Source: Cystobacter ferrugineus (GTDB lineage Bacteria > Myxococcota > Myxococcia > Myxococcales > Myxococcaceae). Taken from it: a stretch of DNA of 56,883 bases. Both the position numbers and the translations under genes were made by a program. The notes beneath the pieces were generated by a model. That model was not told the DNA's origin, did not search any database, and saw only the letters and a program-made list of their open reading frames with translations. Where the stretch lies: the NCBI RefSeq assembly GCF_001887355.1, contig NZ_MPIN01000016.1, forward strand, positions 152,099 through 208,981, written 5' to 3'. Shown here piece by piece: positions 1 through 56,883 of this stretch (positions are counted from its first letter, which is position 1; each line of letters begins with the position of its first letter).

Positions 1-822
1 TGCTACCTGCCGCTCTACATCTTCGCTGGCGACTTCCTGCTGTGCGCCAGGCTGCGCACCGCCGACCTCGACGCCGCCGCGGGCTCGCTGGAGGAAGTGC
101 AGCGGCTCGTCTCGCGCATCCGCGCGCGCTGGCCGCAGACGCGCATCCTCCTGCGTGCGGATTCCGGCTTCGCCCGGGATGAACTCATGACCTGGTGCGA
201 GCAGAACGGCATCGACTTCGTGTTCGGTCTGGCTCGAAACGCCCGGCTGGAAGCCATGATAAGCGGGGACCTGAAGCTGGTGCGCGCTGTCTCCCGCGAA
301 GAGCGTAAAGGCGCTCCGGTGCGGGCGTACCGGGAACTTCGCTACCGCACCCTGGAGTCCTGGACGCGCGAACGCCGCGTTGTCGCGAAGGCCGAGTGGC
401 TCGGGGACAAATTCAACCCGCGCTTCGTGGTGACTTCTTTGCGCCCCCAGGAGCATGAGGCCCGGGCTCTGTACGAGCAGCTCTACTGCGCCCGCGGCGA
501 CATGGAGAACCGAATCAAGGAGCAGCAGTTGGACCTCTTCGCCGACAGGACCAGCGCCCACTCCCTGCGCGCCAACCAGCTGCGCCTCTGGTTTGCCTCC
601 GCCGCGTACGTCCTGCTGAACCTGCTGCGCCACTTCGGCCTACGCGGCACCGAGATGGAGCGGGCGCAGGCGGGCACCATCCGGTTGAAGCTGCTCAAGG
701 TTGCCGCCATCGTCCGCGTCAGCGTCCGCCGCGTCGTGCTCTCGCTCAGCGCGGCTGCGCCGGTGAAGGACCTCTTCGCGCGCATCGCCCAACAGCTCCA
801 CGAAGTCCCAACTCCCTCCTGA
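1..822 (+). CDS. IS1380 family transposase, C-terminal part (start outside window)
   Basis: DDE transposase that moves the surrounding IS. The frame is open from base 1 and encodes 273 residues that match residues 191-463 of the complete copy at 46901-48292. Visible family features are LLRADSGF, carrying the second catalytic aspartate, and GDMENRIKEQQ near the C-terminus, carrying the catalytic glutamate. The first aspartate (DLDATDDP in the full copy) lies upstream of the window edge. No frameshift or stop is seen, so the gene is probably intact outside the window. Confidence 0.95.
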   Translation, partial: CYLPLYIFAGDFLLCARLRTADLDAAAGSLEEVQRLVSRIRARWPQTRILLRADSGFARDELMTWCEQNGIDFVFGLARNARLEAMISGDLKLVRAVSREERKGAPVRAYRELRYRTLESWTRERRVVAKAEWLGDKFNPRFVVTSLRPQEHEARALYEQLYCARGDMENRIKEQQLDLFADRTSAHSLRANQLRLWFASAAYVLLNLLRHFGLRGTEMERAQAGTIRLKLLKVAAIVRVSVRRVVLSLSAAAPVKDLFARIAQQLHEVPTPS

Positions 823-991
823 CGCCTCGCAGCTCTTTGACAACCTCGACGGGCCTGAACGCCGGCTGGTGCAGGCCACTGTCATGCCCGCAGCTCGCTG
901 CCGCGTGTCCATTCGCCACGCGCCGCGCGCAGACGCCGCCAATTGATGCCTGGCCACCCGGCGCGGGCCTTCGTGTGACCGATCCGGGCTA
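1..991 (+). mobile_element. IS1380-type insertion sequence, 3' part (left end outside window)
   Basis: This is the right-hand 991 bases of an element whose complete copy lies inverted at 46732-48390. The two look identical over the shared stretch and diverge sharply one base after the terminal repeat. The terminal inverted repeat is at 974-991 (reads ...TCGTGTGACCGATCCGGGCTA, 18 or fewer bases meaningful). The element has landed inside a flavin monooxygenase gene, whose reading frame resumes directly after base 991. The left end and its target duplication are outside the window. Confidence 0.93.
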
Positions 992-2092
992 GCCCTGCAC
1001 CAGCGGGGCTGGGGGGTGGAGGTCTTCGAGCAGGCGCCCCAACTCCGGGAGGTGGGCTCGGGGTTGATGCTCTCGCCCAACGCGATGAGCGTGCTGATCG
1101 GGCTGGGGCTGCGGCACGCGGTGGAGCGCGGGGTGGTGGTGACGTTGGCGGAGATGTGCACGTGGCGGGGGACGGCGCTGATGAAGATACGGACGGAGGA
1201 ACTGCCCTGCGAGGGGGCTCCGCCCGTGCTCTTTCACCGGGCGGCGGTGCATGGCGTCCTGAGCGAGGCGCTGGGGGATGGGATTCCGGTGCATCTGGGG
1301 GCGCGGCTGGCGCGCTTCGAAGAGGACGGGTCCGGGGTAGTGGCGCACTTCGAGGACGGGCGGGAGGCGAGGGGTGATGTGCTGGTGGGGGCGGATGGGT
1401 TGCGCTCGGTGGTGCGTGCGCAACTGCACCCGGGGGAGCGCCTGCGCTATGCGGGCCAACCCTGCTGGCGCGGACTGGCGCGAGGCTTCGAGCACCCGGG
1501 GCTGCCACGGGGGATGCTGCGCGAGACACAGGGCAGTGGAGCGCGCTTCGGCATGGGCCATGTGCGCGAGGATGTCGTGTACTGGTTCGCTGTCGTCGAC
1601 TGGCCCGAGGGGCAGCCCGTCCCAGGGGGCGACAAGGCTTTCCTCCAGGAGGTCTTCCGGACGGCACATGCGCCCATCCCGCAACTCATCGCGGCCACGG
1701 GCGAGGCGGATCTGCTGCGCAACGATCTTCTGGATCGGCTGCCGATCGAGCAGTGGGGGCGGGGGCGGGTGACGCTGCTGGGGGATGCGGCGCACCCGAT
1801 GATGCCCAACCTGGGACAGGGGGCGTGTTCGGCCATCGAGGATGGGGGCGTGCTGGCCCTGGCGTTGAGCGGGACGGAAGACCTCGAGCGCGGGCTGCGG
1901 GACTACGAGGCCCGGCGACGGGAGCGCACCGCGTGGTTGCAGCAAACCTCGTGGCGCTTTGGCGTCATGGCCCAGTGGAAGCACCCACTCGCCGTCTGGA
2001 TGCGTGAGCAGTCCATCCGGCTGGCTCCGGCGAGCGTCATGCGGCGGCAGTACGAGCGGCTCTGGGGCTGGCGGCTGGAGGCGGACCGGTAG
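992..2092 (+). pseudogene. FAD-dependent aromatic-ring-type monooxygenase, N-terminus removed by IS1380
   Basis: A class A flavoprotein monooxygenase of the kynurenine/salicylate hydroxylase type. Right after the IS end the frame reads ALHQRGWGVEVFEQAP, which is the second half of the N-terminal Rossmann motif; the GxGxxG segment and start codon lie on the other side of the IS, outside the window. Remaining hallmarks are the DG motif VLVGADGLRSVVR and the FAD-ribityl GD motif GDAAHPMMPNLGQG. A GTG at 1016 could start translation, but the product would lack the dinucleotide-binding loop and should not bind FAD. A rearranged fragment of a close paralogue lies at about 4026-4105. Confidence 0.88.
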
Positions 2093-2336
2093 CGCCGCGC
2101 TTCGGCGAGGGTCCGCGCGAGTCCCTTCATGGGAAGTCAGCACGGTGGCTCGCTGTCGGTTTTCTTTTCCTGATGCCAGAACGAGTTCGTCTACACCTTT
2201 TGGGGTAACATTCCGAGTCATGACACCATCGAGCATCTGGCCCAGCCCGTTGTTTCTTCTCGTAATTACTGTTGTAAGTGGCTAAAGCCAGAGGATTCTT
2301 GTTTTCCCTCGTGAGTAGTTGGACTTATCGAGCGAT

Positions 2337-3354
2337 ATGTCAGTAAATCCAATCAAAGCATGTGGACTTTGTGGTCAAACTGCGAAGCTGCGGGAAAGTC
2401 ATATTTTCCCTGAATTTGTTTTTCGGTGGTTGGTGCGCACTGGCGACGGATACTTCCGGAGTTCAAGTGAACCCAACGTTCGTTTCCAGGATGGTCCCAA
2501 AGAACACTTGCTGTGCGGTGTTTGTGAGCAGAAATTCTCCACACGAGAGAAGTGGTTTGCCGAAGTCCTGTTTACCCCATACATTGAGCGTGGAGAACAG
2601 CGGTTCTCTTACGATGCCTCGCTTTTCTACTTCGCCGTCTCGCTGCTCTGGCGCCTCCTGGAAAATAACCTCAGGGATCTGCATGAGGACATAGCGCACT
2701 TCAGACCGCTATTGGAGGAGGCCGAAAAGGAATGGCGAGAGTACCTCCTCGGGGGGGGGGATTCCAACGAAGTACTCGGATATTCATGTGTTCTTGACAG
2801 ACATTGGCTTGGTGGGAGGAAGACAACCTGTTGAAGGGTTTAGTGCTTATATGGCCCGAGCCTGCGATGGTGAGGTTATTGGCGGTCGCTCGCGTTGTAT
2901 GGTTTATGGAAAGATTGCAAGGTTCGTTTTCTTTGCGGGAATTACTCCAACGGAACAATCTGAAGGGGATGGGACTGGAATACACCCGTCAAGAGGTATG
3001 CTTGAGGTGCCGCAGAGCATATCTGATGGGGGGGGTTGGTGAGTTCCTGGTTGATCGTGTGCGTGTTGCGCGTGAGAAAGTGCTTGGTGGGTTATCGAGA
3101 ATTCAGCAGCAAAAAATAAATCAGCGTGCATTTGAGGTAATCCCCAAGTTGGTGGATTCGGATCTTGTTAGGGCAATCCGGGCAGATCGGGAGGCAACGA
3201 TTGTTCCTTTGGTTGAGGGTAAAGTCGGCAGGAATGAGAACTGTCCTTGCGGAAGTTTGAAGAAATATAAAAATGCCACGGCTCGAGAGGTGGTGGTGCA
3301 TCGCGCTCAAGCGGGGTCAAAGATTCTGTCTGCGGCTCCATGTCGTTACGTTAG
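2337..3354 (+). pseudogene. Zinc-cluster/SEC-C motif protein broken by three homopolymer frameshifts
   Basis: One protein can be read across three frames. Segment 1 (from ATG 2337) has CGLCG, the signature SHIFPEFVFRWL and a second pair LCGVCEQKFS, typical of a bacterial family of unknown function with an N-terminal metal site. The frame shifts at a G run (about 2751-2760); segment 2 reads RCMVYGKIARFVFFAGI. It shifts again at a G run (about 3028-3035); segment 3 reads GEFLVDRVRVAREKV and ends in the SEC-C motif GRNENCPCGSLKKYKN. A third shift in the following A run spoils the expected KKCHG. Either a pseudogene or homopolymer sequencing errors; the fact that all three breaks are in homopolymers makes the latter a serious possibility. 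Confidence 0.75.
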
Positions 3355-3476
3355 TCGATGAATCGCCGAGCCCACCTCATGGCTTCTTCTTGGGTGAAAA
3401 CCTCGACGCGGAAGCTGGGGTCATTGACGGGTTTGTCGAGCCAAGGCTCCAGCGCGCGGCCGAGTTCCCGATAGGC
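3351..3476 (-). pseudogene. DUF3396 protein, C-terminal remnant
   Basis: On the minus strand this reads YRELGRALEPWLDKPVND, then FTQEEAMRWARRFID and a TAA stop, closely matching the C-terminus of the intact DUF3396 protein at 26815-27822. Nothing upstream continues the homology, so only about the last 42 residues survive. DUF3396 proteins are grouped with type VI secretion immunity proteins. The remnant abuts the palindromic repeat at 3481-3534 and overlaps the end of the preceding broken gene in antisense. Confidence 0.8.
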
Positions 3477-3480
3477 GCCG

Positions 3481-3534
3481 GGAAGGTGTCAATGGACTTG
3501 TTTGCACCTCGTCCCCTACAAATTGTCTGACACC
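3481..3534. repeat. GGTGTCA / TGACACC inverted-repeat element, copy 1
   Basis: GGTGTCA at 3485-3491 faces TGACACC at 3528-3534. The first 35 or so bases resemble the element at 55882-55915, including the leading GGAAGGTGTCAA. It lies between a gene remnant and a small gene, as expected for a dispersed intergenic repeat or a mobile-element end. Confidence 0.5.
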
Positions 3535-3569
3535 CTGTCAGCTCCTCCTGGTGTTACAAAGAGTTCTCC

Positions 3570-3902
3570 ATGAAGCAGCTTTTGCTCGATGCCTTGATTC
3601 AGGCGATGGATGATCCGCGGTATCCCCCTCATGTCCGGACGCTCCTGCGGACGTGGGTGGAGGTGAGTTTCCGATTCAATGAGTGGTACCTTGCGGAGGT
3701 CAGGCACCGAGACGATGAAGAGCCGTTCTATTCCATGCTTGGTGAGAGTTTGAAAACGATCAAAGCTTTGGACTTGGCGGCGGAGCGTTATCTCGCTCAT
3801 CCCGAGGAGGGTAATAACGAAGAATCGCTGCTCGCGGCTTTGAAGGAATCGATTCGGGTGCGGGTAATGCTTCCGGGTGACTGGACGCCCAAGGGCTCCT
3901 GA
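3570..3902 (+). CDS. Hypothetical protein, 110 aa
   Basis: Not recognised. The start ATG at 3570 gives a soluble, acidic, helix-rich product (MKQLLLDALIQAMDDP... LKTIKALDLAAERYL). No signal peptide, membrane segment or known motif is visible. Composition and third-position GC are lower than in the neighbouring operons, like other genes of this scar zone, which suggests accessory or transferred DNA. The ribosome-binding site is weak. It stands alone between two gene remnants. Confidence 0.55.
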   Translation: MKQLLLDALIQAMDDPRYPPHVRTLLRTWVEVSFRFNEWYLAEVRHRDDEEPFYSMLGESLKTIKALDLAAERYLAHPEEGNNEESLLAALKESIRVRVMLPGDWTPKGS

Positions 3903-4025
3903 GGTTCGTCCGCCAGACAGTGCCGAGTGGGCTCACTGCCGTGTCAGGTACGCCGTTGCAGATGACCTCCAGGTCCTGCTCGGCCAGGGCGGCCTGAAGG
4001 ACGGTTATCCCGTCGGCCTCGTCGA

Positions 4026-4105
4026 ACGGAAGGATCCGGGTGGTGGCGCACTTCGAGGACGGGCGGAAGGCGAGGGGGGATGTGCTGGTGGGGGCGGACC
4101 GGTAG
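4026..4105 (+). pseudogene. Internally deleted remnant of a flavin monooxygenase paralogue
   Basis: The bases here match 1325-1395 of the monooxygenase gene (VVAHFEDGR.ARGDVLVGA) and then jump to its last codons (2081-2101, ADR and stop, followed by the same GCGCCGCG). The junction lies at GCGGA, which occurs at both 1391-1395 and 2081-2085 in the longer copy. The missing stretch equals 690 bases there. The flanking stretch 3903-4270 holds no other gene I can support. Confidence 0.7.
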
Positions 4106-4270
4106 CGCCGCGGTCATCCCAGCGCCAGGCTCCTTCATGCTAGATGAGGAAGGGCCATGCTCTTCCCCTCGCACCGGGAGTGTCGCGAACCGGAGGAGTC
4201 GGGCCACGTGGCGCGCTCATGGGGGAGGCTCGTGCTGCTTCTGTCCTCATTCCCCCACTAGGGAATTCGA

Positions 4271-7200
4271 ATGAGAGTGACAGAGGTGGTTCGGCTGCTC
4301 CTCGCCGGAATGCTCGTCGTGCTCGGTGGCTGCATGCGGACGGAGGGGGTGGATGATGCCCGCGTGCTGGATCCGAGCACCGTGACTCAGGCCTTGCCCC
4401 TGGGGACCGTGCAGGTGCGGGACATCAACACCCGCCCGGTCCGGTTTCCCCAACGCCCCTCCGAGTCCGTGGCTTTGGGGGGAGGCGTGGCGCTCTTCGT
4501 GGCGAGCGACGAGTTGCATGGCACGGAACTATGGCGCGGGGACGGGACCGAGGCAGGCACCTCGCTCGTGAAGGATCTCGCGCCTGGACTGGCGAGCTCG
4601 GGGCCCCGGTTGCTGACCCTCGCGCAGGGAAAGGTCTTCTTCACGGCCCAGAGTGGGGGCGTGGACGAGTTCGGGGCGGTGGAACTCTGGAAGACGGACG
4701 GCACCCCGGCGGGAACCGTCCTGGTGAAGCGCCTGCCCAAGACCAGTGACCTGGCGCGGATCTCTGCCATGACACAGGTGGGTGGAACGGTGTTCTTCAT
4801 CCACGGGGGCTCTCCACGGCAGCTCTGGAAGAGCGATGGCACCGAGGCGGGCACCGTGCTCCTCCAGCAAGTGGCTTCCCAGGACTGCGCCTGCTCTTTC
4901 GAGCTGCTCTCCACGGGCACCACCTTGTTCTTCACCGGGCGGGATGCCGCGAACAACCTGGAGCTGTGGAAGTGGGACGGGGCCACGGGAGCGGTGCTCC
5001 TCAAGACGATCTCCGTGAATGCCAACTCCTATCTGCCGAGTCACCTCCTCACCCAGGTGGGCAGCTCACTCTTCTTCACCGTGGACAAGACCCTGTGGAA
5101 GAGCGACGGGACGCCAGCGGGGACCGTCCTCGTGTCCACGCAGTCTTCCAGGCTCTCCAATCTGGAAGCCGTCAATGGCACCCTCTTCTTCACGAACTCC
5201 ACGTCGCTCTGGAAGCTCGAGGGCACGACGCCGGTCCTGCTCCGCGGCTTCGATGAGGCGCCAGGCTCGCTCACCGCGTTTGGCAACGCGCTCTATTTCG
5301 TTGGCACCGATGCCCTGGGCGGGCGTGAGTTGTGGACGAGTGATGGCACGGCGGCGGGCACGCGCCGGGTGAAGGAGCTGGTCCCGGGCGTTGACGGCTC
5401 GGCCCCCCAGGAACTCCTCGTCTGGAACGGTGGCCTCTACTTCACGGCCTCGACCACCGTGGGCACGCGTGGGCTGTGGCGCAGCGACGGCACCACGGCT
5501 GGGACTCTTGCCCTCAAGACGTGGGCCGAGGAGACGAGCCCCTGGTACGAGAAGTCCCACGACCTCACCCCGGTGGGTAGCGCGCTGTTGTTCTCCGTGC
5601 TGGAGGACGCGCCAGGAGTCCCACTGAACGACATCCCGGAGTTCACGTGGAGGACGAACGGGACCGTGAAAGGGACCCGGGAGCTGGCGGGCGTCTGGGC
5701 AGGCACCCGGAACTCCCAGTCCCACTACCATCCCCTTGGGGTCGTGGGGGGATCGGTCTTCTTCGTCGCTTTGGATGGCAGCCCTGGCGAGGCCCTCTGG
5801 AAGAGCGATGGGACGGCGGCCGGCACGGTTCATCTCAGGACCCTGCCGCGAGTGGCACCGGAGACGGATACGTGGTTGCACAAGCCCGCGGCGGTGCGCG
5901 TGGGCGGGACGCTCTTCTTCACGGCGGACGACGGGGTGCATGGCCTCGAGCTGTGGAAGAGCGATGGCACCGCCGTCGGGACGGTCCTGGTCAAGGACCT
6001 CTGCGCGGGTCCTGACTCCTCTTCCCTCGGGGACCTCACCGCGCTGAACGGCACGCTGTTCTTCAGTGCGTATGACGACGTCAACGGCTGGTCCCTCTGG
6101 CGCAGCGACGGAAGCGAGGCTGGCACCGTTCCCGTCAAGTCCATGGGCCTGGAGGACTCCTCGGGTGACGTCGACGGGCTCACGGTGATGGACGGCCTCC
6201 TCTACTTCGAGGCGGATGACAGCCTCCACGATTCGGGATTGTGGAAGAGTGATGGCACCCCGGAGGGGACGAGCCTGGTCAAGGTTCCCTTCGCCGGTAG
6301 GTACGCTTCGCTCGACCTGTTCACGGGGGTGAACGGCACTTTGTTCTTCGCCGCTCGCGACGGATATGACGCGGAGCAGCTCTGGAAGAGTGACGGCACG
6401 GAGTCCGGCACGGTCCCCGTCAAGGATGTCTACTCCCTGGAGATGTTCCACCCGGTGCCCTCGCGAAGCGAGCTGTACTTCACCGCGGACGATGGTGTTC
6501 ACGGCTACGAGCTGTGGCGCAGTGATGGCACGGAGGCCGGGACATACATGCTCGCGGACATCCATCCCGGTCCCAGGAACTCCGCGCCGCATTCGCTCAC
6601 GTCCGTGGGCTCGGGACTGGTGTTCGTGGCCTACGAAGACACCCATGGCTGGGAGCTTTGGAGGACCGACGGCACGCAGGCCGGGACGCGCCTGCTCGTG
6701 GATCTGCTTCCGGGTCCGCCTGGAGGCATGCGCCCCAGGAATGCGGACTCCCTCGTCGACATCTTCGGGTTGGAAGACCAGGGGCTGGCGCTCTTCACTG
6801 GTGTGGACATGGCCGGTGGCGCGGAACTGTGGCGGACCGATGGGACGGTGGCGGGCACGTTCCGGATGTTGGATCTCGTGCCCGGCCCCGACTCATCCGA
6901 ACCCCATTCGTTTGCCCGCCTGGGGGATCGGCTCTTCTTCATGGCTGGAGACAAGGCCCATGGCCGCGAACCACGCTTCCTCGGCATCCCCAGGGACTTG
7001 GGGTCCGCCACCGGCACCGCCGTGTTCCAGGGCTCCACGTGCACCGGGCAGAGCCAGGTCACTCCCAGTTGCACCTATAACGCCCTGGCTCCGGACTCCA
7101 CGTTCGCCTGGACGGCTCCCTCGGCGGGTGTCTTCACCTTCTCCACCGAGGGGTCCGGCTACGACACGAGCCTGGAGGTGGCGGACCCGGTCTCCGGCAC

Positions 7201-7348
7201 GTCGCTCGGGTGCAACGACGACGCGGATGGGACGCTCCAGTCGTCCGTGGGGGTGAGCCTGTCGGCCGGGCAGACCGTGCTCATCACCGTCGACGGTTTC
7301 GACACGGAGTGCGGTCCCTTCCTCCTCCACATCCATCCCAATCCGTAG
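4271..7348 (+). CDS. Large lipoprotein with ELWxSDGTxxGT repeats and a C-terminal PPC-like domain
   Basis: A 1025-residue exported protein of unknown function. The N-terminus is a lipoprotein signal (VVRLLLAGMLVVLGGCM, lipobox LGGC, Cys at about residue 22). Most of the chain is made of roughly 45-65 residue units, each carrying a hydrophobic LFF(T/V)A strand, then ELWKSDGTEAGT or a variant, then a VKD stretch: a probable beta-propeller or solenoid surface. About the last 100 residues resemble a bacterial pre-peptidase C-terminal type domain (YDTSLEV, GCNDDAD). Start ATG 4271 follows a GGGA. It is monocistronic, with the next gene convergent 16 bases away. Common type in myxobacteria; ligand unknown. 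Confidence 0.88.
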   Translation: MRVTEVVRLLLAGMLVVLGGCMRTEGVDDARVLDPSTVTQALPLGTVQVRDINTRPVRFPQRPSESVALGGGVALFVASDELHGTELWRGDGTEAGTSLVKDLAPGLASSGPRLLTLAQGKVFFTAQSGGVDEFGAVELWKTDGTPAGTVLVKRLPKTSDLARISAMTQVGGTVFFIHGGSPRQLWKSDGTEAGTVLLQQVASQDCACSFELLSTGTTLFFTGRDAANNLELWKWDGATGAVLLKTISVNANSYLPSHLLTQVGSSLFFTVDKTLWKSDGTPAGTVLVSTQSSRLSNLEAVNGTLFFTNSTSLWKLEGTTPVLLRGFDEAPGSLTAFGNALYFVGTDALGGRELWTSDGTAAGTRRVKELVPGVDGSAPQELLVWNGGLYFTASTTVGTRGLWRSDGTTAGTLALKTWAEETSPWYEKSHDLTPVGSALLFSVLEDAPGVPLNDIPEFTWRTNGTVKGTRELAGVWAGTRNSQSHYHPLGVVGGSVFFVALDGSPGEALWKSDGTAAGTVHLRTLPRVAPETDTWLHKPAAVRVGGTLFFTADDGVHGLELWKSDGTAVGTVLVKDLCAGPDSSSLGDLTALNGTLFFSAYDDVNGWSLWRSDGSEAGTVPVKSMGLEDSSGDVDGLTVMDGLLYFEADDSLHDSGLWKSDGTPEGTSLVKVPFAGRYASLDLFTGVNGTLFFAARDGYDAEQLWKSDGTESGTVPVKDVYSLEMFHPVPSRSELYFTADDGVHGYELWRSDGTEAGTYMLADIHPGPRNSAPHSLTSVGSGLVFVAYEDTHGWELWRTDGTQAGTRLLVDLLPGPPGGMRPRNADSLVDIFGLEDQGLALFTGVDMAGGAELWRTDGTVAGTFRMLDLVPGPDSSEPHSFARLGDRLFFMAGDKAHGREPRFLGIPRDLGSATGTAVFQGSTCTGQSQVTPSCTYNALAPDSTFAWTAPSAGVFTFSTEGSGYDTSLEVADPVSGTSLGCNDDADGTLQSSVGVSLSAGQTVLITVDGFDTECGPFLLHIHPNP

Positions 7349-7363
7349 AGGGTGGCGGCTCGC

Positions 7364-8773
7364 TCAGGCCGCTCGCGTGGAGGAGGCCGCGAGCGGTTGG
7401 GGTCCCGGGGTCTGGGCGGCCTTGTCGGGCCGGACGGTGAGCACCTTGAGCACCATGCGCGGGGAGAACATGGCGGTGGGTGGTTCCATCATGTGCTGCA
7501 CCCGCACGAAGGTTCTCATCGCCTCCTCGTCGTAGCCCACGAGCTGCTGGAACCGGTTTCCGTACCAGTTCATCAGGCCGAACCCCGGAGGGCGCTTGCC
7601 CTCCACCTCGGGGAAGGCCAGGTCGCCGGCTGTCGCCATGAGCCAGGGCCCCTCGAGCAGTTGTCCCGCTCGTTGGCGGTAGCGCTGGGTGGCCCCGCGC
7701 GCTCCCGAGCGCAGGCACTCGCCCAGCGCCTCGGCCTGCAGCGCGGCCGTGCTCATTCCCTGACCGTAGATGGGGTTGAACGAGCAGACGGCGTCTCCCA
7801 CCACCGCCAGCCCCTCGGGGAAGCGGGGCATGCGCTCGTAGTGGCGGCGCTGGTTGTGCGCGAAGCGGTAGATGTGGATGGGCCCGAGCGGCTCGGCGTT
7901 CTTGATGGCTTCGTACAGGTGCGGTTGGGCCAGGCCGCGGGCGAACTCGAGGAACGCCGCGTCGTCCGCACTCGCGGGCGCCTCGCCCAGCCAGCCTCCC
8001 ACCAGCACCAGCAAGCGGTTGTCCTCGATGCCCTGGATGATGCCGAGCCGCCGTTGCTTCGGCAGCTCGGGCGAGATCGCCAGGGAGCGCCACCCTGGCT
8101 CGAAGCCCGGCGGCTTCCGGTAGATGCGGCTGGCGTAGCCCACGTTCACGTGGATGCGCGTCTCCTCCACACGGGGGTAGCCCAGCGCCTCCAGCCACTG
8201 GGGCGTGCGCGAGCCCCGGCCGCTGGCGTCCACCACCAGCTCGGCCTCGAGTGTCTCCTCCTGCCCGCCGCCCGGCGCCTGGAGCAGGAGTCCGGTGACG
8301 CGCGTCCGGTCTCCACTCGTCTTCAAGCCCACCGCTTCCCGCTCATCGCGGATGTGCACGTTGGCGAGGGATTGGAGCCGCTGGCGGACCACCCATTCGA
8401 GCATCAACCGGCTCACGGATGCGGCGCTCACGCCACTGTGAAACCGACGGCGCCAGCTACCGGCTCCGAACGCGGCGACGGTGCTGACCACGTCCAGGAA
8501 CTCCGCTCCGGCGGCCACCAGCTCCTCGCGAATGCCCGGGAAGATGTCCGCGAGGATGTCCATTCCCCGCGTGAGCAGGCCATGGACATGCTGCGCCTGG
8601 GGGACGCCCTTGCGCTGCATCGGACCGTTCGGGAAGGGATCCCGCTCCACGAGGGTGACGCGCTCGAAGTGGCGGGACAGCACGCCCGCGGACATCAGCC
8701 CGGCCATGCTGCCGCCATAGACGATGGCGTGGGTACCCGCGGACGTGGAGGGAGAGGGAGTCGAAGAGCTCAT
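7364..8773 (-). CDS. FAD-dependent oxidoreductase (epoxidase/monooxygenase type)
   Basis: A flavoprotein of about 469 residues. The N-terminal dinucleotide motif reads AIVYGGSMAGLMSAGVL followed by an acidic strand end (LVERD). The FAD-contacting GD motif is VVGDAVCSFNPIYGQGM. This arrangement fits the squalene-epoxidase-like/halogenase-like class of single-component or NAD(P)H-fed oxygenases; the substrate cannot be read from sequence. Start ATG at 8773 is chosen because the Rossmann motif follows at residue 16 and its ATGA overlaps the stop of the upstream thioesterase-like frame. A perfect 9-bp inverted repeat (CCGCTCGCG/CGCGAGCGG, about 7370-7396) sits in its last codons, facing the convergent lipoprotein gene. 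Confidence 0.85.
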   Translation of the reverse strand: MSSSTPSPSTSAGTHAIVYGGSMAGLMSAGVLSRHFERVTLVERDPFPNGPMQRKGVPQAQHVHGLLTRGMDILADIFPGIREELVAAGAEFLDVVSTVAAFGAGSWRRRFHSGVSAASVSRLMLEWVVRQRLQSLANVHIRDEREAVGLKTSGDRTRVTGLLLQAPGGGQEETLEAELVVDASGRGSRTPQWLEALGYPRVEETRIHVNVGYASRIYRKPPGFEPGWRSLAISPELPKQRRLGIIQGIEDNRLLVLVGGWLGEAPASADDAAFLEFARGLAQPHLYEAIKNAEPLGPIHIYRFAHNQRRHYERMPRFPEGLAVVGDAVCSFNPIYGQGMSTAALQAEALGECLRSGARGATQRYRQRAGQLLEGPWLMATAGDLAFPEVEGKRPPGFGLMNWYGNRFQQLVGYDEEAMRTFVRVQHMMEPPTAMFSPRMVLKVLTVRPDKAAQTPGPQPLAASSTRAA

Positions 8774-9036
8774 GAGGGGGAAGTATAGCCCGAAGGGCAA
8801 CCATTGCCCTCGGGCGGGGAGGGGGCCACATGCGTCACATCGATGCGAGTTCCCAGGCTGCCTTCTCCCGGCTCCAGGTGAAGCTCGAGCGCACACATGC
8901 ATGTCCACTCCATCAGCCCTACCATGTAACCCGTGGCGAAGAGCTCGGGCATGGCCAGGAATTGCGCTGACTCTGATGGAGGCGTGGCACCGTTTGCATG
9001 TCGGCGCCGGACACGGAAGAAGCCATCTGGGTTCAT
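8770..9036 (-). pseudogene. FlK-like hotdog thioesterase, C-terminally truncated
   Basis: The 88-codon frame contains the core of a fluoroacetyl-CoA-thioesterase-like hotdog domain: ATGYMVGLMEWTCMCALEL, then EPGEGSLGTRIDVTHVAPSP. In intact relatives a further 40-50 residues complete the beta-sheet after this point; here the frame ends in an unrelated short tail. Its TGA overlaps the ATG of the oxidoreductase, so the two could still be translationally coupled. Truncated gene or a very short variant. Family assignment is from pattern only. Confidence 0.5.
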
Positions 9037-9220
9037 TGATTAACAGAAAAAAGGTTTTCACCCCGCGGGGCAGGGGAGGTGTGTTGCTTCACTCATGGTT
9101 TGATGGTATTTGTCTGCTGGTTGTTATGGGGATGATGGAGGCTCTGTGCGCACCTGGTGCACACATCCCTGATGCAATCGCGTTTTCGGGCGGTCGTTCG
9201 TGTTGTCGGGGGCATTCCGG

Positions 9221-11005
9221 ATGGCCAAGGAAGTGACTGTCGCGGAGGCGGTGGAGCGATTGTCGGGCGCGGATGCACGCATTGGCTTCTCATTCGTGAA
9301 CAGGAGCGGCAACACCGAGCAGACCCGGCTCATCACATTTCCAGATCTGGCTGAGCAGACCGCGGCCCGTGCCGGCGCGCTGCAAGCAATGGGGCTGAAG
9401 CAGGGCGAACGGATTGCCATCATCCTCCCGGAGAATGACGAGTTCATCCTCACATTCCTGGGCGCCATCCGCGCGGGAATCATCCCTGTACCCATCTATC
9501 CGATGCATGGGCTCGGCCAGTTGGATGGTTACCTCGAGAACGTGCGGCACATCGTCAGGCGCAGTGGCGCGGCGGCGGTGGTGACGAACGCGAAGATCAA
9601 GCTCCTGCTCGGTACGGTGCAGAGCCAGTGCGAGAGCGTGCGCAACATCATCTCCACCGAGTCGCTCGCGGACGCCGCCGCACCCATACAGCCCCGGCAG
9701 GTGAAGCTGGACGACGTGGCCTTCCTCCAGTTCACCAGTGGCTCCACGTCCAGCCCGAAGGGGGTCGTCGTCACCCACCGGAACCTGGCGGCCAACATCC
9801 GGTGCATCATGGAGGAGGGCTTCCGGGTGACGCCCGAGGACGTGGGGGTCTCCTGGCTTCCCCTCTTCCACGACATGGGGCTCATCGGCTTCTTGCTGGC
9901 CCCGCTCTTCTACCAACGGCCCGTGGCGTTCATCCCGCCGCTGACCTTCCTGCAGCGACCGGTGACGTGGCTGGAGTCTCTCAGCAAATATCGCGCGACC
10001 ATCTCCTGTGCGCCCAACTTCGCCTTCGCCCTGGCCGTCAAGCGCATTTCGGAGGCGCAACGGCAAGGGTTGGATCTGTCCGCCTGGCGCATCGCCGGGT
10101 GTGGCGGCGAACCCATCCGCCCGGAAATCCTGCGGCGCTTCGCCTCGGCCTTCGCACCCCAGGGCTTTCGCGCCGAGGCCCTGATGTCCATGTATGGCAT
10201 GGCCGAGTCCTCGCTGGCCATCGCCCTGGGGAGGCCAGGCGGGGGGCTGCTGTCGACGCCCGTGGACCATCCCCGCATGAGCGAGGAGCGCGTTGCCCTG
10301 CCGCCCACGCAGCCGGAGCGTGCGTTGGACATCGTCGTGTGTGGCAAGCCGTTCCCCGGCCACGAGTTGGCCATTTTCGACGTGGCGGATGAGACCAGCG
10401 CGTTCCCCCTTCCCGCTGGGCATATCGGGGAGATCCGCATCGCCGGTCCCAGCGTCATGAAGGAGTATTGGGGTGACCCGGAGGCGACGGCCCAGGTGTT
10501 CGCCGGTAGGTATCTGCGCACGGGCGATCTCGGCTTCATCCTCGACGGCGAGCTCCACGTCTGCGGCCGGCTCAAGGAGATGATCATCCTCAACGGCCGC
10601 AACTACTTCCCGCAGGACATCGAGCACGTGGCCACCACGGTGCCGGGAGTGCGCAAGGGCAACCTCATCGCCTTCGGCACGCATGTGGCCTCTGGCACGG
10701 GCGATGGTTCGGAGCGGATCGTTCTGGCGGTGGAGATCGCCGACCCGGCCTCGTTCGACCCCATGGCTGTCGTCCGGACGGTACAGACCGCGTTGGGCAT
10801 CGCGCTCCACGAAGTGGTGGTGCTCCAGCCCGGGCAGCTCCCCAAGACGTCCAGCGGCAAGCTGCAGCGCACCAAGACACGAGCGCTGTACGAGAGGGGC
10901 GAGTTGCATGACCAGCGGAGCGCGCGAGAGACGAGCGTCACCGACACCCTCAAGCAGGTCGTCATCAGCCAGACCCACTACCTGAAGGCCGTCCTCTTCA
11001 AATAA
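9221..11005 (+). CDS. Fatty acyl-AMP ligase (FAAL) 1
   Basis: Adenylates a free fatty acid with ATP and passes the acyl group to an acyl carrier protein. The 594 residues cover a complete ANL enzyme: P-loop TSGSTSSPKG at about residue 172, SWLPLFHDMGLIG, the FAAL-type FLQRPVTWLESLSKYRAT then SCAPNFAFAL, MYGMAESSLA, and LRTGDLGF near the C-terminal hinge, with the final catalytic lysine region PKTSSGKLQR. ATG 9221 is preferred over GTG 9200 because GGGGG lies 8 bases before it. The downstream ACP gene begins 39 bases later, so this heads an operon that runs at least to the ferredoxin. Bases 9037-9220 upstream are comparatively AT-rich and probably carry the promoter. Confidence 0.93.
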   Translation: MAKEVTVAEAVERLSGADARIGFSFVNRSGNTEQTRLITFPDLAEQTAARAGALQAMGLKQGERIAIILPENDEFILTFLGAIRAGIIPVPIYPMHGLGQLDGYLENVRHIVRRSGAAAVVTNAKIKLLLGTVQSQCESVRNIISTESLADAAAPIQPRQVKLDDVAFLQFTSGSTSSPKGVVVTHRNLAANIRCIMEEGFRVTPEDVGVSWLPLFHDMGLIGFLLAPLFYQRPVAFIPPLTFLQRPVTWLESLSKYRATISCAPNFAFALAVKRISEAQRQGLDLSAWRIAGCGGEPIRPEILRRFASAFAPQGFRAEALMSMYGMAESSLAIALGRPGGGLLSTPVDHPRMSEERVALPPTQPERALDIVVCGKPFPGHELAIFDVADETSAFPLPAGHIGEIRIAGPSVMKEYWGDPEATAQVFAGRYLRTGDLGFILDGELHVCGRLKEMIILNGRNYFPQDIEHVATTVPGVRKGNLIAFGTHVASGTGDGSERIVLAVEIADPASFDPMAVVRTVQTALGIALHEVVVLQPGQLPKTSSGKLQRTKTRALYERGELHDQRSARETSVTDTLKQVVISQTHYLKAVLFK

Positions 11006-11044
11006 CCCAGCCACCTCCTCGAGCCCGTCGGAGTGCATGACACC

Positions 11045-11317
11045 ATGAGCCGTCCGGAAATCCGTGCCCTCATCCACCGCTGCCTTTCCGAGGTAGAGCC
11101 CCAACTGAAGAACCTGGACCTCACCGAGGAGACGGCGCTACCCGAGCTGGGGCTCGACTCGCTCAAGCTCATCGAGGTGGGTGTCCGGCTCGAGGATGCA
11201 TTCGGCGACTCCGTGCGTTTTGACAACTGGCTGGATCAGGAGCGCACCAAACAGGGCAACAGCGCCTTCAAGCTGGCCTCGCTCATTTCCTTCATCGAAG
11301 AGCGGAGGGCCGCGTGA
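11045..11317 (+). CDS. Acyl carrier protein 1
   Basis: A 90-residue carrier protein. The phosphopantetheine site is LGLDSLKLIEV, with the serine near residue 38, followed by the usual acidic helix. It is the expected partner of FAAL 1 directly upstream. ATG 11045 is used; GTG 11033 in the same frame would add four residues. Its stop overlaps the GTG of the next gene (GTGA), which indicates coupled translation. Confidence 0.9.
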   Translation: MSRPEIRALIHRCLSEVEPQLKNLDLTEETALPELGLDSLKLIEVGVRLEDAFGDSVRFDNWLDQERTKQGNSAFKLASLISFIEERRAA

Positions 11318-12333
11318 CGGCGAGCCCCTTGCCCTACCGCGTCCGTGTCGTCAGCTCGTACATCTATGAAAAGGAGGACAGCGCTCCCTATTCCACCATG
11401 GGCCGGCAGAACCGCTGGGTGGTGGGGTTCGTCTCGGCCATCACCCGGTTGAAATCCGGCCTGCGCGACTTTGATCTCCAGTTCCATCGCATTCCCCCCA
11501 CCCGTGAGGAACTCATCCAGTTGCTCGCCCGCTACCGGGAGGAGGGCGTTGGCCTGCTCATCATTCCGGGCACGGACTCGGTGGTGCGCGTCGCGGAGGT
11601 GAACCGGGACATCCCCGTGGTGTATTTCGGGGCCCATCCGGAGAACAACGGGATGGAGCTGCTCGACCATCCGAACATCACCGGGGTGCGGCTCAACCTG
11701 CCGCTCATCTGGAGCTATGAGAATTTCTCCCTGCTCAAGAGCGTGGTGCCGGAACTGGAGCGGGTCTACTTCCCGCTCAACCTGAGTTCCGAGTTCGCGT
11801 TCCCCAACGTGAAGAGGAACTACGCGCTCTCCCGGGCCAAGAAGGAGGGATTCTGGATCACCCCCCCCTCCAGCCATGTCGGCTACCGAAGCGTGGCCTT
11901 CCTGGCGGAGCGGCTGGGGGTGAGCTTCCACGAGGGTCCGTATGCCACGCTCGAGGAATTGCAGGCCGGGTTGGACACGATGAAGGCGGAGCGCAGCGCC
12001 CTGATCGGCTTCAACGACACGGTGCTCAGTGGCAAGGCGGTGCAGGCGCTCCTCGCGTACTCCCGCGCCCGGCGTGTCCCGCTCTTCTGGGTCAACAACG
12101 CGGCCATCATCAAGCAGGCGGGCGTGGCGGACTTCTCCAGCGACTTCGAGGCCGTGGGCCGCGTGGTGGGCCGGATGTGTCTGTCCATCCTGCGCGACGG
12201 CAAGCCCGTCAGCGAGGTGCCCTTCGAGAATGACCCGGGGCAGAAGCTCATCCTCAACCTCCCGGGCTGCCACGAGCTCGGCCTCACGGTGGCGCCCGAG
12301 GTGCGGGCTCGCTTCGACGAGGTCGCGTCATGA
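11314..12333 (+). CDS. ABC_sub_bind-type periplasmic-binding-fold protein without signal peptide
   Basis: A 339-residue protein with the two-lobed fold of ABC_sub_bind/TrpX-like substrate-binding proteins (IIPGTDSVVRVAEVNRDIPVVYFG; later ALIGFNDTVLSGKAVQALL and VPLFWVNNAAIIKQAGV). Family members are normally exported. Here no signal peptide or lipobox precedes the fold, and the gene overlaps the ACP gene by 4 bases and the thioesterase gene by 4 bases. It therefore looks like a cytosolic member recruited to acyl-ACP chemistry, perhaps binding a substrate or cofactor. No transporter permease or ATPase is nearby. Family call fairly secure; role unknown. Confidence 0.75.
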   Translation: MTASPLPYRVRVVSSYIYEKEDSAPYSTMGRQNRWVVGFVSAITRLKSGLRDFDLQFHRIPPTREELIQLLARYREEGVGLLIIPGTDSVVRVAEVNRDIPVVYFGAHPENNGMELLDHPNITGVRLNLPLIWSYENFSLLKSVVPELERVYFPLNLSSEFAFPNVKRNYALSRAKKEGFWITPPSSHVGYRSVAFLAERLGVSFHEGPYATLEELQAGLDTMKAERSALIGFNDTVLSGKAVQALLAYSRARRVPLFWVNNAAIIKQAGVADFSSDFEAVGRVVGRMCLSILRDGKPVSEVPFENDPGQKLILNLPGCHELGLTVAPEVRARFDEVAS

Positions 12334-12836
12334 GCAGCCCGGTGCAGGTGCTCGGCTACCACGAGACGCCCGGCCGCGTCCGCTTCGGGGAGGTGGACCG
12401 GTATGGGTATCTCTGGCATGGCCACGCGCTCGCCTACTTCGAGGCGGCGAGGGCCGACCTGGCGCGCCGCACCCAACTGAGTGTGACGGACCTGCTGGAG
12501 TTCAACCTGGCGGTCCCCATGGTGGACCTGTGGATCGAGTACAAGAAGCCGGCGCATGAGGACGATGAGCTCGTCACCCAGATTTCCCTGCTGCGCAAGC
12601 CTCTGCGCAACCCCTTCATCCAGTTCGCCTACCGCATCGTGAAGATGCGGGACGGCCAGGAAGTCCTGCGCGGGCGGACGCGTCAGCTCATCATGCCCCA
12701 GAGCGGGTCGCTCCTGACGCGTTTGCCAGACGAGGTCCAGCGCCGGCTGGAGTCGGTCTGGAGCTACCTCGAGACTCGCCCCCGGTGGCAGGAGGAGCAG
12801 ATCCTCGGCCTCCTGGGCGGCCCCCCGTGTTCGTGA
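12330..12836 (+). CDS. Acyl-CoA/acyl-ACP thioesterase, 4HBT hotdog family
   Basis: A single hotdog domain of 168 residues in the YbgC/FadM style: RVRFGEVDRYGYLWHGHALAYF is the catalytic-loop region, where the aspartate of the usual xxDxxGHxxN pattern is kept as VDRYGYLWHG. It probably hydrolyses the acyl thioester made by the adjacent FAAL/ACP pair, releasing the product. ATG 12330 overlaps the previous stop (ATGA). The C-terminus has an extra amphipathic helix. Confidence 0.85.
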   Translation: MSSPVQVLGYHETPGRVRFGEVDRYGYLWHGHALAYFEAARADLARRTQLSVTDLLEFNLAVPMVDLWIEYKKPAHEDDELVTQISLLRKPLRNPFIQFAYRIVKMRDGQEVLRGRTRQLIMPQSGSLLTRLPDEVQRRLESVWSYLETRPRWQEEQILGLLGGPPCS

Positions 12837-12852
12837 AGAAAGGATCCCTCCC

Positions 12853-13935
12853 GTGGATCAGGTCGACCCGGTAGACAAGCTGTTGAGGAGGCAGATCAAG
12901 CTTTTCGAGCACGCCCATCGCACGCCCCTCGAGCTCAAGGGGCTCGGCCTGACGATGAAGCAGGAGGGCATCGACAAGAGCAAGCTGTACTGCAACCCGG
13001 ACTTCCTGCTCCTGCCGCTGCGCGAGTGCCCCCACCTCTCCAAGCTCCGGCCCGAGCAACTCTCCGTGCTGACCGCGTATTACTTCGCGCGGGCCTACTC
13101 GGAAATCGCCACCTCGGAGTCGGTGGCGCTGCGCTACAACATGGAGGCGTCCGCGGCCGTCTTCCCTCTGTACTCGGACAACTACATGGTCCTCTTCCAC
13201 GAGACGGCGGAGGAGTTCGACCACATCATCACCTTCCGCAACGTGTGTCAGGCGCTCCTCGGGCGCGGGGATGTCATTGGCGGAGACTTCTTCCCCCATC
13301 TCAAGGCCGTCCCGGTCATGCTCGAGCGGTACCGGGGGAAGCTGTGCAACAACGGCTTTGGCTCCATGTACCTGCTGATGCGCTACATCCTCAACCTGGC
13401 GCTCAAGCAGCTCGAGGGCTTCATGACGGCCGGCCTCGACGAGAAGGTCGCCTCGCCGCTGGCGCTGCGGATCGTCGCGGGCCATGCGGAGGACGAGGCC
13501 CGGCACCTCACCACCTCTCTCGAATTGGGGCTCGGCCTCTTCCGGCGCGCCACGCCCAGGTCGCGCGAAATCATCTCAGGGGCGATGCGCATCACGATGT
13601 ATTCGATGATCGACAAGCGCTTCTCCGGGGATGCGGCGGCCACCTGGAACTTCGAGACGGGCCTGGGCGTGCTCCAGCGGGCGCTCCAGCACCCCGAATT
13701 CGCTGACTTCCCGCTCCGTGCCGAGGCGCTGCGCGACCTGTGGGCATCCGAGGGCATCGCGATTCCCGCTGGCGCCGAGTTCGAGCGCTCGCGGCGGTGG
13801 ATCGCGGGGCAGTTGAACCGCCTGGCCGAGAGCATGGAGTTGGCCTTGACGCCACAGGGCGAGGCTTTCGAGCGGTATCTGGCCTACGCGCGGGGCACCA
13901 CTCCATTCCCTGAGGATACGGCGAGGAAGGCATGA
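12853..13935 (+). CDS. AurF-like non-haem diiron oxygenase
   Basis: A 360-residue all-helical protein of the p-aminobenzoate N-oxygenase AurF/CmlI family (PF11583). The metal ligands are visible as carboxylate/histidine helices: SEIATSE, HETAEEFDHI (ExxxxxH spacing of the family) and HAEDEARHL (DExxH). Known members oxidise aryl-amines to nitro or azoxy groups, but related enzymes hydroxylate or desaturate. Because it sits between a thioesterase and a ferredoxin in a FAAL/ACP operon, the substrate is more likely an acyl-ACP or a released amine. GTG 12853 follows AAAGGA. Its stop overlaps the ferredoxin start. Confidence 0.85.
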   Translation: MDQVDPVDKLLRRQIKLFEHAHRTPLELKGLGLTMKQEGIDKSKLYCNPDFLLLPLRECPHLSKLRPEQLSVLTAYYFARAYSEIATSESVALRYNMEASAAVFPLYSDNYMVLFHETAEEFDHIITFRNVCQALLGRGDVIGGDFFPHLKAVPVMLERYRGKLCNNGFGSMYLLMRYILNLALKQLEGFMTAGLDEKVASPLALRIVAGHAEDEARHLTTSLELGLGLFRRATPRSREIISGAMRITMYSMIDKRFSGDAAATWNFETGLGVLQRALQHPEFADFPLRAEALRDLWASEGIAIPAGAEFERSRRWIAGQLNRLAESMELALTPQGEAFERYLAYARGTTPFPEDTARKA

Positions 13936-14234
13936 GTTCCGAGCGGAGTGGGGAGCAAGTCGAGCTTCAGGTCGGGGACGAGGTATTGAAGGTCAGGTCC
14001 GGGGAGAGGCTCATCGACATCTGCGAGCATCACCTGACGTGCCTCACGTTCAGTTGCCGCTCGGCCTCCTGTGGCACGTGCGCCATTGTTGTCGAGCAGG
14101 GCATGGAGAACCTCTCTCCCATGGACGGGCTGGAGGCCATTGTCGTCGAGGAAGTGTCCGAAGGACGTCCCAACGTGCGCCTGGCGTGCCAGGTGCGGGT
14201 CCTTGGCTCCGCGTGCGTACGCCCTCTGTCGTAG
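13932..14234 (+). CDS. [2Fe-2S] ferredoxin, plant type
   Basis: A 100-residue ferredoxin with the cluster ligands in CRSASCGTC (C-x4-C-x2-C) and the distal cysteine in LACQV. It presumably feeds electrons to the diiron oxygenase, whose stop codon its ATG overlaps (ATGA). No ferredoxin reductase is encoded in the window, so a housekeeping reductase must serve. Last gene of the tightly coupled run. Confidence 0.9.
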   Translation: MSSERSGEQVELQVGDEVLKVRSGERLIDICEHHLTCLTFSCRSASCGTCAIVVEQGMENLSPMDGLEAIVVEEVSEGRPNVRLACQVRVLGSACVRPLS

Positions 14235-14286
14235 CGTTCGTCACCCGGGGCCGGCCCATCCATTCCAAGAGGGAGTGCCAGGAGTC

Positions 14287-15666
14287 ATGCCCAAGCCAGA
14301 ATCGCTGGTCCTCTTCCTCTTCGTCCTGTTGCTCCTCGCCCACCTGCTCGGCGCCCTCTGCGTGCGGTTGAGGCAACCGCGGGTGGTGGGAGAAATACTG
14401 GCGGGCGTGCTCGCGGGACCCGTGCTCCTGGGGCACCTGGAATTCTTTCCACGGCCTGGAACCCAGCACCTGCCCGTCCTGGACTTCCTTTATTCCTTCG
14501 GGCTGTTGATGTTGATGTTCCTCTCGGGGGCGGGCATCCACTCGCTGTTTCATCCGGATGATCGGCGGCAGATTGCCTGGCTGACCTCGTTCGGAACGGT
14601 ACTCCCCTTCATCATCGCCACCGCGCTGGGCATGAGCCTGCCCCTGGACGCGTTCCTGGGCCCGGCGGGGCACCCCGTTGCCCTCCTGCTCATCATCGGC
14701 ATCTCCGTCTCCATCACCTCCATCCCCGTCATCTCGCGCATCTTCCAGGATCTCCAGGTGATGCATACGCGTTTCGCGCGGCTCGTGTTGGGCGTGGCGG
14801 TGGTGGAGGACATCGCGCTCTGGGCGGGGCTCGCCGGGGCCCTGTCCCTGGCACGCGCGAGCACGCTGCCCTGGAGCGACATCGCGCGGCACATCGGCGT
14901 GACCTTGATCTACATGGCCCTGGGCCTGTTCCTGGTGCCCCGGGTCCTTCAGGGGTTGCGCGCGGCGCGTTGGAATCCGCTCGCGCGCATGTCGCCCGTG
15001 ACGCATGTGGTCCTGCTGCTCCTGGTCTACGCCGCGGTGGCGGACCTCCTCGACATCAACAAGGTCTTCGCCGGTTTCCTCGCCGGCCTGGCGGCCTCGC
15101 GGAGTTCCTCGTTCACCCCGGAGACGCTGGACTCCATCGCGGGGCTCTCCAACGCGCTCTTCATCCCGCTCTACTTCGCGTTGGTCGGCTACAAGCTGTC
15201 GCTCATCAATGCGCTCTCGCCCGGGATGCTCTGTGCTTTCCTGGTTGTCGCCTGCATCATCAAACTGGCCGCGGTGGGACTGGGGGCCCGGCTCGCCGGT
15301 TTCCCTCCCTTGGATGCCCTCAACCTCGCCGTGGCGACGAACGCGCGCGGAGGGCCAGGCATCGCGGTGGCCAGTGTGGCGTTCGATGCCGGCATCATCA
15401 GCCCCGCCTTCTACACCACGCTGGTCGCCGTGGCGGTGTTGACCTCTCAGGCGGCGGGGGCATGGCTGGATGCCGTGCTGCGGCGCGGGCTCCCACTGCT
15501 CAGCGGCATGCCCGGGTCCGAGGTCGCGGCTGCGAGCGCCCCTTCCTCCGCTCGGAAGAATGTTCCTTCCGGACAGGAAGGGACCACGGCACGAATCCCT
15601 GGTGTTGCCCGGGATTTCGTCGCGCCCACCCTCATGCAAGGAGACACCAAAGGACACCAGGGCTAG
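14287..15666 (+). CDS. Cation:proton antiporter, Kef/CPA2 type membrane protein
   Basis: About 459 residues with some 12 hydrophobic segments. Typical CPA2 motifs are LRQPRVVGEILAGVLAGPVLLG near the N-terminus, SITSIPVISRIF and NARGGPGIAVASVAF. There is no C-terminal TrkA-N/RCK domain, so it is a short form. ATG 14287 follows CAGGAG. It is 52 bases behind the ferredoxin and probably part of the same transcript; it may offset cytoplasmic pH change or export a charged product, which is inference. Confidence 0.88.
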   Translation: MPKPESLVLFLFVLLLLAHLLGALCVRLRQPRVVGEILAGVLAGPVLLGHLEFFPRPGTQHLPVLDFLYSFGLLMLMFLSGAGIHSLFHPDDRRQIAWLTSFGTVLPFIIATALGMSLPLDAFLGPAGHPVALLLIIGISVSITSIPVISRIFQDLQVMHTRFARLVLGVAVVEDIALWAGLAGALSLARASTLPWSDIARHIGVTLIYMALGLFLVPRVLQGLRAARWNPLARMSPVTHVVLLLLVYAAVADLLDINKVFAGFLAGLAASRSSSFTPETLDSIAGLSNALFIPLYFALVGYKLSLINALSPGMLCAFLVVACIIKLAAVGLGARLAGFPPLDALNLAVATNARGGPGIAVASVAFDAGIISPAFYTTLVAVAVLTSQAAGAWLDAVLRRGLPLLSGMPGSEVAAASAPSSARKNVPSGQEGTTARIPGVARDFVAPTLMQGDTKGHQG

Positions 15667-15746
15667 CCCGCCGTCAAAAGTGCGAAACTCAAACATGGAG
15701 CGGGCTGATAAAGCGTTGCGGGCGGTTTCGGGTGTAGACTGGGTTC

Positions 15747-16772
15747 ATGCTGATTGATTACCGGCGCATTCAATCGGGTGGGGCGCTCAGGAAGCTGGAA
15801 CAGAAGAACTTCCTCGAGAACAAGGCGAAGATGCAATGGTGGTACGTGGACGTCGTGATGAGCGATGGGAGCGTACTGCTCGTGGCGTTCGTGCCGAAGA
15901 AGTGGTGGCCGGACGAGGTCCAGGCGAACCTCGATGACGCGCTGGTGTTCTTGGCGATGGTGGATGGCAAGGAGCGCAAGTCTCGCTCGGTGACCAGGAC
16001 GCTGGATTCGTCGCGCATGCGTATCTCGCAAGACGGGCTGCGCCTCGAGATTCCCGGCGTGACCATCGTTCGCGAGGACACCCACCCGGCGACGTATCGA
16101 TTCGCCTTCGATCTGGACGAGGTGAAGGGTCAATTGGAAGTCCGCGCGGTGGCGCGCCCGTTCTCGGCGTTCCCGACGGGTTCACTGCCCGGGCTGGGCC
16201 GCGCCGCGCTGCTCGGTGGGGCGCTGAGCGGCGAGGCATTCAGCTATGTCTCGCAGGTGCCGCGCGGCAAGGCCAGCGGCGAGCTGTCGTGGGGCGCGGA
16301 GCGAATCGCCATCGACGGTCACGCCTATCACGAGCAGGGACGTTTCGATGACGCGCCGGAACGGCTGAGCAGGAAGGGCTGGTTCTGGTGTCATTTCCTC
16401 CATCCCGAATGGAACGTGTTCGGGTCGCCGGGCGTGTTCCTGTACGTGCAAAGGGAGGAGGAGAAGCCGGTGTTCAGCGGCTTCAACCTGCTCGACAAGA
16501 GCATGGGTTTCAAGAACCGCACGACGGCGGGAGAGGGGCCGCACCACAAGATCTACAGCGGCGGCGAGATGCGCTTCGCATACGACGGCCTCCAGCTGTC
16601 GGTGAAGGCGGACCCGAAACGGAACGCGCCGCTCGTGTCGTTCCCGTCGGCGACGACGAGGCAGATCTACCACACGCTGGTGACCGACGCGGAGTTGACC
16701 GTCGAGACCAAGGGCACGACCCGGCGCATCCCAGGGCAGATGATCCTCGAATCGTGCTGGCTGGGGCTTTGA
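15747..16772 (+). CDS. AttH/CrtC-like lipocalin-fold protein
   Basis: A 341-residue soluble protein resembling the AttH/CrtC (hydroxyneurosporene synthase-like) double-lipocalin family: WWYVDVVMSDGSVLLVAF near the N-terminus, the mid-protein IDGHAYHEQGRF that corresponds to the GxxYxDH signature, and GWFWCHFLH. Family members are hydratases or isomerases of lipophilic substrates, and some fungal relatives act as Diels-Alderases. No signal peptide. It follows the antiporter by 80 bases and ends at a strong hairpin. The reaction is unknown; family call moderate. Confidence 0.6.
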   Translation: MLIDYRRIQSGGALRKLEQKNFLENKAKMQWWYVDVVMSDGSVLLVAFVPKKWWPDEVQANLDDALVFLAMVDGKERKSRSVTRTLDSSRMRISQDGLRLEIPGVTIVREDTHPATYRFAFDLDEVKGQLEVRAVARPFSAFPTGSLPGLGRAALLGGALSGEAFSYVSQVPRGKASGELSWGAERIAIDGHAYHEQGRFDDAPERLSRKGWFWCHFLHPEWNVFGSPGVFLYVQREEEKPVFSGFNLLDKSMGFKNRTTAGEGPHHKIYSGGEMRFAYDGLQLSVKADPKRNAPLVSFPSATTRQIYHTLVTDAELTVETKGTTRRIPGQMILESCWLGL

Positions 16773-16800
16773 GCCGTCCAGCCTGAATTCCTTCAGGGGG

Positions 16801-16838
16801 AACATCGCCGCTTGGACGCAAGGAGAAGCGGCGATGTT
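16801..16838. terminator. Bidirectional hairpin terminator between convergent genes
   Basis: A perfect 13-bp stem, AACATCGCCGCTT at 16801-16813 and AAGCGGCGATGTT at 16826-16838, with a 12-base loop. It lies 28 bases after the AttH-like gene and 8 bases before the end of the convergent hydrolase. The T run is short, so it may act as a bidirectional or factor-assisted terminator. Confidence 0.75.
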
Positions 16839-16846
16839 TCCGGACC

Positions 16847-17734
16847 TCAAGTGCCTTCCAGCACCGCTTTCCACAGCTCGGGCCACGCCGCCGAGTTGCT
16901 TCGCCGAAAGACATCCTGATGCCGCAGTGCCTTGACACCGAGGTCCGAGGGGCGGCGCACGCGCACTTCCTTCTTCGTCCTGGGCATGAACTCGAGGAAC
17001 TCGCGAGCGGTTTCGGGGGTCGTCAAGGGATCATCCGTGAACACGTACGAGAGAATCGGCGTCGCGATGTCATCGAAGGAATGGGGCTTCAACCGATCGC
17101 CGAGTTCGCCGCGGAAGTAATCCGCCTTGTTCGACCAGCGCCGCCACGTCTTGAACGCGCCGGCGGGCAAGGTCGAACCACCCCAGAGCCCACCCGAGGG
17201 AATGAAGCCCTTCGTCGCCAGTTGGATGGGTCCATAAATCCACCAGAAGAAGAGATCGATCAGTGGCTGCTTCGGGAAGCGGTGCTTCCACCAGGTGCCG
17301 AACCCGACGCCGATGAATACCTGCCGGGTGATTTTCTGATGGTTGGGCATGAACCCCGCGACGTGCCCACCCACGCTGTGCGCGATGTGGATCACGGGGA
17401 CGTCCGGTGCGGCTTCGATCAAACGCTCGAGCGCGGCGGACATGTCGAGGCGCCCCCAGTCCGGGGTATCCATCTTGAACGCGCGCAGGTCCTTGGGGGC
17501 CGAGGCCGCGACGCCTCGGTAGTCATAGACAAGGCACGCCGCACCGTGCTCCGCTCCGTGGCGCATGAAATGGAGGTAGAACTCCTTGGGCAACCCGGTC
17601 GCCGGGGACAAGAGGACCGCCGCGGTCGGCCGCTCCGGAACCAGGAGCCGTCCGGAGAGCGGGAAGCCGTCCGTCGCGTTGAAGGTGATGTCGTGTTCGC
17701 GGATGTTCGCTGCCTTCTGCGTCGCAGTATTCAT
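16847..17734 (-). CDS. Alpha/beta hydrolase
   Basis: A 295-residue serine hydrolase. The nucleophile elbow is HIAHSVGGH (G/AxSxG variant), an N-terminal oxyanion strand is AAVLLSPATGLPKEFY, a DYRG motif follows, and the C-terminus carries an aspartate/histidine region ending ALRHQDVF. Resembles the YheT/serine-aminopeptidase-like group rather than the haloalkane dehalogenase group. No signal peptide. Its ATG overlaps the stop of a small upstream frame. Confidence 0.85.
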   Translation of the reverse strand: MNTATQKAANIREHDITFNATDGFPLSGRLLVPERPTAAVLLSPATGLPKEFYLHFMRHGAEHGAACLVYDYRGVAASAPKDLRAFKMDTPDWGRLDMSAALERLIEAAPDVPVIHIAHSVGGHVAGFMPNHQKITRQVFIGVGFGTWWKHRFPKQPLIDLFFWWIYGPIQLATKGFIPSGGLWGGSTLPAGAFKTWRRWSNKADYFRGELGDRLKPHSFDDIATPILSYVFTDDPLTTPETAREFLEFMPRTKKEVRVRRPSDLGVKALRHQDVFRRSNSAAWPELWKAVLEGT

Positions 17735-17877
17735 GGCTGCCTCCTTCGCGAGCCCCAGCGCGGCCGAACTTCCAGGTCATGCCAGAGGTTGTCCACATTG
17801 CTTGCCACCGCCGCCGGGATACGAACCACCACGCGGCCATCACTGCTGGCATCCACCACGGTGCGATACGGCAACAT
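17731..17877 (-). CDS. Possible small protein, 48 aa
   Basis: A short frame too small for most gene finders. It starts at ATG 17877, eight bases after a GGGAG, and its TGA overlaps the hydrolase ATG (ATGA), the same coupling used elsewhere in this region. The product (MLPYRTVVDASSDGRVVVRI...) is basic at the C-terminus (WGSRRRQP) with no recognisable domain. It may be a genuine leader gene or the tail of a lost gene. Bases 17878-18059, up to the divergent oxidase gene, show nothing else and probably hold both promoters. Confidence 0.4.
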   Translation of the reverse strand: MLPYRTVVDASSDGRVVVRIPAAVASNVDNLWHDLEVRPRWGSRRRQP

Positions 17878-18059
17878 CAGCCAATCTCCCAGGGACCCGC
17901 CATCGAATTGCTCCCCCCTCGTCAGTGATGGTTTCGAGGATAGCGGGTTGACTGGTGGGGAACAACCGGGAAGGACGTTCCGTGATGAACAGAGAATGCG
18001 CATCCACTCTTGTCGCGGATGGCCCTGGTTCTGGATAGTCGACACAGCGAGGCCCCATA

Positions 18060-19889
18060 ATGACTATGCAGCCCCTCCTAGCTTCCGAGCCCTCGGTCGA
18101 GGATCAACTCTACCGGATCCTGAACAGCACTCGCCCCGATTACGCCTGGAAGCTGCGCAGGTATTTCGAGGAGCATTGGGATCCGTCACTGTCATTCCAG
18201 AACGAGGATCTCGACGGGTTTCGTGAGAAGACGCACTTCATGGTGCGCAAGCTTCTCCAGGCGGGCCTGCTGTCTCTGTCCGAGCTGAACCAGAAGCCAT
18301 CCGAGTACATGAAGTTCTGCGAGCATTCGTGCTGGATCGACGGAAGCGTCGCGGCCACGTTGTTCGGGCACTTCCTCATCTTCGGCGGAAGCCTGGTCTT
18401 CCTCGGCACCGAGCGGCATCGCTCCCTGGTCGACGTCGCCGATGACTTCAGGCTCCCCGGTTGCTTCTGTATGACCGAGGTGGGGCATGGCAGCAATCTC
18501 GCGGGTCTCGGTACCACCGCGACGTACGACGCCGAGCGCGGCGAGTTCATCATCAACACGCCGAGCTGGCGCGACGCGAAGTGGGCGATCGCGCTGCTCG
18601 CGTGGAACGCGCGGGTCGTCACGGTCATGGCGCAGCTCTACATGCCCGACGGGGAATGCAAGGGCATCCACTCGTTCCTGGTGCCGGTGCGGGACGAAGA
18701 GGGACGCCCGCTGCCGGGCGTGAAGATCTGCGACGTCGATTGGCTGATTGGCTTGAACGGCGTCGGAATCGGCGGAGCGATGTTCGAGCAGGTGCGCATC
18801 CCTCGCGAGAACCTGCTCAATCGCTTCGCGGACGTGACGGCGGAAGGGAAGTATGTGACGTCGTTCGAGTCGCCGGGCGAGCTCTTCCGTGCGCAGATCT
18901 CACCGCTGATGATCGAGCGGCTCGTCCCCTTCGCGGTGGCGGGCGTGAAGATTGCTCTCGCCGTGGCGGCGCGCTACGGCAAGGAGCGGCGTCAGTTCGG
19001 ACCGCGCGGGGGCCCGGAACGCCCCATCATCGAATACAGCAGCCACAAGCGGCGCTTGATGCCCGGCGTCGCCGAGTCGTACGCGATCGCGCTCATGCTC
19101 GAGCGCCTGCACCTCGAGGCGGACCGCACGATGCCCGAGCCGCTGCCAACGCCGCTCCAGCCCCTCTGCGCGTCGTTCAAGGCCTATTCGTATGAGACGG
19201 CGACACGGGTCATCCAGAACGCGCGCGAGTGCTGTGGTGTGCACTCGTTCCGGCATGTCAACAAGATCGCCCGGGCGCAGCTCGACATGCACGGCTTCGC
19301 GCACGCGGCCGGTGACAACGTGGTGTTGTTTCAGTACGCGGGGCGGATCCTGCTCGAGGACTTCGCCGGGGGCAAAGGCCCGTTCAAGGAAGCCGCCGAG
19401 CCCGATGCCTCCGCCTGCTCGGCCACCTGCGCGAAGCACCAGGCGTTGTTCGCGGCGCGGTTCGACCAGCTTCTCGACTACACGCGCGGCGAGTACATGA
19501 AGCACATCGGGGAGGGAATGAGTCGTGGCGACGCATGGAACGAGATCCTGACGTTCGCGGTCGAACTGGGCCGTGCGTACGCGATTCGCGAGACGCACAA
19601 GCAGTTCCTGCGTGTCCTCGACTCCTGCGTGCCGGGCCCGGCGAAGGACATCCTGCTGGAGCTGTGCGAGTTGTACGGGTGGTCCACGGTGTCGGCCCAC
19701 CTTGGCTGGTACCGGGATCACTCCGACGGATCGCTCGATCTCTCCGGGTTGTCCGTCGAGCGCTCGGTGCTCGAGTATTCACAGCGGCTGGCACCGAAGC
19801 TCGATCTGCTGGTGGATTCCTTCGGGATCCCGGAGGTCCTGCTCCCGGCGGCGGATCTGGTGGCGGACCTGCCGGGCAAGTTCAGCTAG
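18060..19889 (+). CDS. Acyl-CoA oxidase/dehydrogenase-like flavoprotein
   Basis: A 609-residue protein with the layout of peroxisomal-type acyl-CoA oxidases: N-terminal helical domain, flavin-binding middle domain with FCMTEVGHGSNLAGLGTTA and TPSWRDAKWAI, a helical domain with YGKERRQFG, and an extra C-terminal helical domain. It would introduce a 2,3 double bond into an acyl thioester, passing electrons to oxygen or to an electron carrier. Its 3' end overlaps the convergent desaturase by 8 bases. ATG 18060 is used; a second ATG lies two codons later. Confidence 0.87.
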   Translation: MTMQPLLASEPSVEDQLYRILNSTRPDYAWKLRRYFEEHWDPSLSFQNEDLDGFREKTHFMVRKLLQAGLLSLSELNQKPSEYMKFCEHSCWIDGSVAATLFGHFLIFGGSLVFLGTERHRSLVDVADDFRLPGCFCMTEVGHGSNLAGLGTTATYDAERGEFIINTPSWRDAKWAIALLAWNARVVTVMAQLYMPDGECKGIHSFLVPVRDEEGRPLPGVKICDVDWLIGLNGVGIGGAMFEQVRIPRENLLNRFADVTAEGKYVTSFESPGELFRAQISPLMIERLVPFAVAGVKIALAVAARYGKERRQFGPRGGPERPIIEYSSHKRRLMPGVAESYAIALMLERLHLEADRTMPEPLPTPLQPLCASFKAYSYETATRVIQNARECCGVHSFRHVNKIARAQLDMHGFAHAAGDNVVLFQYAGRILLEDFAGGKGPFKEAAEPDASACSATCAKHQALFAARFDQLLDYTRGEYMKHIGEGMSRGDAWNEILTFAVELGRAYAIRETHKQFLRVLDSCVPGPAKDILLELCELYGWSTVSAHLGWYRDHSDGSLDLSGLSVERSVLEYSQRLAPKLDLLVDSFGIPEVLLPAADLVADLPGKFS

Positions 19890-20700
19890 CCTGGTCGCGA
19901 ATCTGGTCGAGGGCTCGCCGCTGGTACTCCCCGAACTCCTGACGCGACACGCCCAGGAGTTTGAGCAGCGGCATCCAGACCTTCAGGAAGAAGCCCCAGC
20001 GGTTGAAGCTGTTGTGCATGCGCAGCGTCTCGACACGTCGCTCCGAGTCGGGGAGGAGATCGATCGCCGGCATGCGGAAGCCGACGGACACCAGGGCGAG
20101 ATCCTCCAGCGTCTCGTGGCGATGCTCCTCGAGTTCGAGCTTGAGGACGGCGCGGTAGAACTGCTGGTGGGCCGCCTCGTCGCGCGCGATGAGGCGGTAG
20201 ATGGTCGCGAGCACCTCGTCCTTGCCGGCCTGGGCGTCCTCGAGCTGGCGTGCGTAGGCGAGGAGCGTGCTCGCCTCCTGGATGGCGCCGTAGCAGGTCA
20301 TCCGCCGGGGCGTGTCCCAGGGAAGGCGCCAGGGCCGGGCCGCGATGGCATCCTCGAGGCCGCGCAGTTGCTCCTCGGTGCGCAGTCCGGTCTTGAGCAG
20401 ATACATCCGCAACGCGAGGCCGTGCTTGGATTCCTCGTAGCCCCAGTTCGCCTGGAACCACGCCCGGCCGAAGTTCTCGCGCACGAGATTGACGCCCTGG
20501 CCGAGGTAGTCCGGGAGGTAGAGCTCGACTCCGCAGAACGTCTCGACGTTCATCGCGCGCCCCTCGTCGTAGACCGACGGATCCAGGCGATCCCACGGGA
20601 TGTCCTCATACACACTCCAGCGCCGCTTCTTCTCGGCGGTCTCGAAGAAGCTCATGTACATTCTGTAGACTTCTTCACGAAACCGGGCTGATCCGCTCAT
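19882..20700 (-). CDS. Acyl-ACP desaturase (soluble diiron, FA_desaturase_2)
   Basis: A stearoyl-ACP-desaturase-like enzyme of 272 residues. The two EExxH-type ligand helices are visible as EESKHG (about residue 90) and DEAAHQ (about residue 176). It inserts a cis double bond in an ACP-bound acyl chain. ATG 20700 is chosen because AAGGGGG lies six bases upstream; GTG 20721 would add seven residues. It is divergent from FAAL 2, with about 130 bases of shared control region, so the pair is probably co-regulated. Confidence 0.88.
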   Translation of the reverse strand: MSGSARFREEVYRMYMSFFETAEKKRRWSVYEDIPWDRLDPSVYDEGRAMNVETFCGVELYLPDYLGQGVNLVRENFGRAWFQANWGYEESKHGLALRMYLLKTGLRTEEQLRGLEDAIAARPWRLPWDTPRRMTCYGAIQEASTLLAYARQLEDAQAGKDEVLATIYRLIARDEAAHQQFYRAVLKLELEEHRHETLEDLALVSVGFRMPAIDLLPDSERRVETLRMHNSFNRWGFFLKVWMPLLKLLGVSRQEFGEYQRRALDQIRDQAS

Positions 20701-20829
20701 GAATGCCCCCTTTGTGTTCACACAGAGTACTTATTGGTGTTGCGCGCCACCAGCCATTAGAACTAGAATTCCTTTCATAATCCGACGATGAACCTTCGGT
20801 CCGAGGGGGAAGATCCACCCGGGGGGATA

Positions 20830-22659
20830 ATGAAACAAAGTCATGGCCTCCTCGCGGAGGCGTGGGGCGTGTACGAAAGTCGCACATTGCATGAAGCCTT
20901 GCTCAAGTTGGACGAGGCTCCGGCAACGCGCGGATTCACGTTCCAGAACGAGAGGGGCGAGGAGCGTTTCGTCGCGTTTCCCGCACTTCACGCCGAGAGC
21001 CGCCGACGGGGCGCGGCGTTGCAGGCATTGGGGATGAAGAAGGGAGATCGCCTGGGAATGGTGATCATCGATCCCGAGGACTTCATCGCGACGTTCCTGG
21101 GTGCGTTACGCATCGGTGTCGTCCCCGTTCCGCTCTATCCGCCCATGCACCTCGGCGGCCTCGACAGCTATACGCGGCAGGCCGCGGCGATCCTCTCATC
21201 ATCAGGTTCGTCCGTGCTCGTGGTGAGCGCCGGGCTGGCCAGCATCTTCTGGGCATTCGTCGATCGTGTGCCGAGCCTCGCGCGCGTGGTCGAGACGTCG
21301 TCCCTGACGGGAGATGCGTCGGCGCTGCGCGAGGTGTTGGTGACTCCGGAGGATCTGGTGTTTCTGCAGTACACGTCGGGCTCGACGGGGACGCCGAAAG
21401 GCGTGAAGGCGACCAGCGGCACGCTCATCGCCAACATTCACGGCTTCATGGGCGCATCGCTTTCCATGCAGCCGGGGGTCGACACCGGGGTGAGCTGGCT
21501 GCCGCTGCAGCACGACATGGGATTGATTGGCTTCGTGCTTGGGCCGATCTACTGGCAGATCTCCGTGACGTTCATCCCAACGCTGCGCTTCCTCAAGCGT
21601 CCGGAGTGCTGGATGGAGACGATGCACCGCCAGAAGGCGACCGTCTCCTTTGCTCCGAACTTCGCGTACGGGTGGCTGACACGCGTCGCCAAGGAGGAGG
21701 AGCTCGGGCGGTGGTCGTTGGGGCACGTTCGCGCCCTCGGTGTCGGCGCGGAGCCGCTGCATTACGACACCCTGAAGCGCTTCACCGACAAGTTCGCGCG
21801 CACCGGCCTGCGCCCGGACGTGCTCCTTCCGGCGTATGGCCTCGCGGAATCGATGCTGGCGATCAGCATGAAGACGTCGACCGAGCCGATGAAGGTGCGG
21901 ACGCTCGATGCCGGGCGCTTCCGCGACGAGGGCGTGTCCGTGCCCGCCAACGGTGGAGAGGTCGAGCGCCACATTGGTTGTGGCAAGGTCATTCCCGGAC
22001 ACGAGCTTCGCGTCGTCGATGAGAAGGGAAGGCCGTGTCCGGATGGCGTGCGCGGCGAGATCCTGTTCCGCGGTCCGTCGGTGATGGAGGGGTATCAGGA
22101 AGGCGGAGCCGAGGAGATCATCGACGCCGACGGGTGGCTCCGGACCGGCGATCTCGGCTATCTCGTGGACGGTGAGCTCTACGTGGTGGGGCGCGCGAAG
22201 GATCTCATCATCATCCGCGGCCGCAACATCAGCCCGCAGACGATTGAGTGGGAGGTCAACAAGCTTCCGGGGGTGCGTGCTGGCACGACCATCGCGGTGG
22301 CCGTTCGCGTCGACGACAGCGAGGGCGTGGTGGTCATGTTGGAGACGCGCATCGCCGCCGTGAAGGCGCTCAAGGCCGAGGTCGCCGCGACGGTGAAGCG
22401 CGTGATCGGCGTTCCTCCGGCGGACGTGCTCTGTCTGCCGCCCGGGACGATTCCCAAGACTTCGTCGGGCAAGCTCCAGCGCGGCAAGGCCCGTCGGCAG
22501 TATCTGGAAGGCAAGCTCGGGCGGGAAGGGTCGCGCACCGCCGGAGCGATGGGGGCGCGTCTACGCCTGGGGCTGCAGGTGGCCCGGTCCTGGTGGGCGC
22601 GCGCCAGGTTTTTGCTTCGGTCCAGGAACACGAACGAGGAAGAACACAGACATGAGTGA
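20830..22659 (+). CDS. Fatty acyl-AMP ligase (FAAL) 2
   Basis: A second full-length FAAL of about 609 residues. Motifs in order: VPVPLYPPMHLGGLDSY, P-loop TSGSTGTPKG, SWLPLQHDMGLIGFV, FLKRPECWMETMHRQKAT then SFAPNFAYGWL, AYGLAESMLA, LRTGDLGYL and PKTSSGKLQRGK. A basic hydrophobic tail (LQVARSWWARARFLL) follows and may touch the membrane. It differs clearly from FAAL 1, so the cluster likely activates two acyl chains. ATG 20830 sits behind a GGGGGG; ATG 20788 has no such site. It overlaps the ACP gene by 8 bases. Confidence 0.92.
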   Translation: MKQSHGLLAEAWGVYESRTLHEALLKLDEAPATRGFTFQNERGEERFVAFPALHAESRRRGAALQALGMKKGDRLGMVIIDPEDFIATFLGALRIGVVPVPLYPPMHLGGLDSYTRQAAAILSSSGSSVLVVSAGLASIFWAFVDRVPSLARVVETSSLTGDASALREVLVTPEDLVFLQYTSGSTGTPKGVKATSGTLIANIHGFMGASLSMQPGVDTGVSWLPLQHDMGLIGFVLGPIYWQISVTFIPTLRFLKRPECWMETMHRQKATVSFAPNFAYGWLTRVAKEEELGRWSLGHVRALGVGAEPLHYDTLKRFTDKFARTGLRPDVLLPAYGLAESMLAISMKTSTEPMKVRTLDAGRFRDEGVSVPANGGEVERHIGCGKVIPGHELRVVDEKGRPCPDGVRGEILFRGPSVMEGYQEGGAEEIIDADGWLRTGDLGYLVDGELYVVGRAKDLIIIRGRNISPQTIEWEVNKLPGVRAGTTIAVAVRVDDSEGVVVMLETRIAAVKALKAEVAATVKRVIGVPPADVLCLPPGTIPKTSSGKLQRGKARRQYLEGKLGREGSRTAGAMGARLRLGLQVARSWWARARFLLRSRNTNEEEHRHE

Positions 22660-22912
22660 GCGAGAGATCATCGACCTGGTGAAGGCCGCGCTGAGCAAGG
22701 TGCGGCCGGAATTCGCCGCCGAGTTCGCGTCGGTGGGCATTGACACGCGGTTCGACAGCCTCCGCATCGACTCGGTCGACACCCTGCGGATGATCACGTT
22801 CCTCGAGGACAAGCTCGGGTTCGTGTTCCAGGACGAGGACCTGGGCCGCATCGAGACGGTGACGGACCTGGCCACGCTCATCCGGAAGAACGGGCATGAG
22901 CCCCGCTGCTGA
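22652..22912 (+). CDS. Acyl carrier protein 2
   Basis: An 86-residue carrier protein with the modification site FDSLRIDSVDTLRMI, where the serine in RIDSVD should carry phosphopantetheine. It is the natural partner of FAAL 2, with which it overlaps. Its 3' end overlaps the 3' end of the convergent dehalogenase-like gene by 35 bases. Confidence 0.9.
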   Translation: MSEREIIDLVKAALSKVRPEFAAEFASVGIDTRFDSLRIDSVDTLRMITFLEDKLGFVFQDEDLGRIETVTDLATLIRKNGHEPRC

Positions 22913-23786
22913 CCAGTGAAGTGATGGCGTGGGCGATGTCGCCGGGCACCTCCTCCTGGAGGAAGTGTCCGGCCTGGGTGCGCTTGACCTCCGCGTGCGG
23001 CAGGAGGCGTTGGAGCCATCCGATGACGCGTCCGAGCACCGGATCCCGGTCACCCCAGACAATGCGCATGGGGCCCTTGAACGACTCGGCGACTTCCTGG
23101 CAGCGCCGCAGCGGCGCGATGGAGCGATGCTCCATGGAGTCCGGCACCATGCGTGCGAGGGCGAGGGGCGCGGTGCGATCCTGGAGGCGCCGGAGTGGCC
23201 AGCGATAGGCGCGGGCGACCTCGCCGCGCATGGTGCTTCGGTCTCCCTGCGCGGCCCAGAGTGCGAGCTGCGGGAATTGCAGGCCGCGGAACAGCACGTC
23301 GCTGATCACGGGAAGCTGGCTCGAACGATGGAACAGCGTCGGACGGAACCCGGGGCGCGGCGGCCCGAGGACGGTGTTCAGGATGACCATGCCCGACACG
23401 CGCTCGAGCCGTTCGGCGAGCGCGAGCATGCCGATGGGCCCACCCCAGTCCTGGCCGACGAAGATCATGTCCTCGAGGGCGAGCGCGTCGATCAGTCCGC
23501 CGATCCAGGCGGCATGGTTCTCGAGGGTGTGCACGCCCAGGTCGCGCGGCTTGTCGGAGAGGCCAAGGCCGACGAGGTCGGGCACGATGCAGCGCACCGG
23601 CTGGCCGCGGAGGGCGGCCATGACCTTGCGGTAGAGGAAGCCCCAGGTGGGATTGCCGTGGAGCATGAAGACAGGCTGTCCCTGGCCAAATTCCATGACG
23701 TGGATGGAATGACCCGCGACGGGGATCTGGCGGTGCTCGACGCCGTCGGGCAACTGTCGAAGAATCCACTCAGGCAGCTCGGTCAT
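22878..23786 (-). CDS. Alpha/beta hydrolase, haloalkane dehalogenase type
   Basis: A 302-residue enzyme of the haloalkane dehalogenase/OleB-like branch. The oxyanion strand is HGNPTWGFLYR, the nucleophile elbow is VGQDWGGP with aspartate in place of serine, and the catalytic histidine is in AGHFLQEE. OleB relatives decarboxylate beta-lactones made by an AMP-ligase-type partner; an AMP-ligase fusion lies directly upstream here with an ATGA overlap, but no OleA thiolase or OleD reductase is seen. So the substrate is open. Confidence 0.85.
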   Translation of the reverse strand: MTELPEWILRQLPDGVEHRQIPVAGHSIHVMEFGQGQPVFMLHGNPTWGFLYRKVMAALRGQPVRCIVPDLVGLGLSDKPRDLGVHTLENHAAWIGGLIDALALEDMIFVGQDWGGPIGMLALAERLERVSGMVILNTVLGPPRPGFRPTLFHRSSQLPVISDVLFRGLQFPQLALWAAQGDRSTMRGEVARAYRWPLRRLQDRTAPLALARMVPDSMEHRSIAPLRRCQEVAESFKGPMRIVWGDRDPVLGRVIGWLQRLLPHAEVKRTQAGHFLQEEVPGDIAHAITSLVSSGAHARSSG

Positions 23787-26368
23787 GATGAGGCTCCTTG
23801 TAGCAGTGAGGCGATTCTCGCGCGCAGCGTGCTGGTGCGCGCGTGCACGTCGGCGGAGGGGTCGTCGAGGATCGCGGCCCCGGCGCGGATGGTGACGCGG
23901 TGAAGGCCGCCAAAGAACCTACCACGCGGCAGGACGCGGTGCGTTCCGTCGATGGCCACGGGGACGATGGGCGCCCGCGCGCGCTGCGCGATGACCGCCG
24001 CACCGTGGCGGAATGGCAAGAGGGTGCCGTCCCAGGAGCGCGTCCCTTCGGGGAACACGACCAGCACCGCGCCGCGCTCGAGCCGCGCCACGCTCTCCGC
24101 GATGGCCGTGGGGAGGTTGCGGCTGGCGTCGATTGGCATCACGCCAATCCGGCGCACCAGCGGCAGCAGGAGCCCGCTGAAGTATTTTGGCTTTCCCACC
24201 ATGCAGGTTCGGCGGAGGACCGACCAGGGAAGGACGGACAGGATCAAGAGTATGTCGAGGAGCGATTGATGATTCGGGCAGATCAGCGCCGCGCCCGGCG
24301 GACGCAGATGGTCGGCGCCCTTGACGCGCATGCCCAGGAACAGCCACGCCATGCCACGGACGCCGCGCAGGAGCGCGAACGTGAGCAGGGTCAGCACCTG
24401 ACTGCGCGGCGGCGGGCGGGAGGAGGCGGGTGCAGCCGGCGCGGGCGCGCCGCTGGCCGTGGCCTCGACGAGTTCGCGCACGGACTGCACCGTTGCCAGC
24501 ACCTCGCCCGCGGCATTGACGTTCAGCTCCGACAACAACGACAGGCGCGCCAGTGAATCGAGGCCGAGGTCGATGTCGAGATGCAAATCCGGATGGAGTT
24601 CCGCGCGTGGGCGGCCCACGCGTGCGGCAATGAGCTCGAGAGCGCGCGCGTGCGCGGGGACTTCGGCCCACGCGCGGTCGGCGTCACGCCACACCGGCTT
24701 CAACCCGACGCGCTCGGCGGCCTGGGACGCTTTGACCCATTCCTGGAGCGCGGCGCGTTTGAGCTTGCGCGTGGTGGTGCGTGGCAAGGGCTCGCGGGTG
24801 ATGGTGACGCCGGCGACGCGCTTGTACGACGGCAGTGCGGCGGAGAGGTTCGCGACCTCCTCGTGGATCTCCTGCTCGACGTTGCCGGTGCCGGCGGCGC
24901 GTATGGCCTCGAGGTCGGGGACGACGACGAGATGGAGCTGCGGGTCGCTCCCCGCGCCGCCGGGCGCGAGCGTGACGCCGACCTCGGCGATGAGCTTCGA
25001 GCGCGCGAAGTGCGTCTCGAGTTCGCTCGGTTGGATTTTCTTGCCGCTGGGAAGGACGAGGGTGTCTCCGGCGCGACCAAGGAGATAGAGGTAGCCGTTC
25101 CCGTCGAGGTACCCGAGGTCGCCGGTGTGGAACCAACTGTTTTCGATCCTCGCCTCGCCCGGGCGATTGTAATAGCCCGGCATCACCATCGCACCGCGGA
25201 CGAGCACCTCGCCGGGCGCTCGCGGGCTCCCTCGACCGTCCGGGACGTCGATGCGGAACTCGGCGCCGGGCACCGCGCGGCCGGCCGTGCCGATGATCGT
25301 CTCGCCCGGCCGGCCCATCGCGATCGCACCAGTGGTCTCGGTGAGGCCGTAGACCTGCAGGACGTCGATGCCCATGGCGTAGAACGTGCGCGCCGCTTCA
25401 GGATCCAGGGCGGCGCCGCCGGAGATCATCGCGCGTATCTTCGGTCCAAACGCGGCGTGGACCTTCTTGAACACGACCTTTCCCGCGTTGAGGCCGAGGG
25501 CGCGGGCGCGGCGGTTCCAGCGCAACAGGCGCGGAAACATGCGTCGCAACCGGGGCGACTCATCGATCTGCGCGCGCATGCGGCGCAGGAACAGATGATA
25601 GAATTGCGGAACGCAGAAGAAGATCGTGATGCCACCGTCGCGCAGCGCGCCGGTGATGCGAGTGACTTCGATCTCGGGGAGGAGCACCACCGTCGCGCCG
25701 ACGGTGAGCGGAGCGAGCATGCCCCCAATCTGCGCGAGGATGTGGAAGAAGGGGAGGACCGATAGGACCACGTCGCGGTGGTCGGCGCGCAACGCGAGGA
25801 TGATGCCGTCCACCGCCGTGAGCAAATTCGTGTGAGTCAGCATGACGCCTTTTGGCTCGGACGTCGTGCCTGACGTGTAGAGCAGCCCGGCCAGCTCGTC
25901 GCCGCCGCCGATGAGCTCCTCGGGTGCGGCGGCGTTGCTGGAAAACACGCCATTCGCTTGCTCATTCAGGCTGAACACCTGCTCGAGCTGCGTCCACGCG
26001 GCGCTCTGTGCTTCGGCCTTCGCGTCGACGATGGCGAAGCGGGCGCCGGCGTCCTTCATGAGCGCGCCCAGCGTCGCCGGGGACAACTGTGGATCCAGCG
26101 TCACCGCGACGGCGCCGAGGCTGACGATGGCGTACCAGGCCGCGCACCAATCCGGATGGTTGGCGCCAATCAGCGCGCAGCGCTCACCGTGTTTCAGGCC
26201 GTGCTCGGTCAGGAAGGCCGCGGCGCGCGCGACGCGCTCGGCGAACGCGCCGTACGTCACGACGGGGCGCGAGTGCGGGCCCTGGATGACGAACGCCGGT
26301 TGAGCCGGGCTCCCCCTCGCCCGCCTGCGCATCTCCGCCGCGATGTGGTTTGTCGATCGCCCGGTCAT
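23783..26368 (-). CDS. AMP-ligase / acyl carrier / PlsC acyltransferase fusion
   Basis: An 861-residue three-domain protein. Residues 1-550 form an acyl-activating enzyme (YTSGTTSEPKG, VYGLTETTGA, WFHTGDLGY, LPRTTTRKLKR). Around residue 600 is a carrier-type motif DIDLGLDSLARLSLL. Residues about 690-855 are a 1-acyl-glycerol-3-phosphate acyltransferase (NHQSLLD; FPEGTRSW). It would activate a fatty acid, hold it on its own carrier domain, and transfer it to a glycerolipid or other alcohol. E. coli Aas has the reverse order (PlsC first) and no carrier domain. It heads a two-gene operon with the dehalogenase-like hydrolase. Confidence 0.87.
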   Translation of the reverse strand: MTGRSTNHIAAEMRRRARGSPAQPAFVIQGPHSRPVVTYGAFAERVARAAAFLTEHGLKHGERCALIGANHPDWCAAWYAIVSLGAVAVTLDPQLSPATLGALMKDAGARFAIVDAKAEAQSAAWTQLEQVFSLNEQANGVFSSNAAAPEELIGGGDELAGLLYTSGTTSEPKGVMLTHTNLLTAVDGIILALRADHRDVVLSVLPFFHILAQIGGMLAPLTVGATVVLLPEIEVTRITGALRDGGITIFFCVPQFYHLFLRRMRAQIDESPRLRRMFPRLLRWNRRARALGLNAGKVVFKKVHAAFGPKIRAMISGGAALDPEAARTFYAMGIDVLQVYGLTETTGAIAMGRPGETIIGTAGRAVPGAEFRIDVPDGRGSPRAPGEVLVRGAMVMPGYYNRPGEARIENSWFHTGDLGYLDGNGYLYLLGRAGDTLVLPSGKKIQPSELETHFARSKLIAEVGVTLAPGGAGSDPQLHLVVVPDLEAIRAAGTGNVEQEIHEEVANLSAALPSYKRVAGVTITREPLPRTTTRKLKRAALQEWVKASQAAERVGLKPVWRDADRAWAEVPAHARALELIAARVGRPRAELHPDLHLDIDLGLDSLARLSLLSELNVNAAGEVLATVQSVRELVEATASGAPAPAAPASSRPPPRSQVLTLLTFALLRGVRGMAWLFLGMRVKGADHLRPPGAALICPNHQSLLDILLILSVLPWSVLRRTCMVGKPKYFSGLLLPLVRRIGVMPIDASRNLPTAIAESVARLERGAVLVVFPEGTRSWDGTLLPFRHGAAVIAQRARAPIVPVAIDGTHRVLPRGRFFGGLHRVTIRAGAAILDDPSADVHARTSTLRARIASLLQGASS

Positions 26369-26476
26369 GTTCGACGTGCGCTGATGTTACCCGATTGGAG
26401 TGGCCACCTGTGGGCACTCTCTGGGCTGCGTCGATTCCTTGACGGATGGGCTGGCGACCGATGAGAAATCGAACGC

Positions 26477-26489
26477 GTAACCGTTCACC
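26477..26489. repeat. 13-bp direct repeat flanking IS66 remnant, copy 1
   Basis: GTAACCGTTCACC, repeated in the same orientation at 26737-26749. The two bracket the transposase fragment between them. IS66-type ends often begin with GTAA, so these may be two copies of one element end. Confidence 0.5.
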
Positions 26490-26492
26490 AGC

Positions 26493-26736
26493 TCAGGCGG
26501 TGAGAGCGAGCTGAGGCCCGGGCGCGGAGGGTAGGAGAGAAGGCCCGTGTAGGCCCCGGCGGTGAGCGGCGAGGGAGTCGGTCAGGAAGGCGAGCACGTC
26601 GCGGCCCTGCAACTTGAGGGTGACAGTGGCGGTGAAGATTCGCTCCACGAAGCGGCTGCCCTCCACGCTCTGCGTGCCAAAGGACGTCTTCCTGTACATG
26701 ACGGCGTGCCGGATGCAGCGCTCACCAAAGTTGTTG
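26493..26736 (-). pseudogene. IS66 family transposase, C-terminal remnant
   Basis: The minus-strand frame reads NNFGERCIRHAVMYRKTSFG, then EGSRFVERI and an LP-rich end, the hallmark C-terminus of IS66 TnpC proteins (NNxxER ... RK.SFGT). There is no start and the catalytic aspartates are missing. A stop lies just upstream of NNFGER, at the direct repeat. It is the only visible part of the element. Confidence 0.72.
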
Positions 26737-26749
26737 GTAACCGTTCACC
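26737..26749. repeat. 13-bp direct repeat flanking IS66 remnant, copy 2
   Basis: Second copy of GTAACCGTTCACC; see the copy at 26477-26489. Confidence 0.5.
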
Positions 26750-26814
26750 GCATGGGCTTGGCTGAAGAGGCGCCGGGCGCGATGTGACCGGAAGCAAAAT
26801 GGCATGCCGTCCCG

Positions 26815-27822
26815 TCAGTCGAGGAAGCGACGAGCCCAGCTCATGGCTTCTTCCTGGGTGAAGCCTTCAATGCGGAATCTGGGGTCATTGAAGGGCTTGT
26901 CGAACCAGGGGTCCAACACGCGGCCGAGTTCCCGGTAAGCGGAGAGCGAGTTGCCATGGGTGAGATCGCCCGCTTCGGGCCAGTCCCCCATCGTTATGAC
27001 GGCCCGTGCTCCGTCGAGAGGCTGCACGGTCGTCTCCGGTGACCGCAGGCGTGAACGAAGTGCGGACACTCCGCCCAGTTTTTGAAGGACGGGAGGGCCT
27101 AGGAAGTTGAGCCAGTGTACCCCATCCACGCGCGTGCCCATCCAATCGGGAGCGGAGCCGTGGTTGAGACTGATGCCTGGGTAGCGAAGGAGTTCGGTGC
27201 GGATTCGGGGCGTGAAGAACACGTCCCCAACGAGGGAATCGAAGCTCAATCCCGCCTGGCCGCTGGTGAAGTGAAGGCCCGAAGCCAGCTCGAGTAGCAG
27301 TTCCCTCACCATGGATGGGCCGTGTTTCTCGAGGTGCTCGGTCGGCAGTGTGCCCGAGAGGTAGCTCACGTCGTGATCGGAAGGGGTCCGGTCTCGGGAA
27401 GGAATACGGGCCGAGTAGGTGAGTTTGAAACCCGAGAGCCTGTCGTGCCCGTTGCCCAGGTGAAGCCACGTCTCGTTGCCGTTCTTCTCCATCTCCCTGA
27501 GCCGGTACGGGTCGGCACAATCCTCGGCGTAGCGGAAGGGACGGTCGGGTAGTAGCAGTTCGCGAAGGCGTTTCCGACGTTCGTCGGAAAGAGGCCCGAG
27601 AGGAGAGGAGCCAAATGCGCAGGCGTTGATGGTGCCGGGCTCTTCGCCCACTGCCTTCATGTAGCAGTCGAAGGCGCGGGATACCCCGGCGGCAATGTCC
27701 GGGTGGTCATGTGGTATGTAAAAGACGAAGTGAATCACCTCTCTTGCCAGGAGGCGCTCACCCGCTTCATCGTCGGAAGGATAGACCCCATAGGGGCGAA
27801 TTCGGGGATAGTGAGGCACCAT
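26815..27822 (-). CDS. DUF3396 family protein (putative type VI immunity)
   Basis: A 335-residue soluble protein. The C-terminal half shows the family pattern GTRVDGVHWLNFLGPPVLQ, LGG, then YRELGRVLDPW and the end RRFLD. DUF3396 proteins are classed with type VI secretion immunity proteins; no effector or secretion gene is complete nearby. A 42-residue relic of a paralogue is at 3351-3476. A protein-like frame ends 12 bases upstream, where an effector gene would be expected. Confidence 0.85.
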   Translation of the reverse strand: MVPHYPRIRPYGVYPSDDEAGERLLAREVIHFVFYIPHDHPDIAAGVSRAFDCYMKAVGEEPGTINACAFGSSPLGPLSDERRKRLRELLLPDRPFRYAEDCADPYRLREMEKNGNETWLHLGNGHDRLSGFKLTYSARIPSRDRTPSDHDVSYLSGTLPTEHLEKHGPSMVRELLLELASGLHFTSGQAGLSFDSLVGDVFFTPRIRTELLRYPGISLNHGSAPDWMGTRVDGVHWLNFLGPPVLQKLGGVSALRSRLRSPETTVQPLDGARAVITMGDWPEAGDLTHGNSLSAYRELGRVLDPWFDKPFNDPRFRIEGFTQEEAMSWARRFLD

Positions 27823-27834
27823 GGAGAAGATGGC

Positions 27835-28065
27835 CTATTTGATTCCGAGGCAGGGCATCACGATGGGGGGCAGGCAGTTCTCGTGGCCGAGGTCGTTGTA
27901 TTGGCGGAGTTGGGTCAATGTCTGGCGCACCGGGTTGCTCTTCTCGGAACCATTGGGCCAGCATGGGCTACTCTCGGTCCGGATGCCACTGTGTCCTCGG
28001 TGGGGTGATGCGTGACTGGCGCACCCAGGTGTCGTGAAGAGCCGTCCCTGAACCGGAATCATCAC
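27835..28065 (-). pseudogene. Possible C-terminal remnant of the gene preceding the DUF3396 gene
   Basis: A minus-strand frame ending 12 bases before the DUF3396 start. Its last 30 residues (NPVRQTLTQLRQYNDLGHEN and CLPPIVMPCLG) look like real protein, while the upstream part does not. In another frame the stretch TALHDTWVRQSRI also looks coding, hinting at a frameshifted gene. Position fits an effector or toxin paired with the immunity-type protein. Not recognised. Confidence 0.35.
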
Positions 28066-28084
28066 TGAGGATACGAACGGACCT

Positions 28085-28468
28085 ATGCGAAGGTCCCTGC
28101 TCGAAAGGCGCTCTGTCGGTGTCGCGAGCAGGGCCGTTGTTGCCCTGACGATACTCGATTTCTATTGGATGTATCGTGAAGCAAAGATGGAGCGATACGT
28201 CATGGCGCCCTATGTCCTGGGGGATGAGAACGGCTTTTCCACCCTGGAACAATCACGTTTGCTGATGTCTTCAGTATGCCATAGGGTCTATTTGAGTGGC
28301 AGTGGTGAGGATCGGCGGGTCGAGGTGTCAGCTACGGAGTTTCGTGCCCTGAAAGAGGAAGCAGAAAGTCTTTGGGGGACGACGGATTTGCATGGAGACT
28401 TTGTTCCGGGTCTTCTGAATCGAAAGCTTCCCCTCGTTGAGAGGCAGGACGTCATGAGGATGGACTGA
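28085..28468 (+). CDS. Hypothetical protein, 127 aa
   Basis: Not recognised. One weakly hydrophobic segment near the N-terminus (VASRAVVALTILDFYWMY) could be a membrane anchor or an artefact of starting too early. The remainder (YLSGSGEDRRVEVSATEFRAL) is soluble. It lies 34 bases before the DUF4240 gene and may share its transcript. Start uncertain. Confidence 0.45.
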   Translation: MRRSLLERRSVGVASRAVVALTILDFYWMYREAKMERYVMAPYVLGDENGFSTLEQSRLLMSSVCHRVYLSGSGEDRRVEVSATEFRALKEEAESLWGTTDLHGDFVPGLLNRKLPLVERQDVMRMD

Positions 28469-28502
28469 GCATGGGAAATCACTGCGAAGGGGTAGTTGCT
28501 TC

Positions 28503-29024
28503 ATGAATACTGAGGAATTCTGGGCCATCATCGAGTCCTCTCGACGGGTGGTCGAGCCAGAACGGGCGGATGGAAACGCGCAGCGGCAGGCTGAGGAACT
28601 CTGGAAGCTGTTGTCCAGGCTGTCTCCCGAGGAGATCGTCGAGTTTGATGCCCATCTCCAGGACAAGATGGACGCCGCCTATCAATGGGACCTGTGGGGG
28701 GTTGCGTACCTCGTCGCGGGGGGCTGCTCGGATGATGGCTTCACGGACTTCAGAAGTTGGCTCATCTCGATGGGTCGTCGTGTTTTCGAGGACGCGGTGT
28801 CGAACGCTGAGTCGCTCATCGGGGTTGTTGATGCACCTGGAGTCGAAGATGTGTTCTTCGAGGAGTTCCGATACGTGCCAGCCCGTGCATATGAGTCGCT
28901 GACGGGACGCGATTTCCCTCTCCGTACGGGAGCGGGTCCTTCGGCTCCCGCTGGAGAAGAATGGAGCGAGGAGGAACTCGCGCACAGGTTTCCCGCGTTC
29001 TGGGCTCGGAATGGGCGGCAATGA
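28503..29024 (+). CDS. DUF4240 domain protein
   Basis: A 173-residue protein with the DUF4240 signature: MNTEEFWAIIESSRR at the N-terminus, LSPEEIVEFDAHL, WDLWGVAYLVAGGCSDDGF and FRSWLISMGRRVFEDA. Members occur beside toxin/immunity and SMI1/KNR4-type genes and may be immunity or regulatory proteins; no enzymatic role is established. Start ATG 28503 lies after a weak GGGG. Confidence 0.85.
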   Translation: MNTEEFWAIIESSRRVVEPERADGNAQRQAEELWKLLSRLSPEEIVEFDAHLQDKMDAAYQWDLWGVAYLVAGGCSDDGFTDFRSWLISMGRRVFEDAVSNAESLIGVVDAPGVEDVFFEEFRYVPARAYESLTGRDFPLRTGAGPSAPAGEEWSEEELAHRFPAFWARNGRQ

Positions 29025-29065
29025 ACCTCCCCACTCGATTCGGCATCCTCGGAGCCAAGACCCGT

Positions 29066-29980
29066 TCATGTCCTCAGCGCGGACAGGAGGCACTCTGGCT
29101 GCTCCAAGTGGGGACTGTGTCCGGCCCGCACTCGCACCAGCCGCGCGGAGGGCTGCGCCCGCACCGCGGCCTCGGCCAGTGACACGGGCAGGACGCCATC
29201 ATTCTCGCCCCAGAGGTACGTGGTGGGCGGCTTCACCTCGCCCAGCCGCTCACTCCGGTGGAACACGTCCCCCGTGAGGGGCACCAACATGTTGAAGGCC
29301 CGCGTGGCCTCGGCCCTCCCTCCGCTCACGGTCATCAACTCGTAGTCGAGCGTCATCAGCCGGCGGTGGAGCGGGGTGTCCGGCAGTGGAGCAATCCGCC
29401 CGAAGAGCTTGGGACCCAATACACGCGCCACCCGCTCCGGCCCCACGCGGAAGTAGAGGCGGGCCTCCCGCGCCATCTCCGGCCCCAGGCCCATCGCGTC
29501 CACCAGCACCAGGCGCTCCACCGGGACCCGGCCCCGCAGCGCCAACTCCAGCGCCACCAGCCCCCCGAGCGAGTGGCCCACCAGGGTCATCGGCCCCGGT
29601 GCCAGGGCGGAGAGCACCGCTTCCACCGGCTCGACGAAGAACCGCAGTCCGTCCTCGGCCGTCCGGAGCGGCCCGGGGGTCGCCGTGGAGCCCCCGAATC
29701 CCGGCAGGTCCACCGCCAGCACCCGGTGCTCCCGCGCGAGGGCCGGTAGCAGGGGAAACCATGTGCTCGCCGCGCTCCCCCGTCCATGCAGGAGCACCAG
29801 GGGAGGGCCCTCGCCTCCCTCGAGGAGCCGCAGCGCCCCCCCTCCAGCGAGCGGGCATGCGCGGAGCACCACCCCGGGCGCCAGCTCCCCGAGCACCGCC
29901 GCTTCCACGGGCCCCGGTGGGAGGACTCCCGCCAGCGCCTCCGGGCGGGGGACGTGCCCCGGGCTGCTCCCGCCGGTCAT
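29066..29980 (-). CDS. Alpha/beta hydrolase
   Basis: A 304-residue hydrolase with a 35-residue N-terminal extension. Core motifs are LVLLHGRGSAASTW, VDLPGFGGS, nucleophile elbow LVGHSLGGL, LWGENDGV and AGHSPHLEQP with the catalytic histidine. Closest in style to BioH/meta-cleavage hydrolases. No signal peptide. Divergent from the MoxR operon, from which it is separated by 127 bases. Confidence 0.87.
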   Translation of the reverse strand: MTGGSSPGHVPRPEALAGVLPPGPVEAAVLGELAPGVVLRACPLAGGGALRLLEGGEGPPLVLLHGRGSAASTWFPLLPALAREHRVLAVDLPGFGGSTATPGPLRTAEDGLRFFVEPVEAVLSALAPGPMTLVGHSLGGLVALELALRGRVPVERLVLVDAMGLGPEMAREARLYFRVGPERVARVLGPKLFGRIAPLPDTPLHRRLMTLDYELMTVSGGRAEATRAFNMLVPLTGDVFHRSERLGEVKPPTTYLWGENDGVLPVSLAEAAVRAQPSARLVRVRAGHSPHLEQPECLLSALRT

Positions 29981-30107
29981 CCTCCATGTCCTCCTGGATG
30001 GGGTCCACCCGGAAAATACCGGAATGCCCGGCCTACTGCGCTGTTGAGCCGGTCACCCCCCTCACCTAGGCTGCCTGCCTTCTCAGGGACGGTCGAGACA
30101 ACACCTT

Positions 30108-31097
<990 letters not shown>

Positions 31098-31127
31098 GTC
31101 CCGGACGAGGAGCCTGGAGAACGCGCC

Positions 31128-32009
31128 GTGCTCGCCAAGGACATCATCCGCCGCATCCGCAAGCTGGAGATCCGCACCCGCAAGGTGGTGTCGGACATGC
31201 TCGCGGGCCAGTACCACTCGGTCTTCAAGGGCCGGGGCATGGCCTTCTCCGAGGTGCGGCAGTACCAGCCCGGGGACGAGATTCGCATCATCGACTGGAA
31301 CGTCACCGCCCGGATGAACGAGGCCTACGTCAAGGTCTTCACCGAGGAGCGCGAGCTCACGGTGATGCTCCTCGTCGACGTGTCGGCCTCCAAGGAGTTC
31401 GGCTCGCGCGAGCGCTCCAAGTCCGAGGTGGCCGCCGAGGTGGCCGCTCAAATCGCCTTCAGCGCCATCGCCAACAACGACCGCGTGGGGCTCATCCTCT
31501 TCTCCGACCGGGTGGAGAAGGTGGTGCCGCCGCGCAAGGGCCGCTCGCACGTGATGCGGCTGGTCAGCGACATCCTCACCTTCCAGCCCAAGGGGCGGGG
31601 CACGGACCTGTCCGCGGGCCTCACCTATTTGAGCCGCGTGGCCAACCGCAAGACGGTGACGTTCCTCGTCTCGGACTTCCTCGCCTCGGGCTATGAGGCG
31701 CCGCTGCGGCTGGTGGGCCGCAAGCACGACCTGGTGCCCGTGGTCATCGTGGATCCGCTGGAGCGCGAGTTCCCGAGGATGGGGCTCGTGGAGATGGAGG
31801 ATCCGGAGACGGGTGAGCGCTTCGTGGTGGATACGAGCGATCCGCTCGTGCGCGGCCGCTACGCGCGCGCCCTGCAGGGCCAGCGCGAGGAGTTGCGCCG
31901 GCTCTTCAAGAAGCTGGAGTTGGACCACGTGGAGCTGAGCACCGGGGATGACCACGGCATGGCCCTGGTGCGCTTCTTCCGCGCCCGTTCCCGGAGGATG
32001 GCGGCATGA
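31128..32009 (+). CDS. DUF58 domain protein
   Basis: A 293-residue protein with the DUF58 signature GRGMAFSEVRQYQPGDEIR and RIIDWNVTARMNE, followed by a VWA-like fold (LLVDVSASKEFG). Regularly found between moxR and VWA genes, where it is thought to form part of a membrane-associated complex. GTG 31128 starts the gene. It overlaps the next by 4 bases. Confidence 0.93.
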   Translation: MLAKDIIRRIRKLEIRTRKVVSDMLAGQYHSVFKGRGMAFSEVRQYQPGDEIRIIDWNVTARMNEAYVKVFTEERELTVMLLVDVSASKEFGSRERSKSEVAAEVAAQIAFSAIANNDRVGLILFSDRVEKVVPPRKGRSHVMRLVSDILTFQPKGRGTDLSAGLTYLSRVANRKTVTFLVSDFLASGYEAPLRLVGRKHDLVPVVIVDPLEREFPRMGLVEMEDPETGERFVVDTSDPLVRGRYARALQGQREELRRLFKKLELDHVELSTGDDHGMALVRFFRARSRRMAA

Positions 32010-33013
32010 GGGCGTTGACGCTCTGTGCGTTCCTGGTCGTCTCGCCCGTGGCCGCCCAGGCGCAGGCTCCGGCTCCCGCCGCGGCGAGCGCGAAGCTGCC
32101 CGAGGTGGAGCCCTCGGGGATGCAGGCCCGCGTGCAGCCCGAGCGCGTGCTCCTGGGCGAGCCCTTCGTCTACGAGGTGGTGCTCACCCATCCGGCGGAC
32201 CACCGCTACGAGCTGGACGTGCCGCCGGACCTGGGGGACTTCGAGCTGCTGGCCCAGGAGCGCACGCCTCCCGCGGCGGGCAAGGACCCGGCGGTCACCG
32301 TGTTCCGGGTGCGCATGTCCGCCTTCAAGCTGGGCATGGTGACGCTGCCGGACCTGACCTTCCTCGTGTCCACGCCGGAGGGGCCGCGGCGCTACGTGGC
32401 TCCGGGCCGGACGCTGGAGGTGGGCTCCACGCTGCCCGAGGACGCCGAGGCCAAGGGCGAGGACCTCCGCGACATCCAGCCGCCCACCGAGGTGGCCGTC
32501 CGCTCGTGGACGCTGGTGTGGGCCGCCCTGGGAGTCATCGCCGCGGCGCTGCTGGGCTATGCCGCGTGGCGGTTCTTCCAGAAGTACCGGGAGCGGCGGC
32601 GCGCGGCGGTGGCTCCTCCGCTGCCCCTGGACGTGCGCACGCGCCGGGCCCTGGACGCCCTCCGGTCCGAGAACCTGCCCGCGCAGGGGCGGGTGAAGGA
32701 CTTCTACTTCCGTCTGTCGGAGATCCTCCGCGGCTACCTGGGCGAGCGCTATGGCTTCGACGCGCTCGAGTGCACCAGCTCGGAGCTGATGGCGCAGTTG
32801 CGGCGTTTGAAGGCGCCCGGCCTGCCCGAAGATGGACTCATGCGCTTCATCTCCGAGTCGGACCTGGTGAAGTACGCCCGGGCCGAGTCCTCCCCGGATT
32901 CGTGCCGCGAGGCGCTGACGTTCGGCTACTCGCTGCTGGACCAGACCTGGCCCCCTCCTCCTCCGCCCGAAGCGGCTCCCGTGTCCCATGCTTCCGGACC
33001 TCGCGTTCCATAG
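32006..33013 (+). CDS. Membrane-anchored Bat-operon protein (DUF4381/BatD-like position)
   Basis: A 335-residue protein with a signal peptide (MRALTLCAFLVVSPVAAQAQA), an N-terminal beta-rich periplasmic part (VLLGEPFVYEVVLTHP), a membrane span at about residues 170-190 (TLVWAALGVIAAALLGYAAW), a basic stop-transfer and a helical cytoplasmic tail (FYFRLSEILRGYLGERYGFD). The gene order places it as the DUF4381-like partner of BatA. It overlaps batA by 26 bases. Confidence 0.83.
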   Translation: MRALTLCAFLVVSPVAAQAQAPAPAAASAKLPEVEPSGMQARVQPERVLLGEPFVYEVVLTHPADHRYELDVPPDLGDFELLAQERTPPAAGKDPAVTVFRVRMSAFKLGMVTLPDLTFLVSTPEGPRRYVAPGRTLEVGSTLPEDAEAKGEDLRDIQPPTEVAVRSWTLVWAALGVIAAALLGYAAWRFFQKYRERRRAAVAPPLPLDVRTRRALDALRSENLPAQGRVKDFYFRLSEILRGYLGERYGFDALECTSSELMAQLRRLKAPGLPEDGLMRFISESDLVKYARAESSPDSCREALTFGYSLLDQTWPPPPPPEAAPVSHASGPRVP

Positions 33014-33998
33014 CCCCCATTACCTGTGGGGGTTGCTCCTCATCCCCCTCCTGTTCGTCTGGAGCTGGTGGGAGAAGCGCCGCCGCGCCGTGCTGCGCTT
33101 CTCCGCGGCGCACGTGTTCACCCGGCACCCCCGGGGCGTGCGGGTGTACCTCCTGCCGCTCCTGCCCCTGCTGCGCGCCGCCGCGGTGGCCGCCGCCCTC
33201 GTCGCGCTCGCCCGGCCCCAGACGCGCGACACGCGCGTGCGGGACTTGAACGTGGAGGGCATCGACATCGTCGTCGCGCTCGACCTGTCCACCTCCATGG
33301 AGGCCGGTGACTTCCGCCCGCAGAACCGCCTGCACGTGGCCAAGGAGGTGCTCAGCGAGTTCATCTCCAACCGCGTCAATGACCGCATCGGCCTCGTGGT
33401 CTTCGCGGGCGCGGCCTACACGCAGGCGCCCCTGACGCTCGACTACGGCGTGCTCAAGGAGGTGCTGCGGCAGTTGCGCACGCGCGTGCTGGAGGACGGC
33501 ACGGCCATTGGCGACGCGCTGGCCACGGCGCTCAACCGCCTGCGCGACTCGGACGCCAAGAGCCGCGTGGTGGTGCTCATCACCGACGGTGACAACAACG
33601 CGGGGAAGATCTCCCCGCTGGACTCGGCGGGCATGGCCAGGTCCCTGCACATCCCCATCTACACCATCCTCGTGGGCAAGGGCGGCAAGGTGCCCTTTCC
33701 CCAGGGCACGGACCTGTTCGGCAACACCGTGTGGCGCGAGACGGAGATCCCCATCAACCCGGAGCTGCTCCAGGACATCGCCGACTCCACCGGTGGCGAG
33801 TACTACCGCGCCACGGATCCCGAGGGCCTCAAGCAGGGCCTGCAGAAGGTGCTCGACTCGCTCGAGCGCTCCAAGTTGATGGAGGGCGGTGCCTCGGCCA
33901 ACTACCGCGAGGACTACCACCCGTACCTGCTGTTGGCCTTTGGCTTCGCCGTGCTGGAACTCTTCCTGCGCTCCACCTTCCTGCGGGTGTCGCCGTGA
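32988..33998 (+). CDS. BatA-like VWA domain membrane protein
   Basis: A 336-residue protein with N-terminal hydrophobic segments (YLWGLLLIPLLFVWSWW; LLRAAAVAAALVALARP), a VWA domain with an intact MIDAS motif (ALDLSTSMEAGD) and LITDGDNNAG, and a C-terminal span (YLLLAFGFAVLELFL). Aerotolerance-type Bat proteins sit in the inner membrane with the VWA domain in the periplasm. Overlaps the next gene by 4 bases (GTGA). Confidence 0.92.
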   Translation: MLPDLAFHSPHYLWGLLLIPLLFVWSWWEKRRRAVLRFSAAHVFTRHPRGVRVYLLPLLPLLRAAAVAAALVALARPQTRDTRVRDLNVEGIDIVVALDLSTSMEAGDFRPQNRLHVAKEVLSEFISNRVNDRIGLVVFAGAAYTQAPLTLDYGVLKEVLRQLRTRVLEDGTAIGDALATALNRLRDSDAKSRVVVLITDGDNNAGKISPLDSAGMARSLHIPIYTILVGKGGKVPFPQGTDLFGNTVWRETEIPINPELLQDIADSTGGEYYRATDPEGLKQGLQKVLDSLERSKLMEGGASANYREDYHPYLLLAFGFAVLELFLRSTFLRVSP

Positions 33999-35053
33999 AC
34001 CTGATGGAACCCTGGCGTTTCAAGTTCCTGGGCTACCAGATGGGGCTCGCCAGGCCCGCCTTCCTCGCGCTGTGCGTGGCGGGCGCGCTGGTGGGGGCCC
34101 TGGCCCTGTGGCTGGCGCTGCGCCGGCGCTCGCGCGTGCGTGCGTTCATCACCGAGCGGCTGGTGGACAAGCTGGCCCCGGGCACCTCGCGCTGGCTGCC
34201 GGCCACGCAGGCGGGGCTCCAGGGCCTGGGGTTGATGCTCTTCGGACTCGCCCTCGCCCAGCCCCAGTGTGGCACCACGAGCGAGCTGGCCAAGCGGCGC
34301 GGCATCGACGTGGTGGTGGCGCTGGATGCGTCCAAGTCCATGCTCGCGCGCGACGTGCAGCCCAGCCGCCTCGAGCGCGCCCGGCTGGAGCTCACCACGC
34401 TCCTGGACGAGCTGAAGGGAGACCGGGTGGGGCTCGTGGCCTTCGCGGGAGATGCCTTCATCCAGTCGCCGCTCACCTCGGACTACTCGGCGGTGAAGCT
34501 GTTCCTGCGCGCGGTGGATCCAGAGCAGATGCCCCAGGGAGGCAGCAACATCGGCGAGGCGCTCCTGCTGGCGCGCCAGGTGCTGGAGAACGCGGACCGC
34601 GGCTCCAAGGAGCGCGTGGTGGTGTTGCTGTCGGACGGCGAGGACCTGACGGGCGAGGTGGACGAGGCGGTGGCCGCGCTCAAGGAGGCGCACGTGCAGG
34701 TGCTCACCGTGGGCGTGGGCTCGGAGCAGGGCGAGCCCATCCCCGTGTACAACCGCCGGGGCGAGTTCGTGGACTACAAGAAGGACAGCAGCGGCGAGAC
34801 GGTCATCACGCGCATGGATCGCGCGGGCCTGGCGGCCATCGCCGAGGCCACGGGGGGCGAGTTCTTCTACCAGCCGCGTGGCGTGGCCATGGCCCAGGTG
34901 CTGGAGCGTGTCGAGAAGATGCAGAAGAGCGAGTTGGAGAGCCGGGTCACCGTCCGCTACGACGAGCGCTTCCAGGTGTTCGCCCTGCCGGGGCTCGTCC
35001 TGCTGGTGCTGGGCATGGTGCTGCCCTCGTCCTGGCGCCGGAGGTCCGCATGA
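33995..35053 (+). CDS. BatB-like VWA domain membrane protein
   Basis: A 352-residue paralogue of the preceding protein. Two N-terminal membrane segments, then VWA with MIDAS VALDASKSMLARD and LLSDGEDLTG, then a C-terminal span (LPGLVLLVLGMVLPSSW). GTG 33995 overlaps the previous stop; ATG 34004 is an alternative. The longer open frame upstream is inside batA and is not used. Confidence 0.9.
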   Translation: MNLMEPWRFKFLGYQMGLARPAFLALCVAGALVGALALWLALRRRSRVRAFITERLVDKLAPGTSRWLPATQAGLQGLGLMLFGLALAQPQCGTTSELAKRRGIDVVVALDASKSMLARDVQPSRLERARLELTTLLDELKGDRVGLVAFAGDAFIQSPLTSDYSAVKLFLRAVDPEQMPQGGSNIGEALLLARQVLENADRGSKERVVVLLSDGEDLTGEVDEAVAALKEAHVQVLTVGVGSEQGEPIPVYNRRGEFVDYKKDSSGETVITRMDRAGLAAIAEATGGEFFYQPRGVAMAQVLERVEKMQKSELESRVTVRYDERFQVFALPGLVLLVLGMVLPSSWRRRSA

Positions 35054-36054
35054 GCCGGACCTTCCAGGGCGGACGCGCGAGGGCCTGGGCCTGGCTCTGC
35101 CTGGGGCTGCTCCTGCCCTTGCTGCCCACCTCCGCGGGGGCCGCGGGACTGCTGGAGAAGGAGCACCCGCTCATTCAGCAGGGCCGCCAGGCGTATGACG
35201 CCGGGCGGTACGAGGACGCGCTGTCCGCCTTCGATCAGGCGAAGAAGGAGCGGCCGAACGATCCGGCGGTGGACTTCAACCGGGGCGACGCGCTGACGAA
35301 GCTGGGCCGCTATGACGAGGCGAAGCAGGCCTTCCAGGGCGTGGCCGAGGCCAACAGCCGGCCGGATTTGCGGCAGAAGGCCACGTACAACCTGGGCAAC
35401 GTCCACGCGGCCCTGGGGGATTCGCGCGAGGCCCTGAAGGCCTATCGCCGCGCGCTCACCCTGGACCCCACGGATGCCCAGGCCCGGCACAACTACGAGG
35501 TGCTGCTGCGCAACCTGCCGCCTCCCCAGAAGGGTGGGGGTGATGGCGGCACGGATGGTGGCCAGGATGGTGGCTCGGACGGAGGCCAGGATGGCGGCCG
35601 TCCCGACGCGGGCCAGCCGGATGGAGGCACCGATGGTGGCCAGGATGGTGGAACCGATGGCGGCTCCGACGCGGGGCAGGACGGGGGCTCGGACGGAGGC
35701 GAGGACGGGGGCGCGGGCGATTCCGGCACGCCCGACGCGGGTCCAGGAGACGCGGGCCCGGGCGATGGCGGTCCCCAGGACGGGGGCGGGGATGGCGGCG
35801 AGCCCGGGGATGGCGGGGAGGGGGGCGATGGCGGCCAGCAAGGAGATGGAGGCCAGTCGGAGGATGCCCAGGAGTCGGACGCGGGTTCTCCGGGGGAGTT
35901 CGACGAGCTGGATGGTGGGGTGAGCGCCGAGGAGATCGACCGGCAGGAGGCCGAGCGCCTGCTGGATGCGATGAAGCAGAACGAGAAGAATCTCCAGTTG
36001 TGGCGCTTCCAGCAGAAGAAGCGGCCGAGGAATCCCAATGAGAAGGATTGGTAG
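35050..36054 (+). CDS. BatC-like TPR protein with Gly/Asp-rich linker
   Basis: A 334-residue exported protein: signal peptide (LCLGLLLPLLPTSAGAAG), three TPR units at about residues 40-155 (GRYEDALSAFDQAKKERPND and following), then about 120 residues made almost only of Gly, Asp, Gln, Ser and Pro (DGGTDGGQDGGSDGG-like), and a short charged helix with EEIDRQEAERLLDAM. The linker is probably disordered, acidic and could bind calcium. ATG 35050 overlaps the batB stop; the end overlaps batD by 17 bases. Confidence 0.9.
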   Translation: MSRTFQGGRARAWAWLCLGLLLPLLPTSAGAAGLLEKEHPLIQQGRQAYDAGRYEDALSAFDQAKKERPNDPAVDFNRGDALTKLGRYDEAKQAFQGVAEANSRPDLRQKATYNLGNVHAALGDSREALKAYRRALTLDPTDAQARHNYEVLLRNLPPPQKGGGDGGTDGGQDGGSDGGQDGGRPDAGQPDGGTDGGQDGGTDGGSDAGQDGGSDGGEDGGAGDSGTPDAGPGDAGPGDGGPQDGGGDGGEPGDGGEGGDGGQQGDGGQSEDAQESDAGSPGEFDELDGGVSAEEIDRQEAERLLDAMKQNEKNLQLWRFQQKKRPRNPNEKDW

Positions 36055-37933
36055 CGGCCACGCGGCGCTGGCCGCCATCGCCCTGCTCTTCGCGGCGTTG
36101 CCCGCGTGGGCGGAGGTCGAGTTCTACCAGACGGTGGATCGCACCGAGGTGGGCACGGAGGACGTGTTCCAGCTCACCGTGGTGGTGGTGGATCCGCCGG
36201 ACAACGCCCAGGTGCAGTTCCCCGCGCCCGAGGACTTCGAGGTGCTGTCGTCCTCGCAGAGCACCCAGCGCTCCATCCAGATGAGCGGGGGTGGACCGCC
36301 CGTCATCCAGACGGTGCGCAAGCACGTGTTGATGATGCGCGCCCAGCGCGCGGGCAACCTCACGCTTCCTCCCGCCGTGCTCTCCGCCGGCGGCCGCACC
36401 TGGCGCACCGACTCCATCAAGATGACGGTGCGCAAGGGCCGCGTCTCTCCTCCCGCGGGCCAGGCCCAGTCCGGACGCCAGCGGATGCCGGACCCGTTCC
36501 GCAACTTCCCGCCCTTTGGCGGCATGCCGGACCCGTTCGCCGACGAGGAGGAGGAAGAGGATTCGCGCGGCGGCATCCAGGAGGACGTGCGCATTCCCCG
36601 CGGGGACTCGGATCTGTTCGTGCGCGCCACGCTCGACAAGAAGCAGGCGTACGTGGGCGAGCAGGTGACGCTGTCGCTCTACATCTACTCGCGCGTGGAC
36701 CTGTCCAGCGTGGACTCGGTGACCATGCCCAAGCTGGAGGGCTTCTGGAGCGAGGACGTGGAGAGCCCCACGCAGCTCACGGGCGAGCAGCGCATCGTCA
36801 ACGGCATCCCCTACCGCACCTACCTGCTGCGCCGGCGCGCGCTCTTCCCCATGAAGACCGGCACGCTGCCCATCACCCCCGCCGAGGCGGACATCACCAC
36901 GGGCATGCTCTTCGTGGGGCACCGCGTGCACCGCGTGTCCAACCCCCTGGAGGTGGAGGTGAAGCCGCTTCCCCCGGGAGGGCCCAAGGGCATGTCGACG
37001 GCCCAGGTGGGTGACTGGAAGCTGTCCGTGGAGACCTCGCAGCAGCGCGTGGAACTGGGCCAGCCGGTGACGGTGAAGGTCATCCTCGAGGGCTCGGGCA
37101 ACGTGAAGAACATCACGCCGCCCCGCCTGGAGGCCCCGCCCGCGTTCAAGGTGTACGACCCGACCACCACCGACAAGATGCTCCCCAACAAGCTGCGCGT
37201 TCAGGGGCGCCGCACCCAGGAGTACCTGGTGATGCCGCAGCGCACGGGCACCTTCACGCTGCCCGCGCTGGAGTTCCCCTACTTCGATCCGAAGACGGGC
37301 CGCTACGAGGTGTCACGCACCGAGCCGGTGGAGATCGTGGTGGATCCCGGCGTGGGGGGCACGGCGTCCGCGCAGACGGGCTCGCCCACGTCCATGGCGG
37401 ATGCGGCGGCCGAGCCCAAGAACGTCCTCACCGCGGGCGGCCTGCGTCCGCTGCGCTATCAGGCGCGCTTCGAGGCTCCCTCGGCCGCCGTGTGGCAGCG
37501 GTCCTTCTTCCTCCCGGCGGTGCTCGCGCCCGTGGGGCTGATGCTCGCCCTGGGACTCGGAGGGCTGCTGCGCGGGCGGTTGTCGGGACAGGACGAGGGT
37601 AGCCGCAGCCGGCAGCGGGCCCGGGCGGCGCGCAAGCAACTGGCCGCAGCGGAGAAGCTGCGCGCGGGCAACTCCAGCGCCTTCTACGGCGAGGTGGAGA
37701 AGGCGCTGCTCAACTTCCTGGCGGCCCGGTTGCGCGTCCCCGTGGGCGGTCTCACCCGCGACGCATTGGACGCGAAGCTGACCGAGGCCGGCGTGGAGGA
37801 GGCGCGCCGCCAGCGGGTGCGCTTCGTGCTGGAGGCTTGTGATACCGGCCGCTTCGCTCCTGGCGCCGAGCCGGCCGCTCGCGAGCGCATCCTGGATGAC
37901 GCCGCGGCCGTGATGGAGGGGTGGGACAAGTGA
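36038..37933 (+). CDS. BatD-like oxygen tolerance protein
   Basis: A 631-residue protein of the BatD family: signal peptide (AALAAIALLFAALPAWA), repeated beta-sandwich domains (EVEFYQTVDRTEVGTEDVFQL; KQAYVGEQVTLSLYIYS; QRVELGQPVTVKVILEGSG), a membrane span near residues 490-510 (FFLPAVLAPVGLMLALGLGG) and a helical cytoplasmic tail. It is expected in the envelope with the VWA proteins. GTGA overlap with batE. Confidence 0.92.
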   Translation: MRRIGSGHAALAAIALLFAALPAWAEVEFYQTVDRTEVGTEDVFQLTVVVVDPPDNAQVQFPAPEDFEVLSSSQSTQRSIQMSGGGPPVIQTVRKHVLMMRAQRAGNLTLPPAVLSAGGRTWRTDSIKMTVRKGRVSPPAGQAQSGRQRMPDPFRNFPPFGGMPDPFADEEEEEDSRGGIQEDVRIPRGDSDLFVRATLDKKQAYVGEQVTLSLYIYSRVDLSSVDSVTMPKLEGFWSEDVESPTQLTGEQRIVNGIPYRTYLLRRRALFPMKTGTLPITPAEADITTGMLFVGHRVHRVSNPLEVEVKPLPPGGPKGMSTAQVGDWKLSVETSQQRVELGQPVTVKVILEGSGNVKNITPPRLEAPPAFKVYDPTTTDKMLPNKLRVQGRRTQEYLVMPQRTGTFTLPALEFPYFDPKTGRYEVSRTEPVEIVVDPGVGGTASAQTGSPTSMADAAAEPKNVLTAGGLRPLRYQARFEAPSAAVWQRSFFLPAVLAPVGLMLALGLGGLLRGRLSGQDEGSRSRQRARAARKQLAAAEKLRAGNSSAFYGEVEKALLNFLAARLRVPVGGLTRDALDAKLTEAGVEEARRQRVRFVLEACDTGRFAPGAEPAARERILDDAAAVMEGWDK

Positions 37934-38679
37934 ACGCCGTCGCCGCCATGCTCGTGGCCACGCTGCTGGGCCAGGGCTATTACTCGTCCGAGGAGGCCCA
38001 GGGCCTCTTCCAGCAGGCCAACGAGGCCTATTACCGGAGCGACTACGCCGCCGCGCGCGCGGGCTACGAGAAGCTGCTCGAGCGGGGCTTCGGGGGGCCG
38101 GATCTCCAGTACAACCTGGGCACCACCTATCTGGCGCAGGATGACCTGGGGCGCGCGGTGCTCGCCTTCGAGCGCGCGCGCCGGGCGGGGGGAGACGGGC
38201 CGGATCTCGAGGCCAATCTGGCGCTCGCCCGTGCGCGTCAGCTCGACAAGGTGGTGGGGAGTGAGCCCGAGGAGTCCTTCCTCCAGCGCGTGGTCGCCGC
38301 CACCAGCGGCAACGGGGTGGCGTGGGGGTTCCTCGCCGCGTGGGTGACGGGCTTCGTGCTGCTCATCCTCTTCCGGCTGCTGCGTCCGGGCCGGCGGGCC
38401 TGGGCGGCCGTGCTCGGAGGCCTGTTCCTGGTGCTGTCTCTCCCCGCGGGCGCGCTGCTGGCCGCGCACGTCTGGGTGCAGGAGAACCTGCACGAGGCCA
38501 TCGTCATCGCACCCACGCTGCGCGCGCGCGAGTTCCCCCGGGAAGAGGCCAAGGTGTCCTTCGAGGTCCACCCGGGTCTCAAGGTCCGGGTGATGGAGGA
38601 CACGGGCCGTTACGTGCGCATCCGCCTGCCCAACGGCCTGGAGGGATGGGCCGAGCGCGAGGGCGTGGCGGAGATTTGA
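37930..38679 (+). CDS. BatE-like TPR and SH3 domain membrane protein
   Basis: About 249 residues: an N-terminal hydrophobic stretch, two TPR units (FQQANEAYYRSDYAAARAGY), two membrane spans (WGFLAAWVTGFVLLILF; VLGGLFLVLSLPAGALLAA) and a C-terminal bacterial SH3-type module (GLKVRVMEDTGRYVRIRLP, GWAER). Last gene of the Bat operon. GTG 37930 overlaps the batD stop. It is convergent with the next gene, 16 bases away. Confidence 0.88.
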   Translation: MNAVAAMLVATLLGQGYYSSEEAQGLFQQANEAYYRSDYAAARAGYEKLLERGFGGPDLQYNLGTTYLAQDDLGRAVLAFERARRAGGDGPDLEANLALARARQLDKVVGSEPEESFLQRVVAATSGNGVAWGFLAAWVTGFVLLILFRLLRPGRRAWAAVLGGLFLVLSLPAGALLAAHVWVQENLHEAIVIAPTLRAREFPREEAKVSFEVHPGLKVRVMEDTGRYVRIRLPNGLEGWAEREGVAEI

Positions 38680-38695
38680 GCTCCGCCATGGCCCG

Positions 38696-39445
38696 CTACG
38701 GGGTGGACGTCTCCGGCGCCACCTCGTAGCTGACCAGCTCCTCGGTCTCCTCGCCGGTCTCCTTCACCTTTCCGACGCCGCGCACGAACCAGTACGTCTT
38801 GATCTTGCTGGTGCCCGTCTTGCGCACGACGAGCGCCTGGAAGGTGCCCGCCGGGACGGTGACGGACTCTCCCACGGCGATCACCTTCCAGAGGTCTCGC
38901 GTCGTCTCCGTGTTCGCGCTCTTGCCGGCCTTCTGCTTCGTCTCCTGGTAGGTCTCGACCCAGGAGGCATCCACGGCGAGGTGCTCGGGCGTCTCGTCGA
39001 GGTAGAGCTTGGACGGCTCCCACCACTCCTCGGCTCTGGCGCTCGCCGCCCCGGCGTCGAAGGACTGCTCCCGGTAGCGCACCATGCGCGTGTCCGAGCG
39101 CTCCTGCCAATCGAGGGTCATGGCCCCCGAGTCCTCCCGGGTGGTCACCCGATGGGCCAGCACCTCACGGGAGGTTCCGGTGCCGCCGACGGGCTCCAAG
39201 GGGCCCACGGTGACTTCCCGCTGGGACACGGCTCCATCCACGGTGACCCGGTAGGTCCAGCGGTTTCCCTCGGTCCACGGCAGGAGCGAGCCCTGGCTGG
39301 CATCGTCTTCCCCGCTCGGCGCTGGAGCCGTCGCGCCTCCGCACCCGGTGGTGAGCCACCCGAGCACCAGCAGGACCTTGAGCACAGGCTCATGGCCGGC
39401 TCTGCTCTCGAACTTGAACCCGACATTCATGGCGTACCGTCCCAT
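38696..39445 (-). CDS. Predicted lipoprotein
   Basis: A 249-residue secreted protein of unknown function. The signal is VLKVLLVLGWLTTGCGG, with an acceptable though not ideal lipobox. The mature part is beta-rich (LLPWTEGNRWTYRVTVDG; TYWFVRGVGKVKETGEETEEL), a layout common in myxobacterial outer-envelope lipoproteins. The ATG at 39445 overlaps the stop of the upstream lipoprotein gene (TGATG); ATG 39430 is an alternative. The two genes form an operon. Confidence 0.8.
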   Translation of the reverse strand: MGRYAMNVGFKFESRAGHEPVLKVLLVLGWLTTGCGGATAPAPSGEDDASQGSLLPWTEGNRWTYRVTVDGAVSQREVTVGPLEPVGGTGTSREVLAHRVTTREDSGAMTLDWQERSDTRMVRYREQSFDAGAASARAEEWWEPSKLYLDETPEHLAVDASWVETYQETKQKAGKSANTETTRDLWKVIAVGESVTVPAGTFQALVVRKTGTSKIKTYWFVRGVGKVKETGEETEELVSYEVAPETSTP

Positions 39446-40302
39446 CAAGGCGTGAGGGCGAAGCAGTAGATGGCGCCATAGCCGCCGGAGCCGCCCACAG
39501 TGGAGCCGCCGCCACCACCGCCGCTGTTGGAGAGGGTGACTCCCGGCGCGCAGCCCGGAACCTGGTGGTCGGACATCCAGTTGGAGCCGTTGCCCGTGCT
39601 GCCGCTGCGGGGCCAGGAGTGGCCACACATGGGCTTGCCGGTGGAGCCCACCGCGCTCGTCCAGTCGTTGCAGGTGCCACTCTTGCTGCCGGAGAACTTC
39701 CCCTGGCTGGTCGAGCCGGTCAGGACGTCATGGTTGTCGACGCCCTGGTGGTTGGGTTCTCCGCGCTCGTTGGGCAGGTCGTTCTTGATCTGCGCGTCCG
39801 CGAGCGGCCGCGAGCCGCTGAGCAGGGCCGCCTTGTTCTGCGCCACGAGCCGGCCCAGGCGGTCGTACCAGGGCCCCTCGCCGATGCGATCGATGGCATT
39901 GACGACCCCTCCATTGGAGCCTCCCGTCGAGGCGCTCAGGAAGGCGCGCCAGGTCTTCTGTCCGGCGCCGGGCATCGACGCCTCGGCGATGGTGCGGCAG
40001 ATCTTGTCCGCTCCTTCCAGGCCCGTGGCCTCTCCATAGCGGAGATCGCCCCCGAAGCCGTTCGCGCTGCCCGAGAGCTGGCGCATGGACTCGATGCTGG
40101 TCACGAAGAAGCTGAAGGTGCCGGCTTCGGTGGGCGTGCCGGAGCCGCCGTCCGTGGAGCCGTTCGGAGTGGAGGGGGTTCCGCCCGTGTCCTCCCCGGG
40201 CACTGGAATGGGGTCCACGTCCTCGGAGCCCGCGTCGCAGGCCACGAGCCCCACGCCGACGGAGGCGCAGGCAATGACAGACAGCAAGAGTTTGGCGCTC
40301 AT
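39445..40302 (-). CDS. Lipoprotein with collagenase NC10/endostatin-like lectin fold
   Basis: About 285 residues. Signal and lipobox: MSAKLLLSVIACASVGVGLVACD (cysteine in LVAC). A Gly/Pro/Thr-rich linker is followed by a domain with GADKICRTIAEA, QKTWRAFLSAS, NAIDRIGEGPWYDRLGRLVA, and a Gly/Ser-rich end with several cysteines (PMCGHSW, APGV, YCFAL), a pattern shared with endostatin-like C-type-lectin folds in myxobacterial surface proteins. ATG 40302 is nine bases behind AGGAG. Confidence 0.8.
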   Translation of the reverse strand: MSAKLLLSVIACASVGVGLVACDAGSEDVDPIPVPGEDTGGTPSTPNGSTDGGSGTPTEAGTFSFFVTSIESMRQLSGSANGFGGDLRYGEATGLEGADKICRTIAEASMPGAGQKTWRAFLSASTGGSNGGVVNAIDRIGEGPWYDRLGRLVAQNKAALLSGSRPLADAQIKNDLPNERGEPNHQGVDNHDVLTGSTSQGKFSGSKSGTCNDWTSAVGSTGKPMCGHSWPRSGSTGNGSNWMSDHQVPGCAPGVTLSNSGGGGGGSTVGGSGGYGAIYCFALTP

Positions 40303-40595
40303 GATGGGTCGCTCCTGGTTTCCTCTCCGGCCCGGGGAAGCCTCGACGTTCATCGGATCGATGAGAGGAGAGAGGTACCATGGATGAGTGGAATGTGTGT
40401 CGTTCCGAAATGAATTGTAACGGATGTGTCACGGATGGATTGGTTCAATCTCTCTCGAAATGAAAATCACGTTGGCTTCAGAAAGGCTTAAGAAGTGGAG
40501 GGTAGGGGGCAGGCTCGGTGTGTCGGAACGGGCCCATGTCAGGTGGGCGCGTGAGCTACGTCCGGAGGGCGTTCTCTCCATGCGAGGCCGCACCC

Positions 40596-40877
40596 ATGTT
40601 CCCGGACAGATGTCAGACCAGCCGCGAGATGTACCACCGCATCCGGTGGGATCCGCGGCTCGACCCCAGTGAGTTCGTCATCGGCTACGACGCACATGGC
40701 GAGCGGCTGGAGGAGATGCCCTTCGCGGCGTTCATCCCGGATGGGGAGATTCCCTGGCATCGCGTCTGGTACTTCCGGCGCGGGCACGAGCGGGTCTGGG
40801 ACCGCCGCGAACGCATCGAGCGCAAGCGCTCGGGCGGTGACGTCCAGGGAGTTCCCGCGCTCGGGCCCACGGGGTGA
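40596..40877 (+). CDS. DUF504 (MJ1316-type) domain protein
   Basis: A 93-residue protein that is nearly all one DUF504/MJ1316 domain: MYHRIRWDPRLDPSEFVIGY, then EEMPFAAFIPDGEIPWHRVW and VWDRRERIER. The domain has been linked to recognition of RNA 2',3'-cyclic phosphate ends. Start could be ATG 40596 or 40629. It stands alone; 40303-40595 upstream has an AT-richer stretch and no other gene. Confidence 0.8.
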   Translation: MFPDRCQTSREMYHRIRWDPRLDPSEFVIGYDAHGERLEEMPFAAFIPDGEIPWHRVWYFRRGHERVWDRRERIERKRSGGDVQGVPALGPTG

Positions 40878-40936
40878 TTGTTTCATCCTGAGCAGGGCTT
40901 CCGAGCCGGCGGATTGACGGGTGCATCCGTCCTCCC

Positions 40937-41623
40937 ATGGAATCAATGAGCAGCAGGCCGCGGGTCATGCGCGGCTGGCCGGGGGGAGCTGTGCTCAATC
41001 GTCTTTCAAGCCCGCGTCCGGCGGGTACACGGCTGCGTCCCCTGCTCGGCGGCTGGCTGCTGCTCGTCCTCTTTCTTCTCAGCGCCTGCACCACGGGTGC
41101 TCCTCGGGCGGGCCTGCTGGTGGGCTACCGCTACCAGTCGCTCGCGCCCCCACCGGCCCCCAGGCAGTCCGTCACCCTCACCCCGCCCAGCGACTTCGCG
41201 CCCGTCCAGGTGTCGGACACGGAGTGGCGCGAAGCTTTCACCCAGCTCGTCCTGGAAGTCCCCCTGCCGGTGGTGGCGGCTCGCTCCATCAGGCCGCTGG
41301 CGAGCCGCCTGGTGCGGGTCTCCTGGCCGTCCGGCGACGCGGGGGACTCCAGCGTCGAGGACGGCTACGCACGCCTGTGCGAGCGGCGCGGCGCTCCGGG
41401 AGACTGCTATTGGCTCATGGGGGACGGCCCCCACGACACCACCCTCGGCCACCGGGACAGGTTCGCGCTGGCCCTCGGCTTCGCCCTCACTCCCGCGGTG
41501 GAGGCCGCCTCGGGTGTGCTCCAGGACGCCTCCGCGCACGCCATGACGGCCCTGCTCACGGGCCTGTCCCTCTATCTCGTGGCGCTCATGGCGCCGGAGC
41601 CTGCATCAGGACACCTGTGTTAG
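40937..41623 (+). pseudogene. SitA5-like AHH toxin lipoprotein, 5' part (split by recombinase element)
   Basis: N-terminal half of a lipoprotein toxin of the kind passed between myxobacterial cells by outer-membrane exchange. Lipoprotein signal GGWLLLVLFLLSACTT (lipobox LSAC). The body (DTEWREAFTQLVLEVPLPVV, RDRFALALGFALTPAVEAA) ends in the membrane-like LTGLSLYLVALMAPEP, where relatives go on with VSKG. Here it runs 6 codons into foreign DNA and stops. The continuation is at 44465-45247 in the same frame. The start could be ATG 40937 or one of several later starts before the lipobox. Confidence 0.85.
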
Positions 41624-41649
41624 CGGGAATGGAGGTGATGATGGTGGTG

Positions 41650-43989
41650 CTACGTGGGACGGCGTGACGTCCGTTTTCGAGCAAGGGCGGCCTGGATGAG
41701 CCGCTCCACCTCGTGGGTCAGCCGGAAGCAGAAACTGCCCTTCGGTAGAGCGCGCTCGGGCGTGAGGATGCCCTTCTTTATCCAGTACCGCACGGTGTCC
41801 CAGGTTACTCCGTACTTCTCGACGAGCCCGCGCGTGGAGTAGCGGCCGTCCGGCAGACGAGCCGGCGGGCGCGGATGGTGACTGTGACCGCGGTGATGCG
41901 GCGGCTTGCCCGGTGCGTAGCCCTGCTCGCGCGCCCTGGCCAGGAGCGCCTCCAATTCGGGCGTCATCTCGAACCAGAAGGTCTCCTTCTTCCATTTGTG
42001 TATGGGCGTGCGGCTGTGCACGGGGGTTATCAGGCCGCGGTTGACCCAGTAGTGGACCATGGGGGCCGTCACTCCAAAATCCGCGATCAGACCGCGGATG
42101 GAATAGAGCCCCTGCTCGTCGCGCTCGGGCGCCCGGATGCTGAATCCTCCAGCAGTTCGTCCAGCACGAATGCCCTGTCGCATGCGAATGCCCGCCACCA
42201 AGTGGTTGGTGAAGGTGTGACGCAAGCCGCTCTTCAAGCCACGCCGGTTGAGCTCCTCTGCTATCCGCGAATCGCTGTAGTGCTTCCTGGCGAGCTTGCG
42301 AATCTCAGCGATGACCTGGAGTGGCGTCCTTCTGGATTCGGAAAATGTGGGCCGAGGCGTTTGCAACTCGGTGATGGCTCCCGTCGTCCAGAGGATGCGG
42401 ATGCGGGTGGCCCGCTCTGGCACGTCCACCGGCGAGAGCACCACCTCCTGGATGAGCAGCCGCAGTATCCGCTTCTTGTCCGAGTTGGTCGTGGTCGGCG
42501 CGTTCCACAGCCCGGGCAGGTCGCCCGCCAGCGCCAGTATCTTCTTCTTGTCCTTGTCCGAGAGCTCCAGTGGGCTCGCGCTCCTGGCCTGCTCGTACTC
42601 ATGCTCGACCCGCGCGAGCTCCTCGAGCTTCTGATTCCAGCGCGACTCCAGCGTGCGGGCCACCACGCGATTCTCCGGCTCCACGGCGTTGTACTGGCGC
42701 TCGGCGCGCTGGGCCTCGTAGCGCACCCGCTCCAGGCGTAGCTTCCACTGGCGGTTGACCTCCTCGGCCTGCCGCTCCACCTCCTTGAGGACCGCCAGCG
42801 ACAGGTCCAATTCGGGCGGGGCGAAAGCCGCCAGCAGGGTCTCGACTATCTTGTCGTCAATGCGGCGTGCGACCGTGGACCAGCAGTTGCCCTCGCCGTA
42901 GATGTGCCGGCTGCACTGGTAGCTGGGGTCATCGGCGACGGAGTAGACCGGGTGCATCCGCCGGCCACACTTGCCGCACAGCACCAGCCCCTGGAGCAGC
43001 GCCGGACCTCCGCGTGGCGCACCTCGGCCACGCACATGCGCCCCTCTGACGGCATTGTCTTCGAGGCGCTTCAAGTTCTCCAGGTACTGCTCCCAGGAGA
43101 TGTACGCGGGGTGCGCATCGCGCAGGAACGCATGCCACTGCTCTGGCTCCTGGAGCGTCTCGTGCTTGTGTCGTACCGCTCCTTCGACGAGGACGTGCCG
43201 GTCACGATTGCGGCCCCAGGCGTAGGCTCCGGCGTACACCGGATTGCGCAGGATGGACACGGCACGCGGGACGTCCAGCGCGTGCCAGCGAATTTCCGCC
43301 GGAGCGCCCCGGTGGGCATGGCGTGAGGGGAAGAGCAGTTTGTTGCGGGTGAAGTAGCGCACGGCACCGTGGACACTGCCTTCCAGGCGGAAGCGCTCGA
43401 AAAGAAGGCGGATGGCCTTCTGCACCTGCTCGTCGGGGTCGAAGATGAGCGCACCGTTGTCGAAGACGTAACCGGTGGGAGGGGGATAGACGAGCTCGCC
43501 CTTCTTCGCCTTGTGCAGGATGCCGCCTTGCAGGCGCAGGCGCATGGAGTGGCGCTCGGCGTCACTCATGGTGCCCTTCATGCCCAGCACCAGCCGGTCG
43601 TTGAAGTCGTTGGCGTCATAGACGCCATCGTCATCGATGATGAGCGTGTCGGAGAGCGCGCACAAATCCAGCAGCCGGTGCCAATCGGACGAGGAGCGCG
43701 CCAGGCGTGACACCTCCAGCGACAAGACGGCGCCCACCTTGCCGAGGCTGACCTCGGCCGTCAGCCGCTGGAAGCCCTTGCGCCGGGCGGAGCTGGCACC
43801 GCTCTGACCCAGGTCCTCATCGATGACCTCGACCTGGGTGGCGTCCCAGCCGAGTTTCTTGGCCAGCTCCACCAAGGCGTACTGACGCTCAGTCGATTCG
43901 CGGTGCTCGTGGACCTGCAACAGGGTGGATTGGCGGATGTACACCAGCGCGGGTCTGGCCAGGTGCTCTGGCCGAATCTTGGTGCTCAT
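41650..43989 (-). CDS. Large serine recombinase
   Basis: A 779-residue site-specific recombinase. The catalytic resolvase domain is at residues 1-150 (LVYIRQSTLLQV, with the serine in RQS; LEVSRLARSSSDWHRLL), then the recombinase domain (about 160-270), a zinc ribbon (LCGKCGRRMHP with a later QCSRHIYGEGNCW), a coiled coil (about 390-470), and two MerR-like helix-turn-helix units near the C-terminus (GLIADFGVTAPMVHYWVNRG; GLVEKYGVTWDTVRYWIKKG). All motifs are intact, so the enzyme is probably active and moves the element that splits the AHH toxin gene. Confidence 0.93.
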   Translation of the reverse strand: MSTKIRPEHLARPALVYIRQSTLLQVHEHRESTERQYALVELAKKLGWDATQVEVIDEDLGQSGASSARRKGFQRLTAEVSLGKVGAVLSLEVSRLARSSSDWHRLLDLCALSDTLIIDDDGVYDANDFNDRLVLGMKGTMSDAERHSMRLRLQGGILHKAKKGELVYPPPTGYVFDNGALIFDPDEQVQKAIRLLFERFRLEGSVHGAVRYFTRNKLLFPSRHAHRGAPAEIRWHALDVPRAVSILRNPVYAGAYAWGRNRDRHVLVEGAVRHKHETLQEPEQWHAFLRDAHPAYISWEQYLENLKRLEDNAVRGAHVRGRGAPRGGPALLQGLVLCGKCGRRMHPVYSVADDPSYQCSRHIYGEGNCWSTVARRIDDKIVETLLAAFAPPELDLSLAVLKEVERQAEEVNRQWKLRLERVRYEAQRAERQYNAVEPENRVVARTLESRWNQKLEELARVEHEYEQARSASPLELSDKDKKKILALAGDLPGLWNAPTTTNSDKKRILRLLIQEVVLSPVDVPERATRIRILWTTGAITELQTPRPTFSESRRTPLQVIAEIRKLARKHYSDSRIAEELNRRGLKSGLRHTFTNHLVAGIRMRQGIRAGRTAGGFSIRAPERDEQGLYSIRGLIADFGVTAPMVHYWVNRGLITPVHSRTPIHKWKKETFWFEMTPELEALLARAREQGYAPGKPPHHRGHSHHPRPPARLPDGRYSTRGLVEKYGVTWDTVRYWIKKGILTPERALPKGSFCFRLTHEVERLIQAALARKRTSRRPT

Positions 43990-44155
43990 CGCTTGCCTCG
44001 CTTCCTGCGGGAGCCTTGGTGACGGCCTTGAGCAGCACGTCGGCCAGCACGCCCAACAGCTCGTGCCGGGCCGCCGCGGGGAGTGCGGCGTAGAGCGCGC
44101 CCGGCGATGACCGGCTCTTGGCGCTTCTCGTCCGACGCACTACCTTCCTGGTCAT
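43889..44155 (-). CDS. Small companion protein of the recombinase element, 88 aa
   Basis: A basic N-terminus (MTRKVVRRTRSAK) followed by an amphipathic helix (LYAALPAAARHELLGVLADVL). It overlaps the start of the recombinase gene by about 100 bases in another frame and overlaps the DUF5372 frame. A small gene in this place is usual for this recombinase type. Function unknown; it may be a directionality or regulatory factor, but that is a guess. Confidence 0.5.
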   Translation of the reverse strand: MTRKVVRRTRSAKSRSSPGALYAALPAAARHELLGVLADVLLKAVTKAPAGSEASDEHQDSARAPGQTRAGVHPPIHPVAGPRAPRID

Positions 44156-44414
44156 GGGGCCGAGACTTATTCCTCAAGTCATCAAGAAGGGCACTCAGCT
44201 CGCGGAGCGATTCAGGGTGCAGCTTCGGACATTTCCCTCGGACCTCGAGCGGTGGGGGCCTGGGCCGCAGGTCCGTCCAATCCTCGGGAACCCTCGCGAG
44301 GCGACCGTCGGGAAACAGCAGCACGACGCTGGGGCGGCCGAGGTAGCGCAGGCGCTGCTGCACGGGAAATGCGCGACCCACGAACGGATGGAGCGGGTGG
44401 GTGATGACCACCAA
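43986..44414 (-). CDS. DUF5372 (Y4bD/Y4pK-like) protein
   Basis: The conserved core reads VVITHPLHPFVGRAFPV, then VVLLFPDGRLARVPEDWTDL, the signature of small Y4bD/Y4pK-type proteins that accompany large serine recombinases. There is no ATG at the expected place; TTG 44414 or GTG 44411 is likely. The frame stays open to 43986, well beyond the usual end of the domain, through a basic Arg/Gly-rich tail that overlaps the next small gene, so the true end may be affected by a frameshift. Confidence 0.6.
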   Translation of the reverse strand: MVVITHPLHPFVGRAFPVQQRLRYLGRPSVVLLFPDGRLARVPEDWTDLRPRPPPLEVRGKCPKLHPESLRELSALLDDLRNKSRPHDQEGSASDEKRQEPVIAGRALRRTPRGGPARAVGRAGRRAAQGRHQGSRRKRGKR

Positions 44415-44464
44415 ATCTCTCGACGGCTGCGTCTTTAAGGGGGTGCGTCGTTGGGGGCTTTCCT

Positions 44465-45247
44465 GAGCCCGTTTCCAAAGGCGTTGCCGCTGCACTCGCC
44501 CTGCTCATGTGGGGCTACCTGGGCTGGGAGCTCTTCGACCTGGTTCGGGCTTACTTCCAGCTCTGGGAGGAGGCGGCGGAGGCCAGCACGTTCGCGGAAC
44601 TGCGCGAGGCGGAGGTCCGCTTCGGCAAGGTCATTGGGCCCAACAGCGTGCGGATTCTACTCCTGCTGGGCACGGCGGCGGTGGGGGAGACGGCGGCGCT
44701 CGTGTCCAAGGCCCCGAAGCTGCCGGGCTTCGCGAAAGCCGCCGGTGCGCTCAAATCCCAGGCCGGCATCCGAGACGTGCTCACGGCCGTGCAGGAAGCG
44801 GACAAAGTGAAGGTCGCCGTGGCCGAGGGCACCTTCAGTGTCGTCCTGCCCGCCAATGCCGTGAGCATGGCCGCGAGGGGCGCTCCGGCACGCGCGGACC
44901 CGTCGAAGAAGAAGCCGGAGGTGCACCACATCGCCACCATCGAGAACACGATTGCCACCGTCCGTGGCGGGCCTTGGACGCAGAAGCTCAAGCCATTCTT
45001 CGACAAGGCGGGCATGTCGATGAAGGATCCGGCGAATACGGTTCCACTGTTCGGGCACAAGGGACCTCATCCCGAGGAGTACCATCAAGCCGTCTTTGAC
45101 CACTTGAAGGGGGCGACGGCAAGGTGTCCCAATCAGCAGGAGTGTGCCGTGGCATTGCGGCAAGCGCTCCGTGCGTTGGCTGCGGAAATCACCACGAAGG
45201 GCAGCAGGCTCAACAAGCTGCTGACGACCAAGAGGTCACCGCCCTAG
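44465..45247 (+). pseudogene. SitA5-like AHH toxin, 3' part with AHH nuclease domain
   Basis: Continuation of the toxin cut at 41601. The frame begins EPVSKGVAAALALLMWGYLG, directly completing the MAPEP end of the 5' part. A membrane-like and helical middle (LREAEVRFGKVIGPNSVRIL) leads to a C-terminal AHH nuclease domain: EVHHIATIEN, GGPWT, FDKAGMSMKDPANTVPLFGH and HPEEYHQAVFDHL, with the HH and H-x-H metal and catalytic positions intact. A GTG or ATG at 44507 could allow separate expression without the lipid anchor. The immunity gene follows 9 bases later. Confidence 0.85.
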
Positions 45248-45256
45248 GAGTTCTTC

Positions 45257-46501
45257 ATGGCGAAGCGGTACTTCAGACTGGTCGATGACGTCTACACCCC
45301 GGGCCGGTGGGAACTGGGAAGTCCTTTGGATGAGCGGGAGCAGGAGATCCGTACCTGGCTGTTCGAGCAGGGCGAGCCCGCTCTCGTCGAGGGGCGAATC
45401 CGGATTCCTATCTATGCCCCTGGCAAGGCGCTCGACTTCTCCTTGCTGGCGGGTTCGTCGATTCCCGTGGTCCATGCCAGGGTGGCAGCCGTGTTCGCCA
45501 AGCTGGCTCCCAGCGATGTGCAGCTCATTCCGGTGGAGGTGAGCGGGCAGAGCGAGCCATACGTCCTCCTCAACATCACGCGCGTCGTGAAGTGCATCGA
45601 CGACGAGGCTTCCGACGAGGTTCGCTATGTGACGCCAGAGCATGGGTTGCCAGACCAGATCGGAGAGTACCGGTCCGTGATCGGCATGCGCATCGATCCC
45701 GCGAAGGTGGGCGATGCCCAGGTGTTCCGTACCTGGGGCTGGGTCGCCATCGTCGTCTCCGAGGCCATCAAGGAGGCCCTTGAGGAACTGGGCGCGACGG
45801 GGGCGAAGTTCCAGGCGGTGACCGGCCCCAGCACCATCAGCGCGGAGGAGCGCGCGCGGGACCGGAAGAGCCGCGAACTACTGGAGACGGCGGCCACCGC
45901 TCGTGAGGTGGCCTGGCGCACCCTGGGCTCGCTGGACAAGGAAGTCTTCATGCCCATTGCCATGAGCGGCTCGTGGCCGGGCCAGCGGCAGCTCTGGAGC
46001 GTCATCCGTCGCGAGGCGGGGCGTACGCTGCTGGTCACGCACGGGCTCTCGGACCCCTTCATCGAGCGCCTGGAGCCCTCCGTGGGTCTCGGTCTGGAAC
46101 TCGCCTTGGAAGTGGACTCGTCCGTGAAGGACATCTCGAAGGGCTGGCCCCTGCTGCTGCTGGACCGTGTGGCGGATGAAGTCACCGAGCACGAGCAGGT
46201 GTGCGAGAGCATGAAGGCAGGCCTCTTCTCCATGGAGGTGTCCGGAAAGGGCATGCCCAAGTCTCTCGTCACCGAGGAGGGCCGGGTGGCCGTGCTGCTG
46301 GGCGTGGCGTCACGCACGCTGCCGGGTCACTTCTCCACGCCGTATGGGGAGGTGAAACTCGTCACCGTCAAGGCATTGCTGCCCTCGGAACTGGGATACT
46401 TGCTGGAGCACGGTGCAGAGGGGCAGGCCGAGCTGGCACGGCGCTTCGTGGAGAGTGGCGAAGAGCACCTGTCGCGTCTCAGGAGGAAGCCCGTGGCGTA
46501 G
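45257..46501 (+). CDS. Immunity protein, Imm11 plus SUFU-like domains
   Basis: A 414-residue soluble protein just behind the AHH toxin gene (ATG after GGAG). Residues 1-185 resemble Imm11/DUF1629 proteins (YFRLVDDV..PGRWELG; WGWVAIVVSEAIKEALEELG). Residues about 215-410 resemble a SUFU-type domain (LWSVIRREAGRTLLVTHGLS; GLGLELALEV; DRVADEVTEHEQ). This two-domain plan is known for myxobacterial toxin immunity proteins. It would neutralise the AHH nuclease delivered by sister cells. The gene remains intact while its toxin gene is interrupted. Confidence 0.83.
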   Translation: MAKRYFRLVDDVYTPGRWELGSPLDEREQEIRTWLFEQGEPALVEGRIRIPIYAPGKALDFSLLAGSSIPVVHARVAAVFAKLAPSDVQLIPVEVSGQSEPYVLLNITRVVKCIDDEASDEVRYVTPEHGLPDQIGEYRSVIGMRIDPAKVGDAQVFRTWGWVAIVVSEAIKEALEELGATGAKFQAVTGPSTISAEERARDRKSRELLETAATAREVAWRTLGSLDKEVFMPIAMSGSWPGQRQLWSVIRREAGRTLLVTHGLSDPFIERLEPSVGLGLELALEVDSSVKDISKGWPLLLLDRVADEVTEHEQVCESMKAGLFSMEVSGKGMPKSLVTEEGRVAVLLGVASRTLPGHFSTPYGEVKLVTVKALLPSELGYLLEHGAEGQAELARRFVESGEEHLSRLRRKPVA

Positions 46502-46696
46502 CACGGAGTGGCGGTAGCTCCGGGCCGGTGATGATGCGCGCCACCCAAAGCCGTCACTGATAAGCGTCGTGGTGGCGCGTTCGCTCGGAGGATGGCACAG
46601 CCTCTTCTCGCGCAGCACTTCGCCCTCAACTGGGACCCCATCCCTCCTATACTTTCGACGCAGCGCTCGTCACCAAGAAGCGAGGTAGCGCTCATC

Positions 46697-46731
46697 GTGG
46701 ACGGACAGAAACAGGATCCCGAGAACGTTCC
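46697..46731 (+). pseudogene. Possible 5' end of a Ser/Thr protein kinase gene cut by IS1380
   Basis: A GTG at 46697 opens VDGQKQDPENVP and then meets the IS end. Short N-termini of this type precede the PxGTxVGxW start of many myxobacterial kinases, and the other flank of the IS carries a tail found on such kinases. The whole catalytic domain is missing. Inference from flank logic only. The rest of 46502-46696 shows no gene. Confidence 0.4.
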
Positions 46732-46749
46732 TAGCCCGGATCGGTCACA
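46732..46749. repeat. IS1380 terminal inverted repeat, 3' end of transposase gene
   Basis: TAGCCCGGATCGGTCACA; pairs with 48373-48390. Confidence 0.9.
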
Positions 46750-46900
46750 CGAAGGCCCGCGCCGGGTGGCCAGGCATCAATTGGCGGCGTCTGCGCGCGG
46801 CGCGTGGCGAATGGACACGCGGCAGCGAGCTGCGGGCATGACAGTGGCCTGCACCAGCCGGCGTTCAGGCCCGTCGAGGTTGTCAAAGAGCTGCGAGGCG

Positions 46901-48292
46901 TCAGGAGGGAGTTGGGACTTCGTGGAGCTGTTGGGCGATGCGCGCGAAGAGGTCCTTCACCGGCGCAGCCGCGCTGAGCGAGAGCACGACGCGGCGGACG
47001 CTGACGCGGACGATGGCGGCAACCTTGAGCAGCTTCAACCGGATGGTGCCCGCCTGCGCCCGCTCCATCTCGGTGCCGCGTAGGCCGAAGTGGCGCAGCA
47101 GGTTCAGCAGGACGTACGCGGCGGAGGCAAACCAGAGGCGCAGCTGGTTGGCGCGCAGGGAGTGGGCGCTGGTCCTGTCGGCGAAGAGGTCCAACTGCTG
47201 CTCCTTGATTCGGTTCTCCATGTCGCCGCGGGCGCAGTAGAGCTGCTCGTACAGAGCCCGGGCCTCATGCTCCTGGGGGCGCAAAGAAGTCACCACGAAG
47301 CGCGGGTTGAATTTGTCCCCGAGCCACTCGGCCTTCGCGACAACGCGGCGTTCGCGCGTCCAGGACTCCAGGGTGCGGTAGCGAAGTTCCCGGTACGCCC
47401 GCACCGGAGCGCCTTTACGCTCTTCGCGGGAGACAGCGCGCACCAGCTTCAGGTCCCCGCTTATCATGGCTTCCAGCCGGGCGTTTCGAGCCAGACCGAA
47501 CACGAAGTCGATGCCGTTCTGCTCGCACCAGGTCATGAGTTCATCCCGGGCGAAGCCGGAATCCGCACGCAGGAGGATGCGCGTCTGCGGCCAGCGCGCG
47601 CGGATGCGCGAGACGAGCCGCTGCACTTCCTCCAGCGAGCCCGCGGCGGCGTCGAGGTCGGCGGTGCGCAGCCTGGCGCACAGCAGGAAGTCGCCAGCGA
47701 AGATGTAGAGCGGCAGGTAGCAGTAGTTGCCGTAGTAGCCGTGGAAGAAGCGGCCCTCCTGCGTGCCGTGAATCGGGTCGTCTGTCGCATCGAGGTCCAG
47801 CACCACTTCGCGCAGCGGCTCACGGTGCGCATCCAGGAACGCATCGACGAAGAAGTTCTCGATGGCCTGGCCGTCGTAAACCACCTTCCGGTAGCGGGCC
47901 TCGGCCGTCGCGTCCGCTGGCGTCAGCTCCAGCCGGTTGAGCGTGCTCGGGCTGGCCAAAGGCTGCTTCTGGGGCTCCGACTTGCCCACCACGGCCGCAA
48001 GCAGCGGGTCGTTTCGCAGCGTCTCATGGTCCACCAGGTCCTCGTAGCCGCACGCGATGCCGAAAACGCGCTGTCGGACGAGTTCTTCCACCGAGTGCTC
48101 AATCAACTCCGGCCTTCTCAAGTCCTTGAAGCACTCGGCGAACTTCCGCATCAGCTCGAACCGCTGGTCCGTTCGGTGCAACAGCGCCAGCCCTCCATCC
48201 GACGAGATGTGCTCGCCGTCGAACGCCGCCACCAGTTTCCTCCTTCCCACGCTGTCGAACTCGACCTGCTTCGCGTTACGCTCTGTTTTCAC
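46901..48292 (-). CDS. IS1380 family transposase, full length
   Basis: A 463-residue DDE transposase, the normal size for the family. The N-terminal dimer/DNA-binding part includes AFDGEHISSDGGLALLHR; catalytic residues are D in VVLDLDATDDPIHG (about residue 168), D in LLRADSGF and E in GDMENRIKEQQ. The final 273 residues match the edge copy exactly as far as can be seen. No stop or frameshift, so it is likely active. Confidence 0.96.
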   Translation of the reverse strand: MKTERNAKQVEFDSVGRRKLVAAFDGEHISSDGGLALLHRTDQRFELMRKFAECFKDLRRPELIEHSVEELVRQRVFGIACGYEDLVDHETLRNDPLLAAVVGKSEPQKQPLASPSTLNRLELTPADATAEARYRKVVYDGQAIENFFVDAFLDAHREPLREVVLDLDATDDPIHGTQEGRFFHGYYGNYCYLPLYIFAGDFLLCARLRTADLDAAAGSLEEVQRLVSRIRARWPQTRILLRADSGFARDELMTWCEQNGIDFVFGLARNARLEAMISGDLKLVRAVSREERKGAPVRAYRELRYRTLESWTRERRVVAKAEWLGDKFNPRFVVTSLRPQEHEARALYEQLYCARGDMENRIKEQQLDLFADRTSAHSLRANQLRLWFASAAYVLLNLLRHFGLRGTEMERAQAGTIRLKLLKVAAIVRVSVRRVVLSLSAAAPVKDLFARIAQQLHEVPTPS

Positions 48293-48372
48293 CGCGTAGC
48301 TCCTTCCGATGGGTGGAAAGCCTTGAGAACTCTCCAGTTATCGGCCGGTCGCTACGCGGTGTTCCCTCCCTT

Positions 48373-48390
48373 TGTGATCGATCCGGGCTA
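48373..48390. repeat. IS1380 terminal inverted repeat, 5' side of transposase gene
   Basis: Reads TGTGATCGATCCGGGCTA on the plus strand. The last base is the A of the ATG of the next frame. Confidence 0.9.
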
Positions 48391-49019
48391 TGTCCACTCC
48401 GACGACGACCGAGACTCCCAGGAGCCAGAAGCAGCGAACGGGCCTTCGCCTCCCACTCAAGGGCGGAACCATGGCGGCAGCGTTGCTCGCAGGCTGTACG
48501 GGTGTTGGGTGCACCGCGACCAACAACCAGGTACGCCCCGAGCCCCCCGCGATTTCCTGCCCCAAGGATTGGCGGAAGACCCACGGGCGGTTCAACGTCA
48601 CTGGCCGCAGCGAGATCGCCACGGTCAAAGGGTACAAGGCCGAGCCCGGAGAGGCGGCCAGGGTGAAGGATGGCCCCGCTACCCTCTTCGTGGGTGAGGT
48701 CGGTGGCGTTGGATACGGGTATGTTGGCAATCTGCCCGCCGGGACCTTGCTTCTTGGCGCGTGGAAGCTCGGCGACAACCGCCTTTTCGGCACATTCACC
48801 GAGGCGAAGATTCCTGGCGTGGGAACTCTCCCTGTGTGTTTGGTTGCTGGCATAGAAGGCGGTAGTCTCGGCTTTCAAGGCGCGAGCTATCTGGACGAAC
48901 GCGGCAAAGTGTTTCTTTGTCCCCCCGGCTTGGGCGTGTGCCTCACTCCCGGAAGCACCCCCAGCAACGCTAAGACACCCACGCGCGTTTCTCTCATTCA
49001 GCCCAGCGGGCAGCCCTAA
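48390..49019 (+). pseudogene. Kinase-associated C-terminal tail protein, 5' end replaced by IS1380
   Basis: The first ATG is made of the last IS base plus TG. The frame reads STPTTTETPRSQKQRTGLR, a membrane-like TMAAALLAGCTGVGC, then a beta-rich domain (ISCPKDWRKTHGRFNV; TLLLGAWKLGDNRLFGTF; GTLPVCLVAG). This domain is commonly the tail of a Ser/Thr kinase gene preceding a DUF2381 gene in myxobacteria, and a DUF2381 gene is next. So this is likely the 3' remainder of a kinase gene whose catalytic part was lost at the IS. A separate lipoprotein gene is the alternative. Confidence 0.65.
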
Positions 49020-49051
49020 CCGTTGTCGTGCTCTTTGGAGGTTGAGTTTCC

Positions 49052-50002
49052 GTGCTGCCCCCCTCTCCCGGTGCCGTCCTGCTGGCCGCCCTGCTCGCTG
49101 GTGCTGCGCAAGCCGCAGAGCCTCCCCCCGTCTCCCGCTGCGCCGCGGCGGCTCGCTTTGACTTGGCGGCAGGGGCCCCGGAGGGAGCGCCGGAAGTGTG
49201 CGCAAGCGCGGACGAGACGACGACCTTCGTCTTTGACTCCCGCGTTGCTGTGGGGGCGGTGGAGTTTCAGCCAGGGGAACGTCTCGCGCATTGGGCACTC
49301 GGGCAAGACGGGCTGAGTCTCTACGCCACTCCCAAGGCGGACTATCTGCCGGGGGAGCGGGTAAAGGTGACGGTGCGCTTCGCGGATGGCGCGGCACCGG
49401 CGAGCGCGAGCTTTTGGCTCGTGGGTCATGCGTCACGAGGGACGCGCCGGGTGGAGGTGTTCCGGCAGCCGCGCCCGCCCGAGGTGCTCAAGAAAGAGCG
49501 TGACGAAGCACAGGCTGAAGCGCGCCAGTGCCAGGAGGACAAAGCGCGGCTTCTGGCCGAGCGTGAGGAGCCGGGCGGGCTCATGGGGGCCGTGTGGTTG
49601 GAGGGGGCCGGTGTCGTGGCGTCCAGCAGCCTTCGCTTTCTGACGAAGCCTCCAGCCAACGCGCTCGGGGTGAAGGGGGCCTGGAGTTACAGCTACACGC
49701 CCACGGGCGAGACCCACCCGGCAAGCATGACGGTGCGGCTGCTCCTCTTAAACCCCGGCGCCGAGCCCTGGACGCTGGCGGGGGCGGCGCTGGTGGACGC
49801 GACAGGGAGACAGGTGGAGCTTGCCCGTTGGCCACTGGCGCCCATCCCCGCGAATGGTACCGGTGCTGTCGTGGTGGGCATCGAGGGGGAGCGCGCGCAG
49901 CTCGGCTGCCCCTGTACCCTCAAGCTATGGGAGGCACAGGGGCCGCGCACCGTCACCCTCGGGAACGTCGAGTTCCCGGTGAGCCAGCAGGCGGGGCCTT
50001 GA
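49052..50002 (+). CDS. DUF2381 family protein
   Basis: A 316-residue exported protein with a signal peptide (AVLLAALLAGAAQAAEP). Family features: FVFDSRVAVGAVEF, EVCASADETTTF near the N-terminus, a charged coiled region (RDEAQAEARQCQEDKARL) and the C-terminal ending TVTLGNVEFPVSQQ. DUF2381 genes are myxobacterial and usually follow a Ser/Thr kinase gene; here that kinase gene seems gutted by the IS. GTG 49052 is 32 bases behind the tail gene. Confidence 0.9.
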   Translation: MLPPSPGAVLLAALLAGAAQAAEPPPVSRCAAAARFDLAAGAPEGAPEVCASADETTTFVFDSRVAVGAVEFQPGERLAHWALGQDGLSLYATPKADYLPGERVKVTVRFADGAAPASASFWLVGHASRGTRRVEVFRQPRPPEVLKKERDEAQAEARQCQEDKARLLAEREEPGGLMGAVWLEGAGVVASSSLRFLTKPPANALGVKGAWSYSYTPTGETHPASMTVRLLLLNPGAEPWTLAGAALVDATGRQVELARWPLAPIPANGTGAVVVGIEGERAQLGCPCTLKLWEAQGPRTVTLGNVEFPVSQQAGP

Positions 50003-50030
50003 GCACGGCCACTGCGAGCCGTGCCGGGCC

Positions 50031-50795
50031 TCAAGGCGTGGAGCGCCCGCCGATCTCCGGGAAGCGCTCGTAGGCCCGTTTGAGCGCGTCCAGGTGGGCG
50101 GGGTTGTCCAGGTCGAGCGGCGCATCGGTGAGTTGCACAACCCACCCGCCCGACGCGGTACGCCGTGAGCGTGACAGCAGCTCCGCGTCGCGGGTCGGGT
50201 CCGGAAAGCCGATGGCCTGTGCGGCAGCGGCGGACCAATAGTTCAGCCACCCCAGGTAATGCGGAATCTCAGGCGCGGGGAGTTCCCATGGGAGTTTGAG
50301 TGAAGGCAGCCCTTTAGGCGGGACATGCGGATCCTCCCCCGGGTGGCGAAACTGCTCTGAGACTGTCACGGCTATCCCATCCGGATCCACGCGCCCCCAG
50401 AACGCGCGAGCGCCCTCCGCAACAGCTTCTAGCACGTCCGCTGCCGCTGCAATGCCGGTTGCGTTGAGCGGCAGGGCTGCATGGACTTCAAACTGTGCCT
50501 GACCACCCGGCGAGGTGCCCGCAGGGCTTTCCCATCCAGACACCGTTACCCGGTAGCTCTCGTCGCCATTGCAAATGAGCCGAAACCCCCTTCCGGTCGG
50601 CCTCCCTTGGGCGAGCCATGACTCGCGCTGCGGCAGCCGGACCAGCTTCCCCTCGCGAGAAATCGTCCACTCCAGGCGTAAGCCAGGGAACGCGCGTTCC
50701 ATTCCATGAACAACAGCCAAAGGGCGGCTGTCGGCACCTACGAGCGCAGGCGCGTAGACGATAATACCAATGTCGTTTTCTTGCGTTGCAGGCAT
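50031..50795 (-). CDS. DUF5953 family protein, putative immunity
   Basis: A 254-residue soluble protein. Recognisable by IIVYAPALVGADSRPLAVVH, GMERAFPGLRLEW, SPGGQAQFEVHAALPL, IPHYLGWLNYWSAAAAQAIG and DAPLDLDNPAHLDALKRAYE. It follows the DUF6310 lipoprotein gene by one base, the usual toxin-immunity order, so it likely protects against that protein. ATG 50795 is used; the frame is open upstream but only inside the neighbour. Confidence 0.85.
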   Translation of the reverse strand: MPATQENDIGIIVYAPALVGADSRPLAVVHGMERAFPGLRLEWTISREGKLVRLPQRESWLAQGRPTGRGFRLICNGDESYRVTVSGWESPAGTSPGGQAQFEVHAALPLNATGIAAAADVLEAVAEGARAFWGRVDPDGIAVTVSEQFRHPGEDPHVPPKGLPSLKLPWELPAPEIPHYLGWLNYWSAAAAQAIGFPDPTRDAELLSRSRRTASGGWVVQLTDAPLDLDNPAHLDALKRAYERFPEIGGRSTP

Positions 50796-50796
50796 T

Positions 50797-51756
50797 TCAG
50801 CACCACTCCATGATGACAACTTTGAGGGTGGGGTCTTGCTTGAGCAGGGCAGCTTTGTGTGCTGCGCTGCGCACACCGACCTTGAAGTCAAATCCGCAGG
50901 CCAGAGCAAGGGCGCGCTCGTACTGCAACTTCGGCAGTTGTTCCTCAAGCACAATTCTCCGAAGTTCGGGCGGGTACGTGTCGAAGTTGTCGGTCTTGAC
51001 CTCCCACAGCGTGCGCGTGGCCAGTTGCAGCGCGTCGAAGTCCTTCCCATTCACGAACACATCCCCACCTGGGTTAATGTTATTCGGAATTCTGTCGGCG
51101 CACTTGTTGTGCAATTTATTACCGCCACGGTGATAATTTTTCGGTATGGGCTCGCACCTGTTGCGATCTCGCTCCGAAGTCTCGGGTGGATCCAGAGGCG
51201 GGAAAAAATCCGGCCCCTTTGGCTCCGGCTGGGGCTTCTGCTCTTGCGAGGGCTTCGGCGGGGCGGGCTTCGTTACAGGCACCGGGCGCGTCTCGGGCAC
51301 CGGGCGCGTTTCAGGCACCGGGCGCGTTTCAGGCACTGGCCTTACCTGGGGACGACCCTTCTTCTCGTAAGCCTCCAGGGCCTCTTTGATGGCGAATCCC
51401 ACCACCACCACGCCCGCCACGACTACCGCGCCCACGACGATCTCCGGCGCTGCGAGGACGCAGACCCCGAGCCCCATTGCCGCAGCGCCCGCTGAGGCCA
51501 CCGCACATCGTCCCGTGATGTCGTGGAACTCGATCCGGTCATGGTCGAGGGCCTGATAGCACCGCTCCGCCAGCACGGGCCAGGGCTCGGAAGCTTCGCG
51601 GACGGCGCACCGCCCCCCATCCGTCCAGGGCAGCGCCGCCGCTCGCTGGAGGTTGGCATACCTCGGGTCCCAGTCCACGGGCTCTTCCGGGCTTGGCGCT
51701 GACGTCGCGCAAGCGGAGACGTAGAGCAGAAGTGCGATGCACGCTCGGAGACGCAT
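50797..51756 (-). CDS. DUF6310 lipoprotein toxin (SitA-like)
   Basis: A 319-residue lipoprotein: signal MRLRACIALLLYVSACAT (lipobox VSAC), a hydrophobic middle (VVGAVVVAGVVVVGFAI), a proline-rich linker with VPETRP repeated three times, and a C-terminal DUF6310 domain (HNKCADRIPNNINPGGDVFV, LWEVKTDNFDTYP) that looks like a restriction-fold nuclease with the EVK catalytic signature. The plan of lipid anchor, linker and C-terminal enzyme fits toxins exchanged between myxobacterial outer membranes. Next gene is the DUF5953 partner. Confidence 0.85.
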   Translation of the reverse strand: MRLRACIALLLYVSACATSAPSPEEPVDWDPRYANLQRAAALPWTDGGRCAVREASEPWPVLAERCYQALDHDRIEFHDITGRCAVASAGAAAMGLGVCVLAAPEIVVGAVVVAGVVVVGFAIKEALEAYEKKGRPQVRPVPETRPVPETRPVPETRPVPVTKPAPPKPSQEQKPQPEPKGPDFFPPLDPPETSERDRNRCEPIPKNYHRGGNKLHNKCADRIPNNINPGGDVFVNGKDFDALQLATRTLWEVKTDNFDTYPPELRRIVLEEQLPKLQYERALALACGFDFKVGVRSAAHKAALLKQDPTLKVVIMEWC

Positions 51757-52187
51757 GGCCAGGTCCTCCCTTGGTTCTAGGACCTGGCGGGTCCTGGTGG
51801 GTCCGGTCGGAGTATGACAGCGCCCCCCGACAGCGACGAACGAGTGCGCAGACAGCTCCCCGCCATGTCGCGTCTATGTCGCGTGACACTGCGGAATGGC
51901 CTGGAACAGGGTGGGACAGGGCGGGACGCGGCGGGATGTCGATTCCCAGTGCTTCCGGGTGGTTACGAGGTAAGGGCGCGAATCTGTTGGGGTATTCGCA
52001 CCGCCCGGCGCGGGTTCGATTCCCGCCGCGCCAACGCAGAGCGACCCGCCGCTCTCAAGCGCACCACCTCCGAAAAAGGAAACGGGGCTTGCCTTCGGGG
52101 ACCAAATTGATTCTTGACGGACCAAATTTGGACCGAATCGGGATGGGGCAGGTTCGGGTTGAGGGGAGGAGTAGGAGCCGCCGTGGC
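51757..52187. other. Intergenic stretch of 431 bases with a tRNA-end-like segment
   Basis: No gene is supported here. The only structured item is the T-arm-like segment at 51974-52033. Several short overlapping frames exist but none looks like protein. Confidence 0.5.
51974..52033 (+). other. tRNA 3'-end-like sequence (possible attachment-site relic)
   Basis: GCGGGTTCGATTCCCGC at 52010-52026 is a perfect T-arm (5-bp stem, TTCGATT loop). It is followed by CGCGCC and an A, and GGCGCG at 51975-51980 can pair with that as an acceptor stem. Only 29 bases separate the acceptor strand from the T-arm, about 12 too few for a full D-arm plus anticodon arm. Not a functional tRNA; more likely a fragment left by integration at a tRNA gene. 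Confidence 0.4.
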
Positions 52188-53795
52188 TCAGAAGGGGATC
52201 TCGCCGAGGAGGCGCCGGATGTTCTTCTCTATCAGCGCCTCTGCTTGAACGAGCACCTCTCTCCCATCTCCCAGGCGCCACAACCCTCGGGCATCTGCCT
52301 CCCGTAGGGCCGCCTCCGGTCCGAACACGACCTGGACCTCGGAGACCTGCGAGTCCAGCACCGCGAAGCGATGAGGGCTCCCCCTGGATTCGAGCACCTG
52401 ATTGAGCAGCCCGACCACTGCGCCAATGTCCTCAAGCGAGCGCGAGTTGCGGGCCTTGACCGAGAAGCGCTGCCCGTCCGCGTAGGCCCTCAGCGTGTAC
52501 TCGTCGCTCGAGGGCGGCTGGAAAAGATCGGCCGGGGGAGTTTTCGGAGGGAGTTGTTCAAACACCACCCCGGCCAGCTCTGGGCGCACCTTCCAGGCCA
52601 GCGTCACCAGCAGCTCGTCATGCCGGCGGGGAAAGGTCCTTGTCGCAAGGTTGATGATGAAGGCTCGCTGAGCCTGACGCATGATGGCGCTCAGGTAGAG
52701 GCTTTGCGGCTCATCTTCCTGCGTGGGTGTTGCCGCGGGCACCAGCTTCCGTTCTCGAGCCCAGGCCTTCATCTCCGCGAGAGAAGAAAAGTTCCTGACC
52801 GTGGCGAGGGATTTGGGGGCATCCTGAAGCTCGGGAGACCTGGAGGCGGACATGGCGAAGCGAGCGGTCGCCGCCCAGCTGCTCGCGACCCACTTCTCCA
52901 GGCATCGCTCGACTGTCAGCGCATCGACTCTCTCGGGTTGGTTGGGGATGGGAGGGCACGTCCACGCTTGCTCCTCCTCCCGCCGCCGCGCGAACTCGTC
53001 CCTCATGGCCTCCCGCCGCTCCCACTCCGCTCGTACCTCACCGCTGGCCCGGCGCCACAGCTCCTCGCGGAGTCCTTGGGCCACGGGCTCCTGGTAGCGT
53101 GAGAGCCAATACATGGCCGTAACGAACAGCTCCTCCCGGCTCTGATTCAAGATGCGGCGGACTGCGCTCTCGAGGGCAGGGGTGAACCGGGGGGAGTCGA
53201 AGAGGCTGTGGTGGTCGAGCACCCACGTGATGGGGGCGTCCTCTCGGGCGAAGAGAGCTGTTGTCTCGCTCCCCGGGCAGCGCACCAGCTTGCGCCAGAG
53301 CAGCTCGGTGAGAAGAGGGGGCTCCTTGGCAACGTCGGCCAACCGCTCCCTCAGCCACGCGCACGGCACGCCCTCGTCGTGGATCCCTTTGAGAAAGCCC
53401 ATGTCGTCCGGAGGCTTGTCATCGCCGTGGTCACCGAGTCCCAGGACCACCCCATAAGTCCCCCAGAGTTCATCGAGGCTCCGCGCTGAAGCTGCCGCCT
53501 GACGGAGCACGGAGAGGAACTTCGCCCCCATCTCCTGATCATCCTCCAGCAAGCGGGCTCGCACATAGGAGAGCGGGGGGCCCTTCTCCAACTCGTGGTG
53601 GAAGCCCTCCACCCGCGAGGGCAGTGGACCGGCGAAGCGCGGCGGCAAGGGTGCCGCGACCCGATCGAGATGGAGGCGCGGCAGTTCCCTGCCGGACCGC
53701 GTGGACGCTCCGTACTCGGGATCGCGGACCAGGATGTAAACGGTGCCTCCCAGAACGAGGCCCACCAGAACAACCATGAATGGCCACAGCTTCAC
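52188..53795 (-). CDS. Membrane-anchored protein of unknown function, 535 aa
   Basis: Not recognised. GTG 53795 lies behind GGGAG and gives an N-terminal membrane span (LWPFMVVLVGLVLGGTVYIL) and a long soluble part, mostly helical (FLSVLRQAAASARSLDELWG; LREELWRRASGEVRAEWERR). The C-terminus is alpha/beta (YTLRAYADGQRFSVKARNSR). It resembles no enzyme I know. It is divergent from the lipoprotein toxin at 53943 and 147 bases from it, so it may belong to the same competition locus. The open frame continues further upstream but that part is antisense to the toxin gene. Confidence 0.72.
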   Translation of the reverse strand: MKLWPFMVVLVGLVLGGTVYILVRDPEYGASTRSGRELPRLHLDRVAAPLPPRFAGPLPSRVEGFHHELEKGPPLSYVRARLLEDDQEMGAKFLSVLRQAAASARSLDELWGTYGVVLGLGDHGDDKPPDDMGFLKGIHDEGVPCAWLRERLADVAKEPPLLTELLWRKLVRCPGSETTALFAREDAPITWVLDHHSLFDSPRFTPALESAVRRILNQSREELFVTAMYWLSRYQEPVAQGLREELWRRASGEVRAEWERREAMRDEFARRREEEQAWTCPPIPNQPERVDALTVERCLEKWVASSWAATARFAMSASRSPELQDAPKSLATVRNFSSLAEMKAWARERKLVPAATPTQEDEPQSLYLSAIMRQAQRAFIINLATRTFPRRHDELLVTLAWKVRPELAGVVFEQLPPKTPPADLFQPPSSDEYTLRAYADGQRFSVKARNSRSLEDIGAVVGLLNQVLESRGSPHRFAVLDSQVSEVQVVFGPEAALREADARGLWRLGDGREVLVQAEALIEKNIRRLLGEIPF

Positions 53796-53942
53796 GCCAG
53801 TACTCCCGGGCGGCAGTGAGGACTCCACGCGCGCATGAATGAGCGTGTCAGAACGGGAACCCTCACTCAAATGGTAATGGTGACGACGGTCTTCGTCCCG
53901 CGTCCTTCCTCTGTCCTGGCGCGAATGGGAGCCTGAACGCCT

Positions 53943-55037
53943 ATGCGCTTGCATGCTCCCCTGCTGGCCCTGGTGTTGGTCTCCCTGGCCACCGCCTGTC
54001 ACGAATATGTGCCCCTCCCACCGTTGGAGGAGGAGCCACCTTCGTTCGCCTTCTCGCTGTATCTCGAGGGCGGCCAGTTGAGACCCAACACCGACGTCCT
54101 GCTGGTGCGCCGCCCCAAGCACCTGGAGCACGTCTACGCGCTCTCGCGCGCTGAGGACAAGGAGCCAGGGCGTGAGCAGGCCAAGCAGCTCTTCGGCATC
54201 ATCGAGGCGGAGTTCAAGGATGCTGGGGTCTATGTCGCCAATCAGGTCGTCTCCCTGCGGTGCGCGGCGGTGGAACTGCCGGAGTGCGTCCCCAGGTGGA
54301 GCTTCATCGATGAATTGCTGGGCCCAGGCGACGGGCCGGGTTCCCGGAGGCTGAGGCAGTCCCTGGCCGACTCCTTCGAGAAGACAGCGCGACAGCGGGG
54401 AATGGAGAACACCCTGGTGCTGGCCACGGTCAACGTGCTGCTGACCCGGGGGATGCTGAAGTCGGCGCTGGGCAACGCCGCCGCGGCCGAGGCGCGCGCG
54501 GCGCTGGCAGAGCACCGGGCAGTGGTGGAGGGACCTGGGGAGAGAGCTCCGGCGCCGCGACAGCCGGTGACGCCAGCCGCTGCACCCGTTCCCGCGCAAG
54601 CGACACCAGTTCCTGCGCCGGGCCCACTCCCGCCATCCCCGGGACTGGTCCAGGCGCTCACGGGCAACAACCCGACGCCGCAGGTGGCTCCTGGCCCGCG
54701 CCTGCCTCGGGATGTCGCGGTCAAGCCGGAAGTCCCCAAGGCACTTCGGACGACCCGTCCCATTGGCTCCAGCCCGAGCCAGAATGCGCAGCTCCAGGTG
54801 GACGTCCAGTACCTGCAGACCATCGGCGCGAGAAATATCCGGGTGAATCAGCAGCAGCTCAACGTGGATGCCCGTCAGCGCGTGGGAATCAATCGACCGG
54901 ACCTGCAGTTCGACTATAACGGCCGCCGCTATCATGTCGAATACGACACACCCGTTTCGGGCCGTGGCCCCGCCCACCAGTCGCGAGCCACCTCCAACGA
55001 CTCGAACGCGGAGATCATCCGGCTGATCGTGCCCTGA
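53943..55037 (+). CDS. Lipoprotein toxin with putative restriction-fold nuclease domain (SitA-like)
   Basis: A 364-residue lipoprotein: signal MRLHAPLLALVLVSLATACH (lipobox ATAC), a helical body (RRLRQSLADSFEKTARQRGM; VLLTRGMLKSALGNAAAAEA), a Pro/Ala-rich linker (about residues 195-255) and a C-terminal domain (LQTIGARNIRVNQQQLNV, NRPDLQFDYNGRRYHVEYD) with a D and E spacing like a PD-(D/E)xK nuclease. Same architecture as the DUF6310 toxin but a different end. The gene behind it should be its immunity gene. Confidence 0.78.
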   Translation: MRLHAPLLALVLVSLATACHEYVPLPPLEEEPPSFAFSLYLEGGQLRPNTDVLLVRRPKHLEHVYALSRAEDKEPGREQAKQLFGIIEAEFKDAGVYVANQVVSLRCAAVELPECVPRWSFIDELLGPGDGPGSRRLRQSLADSFEKTARQRGMENTLVLATVNVLLTRGMLKSALGNAAAAEARAALAEHRAVVEGPGERAPAPRQPVTPAAAPVPAQATPVPAPGPLPPSPGLVQALTGNNPTPQVAPGPRLPRDVAVKPEVPKALRTTRPIGSSPSQNAQLQVDVQYLQTIGARNIRVNQQQLNVDARQRVGINRPDLQFDYNGRRYHVEYDTPVSGRGPAHQSRATSNDSNAEIIRLIVP

Positions 55038-55054
55038 CGGGCGAGGCGCACCTG

Positions 55055-55786
55055 ATGACCGAGAACATGAAGGGACTGCTGCTGGATGACCGCTGGGCGC
55101 CCGTCACGTCGGAGCTGGGGTTTATGGAGACCGATGCGGAGCACGCCGCCCGTTCCTTCGCGGCGTGGCAGGGAGAGCTGCAGGCGCCCCGTGGCATCGC
55201 CGTGGCGGTGCGCCCCGTTTCGGGCACTCTGGAGCAGGCTCTTTCCGCCCTGCTCCCCCTGACCAGTCCGGAGCCGCGGCGGTACCTCTTCATGCCGACG
55301 CGCGGCGCCTGGACGGGGTACGTCGACAACGCGCGGGGGGGGACCGATGCCGCGAGCGCCATGGCCGTCATGGCCCGGACGCTGGGTTGCCGTGGCTTGC
55401 GTGTGGTCGCGGTGCCCCACACCCTCCGCAAGACCCAAGGTGGTCGCTATGGTGCTGTCATGCTCGAGGTGTACGGCCCGCACCAGACGGCCTGGATTAA
55501 TACCGTGCGCGCGGTGAGCGCCTCCAATGACGGGGGCCGCTGGGTCTTCGACCAGTGCGGCGAGCCTTTCTCCTTCGAGAAGGTGGAGCAGTACCAGGCG
55601 CGCCGGGTGAGGGACCGGTTCACCTTCGACATGCTCGAGGAGTACTTGCATCACCTGGGGCTGTCGCCCTTCGAGGAGGATTTCTACCTGCCGGAAGGCG
55701 CACCCGCGTGGCTGGTGGAGAAGACAGGCCCGGTCGCCCCCACCCATGAGGAGTTCACCCTGGCCCGGGCTCGGAAGGACTTCTGA
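55055..55786 (+). CDS. Putative immunity protein, 243 aa
   Basis: A soluble protein 17 bases behind the toxin gene. No known family is recognised. Visible segments include PRRYLFMPTRGAWTGYVDN, MAVMARTLGCRGLRVVAVPH, and FDMLEEYLHHLGLSPFEEDF. Similar sequences without enzymatic motifs commonly sit behind myxobacterial toxins. The immunity role is inferred from position. Confidence 0.75.
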   Translation: MTENMKGLLLDDRWAPVTSELGFMETDAEHAARSFAAWQGELQAPRGIAVAVRPVSGTLEQALSALLPLTSPEPRRYLFMPTRGAWTGYVDNARGGTDAASAMAVMARTLGCRGLRVVAVPHTLRKTQGGRYGAVMLEVYGPHQTAWINTVRAVSASNDGGRWVFDQCGEPFSFEKVEQYQARRVRDRFTFDMLEEYLHHLGLSPFEEDFYLPEGAPAWLVEKTGPVAPTHEEFTLARARKDF

Positions 55787-55881
55787 CGCACGTCCCTCCC
55801 CGATTCGGTGAACGCTTTCACGGATTGAAACCGAGGGCCGCGTCACCGGTTGGAAGTCCTACGGCAACCGCGTTCGACCAG

Positions 55882-55915
55882 GGAAGGTGTCAAAGAACTC
55901 GTCTGACACCTCTCT
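55882..55915. repeat. GGTGTCA / TGACACC inverted-repeat element, copy 2
   Basis: GGTGTCA at 55886-55892 and TGACACC at 55904-55910 form a perfect 7-bp stem with an 11-base loop. Resembles the sequence at 3481-3534. It lies between two convergent genes, where it could also act as a weak terminator. Confidence 0.55.
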
Positions 55916-55997
55916 CTCCGAGTTCCCTTACGAGTCCTCTGCCCCCCCTTTTCGCCGGCGCGGCGGTGGCTGGAGCACCGGGGCGCGTAGCCAACCT

Positions 55998-56883
55998 TTA
56001 CGGCTGGGCGGATGCCTCTTTCTCCGTGTAGCGGATGTCTTCTCCTTTCTCCCGGGTGGAGAGCTCACGGAGTCGTTCCTGGGCTTGCGAACTGAGTTCC
56101 GCGTTGCTGGAGTCGAGGGCACGCTGGTAGACGGCGCGGGCCCCCGCGACATCCCCTTGCTTCTCCAGCAGCCACCCGAGGCTGACGGCGGCCCAGGGGG
56201 CCACGTCGGAGTGGCCGGAGTCCATGGCGCGCTGGTAGGCGGCGCGGGCTCCCGCGACATCCCCTTGCTCCTCCAGCAGCACCCCGAAGTTGTTGGCGGC
56301 CCGGGGGGCCACGTTGGAGTGGCCGGAGTCCATGGCGCGCTGGTAGGCGGCGCGGGCTCCCGCGACATCCCCTTGCTCCTCCAGCAACTCCCCGAGGTTG
56401 TTGGCGGCCCGGGGAGCCTCGTCGGCATGGCCGGAGTCCAGGGCGCGCTGGTAGGCGGCGCGGGCCCCCTCGACAGCTCCTTGCTTCTCCAGCAACTCCC
56501 CGAGGTTGTTGGCGGCAAGGGGGGCCGCATCGGCATGGCCGGACTTGATGGCGCGCTGGTAGGCGGCGCGGGCCCCCTCGACAGCTCCTTGCTTCTCCAG
56601 CAGCACCCCGAGGTTGTTGGCGGCCCAGGGGGCCGCATCGGCATGGCCGGACTCGATGGCGCGCTGGAAGGCGGCGCGGGCCCCCTCGACAGCTCCTTGC
56701 TTCTCCAGCAGCACCCCGAGGTTGTTGGCGGCAAGGGGGGCCGCATCGGCATGGCCGGACTCGATGGCGCGCTGGAAGGCGGCGCGGGCCCCCTCGACAG
56801 CTCCTTGCTTCCCCAGCAGCGCCCCGAGGTTGTTGGCGGCAAGGGGGGCCGCATCGGCATGGCCGGACTCGATGGCGCGCTGG
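55998..56883 (-). CDS. 36-residue (TPR/Sel1-like) repeat protein, C-terminal part
   Basis: The gene starts beyond the right edge. At least eight nearly identical 36-residue units are visible, each like GHADAAPWAANNLGVLLEKQ followed by GAVEGARAAFQRAIES, a two-helix repeat of TPR/Sel1 type. The 108-bp units are so similar at the DNA level that copy number is probably variable through slippage or unequal crossing-over. The last unit is more diverged and is followed by a short charged tail (LRELSTREKGEDIRYTEKEA). Such proteins serve as binding scaffolds; partner unknown. Confidence 0.88.
   Translation of the reverse strand, partial: QRAIESGHADAAPLAANNLGALLGKQGAVEGARAAFQRAIESGHADAAPLAANNLGVLLEKQGAVEGARAAFQRAIESGHADAAPWAANNLGVLLEKQGAVEGARAAYQRAIKSGHADAAPLAANNLGELLEKQGAVEGARAAYQRALDSGHADEAPRAANNLGELLEEQGDVAGARAAYQRAMDSGHSNVAPRAANNFGVLLEEQGDVAGARAAYQRAMDSGHSDVAPWAAVSLGWLLEKQGDVAGARAVYQRALDSSNAELSSQAQERLRELSTREKGEDIRYTEKEASAQP

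Follow-up and report, generated by a model that had tools for sequence, protein, structure and literature searches.

The enzymes CylC and NocO have the AurF fold and are halogenases of acyl chains that fatty acyl-AMP ligases (FAALs) and acyl carrier proteins (ACPs) load (PMC8406957, PMC12101540). When supplied with ferredoxin and reductase, NocO chlorinates a dodecanoyl group bound to the ACP NocM; it has nine essential residues and the motifs QExxH and HxxDExxH (PMC12101540). The Gln of the first motif is required for activity and is conserved in 241 further homologues inspected, and AurF bears Asp at this position (PMC12101540). According to the same text, a ligand set of three His and four carboxylates is largely N-oxygenase-specific among ferritin-like diiron enzymes. 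The noc cluster contains two FAALs with their ACPs (PMC5333925), and FAAL clusters without a classical modular NRPS are already known, for instance the afc cluster (PMC12186527). Dimetal halogenases that act on acyl-ACP have been firmly established only recently (PMC12101540, 2025).

We analyzed a window of 56,883 nucleotides (G+C 66%) from the genome of Cystobacter ferrugineus (12.05 Mb, 42 contigs). Domains were searched for with Pfam and NCBIfam in the gene-like ORFs from 4271 to 29980, in some of them with one library only. A block of 15 genes extends from FAAL1 to a fusion of AMP ligase, ACP and PlsC (9221-26368):

9221..11005, + strand: FAAL1, fatty acyl-AMP ligase (PF00501, 230 bits)
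11045..11317 (alternative start 11033), + strand: ACP1, acyl carrier protein with LGLDSL (PF00550, 27.7 bits)
11314..12333, + strand: SBP, ABC_sub_bind-type protein (PF04392, 50.3 bits)
12330..12836, + strand: TE, 4HBT/YbgC-type hot-dog thioesterase (PF13279, 4HBT_2, 41.5 bits)
12853..13935, + strand: AurF-like diiron enzyme (PF11583, 34.5 bits, cut-off 29.6)
13932..14234, + strand: Fdx, [2Fe-2S] ferredoxin (PF00111, Fer2, 39.9 bits)
14287..15666, + strand: CPA2-type cation/proton antiporter (PF00999, 146 bits; TIGR00932 under cut-off; in 5 genomes)
15747..16772, + strand: distant CrtC/Diels-Alderase-type lipocalin protein, 341 residues (no Pfam match of its own)
16847..17734, - strand: alpha/beta hydrolase (PF12146, 40.3 bits)
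18060..19889, + strand: ACOX, acyl-CoA-oxidase-like flavoprotein (PF22924, PF01756; PDB matches to acyl-CoA oxidases)
19882..20700 (longer frame to 20721), - strand: SAD, soluble acyl-ACP desaturase (PF03405, 55.3 bits, cut-off 22.7)
20788..22659, + strand: FAAL2, fatty acyl-AMP ligase (PF00501, 197 bits)
22652..22912, + strand: ACP2, acyl carrier protein (PF00550, 24.9 bits)
22878..23786, - strand: haloalkane-dehalogenase-like alpha/beta hydrolase (PF00561, 72.1 bits; PDB matches to dehalogenases)
23783..26368, - strand: AMP-ligase/ACP/PlsC fusion (PF00501, 267 bits; PF01553, 82.4 bits; PF00550, 26.2 bits)

The initial annotation had proposed this region as a candidate cluster for fatty-acid biosynthesis that contains two diiron enzymes and two pairs of FAAL and ACP, and the genes that it named are all present, with Pfam scores above the curated cut-offs. 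Its gene list was correct but incomplete, as the block also contains the antiporter, the CrtC-like protein, two hydrolases and the AMP-ligase/ACP/PlsC fusion. It had also stated that there is no PKS or NRPS, and indeed we found no KS, condensation or other PKS/NRPS domain in the gene-like ORFs scanned (4271-29980). The description of the left genes as coupled by 4-base overlaps holds for three of the five junctions (ACP1/SBP, SBP/TE and AurF/Fdx), whereas FAAL1 and ACP1 are separated by 27 or 39 bases, depending on the start codon, and TE and the AurF-like gene by 16. Both FAALs are nearer to the FAAL model than to acyl-CoA ligase models: the best NCBIfam match of each is the fatty acyl-AMP ligase PRK09192 (473 bits for FAAL1 and 465 bits for FAAL2, both under the cut-off of 600). 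The top PDB match of FAAL1 is the fatty acyl-adenylate ligase 3pbk, and TE reaches 50.6 bits against TIGR00051, under the cut-off of 68.7. Fdx is the presumed electron donor of the AurF-like enzyme. SBP is apparently cytosolic, as a hydropathy scan showed no strongly hydrophobic stretch at its N-terminus and its frame offers no start codon ahead of the one that shares 4 bases with the end of ACP1.

The first motif of the AurF-like enzyme reads E120-E121-F-D-H124 (EExxH), with E120 at the position of the halogenase Gln, and the second reads H211-A-E-D-E-A-R-H218 (HxxDExxH). Relative to the published description of NocO, eight of the nine essential residues are kept and the Gln is replaced by Glu; the residues at the nine positions are E89, E120, E121, H124, E188, H211, D214, E215 and H218. 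The proposed metal ligands, as read from the sequence, are E89, E121, H124, E188, H211, E215 and H218, of which E89 and E188 were assigned from motif order and are invariant in a five-sequence alignment with distant relatives. Because the halogenase Gln is a Glu, the enzyme is probably not a canonical halogenase, and we rejected that function as the first choice while keeping it as a rival. The Glu and the ligand set would rather speak for oxygenation. We note that Glu at position 120 also occurs in three distant AurF-like proteins (24-26% identity), so by itself it seems to be no mark of ACP-linked enzymes; no other block genes were found beside these three. An AurF paralogue in the window's own genome (L001) carries DExxH. 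The 15-20 kb surrounding the two own-genome paralogues contain no match above 35 bits to other block genes, and the same applies to the distant AurF genes of G007, G159, G107 and G108. In the PDB, the single AurF-like sequence had no match, and a profile of five AurF sequences retrieved neither an AurF nor a CmlI entry but only weak matches, of which two are R2-like or ribonucleotide-reductase chains. The predicted structure is poor (pLDDT 46). To our knowledge, no enzyme of this AurF-like subfamily has been assayed so far.

The NocL/NocM/NocO set and the sets of CylC, with their AurF-fold halogenases, are the closest working precedent for the left operon. FAAL, ACP and AurF-fold enzyme adjoin in both, and NocO was assayed with ferredoxin. 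The window differs from them in having EExxH instead of QExxH and in adding a ferredoxin, an ABC_sub_bind protein and a thioesterase to the operon, and its scanned ORFs contain no PKS domain. With these halogenases of acyl-ACP in view (PMC8406957, PMC12101540), the statement in the initial annotation that AurF-like enzymes make nitro or azoxy groups was too narrow. The p-aminobenzoate N-oxygenase AurF shares with the window enzyme the Pfam match, HxxDExxH and apparently the seven ligands; the window enzyme differs in its Glu in place of Asp135, its modest score (34.5 bits) and its ACP-linked setting, and no arylamine pathway was seen. The Burkholderia afc cluster (AFC-BC11) shares FAAL, carrier protein, acyl-ACP desaturase-like and dehydrogenase-like genes with the block and likewise has no classical modular NRPS, but it also has an A-domain protein, a citrate synthase and a decarboxylase, none of which were found in the ORFs scanned here; the terms "AurF" and "diiron" are absent from the text of the afc paper (PMC12186527). 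Four FAAL-bearing cyanobacterial plasmid loci yielded no CylC-type sequence: three annotations name no diiron enzyme, and the fourth locus comes without annotation.

The desaturases of the Jam and polyyne pathways are of the membrane type (PF00487). The window desaturase matches only PF03405, the soluble family, which agrees with the earlier statement that the cluster is unlike the JamABC type. The likeness lies in the grouping of FAAL, ACP and desaturase (JamA, PMC11837247). Trios of FAAL, ACP and soluble desaturase, with homologues of FAAL2, ACP2 and SAD (desaturase 43-53% identical), occur in three other genomes (G074, G008 and G021). There they precede a PKS, the protein after the trio being KS-AT-KR-DH-aminotransferase, in contrast to the block, where no PKS domain was found. 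The loci L059, L060 and L061 run from FAAL-ACP-soluble desaturase to KS-AT-KR-DH-aminotransferase, L060 and L061 with an additional CMAS-type methyltransferase, and this recurring locus may make unsaturated or cyclopropanated amino ketones. In G071, about 6 kb separate the desaturase homologue from FAAL and ACP matches; the homologues of G072 and G182 have none within the 20 kb fetched, and a match on a Deinococcus plasmid has no FAAL1, FAAL2 or ACP match beside it.

Of 195 genomes of the phylum that were searched, five, including the window's own, carry the same 15 genes in unchanged order. The other carriers are two genomes of the window's genus (G002 and G003) and two of a second genus (G030 and G010), with protein identities to the window of 78-99%. 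Because gene content and order are the same in these four further genomes, the block is a conserved unit and more than a chance neighbourhood. For each of five markers (the AurF-like enzyme, SBP, the CrtC-like protein, the desaturase and the dehalogenase-like hydrolase), matches with at least 89% identity came from the same five genomes; the AurF-like enzyme was searched in 195 genomes and the other four in 193 each. When all matches with E <= 0.001 are counted, weaker ones included, the AurF-like enzyme is found in 9 of 195 genomes, and SBP, the CrtC-like protein, the desaturase and the dehalogenase-like hydrolase in 29, 8, 36 and 177 of 193, respectively. The AurF-like gene is absent from G001, of the window's genus, and from four genomes of the second genus (G102-G105), and its frames in G030 and G010 stop about ten residues early.

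Pairwise dN/dS against the window (simple Nei-Gojobori) is below 1 for all 15 genes; it lies at 0.33-0.71 for ACP2, which is short, and at 0.04-0.40 for the other 14. Across the block, mean dS amounts to 0.21 for the window against G002 and G003, 0.11 for G002 against G003, 0.16 for G010 against G030, and 0.21-0.23 between genera. For rpoB, the corresponding values are 0.06, 0.05, 0.05 and 0.16-0.17. Because the block is too similar across the genera relative to this one reference gene, the values suggest that the whole block was exchanged between genera.

The core of the left operon also occurs on L028, a 31-kb contig of a Lysobacterales MAG (UBA5700) whose AurF-like protein is 60% identical to that of the window and has the same residue set, with the same Glu at the Gln position. 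It was the one relative retrieved by a contig search with an AurF alignment and two short peptide patterns; the first pattern does not fit L028, and the search may therefore have overlooked others. The core comprises, in order, FAAL (45% identity), ACP (49%), SBP (56%), TE (56%), an ACOX-like protein (31%), the AurF-like protein (60%) and ferredoxin (47%), with four 4-base overlaps (FAAL/ACP, ACP/SBP, SBP/TE and AurF/Fdx). Upstream lie, in order, genes for a Rieske oxygenase, a PF00487 desaturase, a DUF4442 protein and an alpha/beta hydrolase; the first two (915-3031) are of the VanA type and the membrane type, respectively. AurF-like, ferredoxin, FAAL and ABC_sub_bind genes, whose co-occurrence the initial annotation had proposed to check, are thus together in the five genomes and on L028. 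The only counterparts on this contig of FAAL2, ACP2 and the ligase domain of the fusion are its FAAL, its ACP and a further AMP ligase; the 31 kb contain no specific match to the PlsC fusion or to FAAL2/ACP2, and none to the soluble desaturase, the CrtC-like or the dehalogenase-like protein. Apart from the MAG's own proteins, the AurF query found nothing in 369 genomes of its class or 287 of its family, and the SBP query nothing in 299 genomes of its order, each set being a sample of a larger group. Plasmids yielded no AurF-like relatives and only three weak SBP matches (22-25%), and no core relatives were confirmed in viral contigs.

Because the core (on L028) and the desaturase trio (in G074, G008 and G021) also occur apart, they are separable modules, a rare core and a commoner trio, that are joined in the block. 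The initial annotation had named independent conservation of the two halves as evidence against a single cluster: they do exist separately in these genomes, but they are together in five.

The remaining genes of the block were assigned by domain matches and motifs. The CrtC-like protein has a homologue in G018 (L065:9664-10788; 24% identity, E 4e-12) that exceeds the cut-offs for PF24137 (Diels-Alderase) and PF07143 (CrtC). Through this one bridging protein, the window protein is a possible hydratase or cyclase; its predicted structure is poor (pLDDT 34). In all five genomes, ACOX has Ala in place of the Glu before GDN, which we take to be the catalytic Glu of acyl-CoA oxidases and which is present before GDN/GEN in the L028 ACOX-like protein and in two aligned PDB oxidases. 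The Glu of ERLV is present, the motifs being the same in the five genomes, and could presumably serve as base, as in isovaleryl-CoA dehydrogenase. SAD has weak PDB matches to DesA2 (E 5e-4) and plant desaturases. The dehalogenase-like hydrolase scores 162 bits against the NCBIfam haloalkane dehalogenase, under the cut-off of 265; read by eye, it has the motifs HGNPTW and QDWGG, to whose residues we assign the catalytic roles of haloalkane dehalogenases. Such a gene beside an AMP ligase would, we assume, parallel OleB and OleC. We set an Ole-type olefin pathway aside, as nine stretches (5-20 kb) at dehalogenase-like homologues contain no match above 40 bits to the block's AMP ligases. In the fusion, the motifs H(X)4D and FPEGTRS, which we take to be the functional motifs of PlsC acyltransferases, are in place in the translation as read by eye, and the NCBIfam models that it matches include those for acyl-ACP-phospholipid O-acyltransferase, with scores far under the cut-off.

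We propose, with a probability of roughly 45%, that the block is a two-station fatty-acid tailoring cluster that combines C-H oxidation of an ACP1-bound chain, a second, unsaturated chain and a lipid ester; we infer all reactions, their order and the product. FAAL1 would activate a free fatty acid and load it onto ACP1. The AurF-like enzyme, reduced by its dedicated ferredoxin, would then oxidise a C-H bond of the bound chain, by hydroxylation or desaturation and not by canonical chlorination, and the hot-dog thioesterase would free the oxidised chain. FAAL2 would charge ACP2 with a second chain, to be unsaturated by the soluble desaturase and perhaps by the ACOX-like flavoprotein, and the CrtC-like protein may hydrate or cyclise the double bond. 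Finally, the fusion would load the finished acyl group on its own ACP domain and esterify a glycerolipid or other alcohol. A lipid end product is proposed mainly because this last gene unites AMP ligase, ACP and PlsC; it would not be a property of the core, because L028 lacks matches to the PlsC fusion, FAAL2/ACP2 and the soluble desaturase. We counted in favour of the pathway that the block is whole in five genomes, the dN/dS values below 1, the presence of the core on L028, where a membrane-type desaturase and a Rieske oxygenase lie upstream, the lack of aminotransferase, NRPS or amide-forming genes among the ORFs scanned, the NocL/NocM/NocO precedent, the Glu shared by the window and L028, and the PlsC motifs. 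Counted against it were the apparent 3-His/4-carboxylate set, which argues for N-oxidation in view of the description in PMC12101540, the presence of the Glu in three distant AurF-like proteins, an SBP to which the scheme gives no role, and an ACOX-like protein without the usual oxidase Glu.

Other functions can be considered for the AurF-like enzyme. It could be a CylC/NocO-type dimetal-carboxylate halogenase of the ACP1-bound fatty acid, the dehalogenase-like hydrolase later displacing the chlorine. FAAL, ACP and AurF-fold enzyme adjoin as in the noc and columbamide-type clusters (PMC8406957, PMC12101540), eight of the nine NocO residues are present, and a dehalogenase-like gene with HGNPT and QDWGG lies inside the block. 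We nevertheless consider this improbable: the first motif lacks the Gln that is needed and conserved in halogenases (PMC12101540), L028 has the same Glu and no match to the dehalogenase-like protein, and the family of this hydrolase is common (177 of 193 genomes). An N-oxygenase like AurF, with an N-oxidised fatty amine or amide as product and the ABC_sub_bind protein delivering the amine, would fit the apparent presence of all seven AurF-type metal ligands and the Glu that stays acidic at the position of AurF Asp135. Among NCBIfam models, SBP matches TrpX alone, a tryptophan-binding protein; this match, however, reaches 43 bits, far under the cut-off of 390, and no aminotransferase, amide synthase or other amide-forming gene, or NRPS was found in the scanned ORFs of the block or in the ten scanned ORFs of L028. 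An N-oxygenase appears unlikely. Because neither locus shows an amine-supplying gene in the ORFs scanned, we prefer C-H oxidation of the ACP-bound chain over N-oxidation. Among the products that the initial annotation had suggested, a modified lipid gains from the PlsC acyltransferase at the block end, while an N-oxidised amide loses, as no amine- or amide-forming gene was seen in the scanned ORFs of either locus.

One may also suppose that two unrelated loci lie side by side by chance, the left operon and the right genes serving different pathways. The core that stands alone in L028 and the FAAL-ACP-desaturase sets before a PKS in G074, G008 and G021 speak for this. On the other hand, the 15 genes are together and in order in all five genomes with any marker at 89% identity or more, the divergence values suggest exchange of the block between genera, and an ACOX-like gene, which belongs to the right part here, lies inside the L028 core, although the two are only 31% identical. 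We regard such a coincidence as rather implausible.

Going beyond the tailoring pathway, a more speculative and somewhat doubtful reading is that the AurF-like protein of the window and its L028 relative constitute a class of their own, carrier-protein-dependent diiron oxygenases in a fixed FAAL/ACP/ferredoxin/SBP complex, which in myxobacteria would feed a new class of oxidised membrane lipid. As parts of this joint reading, the AurF-like protein would be neither halogenase nor N-oxygenase, and SBP would be a former transport protein, now an enzyme or a substrate-presenting subunit. The apparently cytosolic ABC_sub_bind partner, which two distant bacteria share at 56% identity, could put a transport fold to a new purpose. 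For the question of what decides between chlorination, hydroxylation and N-oxidation among AurF-fold enzymes, a natural Glu-for-Gln enzyme in a FAAL/ACP/ferredoxin operon and its 60% identical relative offer a ready comparison. The block would probably yield a so far undescribed fatty acid or lipid. A literature search, mostly outside subscription journals, found no paper with this gene set in the title or the start of the abstract, and none that joins at least four of FAAL, substrate-binding protein, ferredoxin, acyl-CoA oxidase and thioesterase.

The window's own genome contains elsewhere a second, divergent pair of soluble-desaturase and FAAL-like genes (L066 9554-12040, contig C6; 25% and 33-34% identity). 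In line with the left edge given for the block, the upstream neighbour known from the window stops about 370 bases before FAAL1 in G002. An FAD-binding monooxygenase-like gene (7364-9061, - strand; PF01494, 39 bits) lies between an ELWxxDGT gene and FAAL1 in the window, and we rejected it as a member with only these 370 or so bases between the upstream gene and FAAL1 in G002; it is missing at that spot in G002, and G003 has one 41-residue match there. The ELWxxDGT repeat protein (4271-7348, + strand; 15 matched stretches, TIGR04534, 649 bits) also precedes the block in G002 and G003, but the regions retrieved for G030 and G010 do not contain it. Just past the block, a gene of the TsiV family (type VI immunity; 26815-27822, - strand; PF11876, 142.6 bits) was left out, as the regions retrieved for the four further carriers contain no match to it. 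A TsiV homologue with 44% identity lies about 2 kb from a dehalogenase-like gene in G104 (L104).
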